Shown: positions 1 through 64,000 of the stretch, in pieces | How positions within the stretch are numbered: position 1 is the stretch's first letter | How the letters are laid out: each line of letters begins with the position of its first letter | The notes under the pieces: generated by a model | What the model was told of the DNA's origin: nothing | The model's database searches: none | The model's input: only the letters and a program-made list of their open reading frames with translations | Translations under genes and position numbers: made by a program | From: Tomocerus qinae | Taxonomy: Eukaryota; Arthropoda; Collembola; Entomobryomorpha; Tomoceridae | Assembly (NCBI GenBank): GCA_020055645.1 | Contig: CM034546.1 | Coordinates: 82,832,001 to 82,896,000 of the forward strand | DNA length: 64,000 nt | Direction: 5' to 3'

Positions 1-245
1 TTAAATAAAATACACCTTAATTAAATAAAATACATCCCAACTAAATAAAATACACCCCAATAAAATAAAATACACCCCAATAAAATAAAATACACCCCAA
101 TAAAATAAAATACACCTTAATTAAATAAAATACACCTTAATTAAATAAAATACACCTTAATCAAATAAAATACACCTTAATCAAATAAAATACACCTTAA
201 TCAAATAAATTACACCTTAATTAAAAAAAATACACCTTAATTAAA
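1..245. repeat. 20-bp minisatellite, AAATAAAATACACC core
   Basis: About twelve tandem copies of a 20-bp unit (TAAATAAAATACACCTTAAT and variants) that run off the left edge. Positions 250-400 hold degenerate relatives of the unit. The reverse complement has the core TTTTATTTAATT seen again at 1115-1545 and 25080-25682. Confidence 0.9.
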
Positions 246-406
246 TTTAAAAAAAACATATAAATTAAATAAAATACATCTACCTAAAGTAAATAAAATA
301 CATCTAAATTTAAAAAAATTCATCGAAATAAAATAAAATGCATACATTGAAATTAAATAAACTACATCTAAATAGGAAAAAAAATATAAATTCATGTCTT
401 AATATA

Positions 407-1059
407 CAGGGTGGCCAAGATTGATGTATACACGAATTTTGACCTTTAATAACTGACGATCGGTTAGGTGTATTACAATAATATGCACACCGTGTGAAAG
501 AGTATGCGTTTCTTAATGAGATTTCTGAATTTGAAGCCCCTCCATTTCCAGGTACCGGCGTAATCGCTTTAGCACTGACCGACCTGAATTTTTACAAAAT
601 TTCTGACTTATTTTCCATTTTTGTAACGATGCATGGGCGTAGTTTCAATAATGTTGTTGGCTTTTCAGCATAAATCTTATCCTCGACGATTCCCCAACGA
701 CTGAAATCACAAGGTGATATGTCCGGTGATCTTGGTGGCCATGAAACCGGTTCTCCCTCACCCATCCGTATTCCTAGGAAATTGGTATCAAACCATTCTG
801 TTACAACTGAAAATCTGAAATGCGCCGGTTGCACCATTTAGCAATGCTAAAGGAATTAATATGGCCAGCCTAATCAAGTTATTTCAAATCACAATCGTTT
901 AGTCACTTTGCAAGATGCGACACCGGCGCATTTTAGACTTTCAGATCATACAGAATGGTTTGATACCCATTTCCTTGGCATATGGATGGGTGAGGGACGA
1001 CAGGTTTTATGGCCACCAAAATCACCGGACTTATCATCCTGTGATTTCAGTCGTTGGGG
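407..1059. mobile_element. Mariner-type transposon remnant
   Basis: A terminus CAGGGTGGCCAAGATTGATG preceded by TA starts at 407. The same terminus type bounds a complete MITE at 45971-46447. Inside lie two decayed transposase fragments in opposite orientation (592-837 minus, 908-1075 plus). The right end is lost where the palindrome at 1060 begins. Confidence 0.7.
592..837 (-). pseudogene. Mariner-family transposase fragment
   Basis: Encodes PAHFRFSVVTEWFDTNFLG, WPPRSPDISPCDFSRWG and EDKIYAEKPTTLLKLRPC. This is the typical mariner/Tc1 stretch around the third catalytic aspartate (PPRSPDxxPxDF). Only about 80 residues remain of a protein usually near 350, so it is not functional. Confidence 0.8.
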
Positions 1060-1075
1060 AAATGTTGATGTATTT
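908..1075 (+). pseudogene. Mariner-family transposase fragment, inverted second copy
   Basis: Encodes QDATPAHFRLSDHTEWFDTH and WPPKSPDLSSCDFSRWG, the same segment as the minus-strand fragment at 592-837 but facing the other way. The two are about 70 percent identical, so they are an old inverted pair or two separate insertions. It breaks off at the palindrome border near 1060. Confidence 0.75.
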
Positions 1076-2452
1076 TATTTATATAATATGCATTTTACTT
1101 AATTTTATGTAGTTTATTAAATTTAGGTAGATGTGTTTTATTTAATTTAGGTAGATGTATTTTATTTAATTTAGGTAGATGTATTTTATTTATTGTAAGT
1201 CGACGTGTTTTATTTAATTTAGGTAGATGTGTTTTATTTAATTTAGGTAGATGTGTTTTATTTAATTTAGGTAGATGTATTTTATTTAATTTAGGTAGAT
1301 GTATTTTATTTAATTTAGGTAGATGTATTTTATTTAATTTAGGTAAATGTATTTTATTTAATTTAGGTAGATGTATTTTATTTATTGTAGGTAGATGTAT
1401 TTTATTTAATTTAGATGTTTTTTTTAAATTTAGATGTATTTTATTTATTGTAGGTAGATGTATTTTATTTAATTTAGATGTTTTTTTTAAATTTAGATGT
1501 ATTTTATTTAATATTGTATGTCTTTTATTTAATTAAAATGTATTTAATTTATATTAAGATATTGTAGTGTTTATAGGAAATGTAATGTACTATCTATATT
1601 GGGGAGACTATTGTACTATAATAATATAAGGTGCGACATGCGCACGGGGGAGACTGGCTGATTGTATCTGTTGAGCGGGGAGTATGCGATCAGGATGAGG
1701 ATGCCGCGGAATAAGTAGACGGACAATCTGCAGTACTTCTTAATTGTCTCTCTTTATTTCTGCCATAGTGGTGCAGACTTGCTTCGCAGACCGAGACCCA
1801 AACGACTGATCCAGTAGCTCGCCAATACTCTACTCCTCGACTGATCGAGTAGAATGCCAATCCTCTACTCATCCCAACTACTGACTTTACAATCTCTTTT
1901 CTGCCTTTCTGTTTCGCTACCCGCTCAACAGATAAAATCAGCCAGTCTCCCCCGTGCGCATGTCGCACCTTATATTATTATAGTACAATAGTCTCCCCAA
2001 TATAGATAGTACATTACATTTCCTATAAACACTACAATATCTTAATATAAATTAAATACATTTTAATTAAATAAAAGACATACAATATTAAATAAAATAC
2101 ATCTAAATTTAAAAAAAACATCTAAATTAAATAAAATACATCTACCTACAATAAATAAAATACATCTACCTAAATTAAATAAAATACATTTACCTAAATT
2201 AAATAAAATACATCTACCTAAATTAAATAAAATACATCTACCTAAATTAAATAAAATACATCTACCTAAATTAAATAAAACACATCTACCTAAATTAAAT
2301 AAAACACGTCGACTTACAATAAATAAAATACATCTACCTAAATTAAATAAAATACATCTACCTAAATTAAATAAAACACATCTACCTAAATTTAATAAAC
2401 TACATAAAATTAAGTAAAATGCATATTATATAAATAAAATACATCAACATTT
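1060..2452. repeat. Large near-perfect inverted repeat with minisatellite arms
   Basis: The left arm 1060-1677 and right arm 1921-2452 are almost perfect reverse complements around a GC-richer 243-bp spacer. The arms differ mainly by copy number: the left has one extra 22-bp unit (TTAGGTAGATGTGTTTTATT type) and one extra block of about 64 bp. The inner 110 bp of each arm is unique sequence beginning TGTAGTGTTTATAGGAAATG and may be part of an LTR or transposon end, but I cannot show this. Confidence 0.92.
1115..1545. repeat. 22-bp minisatellite, TTTAGGTAGATGTATTTTAT
   Basis: Roughly 18 units of TTTATTTAATTTAGGTAGATG with TATTGTAGG and AAATTTAGATG variants. It forms most of the left arm of the palindrome; its mirror is at 2045-2460. 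Confidence 0.9.
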
Positions 2453-2539
2453 AAAAATACATCTAAATTCAATAAAATGCATTTGAATTAATAAAAATAC
2501 ACCAAAATTAAATAATATGCATCTGAATTAAAAACAGAA

Positions 2540-3600
2540 TAATTAATTAATTTTGAATTAATTTTGAAATAAAAAAAGTTTTTTAGGTCAAATCATACTA
2601 AGGTCAGAATTATTTCAGTTAGTAAAAGTCTTTAAACCTGAGGAACCTATACTGACTTTGATTTTAAAACAAATGTAAATATGTGTATTTTTCTGCAGCA
2701 TCAATAATTTTAGCGTACATTTTCTAATTTTGAAATAAAAAATGTTTTTAAGTCCAGTTATGGTAATGTCAGAATTTATTTCAATTAATAAAAATCGTAA
2801 ACCCTGAGGAACTTAAATTGACTTTAATTTTATTCTGCAGTATCATTAATTTCGGCGGACGTTTTCAAATTTAGAAATAAAAAAAGTATTTTAGGTCAAA
2901 TTATAATATTGTCAGAAATTTTTCAGTTAATAAAAATCTTTAAACCTGAGGAACCTATACTGATTTTAATTTTCACACATATGCAAATATGTGTTTTATT
3001 CTGCAGTGTCGACAATTTTAGCGTACATTTTCAAATTTTGAAATAAATTGTTTTAGTAACATCTTTTGGTTCAGTGTGCATTTATTTCAGTAAATAAAAA
3101 TATTAAAACTTGAGGAATCTATACTGATTTTCATTTAAGAACACATAAATATGTGTATTATTCGGCAGTATAATTAATTTTAGCGTACATTTTTAAATTT
3201 TTAACTAATATTATTTTTAATATCCAATTATTGTTATGTCAGAATTTATTTCAGTTAGTAAAAATATTAAAACCTGAGGAACCTATGCTGATTTTAGTTG
3301 TAGAACACATATAAATATGTGTAGTATTTTGCAGTATCAATAATTTTAGCGAAAATTTTCAAATTTTGAAATGAAAAATGTGTTTAACATCATATTATTG
3401 CAATGTCAGAATTTATTTCAGTTAGTAAAAATATTAAAACCTGAGGAACTTATATTGATTTTAATTCTAAATAAAATGTATATATGGGTATTATTCTGCA
3501 GTATCAATAATTTTAGCGTATATTTTCTAATTTTGAAATAAAAAAAGTATTTTAGGTCAAATTATGATAATGTCAGAACGTATTTTAGAATATAGTAAAT
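2540..3600. repeat. 167-bp satellite, left array
   Basis: About six monomers with marker GCAGTATCAATAATTTTAGC at about 2695, 2836, 3003, 3163, 3331 and 3498 (spacing 141-168). Each also has CCTGAGGAACCTATACTGA. The same monomer occurs reversed in the array 23325-25068. Confidence 0.9.
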
Positions 3601-4025
3601 ATATTTATTTCCATAACTTGTAATCTGTTCCCAACCCTTTTAATCCATTTCCAAAACTTGTAATCTGTTTTCAAAAGTTGTAATCTATTTTCAAAACTTT
3701 TAATCTATTTTCAAAACTTGTAATCTATTTCCAACACTTGTAATCTATTTCTAACATTTGTTATCCATTTTCAACATTTCTAATATATCTTCATTAAATG
3801 GAATCCATCATTATTAAACCTTCTCGAACATTTTTTAAGTTTTCCAACATTTTAAAATTATTGCCACATTTTTAAACCTGTCCTAACTTTTTAAACTATT
3901 TCCAAAATTTGTAAACTATTTCCCACATTTTTAAACTATTTTCAATACTTAAAACTATTTTCATCACTTTTAAACTATTTCCATAACTTAAAAACTATTT
4001 CCAATAGTTGAAAACTATTTCCCTA
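3600..4025. repeat. 20-bp minisatellite, ATTTCCAAAACTTGTAATCT
   Basis: Degenerate tandem units that grade from AATCTATTTCCAAAACTTGT to AACTATTTCCAATAGTTGAA. It shares the AAACTATTTCCAA core with the homogeneous 19-bp array at 20885-22846. Confidence 0.85.
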
Positions 4026-4697
4026 TTTAACACTTCGATTTTATTTTCACTAATCCAGATATTTTGAGAACTATTGAATTGAATTTCGTTAACGTGAATT
4101 ATGTATTACGGAATTCTGGTTAAGTTTTCCTTGTAGTAGGAAATAGTTTATAACATTTGTATTTTATTTTCCCCATATAGAAGTTGCTTCCATGATTTAT
4201 TTATTTCTATATAACTGCGCTATATACTGAAAATAACTATCTACAGGGTGTAAAATTGAGGCCTCCCGTACCGGAAAAACCAGAAGTAGCTCAGCAAACT
4301 GTTGATGACAAAGGAAAGGCCGTTCAAAGTATACACTAATAAGAGACAATAAGAGTACTTTGATAAATGTCACTTACCCTTACATGGGTCAAACAAATTA
4401 CTAAATATAAAAAGTTGGAAATAAAATAATAAAACAAATTCTTCTTTATTACGTATTTTATTTCTAAATATAACTTTTTATTTCTAAATATGGGTTTAAC
4501 AGCTTTTCTTAGAACAGTATTAGTAATTTTTCCAACCATTTTTATCAAAATTTTCAAAGGCCAATTTTTCAGCATTTTTCAAGTTCCGGGAATCCCAATT
4601 TAGATGAAAATTTAGAGGAAAGTGGTTGTGTTGTGGCCTCGCTCTGCTCCTCCGTGCGATATCGCAATGTATTATATAGACAAAATGGCACAGTGAA
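4026..4697. other. No gene recognised
   Basis: AT-rich sequence with scattered stops in all frames. I see no coding similarity or repeat structure here. Confidence 0.5.
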
Positions 4698-4699
4698 GC

Positions 4700-4955
4700 C
4701 ATTTCACACACATAACACGCATCGTATAGCCTAGTATATTAAAACTGCTACCAGTCGTATCTGAATTTTTATAATGCTTGAGCGGGTCTATTGCATGTTG
4801 AATATTCTTATAGGTTAATTTCGTCCCATTTAACCATTAAGATTTTACACCATAAAATAGGCCCGCGCAAACATTATAAAAATCCTGATACGACTGGTGG
4901 CAGATTTAATACATTGGGGTATACGATGCGTGTTTTGTGTGATTTCACACCTCAT
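4700..4955. mobile_element. Foldback element, about 250 bp
   Basis: Arms 4700-4790 and 4860-4955 are inverted copies sharing ACACGCATCGTATA and ACCAGTCGTATC. No coding capacity is seen. The target duplication is not clear. Confidence 0.75.
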
Positions 4956-5810
4956 CAAACCAAGGAATTCCATTAATATTATTAAGTGGTGTGCAACACC
5001 GCTTTATAGGGATGCCTGATCTGTCTGTCTGTCCGTCTGCCTGTTAGCACGATAACTCAAAAACGGTTAGAGATAATCAACTCAAACTTACTGTACGTGA
5101 TGTAGGGATGAAAAGCGAGACCCCCTGCCTGTGGGCGTGGTCAAAATATTTAAAATTAGTGTAACTTTAGTTATTGACAATGTAGAACGTCATGAAATGG
5201 TTCGCTCTAAAAGGTTATTTGTTAGGCCATGTCAAGTCACACGTGTAAAAAGGTCATTGAAAAAATTCACTAAAACTGTCATGTAACGTCAAATAATTAG
5301 TTCAATCTTTTTATGCAATTTCATACCACTTTTTTACATCCATTTGGACATGGTTTATTATTTCACTAGGCCTCCACTCCACAGTACTAATTGTGAATTT
5401 CAAAATGGTTACGCATATTAAGGTTCAGGGGTGGTTCAAAATACGGAGAAATTCAATGAGGGTCAGGTTCTGGGGAAGTATCTATGGTATGGCTATATAC
5501 GAATTAAAAATACAGCTACACATATGAATAATAGAAAATTGGCTATATTCTCCCCCCTTGTCAAAAAAGGTGTTTTGGTAAAATGACAATAATTTGAGTT
5601 ATAGACATCGTAGAAAGTCGTGCTTTACAGTAATGAGAAACTGATAAAATTTGCCAACTTCCACTCGCCGACATATGCCACTTTACTCTTTTAGATCCGA
5701 AGTTACAGACAGTTTTCTAAAAATTCCCTACTCTTTCAATGTAAATTCCTACTATTTTCCGTCCAAATGAGTTTCTCTGAAAGGGTCAAATGACAACTGA
5801 TCCAACCTGG
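4956..5810. other. Non-coding, with a dispersed short repeat
   Basis: No gene recognised. The stretch 4985-5100 has GTCTGTCTGTCCGTCTG followed by CACGATAACTC and a downstream ACTCAAACTTACTG. Similar blocks lie at 49860-49940 and 51000-51120, so this is a dispersed repeat family. Confidence 0.5.
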
Positions 5811-6262
5811 GACCAAATTTTCAAAACATCGTAAGTGGGTATCGTATCGTAAGTCGGAGCATTTACGATAATTGGTATTTTCAAACCATTTTATCGTAAT
5901 ATTTATCCTACGATCAGTCGTAAATATACGACACCCCCTGACCCTGTCGTAACTTTACTATTTCCTATGTAGGAGTATGAAATCATTATCCATGGACATT
6001 GCAGCTCAAGTAAAAAATGTGAGAACAAGTAAATTTTGTGACTTCAAATGAGCGGAAGACGTCGGGTTGCCTTATCAACACCATGAAATAGCTGGCAAAA
6101 ATAGCAAAGTTACGATAAGATCAGTGCGTAGGTGCGTAACTTACGACACTATTACGATAATGTTCGAAAATGTCAAAATTTTGCTCATCGTAATAGTCTC
6201 GTAATTATACGATATTGTTAGTTACGATTTTCTAAGATACGATACCTTTCGAAAATTTGGTA
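5811..6262. mobile_element. Foldback element rich in TCGTA/TACGA
   Basis: The ends are inverted (GGACCAAATTTTCAAAACATC on the left, reverse of GAAAATTTGGTACC on the right). The interior is full of TTACGATA/TATCGTAA words. It is non-coding. Confidence 0.6.
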
Positions 6263-6389
6263 CCTGTACAACTACTGTAAAAGGAATTTGAATTAGAGCC
6301 ATGGAAGCCCGAATTTCCATTTACGAATATTGAAAGGTTATCAGAAAAACACAAAATTTTATTCGCAAGTGTCTTGGAAACTACCTTTA

Positions 6390-7373
6390 CTGTTAGAATT
6401 ATCAATTCGCGACCTTTTTCAAATAATAACCGCAGTGAAAATCGCTTCTGATTGGTCGATGCATTTTTGAAATTGGCCAATCAGAGCACAGGATTCCATG
6501 GCAAAATGTTGTATGATTTTCATAAATCATTCCCAGGGGAAATATTTATTTCAACATAGCACTTTTGAACTACGGACGTGTGATAGGAAAGTATACTGAC
6601 TAACACTACAGACTAGCATCATGGCAAACTAATACACTATACTCAACTAGTGATGTAAATAAAATTATATTGGATTAACTTGAACAGTGAAGTTGAAACT
6701 GAAAAGATTACAATACACTATTATAGACTAAATTACTTACTGAACAGAGCAACTGCTTGCATGTGTTACAAATTTGATTATTACTTACTACTATAAGCAG
6801 TCTGAACAAACATATAAGCATAACATTTTGCATCAATATTATCACCACTACTGCACTGCGTATTCATCTCTATGAAGAAGTATAAATGAATTAATTAGAT
6901 TTACTTTTAAATTTACCTTTACAGGGTATCATTGAAAATATTTTCCATATCATTAAAACTTATTTAAGACTAACAAATAATTTTAGCTGATATGCAACGT
7001 AGTTAAATTACTTGCTATATACAGAGTACAATTTTATTACTATTACATTATTATTGTAGCCTTTTCACAGTTTCAACTTCACTGTTCAAGTTAATCCATA
7101 TAATTTTATTTACATCACTAGTTAAGTATTAGTTTGCGATGATGCTACTTAGTAGTCTGTAGTGTTAGTCAGTATATTTTCCTATCACAAGTCCGTAGTT
7201 GAGCTATGTTGAAATAAATATTTCCCCTGGAAATGATTTATGAAAATCATATAACATTTTGCCATGGAATTCTGTGCTTTGATTGGTCAATTTCAAAAAT
7301 GCATCGACCAATCAGAAGCGATTTTCACTGCGGTTATTATTTGAAAAAGGTCGCGAATTGATAATTCTAACAG
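6390..7373. mobile_element. Long-TIR non-autonomous element flanked by TA
   Basis: Arms 6390-6720 and 7055-7373 are about 90 percent identical inverted copies beginning CTGTTAGAATTATCAATTCG. The flanking TA dinucleotides suggest a TA target. The interior is non-coding. Pieces of the same family (CCAATCAGAG, CCATGGCAAA, GGGGAAATATTTATT) recur at 14474-15113, 36290-36440 and 40885-41045. Confidence 0.85.
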
Positions 7374-8014
7374 TATTATCTTAGGCAACTACATAATGTC
7401 ACTGTGGGATACTGTTTATTTTCATATTTATTTCGCATAAAACAACTTCAAAATAATAACAATGAAATTCGCGTGCCAAATAACTTACAAAGAAATCCCA
7501 GGGCTCTATTTACTTTTCCTTTTACGTAGTCATATTATGTGTCTTAAAAGTTTTTTACCTGAACTTTATGCAGCACAAATCAGGTTCAGACTTCAGACAG
7601 TACAGATGACAGAGTGAAAGTGAGTAGAGAAGAAATATTGAGGCAGAACTCAATTCAATCATCACCATCTTTCAGTCAACCCGCTTTATTTATCATTAAT
7701 TGTGATCCATCTAAGAGTTGAGCTTTTACAACATGTGATTGATCCGCTCAACTGTTATAAAAATCCTAGTCTAGTATGCCCTAGTCGACCGAGCAGCGAA
7801 TGCATGCAATAGCAACAACTAGAAAGCAAAGGTATTGCTGGTGATGTTGAGATGCAATATGCAATGCACATGTAAATACCTACTCTAGCTAGCCCTCCAC
7901 CTACACACCAACGCTTGAACTTCGTAGACCATCTCATTTCATAAAATTTAGCAATTTTATTTAGTCTAGTTATGGGTCATCATTGTGACCTTTTGTGACT
8001 GTCCACAGCCTGAA
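7374..8014. other. No gene recognised
   Basis: Non-coding sequence without clear repeats; open frames here are short and show no family features. Confidence 0.5.
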
Positions 8015-8230
8015 CTACAACAGCTACAGAGTCAAGTAAGATCTCGTTGTAAATGGCAGATAAAAACTTGGGTGATGAAGGTCCGCTGTGTTTAATATCT
8101 GTACCCTTATTCCCCATAAGGGGAGATATTTTATTACTAAAATAAAAATTGCAAACTTGTGGACCTCTATCACCCAAGTTATTTAATTGGCTTTTCAACG
8201 AGGTATTTTTCGACTCTGTAGCTGTTGTAG
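8015..8230. mobile_element. Foldback MITE, 216 bp
   Basis: Ends CTACAACAGCTACAGAGTC and its exact reverse. Arms of about 90 bp share CTCGTTGAAA and AACTTGGGTGAT-GAGGTCC with a short loop. It is non-coding; a 216-bp hairpin if transcribed. Confidence 0.85.
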
Positions 8231-9060
8231 AACGGCTCAATTTTAGAATCGAAATTGTCAAGTTTTCCATTTAGCTAAGAATCCAACCTTAAGGCTTCTA
8301 AAAAGTTAATATTAATGCCTTAGAATTTGTAAATTGTTTCTTAGATTTTCAAAATTAATATTGACTGTTTTGAAACGATAATAATGACCTACCTTAAAGA
8401 ATTTTGAAACCATTTTTATGAACATTTACTTTAAATTTACGTTAAAATTACATCACTTTACATCATTACTAACAACAACTTTGAAAGCATGTGGTTTGTA
8501 CTATATAATGTATCGGTTTCATATTATTGTAATTTTTTATTTACGGCTACCGAAGGCGAGTCAAAATTTGAAAGGGGCATACGTATTATTTAGGCATATT
8601 CGCAGTTCGCTGCTTTTGTCCAAAATGAGGTAAAAATAATCAAAAATTCGGCTTAATTGAGCCTAGCGATTTCTTTATGTTATGATTTTGAAAGTAAGAC
8701 ATTTTTCCTTAATGCCTATTTAATACAGCCTTGCAGGACTACAATACTATTCGGTATCCAAATCATCTAATTTTTAAAGCGTAAAATGAGTTATTTCGGT
8801 TAACGAAATTTTTATGCGAAATTCATTAAAAAATAAAAAAAACAATTGTAGATTAACTTGGCTGTAAACAACAAGGTCACGCACCTTTTCGCGGCATCTA
8901 CAAATATATATATTTACCATATTTAGGATGCTTTGCATTATTTTGCCATTTTGCATTTTGAAGACTAAAATCCGATTCTTGACTTGCTTTAGAAGTCCTA
9001 CGTTAATTAGTTAATTCTCTATGGTAATAATTTTATGTTATGCATGCTCATTAAAATAAT
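8231..9060. other. Upstream region of the transposase gene
   Basis: AT-rich sequence with no coding similarity. It should hold the promoter of the gene beginning at 9061, but no single TATA-box or initiator stands out against the AT background. Confidence 0.4.
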
Positions 9061-10599
9061 ATGGATAGTGATAATCAAACATTTCGAATAATCTCCGAAA
9101 TTCACCGAAACGACGACCTGTGTTTATGTAGTACCACTGGGAAAATGAAAGGTAAAATAAAAAACAACTGCAAAGCCAATGATGTATACCAACTAATAGC
9201 AGAAGGAAAGGAAATTCCATTTACCACAAAAGAAATTAGCACGATATGGCCTAGAAGCAGAAGAATTCATCAGTTGCGTCTCCTTTTTCGAAAACGATGT
9301 GAAAGATGTCTGAAATCTAAGAAGTTGATAGCCACACTTATATCTACCGGTCGAAATGTAAACAAAAATTTCCATGGTAAGCCAATGATCAACAACCCTA
9401 AAGCCGTAAATGAGGTCAATCTTCACTCTTCTTTCAAACCACTTCTGAAAAATGACCACCAACCTATCCAGACTGGAACCTCAGAATACGACACTGACCC
9501 TTATAACTGCCTTGATAGTTTCCAAGAAGACAAAGTGGACGAAAAAGACACTAATTTTGGGAAAATCAGGAAAAATAACATCAAGTTAACAGGTTCAAAT
9601 TTAAAAAGGAAATGTAAAAGTGAATTAAAAAATGAGAAATGCGACATCATGAAATTTGATTTTAGTAAAAAATGGCCAAACTCAATTGCTTATTATATTA
9701 ACATTTCTGCCAGTGATTGGAATATGTTGTGGGATACAAGATCAAAATTATTAAATCAAAGAAATCTAAAACATCTGAGTGACAGAATACATGTTAAAGT
9801 GTTTTCTAAAACTGGTCATATATTTTCCCGTGACAGAGGTGTAAAAGTAGGGAAGAATTTTGTGACGGGAAGGGGTTACTGTTCTCGTCCAAATGAGAAC
9901 GGAAAATGTGGTGCAAAATTCCGATTTTACATAGAAATTCCAAAATCAGATTCACTGGATGCTATTGTACAAATTATTAAATTTGGCAAAACAAACTATC
10001 GAAGAAATAGAAATCAACCACCGATAAGCGTTCCGGTAAGAGGGCTCTCGCGGGAAGAAGCCAAGCAAAGATTGAAACACATTCCTCCACTTACCTTTAA
10101 AATGCAGGAGTATGCAAAGCTATCTCAGGAACAAAAAAACGCTATTCCGGAAATAAGATTAATAGGAAAAGATGTGGATCGTAAAATAAAAAGTGAGGCA
10201 AGATTGAAAGCCAGAATTTTAAACAATGATTACTTGGAAATGAAAAGAATGCAAACAATGCAAAATGTAAATTTTATTCGATATGTTTCGGAAATAGGAC
10301 GACCTTTTGGGTTTTCATTGGCTTCAGATAAAAGTTTAGAAAATGCCGTGGATATTGCCATTTCCCAAAATGGACTTTGCTTGTACTTGGATAGTACTGG
10401 GTCGTTAATTGATTCTAATCAAATAAAAAATGGAGTGGAAGTGCATGGGCCCGTTTATGTCTACCAAATAATTACATGTCAGCGTCCCATAAATGATCCG
10501 AAGGCATCATCATGTATTCTGCCGTTGTATTGCTTCATCAACACCCCCATGACACTGAAGAAATCACGAATAGGCTGCTATCATTTTCCAACGATTTAA
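9061..10599 (+). CDS. Transposase N-terminal reading frame
   Basis: The longest unique open frame in the window (512 codons). Lysine and arginine rich, with the C-x8-C pair of CSRPNENGKCG, a helical stretch MQEYAKLSQEQKNAIPEIR, and the LYLDSTG motif near its end. The coding similarity ends at about codon 485 (TCQRPINDPKASS); the last 28 residues are out of frame read-through. The ATG is the first after an upstream in-frame stop region. Confidence 0.7.
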   Translation: MDSDNQTFRIISEIHRNDDLCLCSTTGKMKGKIKNNCKANDVYQLIAEGKEIPFTTKEISTIWPRSRRIHQLRLLFRKRCERCLKSKKLIATLISTGRNVNKNFHGKPMINNPKAVNEVNLHSSFKPLLKNDHQPIQTGTSEYDTDPYNCLDSFQEDKVDEKDTNFGKIRKNNIKLTGSNLKRKCKSELKNEKCDIMKFDFSKKWPNSIAYYINISASDWNMLWDTRSKLLNQRNLKHLSDRIHVKVFSKTGHIFSRDRGVKVGKNFVTGRGYCSRPNENGKCGAKFRFYIEIPKSDSLDAIVQIIKFGKTNYRRNRNQPPISVPVRGLSREEAKQRLKHIPPLTFKMQEYAKLSQEQKNAIPEIRLIGKDVDRKIKSEARLKARILNNDYLEMKRMQTMQNVNFIRYVSEIGRPFGFSLASDKSLENAVDIAISQNGLCLYLDSTGSLIDSNQIKNGVEVHGPVYVYQIITCQRPINDPKASSCILPLYCFINTPMTLKKSRIGCYHFPTI

Positions 10600-10704
10600 A
10601 TGATTTCGCACAAAACCGAGAAAAGGAAAATCTAGAGTCAAGCTATAAAGAAGAAAATTTACATTTATTCAAACAAATAACAACGGATTTTAGCTATGCG
10701 TTAA

Positions 10705-10829
10705 GTATGAACTTATTGTACTACTATTATTATACTACCACTAATAATTCCAAATTAAATAGTAACGTATTAGGACAAATTATAATTCAAAAAATAAATT
10801 CATGCTTTTCATATTGCTATATTTTACAG
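10705..10829 (+). other. Intron inside transposase gene
   Basis: Donor A|GTATGA at 10705 and acceptor TATTTTACAG ending at 10829. Removing it joins ITTDFSYAL to MKSCIAAFN in frame, which restores the family pattern around the second catalytic Asp. Confidence 0.7.
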
Positions 10830-11818
10830 TGAAGTCATGCATTGCTGCCTTTAATCCGAAAAAGGAAGGAATTGATGAAGCTCTTCATATTAAAAATCCA
10901 CATGCTGACAAAATGGATCTCAAAGAATACCTGCACGAAATGAACAATGGTATGTCCGGAAAAGTAAAGTCAGAAGAATCGCTTATAAAATGTGTCCATG
11001 ATATGCAAAAGTCACCTAATTTCTGCATTTGCTCGGTTAGTTTATAGAAATAAAACAACCAAATTACAAAGAGGTGTCGCCTTCAATGCATTGTCAAGGA
11101 TGCAAGATGCATTGACACATGAAGAATTTATGGACATTTATGAAAAATTTGTGGTCATTTTTGATTGCAAAATTCCTAGCGTCACTATAGATGGCTACGC
11201 AAAAGAATTATTGGGACAAAAAGAGCTTGTGCAATTAACGACTTGTGAAGACGTTATCGATGCAACTAAATGGGAGTCTGAACTCGACTTCCAAAATAAC
11301 ATCACAAAATTACGACTGATGGACTGCAATCCTTTTGCCCAATCACTAGTAGAAGTCAGAAAAAAATATTAAAAAATCATATGGACCGAAAATATCTGTC
11401 GTAATTCAAGGATGAAGGAGGTTTGTAAGGGATGTGAGCAATGCACCAGTAAATACTATAACCCAAAAATCGTTGATGTTTTTAACTCCTACTACAGCAT
11501 TGTAGTTCCTTTATAGGCGGATTTTGCTGTTAAATGTTTAACAAAGATTACTCTCTGGGTACTACTGGTATTTTAGAAAAGTTTTTTGGGACACAAAAGG
11601 CCAATAAAATATACAACAGGTTCAAATGCTATGAATACGTTACGTATTACAAAGAGTTAGAAGGAGTTCATCTAAGAGAATATCATGAAAATGTACTGCG
11701 TTTCCGAAGACCACATAATGCCAGAACCAAGAATAGTTGTATACTAATTCAGTTTCATAATGAAGTATGTAGTAATGATGAATTGAACGAATTCTCTCAA
11801 ATCAGTAAAACGTCTTAG

Positions 11819-12278
11819 TCAACCAGAGTCCACATAATATCCATTTATTAGCTGCTGCTATTAATTTCGGTATTCATCGTCAGGCAGGCTACAATAAATG
11901 TTTTTTACAAATTAAGATTTAGATTGAAATTATATTATACGGGTGATTACAATATATGGACAACTGTCAAAAATTCTTATAACTACTTAATGATTATAGT
12001 AAAATGGATACCATTAGTAAATACCTTTTACGAAGAGTAGTGGATAACTTTGTGTGTGGTCCTTTAATATTGTTTACATTATAAATCAAAAATAATCAAA
12101 AATAATTTGAAATATGAGTACACGTACTCATTTGCCGAATTGTAAATAAAGAATGACAAACAACAATTTATCCTTCCCTCCTATACTTCGCTCCACACTG
12201 AGATAGGCTCACTATTCTATCGCGCTACTTATAACAACACCACAACCATATTATGGCTAATTAGACAAAACTTATTTC
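11819..12278. other. Intron or spacer between transposase and reverse transcriptase
   Basis: No coding signal. If transposase and protease parts are one gene, this is the start of a 3.6-kb intron (to 15455) carrying a Penelope-like insertion and a foldback element. Confidence 0.4.
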
Positions 12279-13395
12279 TCATTTACGTCTAGTGTAATTA
12301 AACAATGAATTTACTTTAGAAAAGCTTACTCTAATGTCTACTGACTGTATAACAGATTTAAATTCTTCATTAGGACATTTTTGTTGTTCTTCTATCAGTG
12401 ATTGACGTACTAAATCACTGTAATTATAAATAGAATTATAGTAAGGCATTACAACATATACAGCATTACTTATGGTTTCGAGCGAATGTAGAAACTGCAT
12501 GTCTATCATGGGCATATTACTAAGAATTTCAGGGATATGTATTTTAAGATTATTATATAATAATACCTTCTTAGGAATTAACAGTGATTCCCTAGAAATA
12601 CATGACAGTTTTTCCCCCGCTTCGTTTAAAATTTTTTCTGGATACATTCTTAGCCTAAACTTGTTCATTAGTAACATCATTTCACTATGTACATCTGATT
12701 TATTACTACATGATCGTATTATACGTAAACCCTGAGCAAAAGGAATAGAGTTAAGGAGACATTTTCTATGGTTTGATAAGTAGTGCAACGGTTGGGATTT
12801 AGACATTGGCTTCCGAAACAGCTTAGTATATAACATATTATTTTCATCTAAGTTAATTTCTAAATCCAGAAATGTCATTTTTTCATCATGAGACTCAAAA
12901 GTGAACTTTAGGAAGTTATGCTGAAACTTATCTTTTAACCATGCATCACAATTTTCAATTTCTGTTACATCTAAGATTAAGAAAATGTCATCCAGAAATC
13001 GCTTGTGAAAAACAATTTCTGGATTATTTATAAATATACTCTTAAGCTCATGGTATACAGTAATATTGGCTATAGGTACTGAAGCTGCTCCACCCATCTG
13101 AATACCCTTGTATTGATAAAAGTAATTACTGTCAAATTCAAGGAAACTATAATCTAAACTTAAATCTGGTAGTTTTCTAAATTGTTGTATAGTAACATCA
13201 AACGGAAATAGTAATTTATCTCGGTAATTTTTATAAGCATCGCAACAGTGAGCTTTACAAACACTTAAGATTAAATTTGTATATAATGCTACTATGTCAA
13301 TTGTTACTAGTTTATATTCTCGACTCGGATCAAGCTTTATATGGTCTAATAAAATTAATAAGTGAGTCGAATCTAAAATTACATTTTTTATAATT
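12279..13395 (-). pseudogene. Penelope-like reverse transcriptase, 5' truncated
   Basis: The open frame begins after a TAA near 13397 and runs to the stop at 12279, about 370 codons. RT motif A is visible as VTIDIVALYTNL, the B region as KGIQMGGAASVPIAN, the catalytic box as RFLDDIFLI, and the motif that follows as FLDLEINLDE then LFRKPMSKSQPLHYLSNH. This string is typical of Penelope-like elements. The N-terminal part is missing and there is no GIY-YIG nuclease domain before or after the stop. It lies antisense inside the transposase/protease gene. It may be a dead copy or an endonuclease-lacking (Athena-type) lineage. No frameshift is seen in what remains. Confidence 0.8.
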
Positions 13396-14473
13396 TACCT
13401 AGGTATCTAACTTTTTGTGATTGAAATTAATTGAATTATATCAAAATAAGCCTTTATAGGTTGCTCGGATGGGTGGAAGAAATGTAAAAAAGTCGCCTGA
13501 AATGGAACTCTGATTTCTATTGTAGAAATACGTTAATGTATTCCATGCAGGTAAAACGACAAGCCATTCTTGCCAATTGTAGAATTACTAGGCTCCCAGT
13601 AAAATTTAGCAAATTTAGAAAGGTAGGCGTCCAGCAACCATTAGCAAAATTTATAAATAATTGTAAAAATTCCACCACTTGTCACATAACAGAACACTTT
13701 TCACGCAGATGAGATTGTTGATTAAAGTCAATCCGGTAACTCATTTCGTTGGAAGAGGAAGTGGGCATGTGCATTTTGTTATTTTGCCTTTAAGGAACGT
13801 GCACGTATTACGGGTGCAGTTGATGGGAGAAGGAGGTACCTAAAAGTGTTACAGTCAGCATTTACGTTACAGGGGTTTTGCGTTACACAATAAATGCAGG
13901 TCACCCAGGCTCTCCTACGGGACTTACATAAATTCATAGTTAGGTTAGTAAATTTATTGGTTTATCTCAGTCTGTGATTATAATATAGAGATATGTATCA
14001 ATTGATTTTTGTAATGATCTGACTATATTATTAAGTAAACTAAAACATTAATTAGTGAACAGACGAACGAATTTTAAAATTATTTTTACTGTAATGACTC
14101 ATCTACTTTTTCTCATTGGATAATTTTTTTATTTTGAAAATTAATGTGCAGCTTTACAGCACATTATCGTATGTTTAAGTAGTAAAATAAAACACAATAA
14201 ACCAATAAGAAAGGGGGTCATAATTTTAGCTAAAAATCCAATATTTATACAAATATATTTTTTAATCGCCCTGCTATTGTTTATTTTACCAATTTCGTCG
14301 ATTATAGTCTTTCGCATATTATTCAATACAAGAGTCTTCATTTTCGAGTGTTTTTTATCATTACCGTGGTAATACCAATTAATAAAAATACATCTTATGG
14401 TAAGAATGGCGATTTGTAGCGAGTAGTGAGTGCAGGGCACACAAGCCATACTCTCTCAATCATCCAAGGGAGA
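13396..14473. other. No gene recognised
   Basis: Non-coding in all frames by inspection. The reading frame at 14141-14449 minus has no family features and looks like chance. Confidence 0.5.
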
Positions 14474-15113
14474 CAATTTTCAAATCCAAACGGAAATGAA
14501 TATGGTGGATGCATTTTTTAAATTGACATCAGAACACAGAATTCCATGGCAAAAAGTTTAATGATTTTCATAAAGCATTCTCAAGGGAAATTGGAAGTGT
14601 ACTATTGGACTATTATAACACTACTGCATTATAATTTACACTAATTTTTAATTATATACAAAACATTTTTGATATTTTGTAATTGTAAGTTGAAAGTAAA
14701 TACACTATATAGCTTGTATTATTTAAGAGATAGTGACTAACTATGCAGAATCGACAATCAAGTTTCGATGTCGACCATTGCTCCTTTCAGCAAGCAAAGC
14801 TAGTCTAGTCTTATGATTCTCATAAATACTTTCCTTTTCACAATTGGAAAGTTAATTGTATTATTTCATAGGGTGTAATTGTGCAATGCAAAGTAATTGC
14901 ATTAAAGCTTAAGATGATGATAAAAATATGCTAAAGTGTAAGTCCACATCACAAGTCTAAAATTCGGATTTCATGTTGCATTGATTTGCAAGATTTTGCA
15001 GCTTTGATGCAATAAGTTTTCCCCCTGAGAAGGTTTTATGAAAATCGTATAACAATTTGCCATGGAATTCACCAATAGGAAGAGATATTCATTTCTGTTT
15101 AGATTTAGAGACA
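14474..15113. mobile_element. Degenerate TIR element, same family as 6390-7373
   Basis: The left end CAAATCCAAACGGAAATGAATA with CAGAATTCCATGGCAAA, and the right end with the reverse of GAATTCCATGGCAAA and GAAATGAATATCTC. The arms are more diverged than in the 6390 copy. Non-coding interior. Confidence 0.65.
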
Positions 15114-15455
15114 GAATTTACTGAAAGATGTATTGCATATTTTCCAAAAATTAATGGAATTAATATTTTTATTTAAATACTTAATTTAATTATCGTTACA
15201 AGTTAAATTACCTTTCAGTTAGTTACTAAATGTACATATTTAATTGATCAATTAGTCAAATTGTAGCGAAACAACAAAATTATTTTGCGTAAAATGCTGT
15301 ACATAAATTAAATAAATATTATTTCGGCCATTTTTACCAATTATGATATTCACTAGCAATTTTTACGGCGGGGCTTTTAACGTTAAATACTATAAACTAT
15401 TTATCAGTGAAAAGTGACAAATAATATTTAGCACTTTTTTTGTTTGTTTCTCTAG

Positions 15456-15738
15456 AAAACCTTCTACTGGGGATGACGTTCCCGAGATTTGGGGTGATAA
15501 AAGAAGGCGTGACTTGCGCAAATATGGAAGACACTTTTGTCCAAAATCTGCACAAAAAACAGTTCAATCTGACTCCAATCATAGCAAAGAAATATACGAA
15601 GATCGATGTTTAGAACTTCATCAAAATGAGCCAAAGGGAGCAGAGGATGATAGTACAACAATAGAGAACGAATTTCAATATTGTGAGGACCCTTTAGTTT
15701 TCACCCAACAGGACCTAGACGAAATTGATGGTGATTAA
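15456..15738 (+). CDS. Linker exon between transposase and Ulp1 modules
   Basis: Opens at acceptor GTTTCTCTAG with an in-frame segment PSTGDDVPEIWGDKRRRDLR, then KYGRHFCPKSAQKTVQ and an acidic end FTQQDLDEIDGD before a stop. I recognise no domain. It is probably the acidic/basic linker that follows the catalytic Glu in this gene type. The terminal stop may be real or be skipped by an unseen donor. Confidence 0.5.
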
Positions 15739-16323
15739 ATTAAGACTGCTATATGTTTGGCAAAACCCAGTTAGGGAACAATTATTAAAATATAAACTCA
15801 AAATATAAAATATATTTAGAATTATTTCTGTAGGTATATTTGCCTTTCCTTTGGTAAGCTTATTAGAAAGAAAATATATTTATTCCTCGTTTGGTAAACC
15901 AATCACTATGAATTTGTCTTACTGGATTTTTCCAAACTGACCCAATGTTAACGTGGTGCTAAGTGGTGACCAAATTAACAAAAGTAATTTGGAATTACTA
16001 GTGCTGTACTGTTCAAATGAAGATTTATCAGATGATTTCTCACATAAAATCTGGACTATTGAAAAACCGCAAAAGTGTTAAATCCAAAAATTTGTTTAGA
16101 AAATACGATCACTAAAATGTATTGTCGCTATCACGCACCACACCTTTCCCTTCAATCTTGGTTTGATTGCCTACAGCAAATATTATTATTAATCAATATC
16201 CTTTTTTTAGAATTAGAAAACAAACAGACGATAAACCAGAAAGACAAAAGCGACACCTTGCTTCCAAATTCACAGTTCTAAAAAACAACAGAAAGTACAA
16301 TCATCAGGTAAGAAATAAGAAAT
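15739..16323. other. Intron or decayed linker
   Basis: Mostly non-coding. A plus-strand stretch at about 15945-16075 reads VVLSGDQINKSNLELLVLYC then SNEDLSDDF, which has coding-like composition and could be another exon, but nothing independent supports it. Confidence 0.35.
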
Positions 16324-16534
16324 ATGCAAGTAAAAATTATAAAAATCGTCTTCATACACCGTTTATGCAGTTTTAAACGAAATTTGATTGTACTACAAAT
16401 AGAAAGTAAACTAAATGGAAAAAACACCCAAGCAAATGAAATGATTTTTGGAAATAATTGCAAAATTAAAAACAAGCCGGCAATAAAATCCGATGAACTG
16501 GTTCAGTCCATGAACATATTAAAAGTTGAAAAAG
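16324..16534 (+). CDS. Linker exon before first Ulp1 module
   Basis: Open frame ending KSDELVQSMNILKVEKG at a good donor G|GTACGT. The next exon starts at 16612 after CTCATTTTAG and the split valine codon joins in frame across a 77-bp intron. The upstream border is uncertain. Confidence 0.5.
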
Positions 16535-16611
16535 GTACGTGCCATAATATTAAATGCGTTTTGGGTACCTTTACTTCTTTCCATCAAAATAATGAAGTAT
16601 ACTCATTTTAG

Positions 16612-17357
16612 TTTCAAAAGAAAAAGAAAATTTTAATGACTCATATAAACACTTGGAACTTGAAGATTTGTATCAAATGTTGCCCGATAAACCTGAAGAT
16701 TTGCCTGCATAAATTTGTTGCCGTGCTGGTCCTGAACTAATTTATTTAAGTGATGTTGCAACCTTGGTACCTAATGAATGGGTTGCAAGCTCTGTGATAT
16801 CGGCTTGTTTCCAGTTTATGCGAGCAGATTATTGTGACACAAAGAGAAAAATTGTAATTCAAATTGGTTCCCATGATATGGTCAGTTGTATTCAGGACAA
16901 GAATGAAAATTCTTTAATATGGAATACATTTGAAGAATGCTTGAAGCACATAACCAATAACGCGGAAGTTTTACTCGTGCCAATTTTATTAATTAATCAT
17001 TGGGTATTGGTGCAAATGAATATCAAAAAGAGGGAGATGCTGTTTTATGATTCAAAAATAAGTTTGGGATATCATCAATACTACTATACTGCCGCTCAAC
17101 ACTTAGCAAATATATTGCAAGACAAATTGAAAATCGAGGAATGGAGGATATCAATACCTCAAATTTTGCAACAAATGTCAAATCATGAGTGTGGGTATTT
17201 TATTATTGAGGTAGCAGAGAAAATATTAATGGGATCTAACCCCATGTTGGACAAAAGCAGTATGAAAAATTACCGAGCCAAAACCATGCGATATATATTA
17301 CAAAAATTTGGTGCTGAGGCTGAACATCTATTGAAAAATACTGAAGAAAAATACTGA
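16612..17357 (+). pseudogene. Ulp1-like (C48) cysteine protease module A, with in-frame stop
   Basis: SUMO-protease fold module. The catalytic series is visible: His in LINHWVLVQMN, Asp in MLFYDSKIS, and Gln six residues before Cys in QQMSNHECGYF. A substrate-entry segment PELIYLSDVATLVPNEWV aligns to module B. A TAA at 16710-16712 interrupts the conserved start (EDLPA, stop, ICCRAGPE) while the frame continues intact on both sides for over 200 codons. The triad is complete, so the stop is probably recent. Module B (17665-18545) is a tandem paralogue about 30 percent identical. Confidence 0.85.
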
Positions 17358-17625
17358 CCACAGGCTTTTTCAAAATGTAAAACGAGTGAACGCAAGCTAT
17401 AAGAGAAAGCGAACATTAAGAAATAAAAGATTTATAGAATGGGACAAAATAAATAAGAGCATCTTATCGAAACTTGAAAAAGAAAATCCAATGGAAAAAA
17501 TAGGACTAAATCAAAAGTTAGATGTTTCACAAAAACCAATGACGGAAAAAACGGTATTTTCAGCTATTACTAAAACTTTTTTAGACTTTAAACATTTATT
17601 CAATTTTTTAAAATGTCATGCATAG
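17358..17625 (+). CDS. Basic linker between the two protease modules
   Basis: Reads NASYKRKRTLRNKRFIEWDK and KEKENPMEKIGLNQKLD-like lysine-rich sequence ending KTVFSAITKTFLDF. It is one frame off module A and is followed by an intron-like stretch ending TTTCACAG at 17664. No known domain. Confidence 0.4.
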
Positions 17626-17664
17626 CTTTAATAATGATTAAAATATAAAAAATTTATTTCACAG

Positions 17665-18545
17665 CGACTGATTTTGGAAATTTGGACACTATTAATTCAA
17701 CAACAGACTATGAAAAATATTCTTCGGAAGAATTGCGACGTATGCTGCCCAGCATTATTGAAGATCCGTACAATGTGTGCCATAAAATAGGATGGGAAGA
17801 AATATACTTGCATAATATTGCTAGTTTACTTCCAAAGGCTTGGTTGGACGACTCACTAATTGACTGTTGTCTCCTATTGTTTCAAGAGGACTCTCGGCAA
17901 CCGCATATCCAAGTAGCATCATCAAAATTATGTCAATTGACAAACCAAAACATTTGGATCTCTAATGATATGACGGTTAAATATTTGACTCATGAGGCAA
18001 AACAAATAATTGTTCCCATTTTACTTTTAAATCATTGGGTATTGATAGTTGCTGATGTTTTGAATTTAAAATTAACTATTTTTAATTCGCTGAACCACAA
18101 AATGTATGGTAAATACTATAGTAAAGTGAAAGAGACTTTGACTAAAGTTTTTAGACACAAATTCAATATTTTTAAATGGACTTTAGTGAAAGCCAAACCT
18201 ACTTTTATTCAGAAATCGCACCATGAATGTGGATTATACGTTCTTGCCAAAGCACGCCATGTAATTGAAGGTGAAAATAGTTCTGAAATTGATACAGATA
18301 ATATCCATAAATACAGAGGTATATTAATGCGATACGTCCTTCAAAAATGTAATATCAGTTCTATGAATGATTTCATCGATACAAAAGGAGGTAAGGATAT
18401 GTTCCTAAAAGTTCGAAGTGAAAACGACCGGTGCCATAAATTATCCCAGGAACGACAGAGTCAAAGCAATTTATGGTGTAGAATAGATCAACCAATTCAA
18501 AAAAAGGATGGGATATTTGACCAAAATATAATTAATTTAGATTAA
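17665..18545 (+). CDS. Ulp1-like (C48) cysteine protease module B
   Basis: The exon opens after acceptor ATTTATTTCACAG and reads 293 codons to a TAA with no break. Conserved parts are EEIYLHNIASLLPKAWLDDS, His in LLNHWVLIVAD, and QKSHHECGLYVLAKA with Gln six residues before the catalytic Cys. The acidic member of the triad is replaced: LTIFNSLNH has Asn where module A has Asp in FYDS. Some C48 peptidases tolerate Asn. The C-terminus (VRSENDRCHKLSQERQ) is polar and unrecognised. Such domains are carried by several DNA transposon families, and the likely target is a SUMO-like protein. I infer it is the last exon of the transposase gene. Confidence 0.85.
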
Positions 18546-20754
18546 CGTTGTTAAGGTAATATCAACGTAACAAACTTTTATTAGCTGCTAATTTGCACCA
18601 GAGAAATGTAAATCAATTTTTATTGTACGGCTAAAATACATAAACTTAATGCAATTATAAATATTACACTCTTGATATATAAATCATTGTCAATTAAATG
18701 TGATGAAAATTATTAGTAAGTTGTTTTTAATAATAGTAATACTGGTATTCAATGCAGCTATAACAAATCAATTTAACGTCCTCTTTTGCATGAATATTTC
18801 AGATAAAAGGCTACCTGGTTATGTTTTTGACTAGTATTAATGGTAATATATGCATGGATATTATATTATACATTATTTGATGATACCTATATAAATCAAG
18901 CTGCAGCTGTTTACCTATAACAAATACCATAACATTACGGTTTTAAATAAAATTTATGGGTTAAGAAATTTTTGTAAAGTGGCTTAATCTTCAGGATTAA
19001 ATTCGGTTTATACAAATAAAGTGCTTCCGTTCACTAAATCAGGTTAAATGTTTGATTAATTATTAACCACTTAAAATGCAATCGATTTTAACCTCACTAA
19101 TTTAGAAAATTTAAATATAAGTTAGCTTGAGGCTAATATAAACCGTAGGGTTATAGTTATGATGTTTCTTATGTTTAGCCTCCATCATAACTACTCATGG
19201 ATATGGCTGATAAAATTAGATAGAGCAGCTTAAAGTAGAACGCCTTTTATGATGCATTATTAAAAAATGCATTACTTATAAAGACAGATAGGCATTTCTT
19301 TAAAAAAAATTAATTCAAAATAAAGTACAACACAAGAAATAAATAACAGCAGACGTAGGAAAATAAATTTCGGCACGATCAGAAGTTAAGCATGAGATAT
19401 TGTTGATCTAAATATGTCTTTGTTTGAGGTAGATTATTAAGTCGTCAGTAGTACTTTATATGAATGTCCAATCTGCTTCTGTCCGTCCTCCTAAGCAACT
19501 GGATGACTCAATCAAGAACTGATTAAGGTAATAACTGTTGAAACTGTTGGAATATGTTATGCATATTTCTCTTGCGTCTGCCCAGTTACAATAAATTCAT
19601 TTTTTACACTGATACATTATCACGGAATTTTTTCAACGAAATATTACAATATTATCGCAATATTTTTTTTGTTCCTGCCTAGTTATACGCAGTTCATCTT
19701 TTACATTCATACCTTCTCAAGGAATATTTTCAGTGCTCAATTCCACTTCATGGTTATACACGGAGAAAAGTGTTCACTTTTTCGAATTTTGGCAGCTAAA
19801 AGTAGTTCATGAACTTTTCAATTCTTTTCAAAATTCGCCGTTTCGAAATTTTTGAGGAGGTCTACTTGACAGGTAGATAGATAAGAACATTTTCTAGAAG
19901 ACACTAGTTTCATTAAATGATTCATAAAAGTCGTCAAAAACATTTATTTTTTGAAGAAGAGATTTTTAAAAGAAAAACTTTTGTATCTCCAAAATTTCGA
20001 TTTGATTTGTTTACGACTTAACTACCAAAAGTTTGGTAGGTAAGTAGAGAATATACTCTAGCCAGTTACCCAAAAAGGGATTTGGAAATAATTGTTTCTC
20101 CAAAATTTTTTTTAATTTTTAACACGCCATGAAACAAGCGTATAAAAATGTTCATATCTACCTGACTGTCAATTTAAACAAGAATTGAATGAGAAGTTTT
20201 GGAGCTGTCGCTGTCAATCAAAACGACCTCTACGAAAATTTGAGCACACGATTTTCCGAATAGTGTATTAAAGAAAAGGTGCACTTCTAAATAATTATGT
20301 TTAATAAAGTTTTTTTGGCTACCAAACTTTGAAACTGAAATTCAAAAATGACTCGTTCACTGCTCACTCCAATGCATTCAAAGACATTAACTTTTCTACG
20401 TAATCTAAGGATCGAAATTGATTTCACGTTTAAAAATGGACATGTAATAATATTTATGTTAAAATGTAGTGTGATAGTCTATTCGATAGAAAAAGGTCTC
20501 ACTTTTCAGCTATCTGTCCAGAGTGATCACTTTCTTTTTAAAAATGGGATCTCGGTCTGTCGTTTTCAAAACATTTGAATTGAACTCTATGCATTTCGTT
20601 CGGCCCTTTCATATTGAAGGTGATACACCTATGAATCAATTTTAATACCCTCACCTCATGTTACCTATGGGGTATTAACTTCAAAATTTAAAACTTTCTA
20701 CCTAACTGATGCACGTGAAAAAACAACAGTATTAACATTCGAAATACCGAAATT
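18546..20754. other. Inner spacer of the large element, no gene recognised
   Basis: About 2.2 kb of AT-rich sequence with no coding similarity. A weak inverted pair (GACAGGTAGATA near 19875 and its reverse near 20165) is the only structure I see. Confidence 0.5.
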
Positions 20755-20845
20755 TATTTTTACATTTTCATGTAGTTTAATTTCCAAATTAAAAAACGTA
20801 CGCTATAATTACTGATACTGCAGAATAATACTAATAATAACATTT
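20755..20845. repeat. Isolated fragment of the 167-bp satellite
   Basis: Contains GTACGCTATAATTACTGATA then CTGCAGAATAATAC, matching the monomer of array 23325-25068 in the same orientation. It lies on the inner side of the 19-bp array. Confidence 0.75.
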
Positions 20846-20884
20846 TCCAAATGCTTAAAATAGTTTCCAATGTATGGAATCTAT

Positions 20885-22846
20885 GTCCAATCCTGGAAAC
20901 TATTTCCAATCCTGGAAACTATTTCCAAATTTGGAAACTATTTCCAATCCTGGAAACTATTTCCAAATTTGGAAACTATTTCCAATCCTGGAAACTATTT
21001 CCAATCCTGGAAACTATTTCCAATCCTGGAAACTATTTCCAATCCTGGAAACTATTTCCAATCCTGGAAACTATTTCCAATCCTGGAAACTATTTCCAAT
21101 CCTGGAAACTATTTCCAATCCTGGAAACTATTTCCAATCCTGGAAACTATTTCCAATCCTGGAAACTATTTCCAATCCTGGAAACTATTTCCAATCCTGG
21201 AAACTATTTCCAATCCTGGAAACTATTTCCAATCCTGGAAACTATTTCCAATCCTGGAAACTATTTCCAATCCTGGAAACTATTTCCAATCCTGGAAACT
21301 ATTTCCAATCCTGGAAACTATTTCCAATCCTGGAAACTATTTCCAATCCTGGAAACTATTTCCAATCCTGGAAACTATTTCCAATCCTGGAAACTATTTC
21401 CAATCCTGGAAACTATTTCCAATCCTGGAAACTATTTCCAATCCTGGAAACTATTTCCAATCCTGGAAACTATTTCCAATCCTGGAAACTATTTCCAATC
21501 CTGGAAACTATTTCCAATCCTGGAAACTATTTCCAATCCTGGAAACTATTTCCAATCCTGGAAACTATTTCCAATCCTGGAAACTATTTCCAATCCTGGA
21601 AACTATTTCCAATCCTGGAAACTATTTCCAATCCTGGAAACTATTTCCAATCCTGGAAACTATTTCCAATCCTGGAAACTATTTCCAATCCTGGAAACTA
21701 TTTCCAATCCTGGAAACTATTTCCAATCCTGGAAACTATTTCCAATCCTGGAAACTATTTCCAATCCTGGAAACTATTTCCAATCCTGGAAACTATTTCC
21801 AATCCTGGAAACTATTTCCAATCCTGGAAACTATTTCCAATCCTGGAAACTATTTCCAATCCTGGAAACTATTTCCAATCCTGGAAACTATTTCCAATCC
21901 TGGAAACTATTTCCAATCCTGGAAACTATTTCCAATCCTGGAAACTATTTCCAATCCTGGAAACTATTTCCAATCCTGGAAACTATTTCCAATCCTGGAA
22001 ACTATTTCCAATCCTGGAAACTATTTCCAATCCTGGAAACTATTTCCAATCCTGGAAACTATTTCCAATCCTGGAAACTATTTCCAATCCTGGAAACTAT
22101 TTCCAATCCTGGAAACTATTTCCAATCCTGGAAACTATTTCCAATCCTGGAAACTATTTCCAATCCTGGAAACTATTTCCAATCCTGGAAACTATTTCCA
22201 ATCCTGGAAACTATTTCCAATCCTGGAAACTATTTCCAATCCTGGAAACTATTTCCAATCCTGGAAACTATTTCCAATCCTGGAAACTATTTCCAATCCT
22301 GGAAACTATTTCCAATCCTGGAAACTATTTCCAATCCTGGAAACTATTTCCAATCCTGGAAACTATTTCCAATCCTGGAAACTATTTCCAATCCTGGAAA
22401 CTATTTCCAATCCTGGAAACTATTTCCAATCCTGGAAACTATTTCCAATCCTGGAAACTATTTCCAATCCTGGAAACTATTTCCAATCCTGGAAACTATT
22501 TCCAATCCTGGAAACTATTTCCAATCCTGGAAACTATTTCCAATCCTGAAACTATTTCCAATCCTGGAAACTATTTCCAATCCTGGAAACTATTTCCAAT
22601 CCTGGAAACTATTTCCAATCCTGGAAACTATTTCCAATCCTGGAAACTATTTCCAATCCTGGAAACTATTTCCAATCCTGGAAACTATTTCCAATCCTGG
22701 AAACTATTTCCAATCCTGGAAACTATTTCCAATCCTGGAAACTATTTCCAATCCTGGAAACTATTTCCAATCCTGGAAACTATTTCCAATCCTGGAAACT
22801 ATTTCCAATCCTGGAAACTATTTCCAATCCTGGAAACTATTTCCAA
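20885..22846. repeat. Homogeneous 19-bp minisatellite, about 103 copies
   Basis: Unit TCCAATCCTGGAAACTATT. Only the first few units vary (CCAAATTTGG) and one unit at about 22540-22557 lacks a G. Because 19 is not divisible by three and the unit has no stop on this strand, all three plus frames stay open and spell the same 19-residue peptide repeat. The resulting 559-690 codon frames are artefacts of the repeat, not genes. Confidence 0.97.
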
Positions 22847-22859
22847 TAATTGGAATAAT

Positions 22860-23324
22860 TAGAAACCAAATCCAACACTTAAAAAGTGATTCCAGGACTT
22901 CGACAACCATTTCAGCACTATGAAACCATAACTAACATCGCAAATTATAGCATCAAACTCTTTTTTCCTTTAAAATTGAAACTTTACTTTAAATGTGTCT
23001 GTACAGAAAAATAACAAACATAAATACTAAATACGTAAAATTAAAAGTAAATTTAGTTTATAAAATTTTATGAAATTTCGACATTAGCATATCGTGTTAT
23101 TAAAACTATTTTATATATAAAATTTAAAATTCATACGCAAATTGTATGCTGAAAATATTTGGCCAACAAAATAATGGATTCTATATTTATATCTATACTG
23201 TAGTTAAGTAATTCATCAACAGAAATAGATTTATTTGGCACCTAACAAGTTAGCCCAAATTAAAAATCATTATTGGGACTTTAACAAATAAATTTCTAAT
23301 ATTTTGATGTATATTTATTTGCTC
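22860..23324. other. Spacer between minisatellite and satellite
   Basis: AT-rich, no gene and no repeat recognised. Confidence 0.5.
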
Positions 23325-25068
23325 CAAAAATAAAATCTATACTGGTTCCTCAGGTTTTAAGATTTTTATTAACTGAAATGTATTCTCACATTACCATAAT
23401 TTGATCTTAAAAACATCTTTTATTTTAAAATTTGAAAAGGTACGCTAAAATTATTAATAATGCAGAATAATACACATATTTATATGTTTTTTAAAGTTAA
23501 AATCAGTAGGGGTTCCTCAGGCTTTAAGATTTTTATTTACTGAAATAAGTTCTGGTATTAACATAATTTAATCTTAAAAACATTTTTTATTTCAAAATTT
23601 AAAAATTGTACGCTAAAATTATTAATACTGCAAAATAATACACATATTTATATGTTCTTTAAAATTAAAATCACTATAGGTTCCTTAGGTATCAAGATTT
23701 TTTTATTAACGGAAATAAATTTTGACATTACCATAATTTAATCTTAAAAACATTTTTTATTTTAAAATTTGAAAATGTACACTAAAATTGTTTATACTGC
23801 AGAATAATACACATATTTATATGTTCTTTAAAATTAAAATCAGTAGGGGTTCCTCAGGCCTTAAGATTTTTATTTACTGAAATAAGTTCTGACATTACCA
23901 TAATTTGATATTAAAAATATTTTTTATTTCAAAATTTGAAAATGTAAGCTAAAATTATTAACACTTCAGAATAATACACATATTTATATGTTCTTTAAAA
24001 TTAAAATCAGTATAGGTTTCTCAGGTATCAAGATTTTTAATAACGGAAATAAATTCTGACATTACCATAATATGATATAAAAATATGGTTTATTTCAAAA
24101 TTTAAAAATGTGCGCTAAAATTATTTATACTGCAGAATAACACACATATTTATATGTTCTCTAAAATTAAAATCAGTAGGGGTTCCTCAGGCTTTAAGAT
24201 TTTTATTTACTGAAAAAAGTTTTGATATTACCATAATTTGATATTAAAAATAAATTTTAATTCAAAATTAGAAAATGTACGCTTAAATTATTAAAACTGC
24301 AGAATAATACACATATTTATATGTTCTTTAAAATTAAAATCAGTATAGGTTTCTCAGGTATCAAGATTTTTATTAACGGAAATAAATTTTGACATTACCA
24401 TAATTTAATCTTAAAAACATTTTTTATTTCAAAATTTAAAAATGTGCGCCAAAATTATTTATACTGCAGAATAATACACATATTTATATGTTCTTTAAAG
24501 TTAAAATCAGTAGGGGTTCCTCAGGCTTTAAGATTTTTATTTACTGAAATAAGTTCTGACATTACCATAATTTGATATTAAAAATATTTTTTATTTCAAA
24601 ATTTGAAAATGTAAGCTAAAATTATTAACACTTCAGAATAATACACATATTTATATGTTCTTTAAAATTAAAATCAGTATAGGTTTCTCAGGTATCAAGA
24701 TTTTTAATAACGGAAATAAATTCTGACATTACCATAATATGATATAAAAATATGGTTTATTTCAAAATTTAAAAATGTGCGCTAAAATTATTTATACTGC
24801 AGAATAATACACATATTTATATGTTCTTTAAAATTAAAATCAGTAGGGGTTCCTCAGGCTTTAAGATTTTTATTTACTGAAATAAGTTCTGACATTACCA
24901 TAATTTGATATTAAAAACATTTTTTATTTCAAAATTTAAAAATTGTACGCTAAAATTATTAATACTTCAGAATAATACACATATTTATATGTTCTCTAAA
25001 ATTAAAATCAGTATAGGTTCCTCAGGTATTAAGATTTTTATTTACGGAAATAAATTCTAATAATAATA
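23325..25068. repeat. 167-bp satellite, right array with two alternating monomer types
   Basis: About ten monomers in reverse orientation to 2540-3600, each with CTGCAGAATAATACACATAT. Two classes alternate strictly: GGGGTTCCTCAGGCTTTAAG (at about 23507, 23843, 24178, 24513, 24846) and AGGTTTCTCAGGTATCAAG-like (at about 23676, 24013, 24345, 24682, 25015). The repeat unit is therefore a dimer of about 335 bp. Confidence 0.92.
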
Positions 25069-25079
25069 ATAAAATTAGA

Positions 25080-25682
25080 CGAGTTTTATTTAATTGTGAT
25101 TTATTTTATTTAATTGCGACCTATTTTATTTAATTGTGATTTATTTTATTTAATTGGGATTTATTTTATTTAATTGTGACTTATTTTATTTAATTGTAAT
25201 TGATTTTATTTAATTGTGATTTATTTTATTTAATTTTGATTTGTTTTATTTAATTGTGATTTATTTTATTTAATTTTGATTAATTTTATTTAATTGTGAT
25301 TTATTTTACTTAATTTTGATTTATTTTATTTAATTGTGATTTATTTTATTTAATTGGGATTTATTTTATTTAATTGGGATTTATTTTATTTAATTGTGAT
25401 TTATTTTATTTAATTGTGACTTATTTTATTAAATTTTAATTGTTTTAATTGTGATTTATTTTATTTAATTTTGATTTGTTTTATTTAATTGTGATTTATT
25501 TTATTTAATTGTGATTTATTTAATGTACTTACGATGTATTTTATTTAATTTAGCTATATTTTATTTAATTGAGGTGTATTTTATTTAATTTAGCTATATT
25601 TTATTTAATTAACTATGTTTTATTTAATTTTATTTAATTTAGGTGTTTTTTATTTAATTTAGGCGAATTTGATTTAATTTAG
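25080..25682. repeat. 20-22 bp minisatellite, TTATTTTATTTAATTGTGAT
   Basis: About 28 units of TTATTTTATTTAATTGTGAT, ending in GTGTATTTTATTTAATTTAG variants. It is the mirror partner of the array at 1-245 and 2045-2460. Confidence 0.93.
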
Positions 25683-25799
25683 TTTCTTGTTACTTTCCTT
25701 GAGGTTTTGAAATTCTTTGTTAGCCAGGGGCTAAAATGGCCAAAATTGGGGCTATGTGAGCTGAGAAAACCCCCTTGGTCTGTGGAAGCAACTTGCGGA

Positions 25800-27715
25800 T
25801 AGAAATGTCTTCTCCCGAGAAAGAAGGGCCCTTGGATTTTGATGCCCGTGACAACCAAATATGAAAGGTCATGGGTGTTTACAAAAATTACGCAGACGAA
25901 ATATTTGTAACTGCAAGCTCACAATGTTATTACAGATTTCGGTTAATTTTTGTATTACCTATTTTCAACTTTAGTTATATGGTTCAGACGGATTTAAAAG
26001 TTTCAAGTTACCAGGTTTTAAAACTAAAAATAGGTAGAATTAGACAGCATTTAGATCTAAATAAAAATGCTCGAAGGAAAAGCGAAAGAAACTTGGGAGC
26101 GCCTTACATATCGACGGCAGGCCACCTAAAAAACCACCCCTCCCCCACTAAAAAGATGACGGTCGAAATGCACAGTTAGGCGTTACGTAATTTCGCATAG
26201 TGGTCTGAAATTAAAATTTTCAAATATTTAGGAAGAGGGGTCCAAAAATTAAAATTTCGACGTTTTGCGCACATAATGGTCTAGAAATTACAATTTCGCC
26301 TTTTACTGTTCACACTGGCCTGAAAATTAAAATTTCGACTACGATTACACTAGCCTTGACACCAGCATATTGGTTTGTGGCCCGACTTCCAAGAAATCGT
26401 GGAAAGCCAGAAAGTTTTCAAGTTACATCATTCGGTAAATTTCGAAGTTTTATGCATATCGTCTAAAAATTAAAATTTCGACTTTCTCTATGCACACTGG
26501 CCTGAAAATTAAAATTTCGACATTCTTCGCGAACATTGCTCTGAAAATTAAAATTTTGACTTTCTTCGCGAACATTGCTCTGAAAATTAAATATAAAAGA
26601 CTGCGCATACAGGTCTGAAAATTTAAATTTCGAAGTTTTGTGTATATTGTGACATAAAATTTAAATTTTCTAAATTTTTTGGACAGAAAAAATTTGTCAG
26701 ACCACATTGTACGCTAAACTTCAAGGAGATTTGAATGTTTCCATGGCTTCTCCTTCAGGGGTAAGGTGACGACGTGCGTCAGAAAGCTGATTTTTCCCAA
26801 CCATTTTCCCGAATAAAAATATTGGTTGGCGGAAAGCAGTTTTCTGGAGCACGTCGTCACCTTACCCTTGGGGAGCAGTCAAGGAAACATTCAATCATTT
26901 TGTTAAACTTCAAAAATTTAAATTTTGGGCCACAATATGCACCAAATTCGAAATTTTAATTAACAGACCAAAGTGCTCAACGAAAGTCGAAATTTTAATT
27001 TTTGGAACTTAGCAAGCAAAAAATTTTAATATTTATACCGCAATATGCACTAACATTCGAAATTTAAATTTTTGGAACCCAGTATGCATAAAACTTCGAA
27101 ATTTTAGTTTTCAACTCACAATGTGCACAAAACTTCGCCAATTTAATTTTCAGACCAGTGTGCATAGAAAAAGTCGAAATGATAATTTTTAGACGATATG
27201 AATAAAATTTCGAAAAATTAATTTCGAATGATGTACCTTGAAATCTTCCTGGCTTTCCAAGAAGAAAATTCCAAGAAATCGTTCCACAAGCCAATATGCT
27301 GGTGTCAAGGCCAAAAACAACCCAATCCAAAAACCCGGGTTTTTGGGTTTTACCTCACCAAAAGGAAAAACCCATGGGTTTTTCATGCCCTGATCAATTT
27401 CGTCCTACCTCCGTAACGGCCTTTCTAACTTAACCTGCCACCGATTTGTAACTATTGATAATGATCAATCAGACATTGTTGTACTGTTTTCTAAATGTTT
27501 TATATGTATCAATAATTTCGTTGTTAAGTTCATATACGAAAAGAAAGCTGTAGATTCATTTTGAAGTTTTAAACGGTACCAAACACTAGTTATTCAAGCG
27601 GTAGTCACAGATTATTGTAGCAATTATTTATGAACACTCCTTTATATCAGTTAATAAATTTTTTGGCACGATCATAGCAACCCAAAGGCCCTTCTTTCTC
27701 GGGAGAAGACAAATG
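25800..27715. mobile_element. Nested foldback structure
   Basis: The outer arms are 25805-25840 (GTCTTCTCCCGAGAAAGAAG) and its reverse at 27680-27712. Inside is a second inverted repeat, 26345-27320, whose ends read CCTTGACACCAGCATATTGG and the reverse. The arms of the inner repeat are degenerate 55-60 bp units containing CTGAAAATTAAAATTTCGAC. The centre at about 26815 has arms GTAAGGTGACGACGTGC. No coding content is seen. Confidence 0.8.
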
Positions 27716-27839
27716 TAAAAGTTAAAAGCAGTACCGCAGTCAAAGTCCTGCCCTGTGAGAAAGTCATTTTGGATATCGTCTCTAGGCTGTTTCCATAGGG
27801 GTATGAAAAACAGATCAAATTGGTCAATCTCAGTGTTCC

Positions 27840-28105
27840 ATTTTAGCCGGCTAAAAAGCTTTTTGACCAGCCGGCTAGCCATTTTAACCGGCCGGCTGGT
27901 TAAAATGGCCGGTCTCTGAACACTGGTCAATCTCCATTTAAGTTTACCAATTTAATGGCCGGCCATTTTAGCCAATTTAGCCACTGGTAAACAAAGAATT
28001 TCAACCGACCGGCCATTTTAGCCAGCCATTTAAGACAATTTAGCCACTGGTTAACAAAGAATTTCAACCGACCGGCCATTTTAGCCAGCCATTTTCCGGC
28101 TGGTC
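27840..28105. repeat. Tandem GGCCATTTTAGCC repeats
   Basis: Two and a half copies of an about 63-bp unit (GACCGGCCATTTTAGCCAGC, then ATTTAGCCACTGG and AAAGAATTTCAACC). Short GCCGGC palindromes abound in this GC-richer block. Confidence 0.8.
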
Positions 28106-28675
28106 ACCGAAAACTAGTATAATAATATGAAGAGTAACAACATCAACTAAAATGCGTGTAATGTGTAACAAGACGATGGAGTGGAGGAGTGGAGGAGGGA
28201 GCCTTGTATCAATATCAATATTATTATCAACAATCAACATATAACAACTAATGCGTTGTAGTGGTCTGGTAAAGGTAACATATACTAAGAAGTGAAGTGG
28301 CGGTGGAGGGGTGACGACGCCTGAGTTCCCAACAGCTCCGGAGCTCCAACATCTCCGGAGCTCCAAAGCCAACAGCTCCGGAGCAGTTCGAAAGGTTTGG
28401 AAAGACTCCAAACTCATTTGACCCCATGCGCCTATGTGAGAAATTAACAAACTTCTTGAGGAAGCTCAAAGCTCAAATCTCAAAAGCTCAAGCTTTTGAT
28501 TTTTAAATGCGACACCTGGATAAGAAGCCAACAAGTGTATGAACGGAATAGCCTTAACAGCTTTTATTACTGATGCCAAAAACATATGACCGACACGACA
28601 CAGTATAACATTAAACAACTATGTTGCAAATAATAAATCATTAAAATTAAGCTAAGAAAAAGCATTAAGTTTTGA
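28106..28675. other. No gene recognised
   Basis: It contains a small AGCTCCGGAGCTCC repeat at 28325-28385 that can pair with itself. Otherwise nothing is recognised. Confidence 0.5.
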
Positions 28676-29217
28676 GGCTAAACTGCAGTTATCCGGCCAG
28701 GTTTTTCAGCACCCCAGCACCTTGAAAATAATTCAGATTTTGAAAAAATAGATTTTTGAGAGGTTGTCCAAAATCTGAAATATTTTCAAGGTGCTGGGGT
28801 GCCGGGGTGCAGTCAGTGTATCAAAGCGGATCTCACTTCCGCTTTATAAACTGACCTAACCTAAATGAAAATATGGACATCCACTTTGAAAATATTTCAG
28901 ATTTTGAAACAATAGATTTTTGAGAGTTTGTTCAAAATCTGAAATATTTTTAAGGTGCTGGGGTGCAGTCGATACATTGAATCTGAAATATTTTCAAAGT
29001 GGATGTCCATATTTTCATTTAAGTTAGGTTATAAAGCGGAAGTGAGATTCGCTTAGATACACTGACTGCATTTCAGCACCCCGGTAACCCAGCACCACGG
29101 TCCCCCGGTAATGTTTCAGATTTTGAACAAACTCTCAAAAATCTATTTTTCATAATCTGAAATATTTTCAAGGTGCTGGGGTGCTGAAAAACCTGGCCGG
29201 ATAACTGCAGTTTAGCC
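28676..29217. mobile_element. Palindromic element with 9-bp target duplication
   Basis: Ends GGCTAAACTGCAGTTATCCG and its reverse, flanked by direct repeats AAGTTTTGA at 28667-28675 and 29218-29226. The body is an almost complete palindrome of blocks such as AAGGTGCTGGGGTGC and CAGATTTTGAA. The 9-bp duplication fits a MULE/FoldBack-type transposase. Non-coding. Confidence 0.9.
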
Positions 29218-29599
29218 AAGTTTTGAATTAAATGATTAGAGAGGTTTAGATACAGGATAAAATCTTCAGAAAATAGTTTGTGGGATTGTCACGTGGCTAT
29301 TTGAAGCAATTTTAATTTTGCTTGTATGCGTTTTGTTTAGACAGAAGCATTTTAGATTGTAACTTGTAGCAGCACCGCCAAGTTTCAAGTCTTCAAATCA
29401 AATATGGACGCATCTCTGGTCTACTTTGCATTTAATTGTCCAGCGTTGGACGAGTTAAATACAGATATATTTGTTAAATAGTCGAACACAGTCAAAAATT
29501 TTTCGACATTGATTTAATTTTAACAAACTCAGTACAGTTGATTGCAAGCAATTATTGTTCGGTTTCGGAAAGCAAGATGTTATTAGGCTTAAGATCGCA

Positions 29600-29815
29600 T
29601 TAGACATTCCACATATGTTAACTTGCGCAAATGAAACCAAGTTTTCTGGACTAGAAGGTAAAATCCTAGGTCCTAATAGCTTACTGAGGATCATAGATGC
29701 AAATATTCCTAGTAAACAGACAGTATATCATTTATGGTGATCCAGCATATCCTATTAGATCACAAATAATTAGTCCGTACAAAGGTAGACAATTGACTAA
29801 CGACCAACTGTGGTA
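29600..29815 (+). pseudogene. PIF/Harbinger transposase fragment
   Basis: Two adjacent frames read EGKILGPNSLLRIIDANIP and then IIYGDPAYPIRSQIISPYKG followed by RQLTNDQLW. GDPAYP-x-PY/F-x-G and LTxxQ are the signature around the second catalytic Asp of PIF/Harbinger transposases. One frameshift lies near 29720 and only about 70 residues remain. No flanking TIRs identified. Confidence 0.75.
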
Positions 29816-30491
29816 ACCTTGTTTGGTTGTTTTCAAATTAACTTACCATTTTTACAATTTTCTCTTTTCTTGAGCCAGTTGACAATTCAGCTGAACACGG
29901 CTGTTAAATGCAATAAAATAAAATTTGAAGGTGGAAGTTGTTTTTGATTTTAAGCCAATAACATTTGAATATGAAATACCCGCTTGCTTTGAATATGGTA
30001 CAAGCTACAATACTTTGAGGTGCTTGTAGCAGGCCACCTACAAGCTTTTATCTTGGTGATATTTGTTTGTAGCACAACCAACGTAAAGTTATAGCAAGCT
30101 TTACAATCCAAACTTGAAGCTTTTATCCAAATAAGCCTGTATCGAAACCTCTCTATTATCATGATTTAGGTTTTAAGATTGAAGAGGTGATTATGCAACA
30201 TTTTGCATGATTCTCGGCTAAGCATCCAATCATAGAAATATCTCATTTGTAAATTTTTGTAATCAGCTGTTAAATGAACTGTGATTACAATATAGTAAAA
30301 AGCAAAGTGTGATTTAGTTTACAAAATACTTCATTGTCTGCTTAATGCTACAATAAATTATGAAATGCATCTCTTTGCAAAAAATAGTTGTCACCTATAG
30401 AATTTTCGTCATGGAAATAACCAATAAAATGTCGAATTTTGAAAAATTTTAACAAATCCCATGGCAGAATTAGAACAATAGAACTGCAATT
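29816..30491. other. No gene recognised
   Basis: Contains a short match (30395-30425, TAGAATTTTCGTCATGGAAA) to the ends of the TIR element at 56389-57330. The rest is unremarkable. Confidence 0.5.
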
Positions 30492-32242
30492 TTGCGACTC
30501 AAAAGATTATTTCAACAGTATTACTTAAAAGATTTAGATGAATGGTGTAAATCAATTGGTCTGCAATTAAACTACAATAAAACTAAATTTATGGTTTTTA
30601 CCAAAGTTAACACATGTGTAGATGACAATCTTATTATAAAATGTAATGGATATGACATTGAACGTGTCTTTGATTTTAAATATTTAGGAGTACATCTAGA
30701 CTCTAAATTAAATTACAATGACCATTTCAATTATGTTGAAAGGAGATATTCTTCTGCCATAGGTGCTCTCAATAGAGTCAGAAGAGTAGTACCCTTTAAA
30801 ATTTATGGAATGCTCATTAGTACTTATGTATTGCCTTTCTCCGACTATGCAATATCAATTTGGGGCCCTACTAAAACTCATCAGCTGGGGTGTCTCCAAA
30901 AACAAAATCAATAGGGCTTTATGCTTATTTCAATTCCCAAAATTGGCAAAATATTATAGTAAAAGTTATTGGGCTGACTCTAATTCATTCGATAATAAGC
31001 GTAAAGTAAAAGTGCAATTTAGAACATCAAAAAGTAAACTATTATTTATTGCTTGAAAGAGCCAATCTTTTAACAGTACAGGAAAGACTTCTATATATTA
31101 CTATGTTGAGCTTGTATAAAATTTTGCTGTTTGGTTCAAGTTCAAGTTCAAGTTCAGCTTTATTAACGTGACATCATAGGCCCATCAATTACACGAATTG
31201 AAATCAGTAATAACAATTAAGCTACCACTGCTCTTCCCCCAAAGTCACAAATAACAAATAAAAAATCTTTACAAAGTAGCAAATACAATAAATTATATTT
31301 AATACATTAAGTAAAGGTCATTCCGTTTAGAGATCATTAGTTGCTTCACACGATCAATCAGCATGTTTAGGGATAGGTCTTTATACACCCACTTTCGTGG
31401 CAGATTATTCCATGCCATTGCTGCTGCGTGCTTTACCGATGTTGACCTTGAGGATACATAATTAATTTTGGGGAAAGAGTTACAATAATTGTTCCTTATG
31501 TTATACCATCCTTCCGTACCTACTAGTTTATTATTAAGATTCTTCCATACTATTTTTATTAAACTAATTTCACGTCTTTCCCAATTTACTAAAATTATTT
31601 CTATTAAAAATTATTATTGTATTAGTAAGGATTGTGTAGTGACAAGACGCACAAGGCAAGCTAATGACTTGCCAGTTATTTATCATCACACAGCTACTTT
31701 TGCCAAAAGTCCGGTATTTTATGCCAGTACCACTTGGAACTCCCTCAATCAAGTATTGAAATCTAAAAATTTATCTGTGTGTAATTTTGCCTTGTTATTG
31801 AATCAATACTTACTTGTATTGCGTAAGGACGATTATGTGTACTAATTTTACGTTAATCTACTCTATTATTTACTATTAAAATGTGGCATTATATTTTACT
31901 ATATAATGCTAATTGACTAGGTACTAATTACTGTGAGATAACACGATTATGTGTACTAACTTTACGTTAATTCACTCTGTTCTGTAGAAATGTGGCATTA
32001 TAATTTACTAATACTAAGTAACTAAATACTAATTACTGTGGGTTTACACATTAAATTTTTATGAATGTTAATGTATATATTGACTTTCGATATTGATCTG
32101 GGTACGAATCGGCTTTGATTAAGGGAGTAAGGTAACGAAACTGGCTTGCCTTCGGTGCTGATTGTTGTTAAAACATTTCTTTCTGTAAGATTTGAACTTT
32201 TTGGCACTCAAATAAATACGAATTAAATTGAATTGAATTGAA
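30492..32242 (+). mobile_element. Non-LTR retrotransposon, 5' truncated, with nested insertion
   Basis: Starts inside the reverse transcriptase palm/thumb: GLQLNYNKTKFMVF, FDFKYLGVHLDSKLNYNDH, STYVLPFSDYAISIWGP. The frame changes near 30890, and the C-terminal part continues after an antisense insertion (31134-31537) as VTRRTRQANDLPV and STTWNSLN. The 3' end is a tail of AATTG repeats at about 32220-32242. The YxDD part is absent. Class is probably Jockey/CR1-like by the LNxxKT and FKYLG motifs. Confidence 0.85.
31134..31537 (-). mobile_element. Nested antisense non-LTR retrotransposon 3' end
   Basis: On the minus strand this reads KLVGTEGWYNIRNNCNSF, SVKHAAAMAWNNLPRKWVYK and SKRNDLYLMY followed by a stop at 31299-31301, the usual C-terminus of an LINE ORF2. 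Its 3' tail is (GAACTT)n at 31134-31157. It splits the plus-strand element 30492-32242, whose coding sequence resumes after it. Confidence 0.85.
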
Positions 32243-33321
32243 AGTATATAAGTAACTAACCGTAAGACGGCCGTTTATGTCGCATGGAATTCATTTTGTT
32301 ATTGAATTGATAGCATCTTGTTTACCAAATGCACTGCCAAAACTTCCCCTTGAGGTAGTGGAATGGCCGGGTAGGTTAACTATGGGGTTTCGGATGTGAA
32401 AATTGACAGTAATCAAGACTTCCTTTATTCTATTCTTGTTATTTCATAATAAGAGAATCAAGAGTCTAAGTAAAATTTTTTGAAAATCACTTTGGATACG
32501 AGGTATTTTAATTCAAAATCCCTCCCATTTTCCTTGGAATAAATTGACTTAAAACTGTATACCTTACAGTGGTACATAGTGATAATCACTATAGAAGAAT
32601 ACTTTAGTTGGCCAATTTATTCTGAAAAGAAGGGGAGGGGAAAATGAGGGAAAACCCCCAGACTAAATTGACAGGATAATTTTTGGAAATTATATTTGAC
32701 GGCTTTAATACAGTAAGGGGGTTAGATATTTTCCTAAAATAAATACCTTAGCAACTGAAATTTAGCCAGCTACTAAAGCCCGCCTTGAAGTGAAAATTAA
32801 TATAACGCTGTGTAAACACATCATAATACCTCAATAATAATATAATACCATAATGGGCGGTAAGGTAAGGATAAATTAGGATTAGAACGTAGTCCTGTTT
32901 AAATATTTGTTAGCGTCTCTTTTAATGGCGACAGGTAGCATTTCGGCCATGCACTAACGAAATACTAGAATTCGCCAATAAAAAAAACGATGTCATACTT
33001 AGGGGTTTACATGGGGTTTGCGGTACATGGGGCACTCCCCTCGGGGTGAAATTGAGTGATCTTACATCTCCATTAGCGACAAAAATAACGGCTAGTGTCC
33101 GAACCTTCTCCCTATACTTTTCTTGGCTATGTTACCCATTTGTAGCTCTACTCTCTGGTCACTTTGCTTGTGAACTCGATACGACCATAAAAAGCCGTTT
33201 TATTGCTAGTTTTCTTAGTATTATACTTTAATATTCGTCATTCACCAACAAAAGCATATAAGGTTCAGAGGTGGTTCAAAATTTACTCTATGACAATACA
33301 GCAAAATTAATAGGGCATAAA
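32243..33321. other. No gene recognised
   Basis: Non-coding. 32695-32745 (CAGTAAGGGGGTTAGATATT) has an inverted match at about 34340-34395, so 32695-34395 may be an old foldback element that encloses the hairpin at 33322. Confidence 0.45.
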
Positions 33322-33636
33322 AGTGAAGATTTTTTTGAGAAACTTGGATCTATTCCGAGAATATTGGTCGAAGAAAGACGAAATTGGTTTTTAAAAACTC
33401 AGAAAAAGTCAATTTATAGCAGATTGCAATTAGATTCCTTATTTTTACCTCTGGTTACGAAATATTAATTGATTTCATGGGAAAATTGCAATAACTCGCG
33501 GACGAATGTAAAAATTAGGAATTTAAGTGCAATCTGCTATAAATTGACATTTTTTGCCTTTTTAGAGATCAACTTTGTCTTTCTACGACCTATATTCTCG
33601 GAATAGATCCAAGTTTTCCAAAAAATTTAAAGGCGA
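33322..33636. mobile_element. Foldback element, about 315 bp
   Basis: The arms 33322-33440 and 33520-33636 are inverted (AACTTGGATCTATTCCGAGA and its reverse; AATTTATAGCAGATTGCA and its reverse). Non-coding. Confidence 0.85.
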
Positions 33637-34422
33637 ATATGATAGTCGATCACCTAGCTCTTAAAACTGTAGTCATAGTGGCATGTAATCAATATAGTAC
33701 TTAGAAAGAGACAAGCAGAGTCCAGAGAGTAGATGACTTTTTTGGCCCCATGACATCAAAATCACTTGAACTTGAAATGGCGAAAGATAGAATGCAATAT
33801 GGTGGTTGTTTTTCGAAATATAAATTTTGTATAGTCCGATTATACTGGGCCAAATAGGCTTAAAAAATGTATTCGGTGGCTCTACTATCAACTTTAAGAG
33901 TCAAAATAAAAAGAATTATTTTTTATGACATTATCCAGGATTTAGAAAATATTCATTACTAGTAGCTTAGCCTGCATAAATTAAAACGCGTGAAAAAGTA
34001 AAGAAATATTAAAACCATAAAAAATTTGGTCAGAAAAATGTAAAAGCTAAAACGGAAAATATAGTTCAATTTAAAATGGCAGCTGGCATTCTAGTACATC
34101 CAAAAAAACTTATTTTAAGACTTAGGAGTATAAATTTTATATTGGACCCTCTTTGTACCTACACTTACACTAATTCATTCTACCTATGTCTGTCGTCACG
34201 CATACCTATTATTTATGCTAAGTTTCTTTATAGAAAGCAAAAAATGGCTTATTTTGGAGTTATCGTGTTCCCTTACAGACTTTGCGATTCTATAAGCTCG
34301 CTCCGTCCGGTGGACCAAAAGTTTTTTATTTGTTTACTAATATCTAACCCCCTTACTGTATTAAAGTCGTCATTTATTTCGTTAGCAACCAACATAAACT
34401 GCGACCTTAAGTACTATTATGC

Positions 34423-34466
34423 CATAAAATTATATCGTAGAATTAATTCTACGATATAATTTTATG
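34423..34466. repeat. Perfect 44-bp palindrome
   Basis: Each half is CATAAAATTATATCGTAGAA-TT read from either side, with no spacer. It could extrude a cruciform. Confidence 0.93.
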
Positions 34467-34659
34467 ATTTCTTTTATAATTTTTGTTACCAGCTTTAAAG
34501 CTGGAAACTGCCATGCCAAACCATACATGGGCTCAGTCGCATTATACGCTTAAGAAGAGTTTTGGGTTTGGAGCGGATCGAAACGAACGAATAAAAGCAT
34601 ATTAGACAAATTGCCAAAACCTCATGGCAAATGGAACACTGTGCTATGTGCCAAACCTA

Positions 34660-35175
34660 TTTTTGTTATACGATAAGTTTAACATTCTGTCTGTTCTTGA
34701 GCAAATTAGATATTCTCTATGTATGTATGTGTTTTCGTTTCGATATAATACTTGTATCCAAGTCGTTTAGTTAATGCTTTTTGCTCAAAAGCAAATACAA
34801 GATCTACTAGACAATATTTTGATCTGTGTATTTCTAAATGTAATTATGTTCTTACTAAGGATTCTTTTGTAGTAAGAGGATGTTCTGAGTGGAATAAATT
34901 GCCACTAGAATTGAAGAAAATTAATGACCCACCATTGTTTAAAGTTAAATTATTTAAGTATATTAAGTCACAACAATTCTATTGACTTTCCCCAACTTAA
35001 GTATTATTGTATGTGCTACTGATCTTTTTTCTCTTCTATTTTGTTTATTCTTGGTCTGTTTACTACTTAACTATGTCTATTACCTTTATAATCAAAATGT
35101 CTGAGGCAGGAGAACAGTGTATTATGTATTGATATTCTGATGCAACTTGACAATAAAGCATTGATTTGATTTTGT
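34660..35175 (+). mobile_element. Non-LTR retrotransposon 3' end
   Basis: Reads DKFNILSVLEQIRYSLCMYV and after a frame change STRQYFDLCISKCNYV, VRGCSEWNKLPLELKK, FKVKLFKYIKSQQFY and a stop at 34983-34985. It ends with a polyadenylation-like CAATAAAGC and a TTGAT-repeat tail at 35160-35175. It is a different family from the 30492 and 31134 elements by tail and sequence. Confidence 0.8.
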
Positions 35176-35179
35176 TGCG

Positions 35180-35214
35180 CCTATTTTGTCACTTGAATAA
35201 AGCTGAACTTGAAC
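35180..35214 (+). mobile_element. Short LINE 3' tail
   Basis: AATAAAGCTGAACTTGAAC matches the 3' tail of the antisense element at 31134-31537. It is probably a severely truncated insertion of that family. Confidence 0.6.
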
Positions 35215-35364
35215 AAAAAGCTTATTAGTATAAATAATCGGACTGTCTACTGGGCCTAAACGCGGATGATATATAGTAAAATGCGACAATTAATAAATGA
35301 CGTCCACATGATTTTAGCGCTTGCAATAATTTTCTGGATGAAAAGACATTGAAGTCGTTAAATA

Positions 35365-35370
35365 TTTATT
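35365..35370 (-). promoter_or_regulatory. Candidate polyadenylation signal of aconitase
   Basis: AATAAA on the minus strand about 125 bp beyond the aconitase stop codon. It is the first such hexamer downstream and a reasonable 3' UTR length, but AATAAA is common in AT-rich DNA. Confidence 0.5.
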
Positions 35371-35492
35371 ATAAATTGACTAAACGAAATCGTATGACAG
35401 TGACCTGCTTTACACACTTTCATGCACGTCAATGTCCCGAATTATTGTGTTGTATATCGCATAATATATAACATTTGAAGTCTACGTACAAA

Positions 35493-62757
<27,265 letters not shown>

Positions 62758-63378
62758 CTGTAGACAATACAATCAGCGGTAAATAATTCATCTTAAAAAC
62801 CTTATTTTCAACCTACAGATTTAAAACTAGTATGTTTTTCTATCCCCAGCGAACTATATGTCATAGTAGTTAATAGACTGACCTAGCGATATTTAAAATC
62901 CCGCTAAACAAGGTGACTTTGTTTTCGAAAATAAACGCTAGATCTAAGTTAGCAATGTTGGGTTCCTTTATACTATTTTCGTCGCAACGCCACTATAACG
63001 GGAAAGTCGAGAACAAGTTGGAGGCAGAATTTGTCTCCCGGAGTAAAAATTTTGGGCCACGGTCTTTTAAACTCATTCAACTGATTTATAACGTAAAGCG
63101 CAAAGTTCGAATGAGTATAAATATTTTAACTAATCTCATAGTCATTTGTAGAGAATAAACCCTGTCCACCACGACCGCTGATCGGTAGGGTTATACTTTG
63201 TGTGCTTAAAATCATCTTCTCTTAGAATTTCAAATAACATCCAATGAAGTAATAAAGTTTTCTTTCCGATTTGATTATGTTCTTTCATGGTCCCCGAAGC
63301 GAAAGTAAAAAGTGAAACAAGTAAAGTAAAGCAAAGATTACGAAATGATTCGCTTTGTTGTTGGCTTGTCATTATCGA

Positions 63379-63985
63379 GTACCGATCGGATCCCAGCTAG
63401 CTTAGCCACAGTGTCTTATATGCTTTTGATCGAGGCCCAATTAACGAATATGGTGAAATCTATTAAAAACTGTGGAAGGGGATGTGAAAATGTGTTAGAA
63501 AAAAGATACCCAATACTCCCTTTGCTGTTGAGCCTTATATCTTAAAAAATCAGCTTGTTCCCACCAAGATTTCTTATCAGAGTGATGCACCGACATGTGG
63601 AGTGCATGCTAAAAATTAAAAAGTCTGCAAAAACTATACCAACTTTCGAGTTATATGCGTTCAAAAAGGGTCCCAAAATGACAAAAAATTGTCTTTGAAG
63701 TAAAATAGTTCAGAAAGTAAAGGGAATATTTTGATGAAACTTCGCAGATAAGTTTCAGCAAATGTGAGAAAAGTTTCTTTTAAGTTTCAAACAATTCCTA
63801 CCACAGGGGGCGGAGATAGCCCCAAAGGGGGTAGCTCGCCCCCCATTCTTTGTATTGGCTCAAAATCGTTTGCTAACACATTTTCACATCCCCTTCCACA
63901 GTTTTTAATAGATTTCACCATATTCGTTAATTGGGCCTCGATCAAAAGCATATAAGACACTGTTAGCTAGCTCAGGACGATCGGG
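63379..63985. mobile_element. Inverted-repeat element containing an Ulp1 fragment
   Basis: Arms 63379-63505 and 63864-63985 are over 90 percent identical inverted copies (CAGTGTCTTATATGCTTTTG, GGAAGGGGATGTGAAAATGT). The left arm runs into a coding fragment (63521-63619). Target duplication not seen; the element is close to the window edge. Confidence 0.8.
63521..63619 (+). pseudogene. Ulp1-like (C48) protease fragment
   Basis: Reads FAVEPYILKNQLVPTKISYQ then SDAPTCGVHAKN and a stop. Gln lies six residues before the CGV cysteine as in C48 peptidases and in the modules at 16612-18545. Only the active-site Cys region is left. Confidence 0.55.
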
Positions 63986-64000
63986 GTACACTTAATCTGA

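Follow-up and report, generated by a model that had tools for sequence, protein, structure and literature searches.

The mirrored arrangement of tandem repeat arrays around coding sequences raises the question whether the window, i.e. the whole stretch of 64,000 bp of the Tomocerus qinae genome analyzed here, contains one giant transposon of the Foldback type. The window indeed holds a real Foldback-type element of 25,842 bp (C1:82831868-82857709, window -132 to 25709), which is called A in the following, with B, C, D and E for relatives in the same genome and C1, C2 etc. for chromosomes. Its terminal inverted repeats of 34 bp are perfect at both ends and are located just outside the mirrored arrays. 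A search of the 334-Mb genome with the outer 28-mer of this repeat revealed exactly two occurrences in inward-facing orientation (reversed control: 0), which are the two ends of A, and no second copy of A was found in this way. The original prediction of one 25-kb element was correct in that there is a single unit with 34-bp repeats, but the ends are at -132 and 25709 instead of 1 and 25682 (Table 1).

Both sides of A carry a minisatellite, a 167-bp satellite and a TTTCCAA array in mirrored order, and the first two are on opposite strands as predicted: window 2037-3585 matches 25597-24047 in inverted orientation with 76% identity over 1,604 aligned columns, and -132..374 matches 25709-25207 with 76% over 517 columns. 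The TTTCCAA arrays match in the same orientation only and therefore the mirror applies to order, not to strand, for this array. The left arm contains the minisatellite in both orientations due to a nested inverted duplication, which bears a 24-bp version in both orientations. It also includes what we recognized by eye as presumably a mariner-like fragment. Using 335 bp of the 167-bp satellite as query in a genome search that skips very common words, we obtained 12 matches, every one within the window. A minisatellite related to that of A is found elsewhere in the genome, also as inverted pairs, namely at C1:35.0458-35.0804 Mb and C1:140.244-140.257 Mb, and the surroundings of A are rich in arrays, among them an upstream stretch of ~22 kb that consists of a 78-bp repeat. 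A larger foldback of ~55-60 kb, considered because of inverted matches between -4284..-3189 and 50877-49823 and between -2168..-807 and 54965-53981, was rejected since the order is not mirrored and a 40-bp repeat recurs elsewhere.

Table 1. Features of element A (window coordinates).
Feature	Position	Strand	Evidence
Whole element A	1..25709, extends left to window -132	+	Inward-facing terminal 28-mer, sequence of both ends
Outer left-arm minisatellite, 20-bp unit	1..388, from ~window -99, adjoining the left terminal repeat	-	Inverted match -132..374
Nested inverted duplication in left arm	1061..2509 (1061-1682 vs 2509-1917, 88%)	.	Inverted match within the left arm
Inner left-arm minisatellite	2039..2532	-	Inside inverted match 2037-3585 vs 25597-24047
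Left-arm 167-bp satellite, ~6 copies	2560..3594	-	Inverted matches to right arm, ~77-84%
Left TTTCCAA minisatellite, 20-bp unit	3606..4022	+	Oriented like right TTTCCAA array
Transposase remnant, five tblastn pieces in three frames	9085..11683 (9085-10545, 10548-10706, 10823-11014, 10992-11537, 11537-11683)	+	tblastn with transposase ORFs of B
Reverse-transcriptase ORF, 371 aa, inside A; presumably Penelope-like (by eye)	12279..13394	-	RVT_1 E 0.0034, below curated cut-off
First Ulp1/C48 protease gene	16641..17357, open 16713-17357	+	Pfam PF02902 E 1.7e-12
Second Ulp1/C48 protease gene, open	17649..18545	+	Pfam PF02902 E 7.3e-10
Stray 71-bp piece of 167-bp satellite, just inside right TTTCCAA array	20777..20847	+	79% identity
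Right TTTCCAA array, 19-bp unit, 103.9 copies, 99% matches	20875..22847	+	Repeat detection
Right-arm 167-bp satellite, 10.4 copies, 333-bp period fits too	23326..25058	+	Repeat detection
Right-arm minisatellite, 20-bp unit	25084..25682	+	Repeat detection
Right terminal inverted repeat, 34 bp	25676..25709 (partner at window -132 to -99)	-	End sequences, 28-mer search

Between the arms, a DDE transposase and a tandem pair of C48 proteases had been proposed. Both Ulp1 genes are open and recognized by Pfam, but the transposase consists of frameshifted remnants, and other repeats have invaded the interior of A. The identity of the A transposase to that of B is 41% over residues 199-498 and to that of E ~22%. 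MULEs are characterized by DDE catalytic residues and by a C-x2-H motif located between the second D and the E, and tblastn and an alignment of the open pieces revealed transposase motifs common to the relatives. LDSTG and [TS]D[FY]S are present in A, B, D and E (the ORF of C breaks at the LDSTG position), CxxH is present in all five, and the Glu block in A, B and C, with the ORFs of D and E stopping before it. A conserved Cys/His block is visible in the alignment, although the Pfam models for MULE, FLYWCH and PHD matched none of the pieces, with E-value limits of 10 for A, B, D and E and of 0.1 for C. A and its relatives are labeled here as putative MULEs, a name that draws on these motifs and on 9-bp target duplications. 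In a protein database, no match was obtained with any of three queries, namely the transposase of E, one transposase ORF of B and the second protease of B. Solved structures gave only two irrelevant matches (E 0.15 and 0.59), and viral contigs searched with a B ORF 28 pattern matches and 0 relatives; the single-sequence fold prediction for the 514-aa transposase piece of A was unusable (pLDDT 34). The 9-bp duplication expected around A did not materialize, as the flanks agree at 4/9 strictly and at 7/9 only when four bases are skipped, a level which ~10% of random point pairs reach as well. In summary, A is a single, old copy without an uninterrupted transposase and without a clear target duplication.

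The first protease of A has His, Asp and Cys all in place and in the second one Asn replaces this Asp, as is the case for the second protease of the relatives. C48 pairs are carried by A and B, and a residue comparison of seven loci with both strands read showed H-D-C in the first and H-N-C in the second protease in 4/4 complete pairs examined. For C, D and E, a Cys box and an NHxxP motif are visible, and the OTU profile is matched with E 6.2e-4, 9.1e-3 and 2.4e-4 (20.7, 16.9 and 22.1 bits); as all scores are below the curated cut-off of 23.3 bits, they are called OTU-like only. Each of the five lineages read carries either a pair of Ulp1 genes or OTU-like domains with weak profile matches, a recurrent association which may point to a common requirement for acting on SUMO or ubiquitin.

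For copies with the same boundaries as A the genome search remained empty, but relatives recur as bounded units. The E family has 20 termini, which form six inward-facing pairs 7.7-25.5 kb apart (20-25 kb in 4/6) and eight single ends, with 0 in the control; E-family pairs are located, for example, at C2:57.9 Mb, C7:1.1 Mb and C4:16.5 Mb. The arms consist of a 166-bp satellite ending at the same few bases, and they are ~3-4 kb long in the gene-bearing elements of 20-25 kb. Where the extent of an E-family array is readable, it comprises at least ~17-24 repeats. To evaluate target duplications, the six E pairs and one B pair were compared with 42 mismatched pairings. A 9/9 duplication was present in 5/7 pairs (three strict, two with a one-base shift) and at least 8/9 in 6/7, the pair on C10 having none, and 0/42 mismatched pairings reached at least 6/9. 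Hence, satellite-armed elements of 7-25 kb are found at several genomic places, mostly between 9-bp target duplications. For the E family, insertion into a pre-existing satellite was rejected, because its two arms have opposite orientations and its target duplications flank them on the outside. Moreover, the 3' arms of other copies resemble the 3' arm of E more than their own 5' arms do, and the transposase strand predicted beforehand from arm identity was right in 3/3 copies; two further copies with already known strand agree with arm identity. E copies carry the 5' and 3' arms of their own lineage, i.e. the arms are inherited together with the element.

The B family comprises 21 termini (control 0), and an alignment of 18 end sequences shows unrelated flanks outside the shared end, with L063 having no end there and L061 and L062 being diverged. 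A, C and E all possess long inverted arms that contain tandem repeats. In the B pair at 32.02 Mb, a long arm faces a short one, and for the right arm the match is confined to the last part-monomer and the terminal sequence (query 9572-9928). The B copy at 18.0 Mb is rearranged, and no left inverted arm was found at locus B in the 20 kb read upstream. Locus C has inverted satellite arms and no recognizable target duplication. At locus D the satellites on the two flanks differ, and at both B and D the arrays on the two sides do not match.

At the level of sequence, satellites from one family do not appear to be related to those of another. A common origin was not seen at the sensitivity used for 36 monomer pairs: comparing the A monomer with the 170-bp array of locus B and the 168-bp array of locus C, 2 and 3 of 200 shuffles scored equally, and two such pairs are about the chance expectation over 36 pairs at a reporting limit of 10 of 200. 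The idea, taken from Tetris, that the satellite monomer arises from the terminal sequence was considered too, but the two did not match significantly in any of A, B and E.

Based on the perfect end repeats, the inverted arms and the relatives of the same plan, A is very probably an old copy of a giant Mutator-like DNA transposon with Foldback architecture, which comprises satellite arms, a DDE transposase and ubiquitin/SUMO-type proteases. The predicted Foldback type with satellite-built inverted arms agrees with terminal repeats outside the arrays and with relatives bearing 9-bp duplications, the uninverted third array being an exception. Though old and broken itself, A is related to elements that moved, arms included, to several places in this genome. 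The transposase would bind the ends and probably many sites in the arms and would move the whole unit via cut and paste, and unequal crossing-over or slippage could alter arm length. In each lineage, a new satellite may have arisen through amplification of the subterminal sequence of that lineage, and the transposase or the silencing machinery of the host might be the targets from which the proteases remove SUMO or ubiquitin. It is conceivable, but short of probable, that this transposon lineage is a satellite-DNA factory, in which unrelated monomers of nucleosome length (~153-167 bp) in each family form kilobase arms and are carried to new sites, with proteases of two unrelated folds countering the silencing of the arms.

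The origin of satellite DNAs and their reach to many chromosomes is an old open question. Here, gene-bearing transposons of 20-25 kb took satellite arms of ~3-4 kb to several sites. In other families of this chromosome-level genome, unrelated satellites occupy the same position, so that the question becomes testable copy by copy with regard to arm age, expansion rate and silencing. For Tetris it was shown that transposon ends can seed a satellite (PMC4079207), and our data suggest that A and its relatives represent one route by which satellite DNA is born and spread.

A reading compatible with a giant MULE is that A is FB-NOF, Rehavkus or Tetris as already known and that only the size is new, which we consider unlikely. 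Tetris, a foldback element of Drosophila virilis, is described with ~220-bp repeats in inverted ends and target duplications, and fibre-FISH showed long arrays of its repeats between two Tetris ends (PMC4079207); satellite-length repeats in inverted ends, and target duplications in the relatives, are also found here. However, none of the three structurally complete copies reported has conserved ORFs, and for one copy an end with three or four repeats is described (PMC4079207), whereas the E elements have coding interiors, sizes of 20-25 kb in 4/6 and at least ~17-24 repeats where an array is readable, and several families each carry an unrelated satellite. Rehavkus MULEs share the 9-bp duplications with our relatives and the minisatellite just before the 3' terminal repeat with A, which has an additional one on the 5' side, but their terminal repeats are reported as 26-400 bp and they possess a PHD finger (PMC6446971). 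In contrast, arms are in the kilobase range on both sides here (~3-4 kb in E) and Pfam detected no PHD finger in the transposase ORFs of A-E, which sets them apart from Rehavkus as described. Alternatively, A could be a composite, in which inversions or nested insertions placed two independent satellite foldback elements around unrelated transposon debris. The lack of a target duplication and of a second copy, the related minisatellites and their inverted pairs elsewhere and the invaded interior would fit, but this is very improbable given an identical repeat at both ends whose 28-mer occurs nowhere else, a 167-bp satellite found only in the two arms of A and relatives built on the same plan. 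That an ordinary short-ended transposon landed in or beside existing arrays of host DNA, for which the array-filled neighborhood and the non-matching arrays at loci B and D might speak, is hardly credible, because such an insertion keeps one orientation on both sides, yet the arms of A, C and E are inverted, the satellites are enclosed by the terminal repeats and the target duplications, and in the E family the 3' arm of E is matched more closely by the 3' arms of different copies than by their 5' arms.

Taken together, A and its relatives belong to the Foldback/Rehavkus/Tetris-like kind in a new variant form. FB-NOF of Drosophila melanogaster likewise has long inverted arms of tandem repeats, 9-bp duplications and an associated coding segment, but its repeats are short, and to our knowledge it has no Ulp1 pair. 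A cited work calls FB-NOF non-autonomous in its title. The Phantom MULEs and Tm1 of root-knot nematodes also combine a MULE-type transposase with Foldback-like ends and 9-bp duplications, the typical target duplication of MULEs (PMC3169594, PMC6446971). Aphid Phantoms have a minisatellite after the transposase ORF and some Phantoms lack the FLYWCH zinc finger (PMC6446971), for which there was no match here either, and the redundant motif of Tm1 is ~14 bp (PMC3169594); satellite-length arms or a Ulp1 pair are not part of these descriptions. Galileo shares long inverted ends with internal repeats, but its transposase belongs to another superfamily, P (PMC3573991, PMC3688188). The original prediction of a size far beyond known elements holds in comparison with the descriptions in PMC4079207, PMC6446971, PMC3169594, PMC3573991, PMC3688188 and PMC6431247 only. 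According to a review on giant transposons, the longest member of one set of Pack-MULEs measures 7 kb (PMC6431247), so that a length of 20-25 kb would extend the size range known for this superfamily.

Tandem repeat analysis and self-comparison, with 30 kb read upstream of the window, confirmed the noted mirror order of three arrays around the coding interior of element A: a 20-bp minisatellite, a 167-bp satellite and a TTTCCAA minisatellite. The 20-bp minisatellite and the 167-bp satellite had been described as lying on opposite strands, and both are inverted between the two sides; the TTTCCAA arrays are not, their left-right matches being in the same orientation only. The ends had been placed at window positions 1 and 25682; an identical, perfect 34-bp sequence lies inverted just beyond the arrays and puts them at -132 and 25709. 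The outer 28-mer (up to three mismatches) has exactly two matches in 334 Mb, facing inward, and the reversed control pattern has none. Therefore, A is delimited by these termini (see the table).

A protein search for related transposases gave 10 matches, one of them A's own and two at locus B. Four of the loci found in this way (B, C, D and E) were read over 30-40 kb each, and satellite arrays of 153-174 bp are present in every one. In the E family, arm ends at many places (a minimum, as 39 of 3,438 candidates were scored) agree to within four bases. The terminal 30-mer of E has 20 genome matches, namely six inward-facing pairs, four of which enclose E transposase matches, and eight single ends (control pattern: 0). 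The corresponding search for the B family located 21 termini (control: 0), and an alignment of 18 sequences, in which the stretch L063 has no end at this point and L061 and L062 are diverged, showed unrelated flanks past the shared end. Target duplications were analyzed in the seven pairs with both flanks read, the six E pairs and one B pair with less than a full monomer in its right arm. A strict 9/9 duplication is present in three (E itself, C7 and B), the C2 and C4 pairs also reach 9/9 if one right-end base is counted as target, the C1:42.0 pair has 8/9 and the C10 pair none; among 42 mismatched left-right pairings used as control, none reached 6/9. Several places are thus shown to hold 7-25 kb units whose satellite arms are inverted; most of these units lie between 9-bp duplications, and they were therefore inserted whole. 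Two closely spaced B-type termini on C1 are possibly a miniature derivative.

At locus C the 153-bp satellite is inverted on two sides with 85.6% identity over about 4.5 kb, and no target duplication was recognised with the outer ends traced approximately; the similarity of its copy at 11.05-11.08 Mb extends past the arm into the flank, possibly as the result of a segmental duplication. Locus B itself has no left inverted arm within the 20 kb read upstream, its copy at 18.0 Mb is rearranged, and locus D has different satellites on its two sides.

Arm identities to the E 3' arm predicted the transposase strand of the C7, C2:57.9 and C4 pairs, and all three predictions, recorded before the transposase search, were right; the C10 and C1:42.0 pairs have no transposase match and fall outside this test. 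Copies at C1:46.96 Mb and C2:5.16 Mb also fit (strand known beforehand, 3' arm alone seen). Furthermore, the C7 3' arm is 96% identical to the E 3' arm, and E's own 5' arm 92%. Therefore, the satellites are inherited as parts of the element and not locally expanded.

The transposases share, as far as the ORFs reach, LDSTG, [TS]D[FY]S, CxxH and a Glu block, which we take to be the MULE DDE plus C-x2-H pattern; the Pfam MULE, FLYWCH and PHD models gave no match, and the A-type transposon is probably a MULE. Both A and B encode two C48 proteases in tandem. Two protein searches for Ulp1 genes gave 23 and 17 matches, A's own included, and the closest relatives of A's proteases lie on contig C21. 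Four complete pairs were examined, those of A and B and two on C21 that are 96% identical. In every one of them the catalytic residues are His-Asp-Cys in the first protease and His-Asn-Cys in the second, a difference that may point to a conserved division of labour. At three other loci the residue is Asp (C9) or Asn (C21:32.7 kb; second protease of the 18.0-Mb locus). In C, D and E the transposase ORF instead includes an OTU-like stretch with visible Cys box and NHxxP motif (E-values 6.2e-4, 9.1e-3 and 2.4e-4, all below the Pfam cut-off), so that, judged by sequence, every one of the five lineages read has either paired Ulp1 genes or an OTU-like domain.

The A copy itself is broken. Its transposase matches fall into five pieces and three frames, with both Ulp1 genes open; the interior contains a reverse-transcriptase ORF among other repeats, and the left arm a mariner-like fragment (by eye) and a nested inverted duplication (self-comparison). 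Divergence between the two arms is about one fifth to one quarter. The original prediction had looked to a flanking 9-bp duplication and to further copies. No clear duplication was found (4/9 strictly, or 7/9 after skipping four bases, as about 10% of random point pairs do), the two 28-mer matches are A's own ends, and a 335-bp piece of the 167-bp satellite had no match outside the window in a search skipping very common words. Our reading is that A is old and present as a single copy. The A-type minisatellite also occurs elsewhere: it has 79 matches with up to three mismatches in all, and those with 0-1 mismatch are confined to the right arm of A; two inverted pairs of it are possible further elements of this kind. 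With its perfect inverted ends, and relatives inserted as units, A is a real giant Foldback-type transposon with satellite arms, as predicted, broken in this copy and mobile in its relatives.

Mechanistically, a MULE-type transposase would work by cut and paste, unequal exchange would make the arms grow and shrink, the arm repeats could offer many binding sites, and the proteases might oppose SUMO- or ubiquitin-dependent silencing. Sequence comparison gave no support for an origin of the monomers from terminal sequence. Other repeats in and around the window are included in the table.

Coordinates of element A, related units and other repeats (C, contigs of the same genome; L, individual sequence stretches)
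Feature	Location	Details
Element A	C1:82831868-82857709 (window -132 to 25709)	25,842 bp
Tandem-pair proteases	window 16713-17357, 17649-18545; loci B, L038, L039, L042, L043	Asp first, Asn second in 4/4
Reverse-transcriptase ORF in A	window 12279-13394	
E inward-facing pairs	C1:42.00, C1:83.07, C2:57.91, C4:16.47, C7:1.12, C10:0.11 Mb	7.7 to 25.5 kb
B pair	C1:32.02 Mb	
Two B-type termini	C1:156833-157140	inward-facing, 308 bp apart
A-type minisatellite, inverted pair	C1:35045803-35080435	left(-)/right(+) as in A; ~34.6 kb, first to last match
A-type minisatellite, inverted pair	C1:140244473-140257021	left(-)/right(+) as in A; ~12.5 kb, first to last match
Ulp1 loci on C21	15.6, 32.7, 55-58, 80-83 kb	two tandem pairs ~25.1 kb apart, same orientation, 96% identity over 3.6-kb stretches compared; two mirror-image single matches besides
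156-bp satellite	locus D 23995-40000 (L030-L033)	at least 102.7 copies, 16 kb, up to end of stretch read; 1,503-aa transposase ORF with OTU-like stretch nearby
78-bp tandem repeat	C1:82803227-82825414 (L019-L021)	~22 kb, ~90% alike, few kilobases upstream of A
Inverted repeat	window 42844-43494 / 44320-44969	94%, ~650 bp
Aconitase-like ORF	window 42075-42581	minus strand; adjoins the 94% inverted repeat
Small foldback or MITE-like inverted repeat	window 6388-7375	90%; pieces recur at window 14503, 15000, 40855
Small foldback or MITE-like inverted repeat	window 56387-57332	96%
40-bp minisatellite, TGTTGATTTTAATAGTCAA type	window 50271-50887; locus C 12720-12836; locus E 25145-25705; L064 2966-3206	several separate loci

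OTU has been described in MULEs before: an 'Ovarian Tumour Gene' motif is listed for a cnidarian MULE (PMC6446971). Among the matches listed from the open-access (PMC) literature, titles and abstract beginnings mention no autonomous element of this build, and passages of a giant-transposon review from 2019 (PMC6431247) do not use the word satellite. The nearest elements among those listed are Tetris (PMC4079207), Rehavkus and Phantom (PMC6446971) and Tm1 (PMC3169594).
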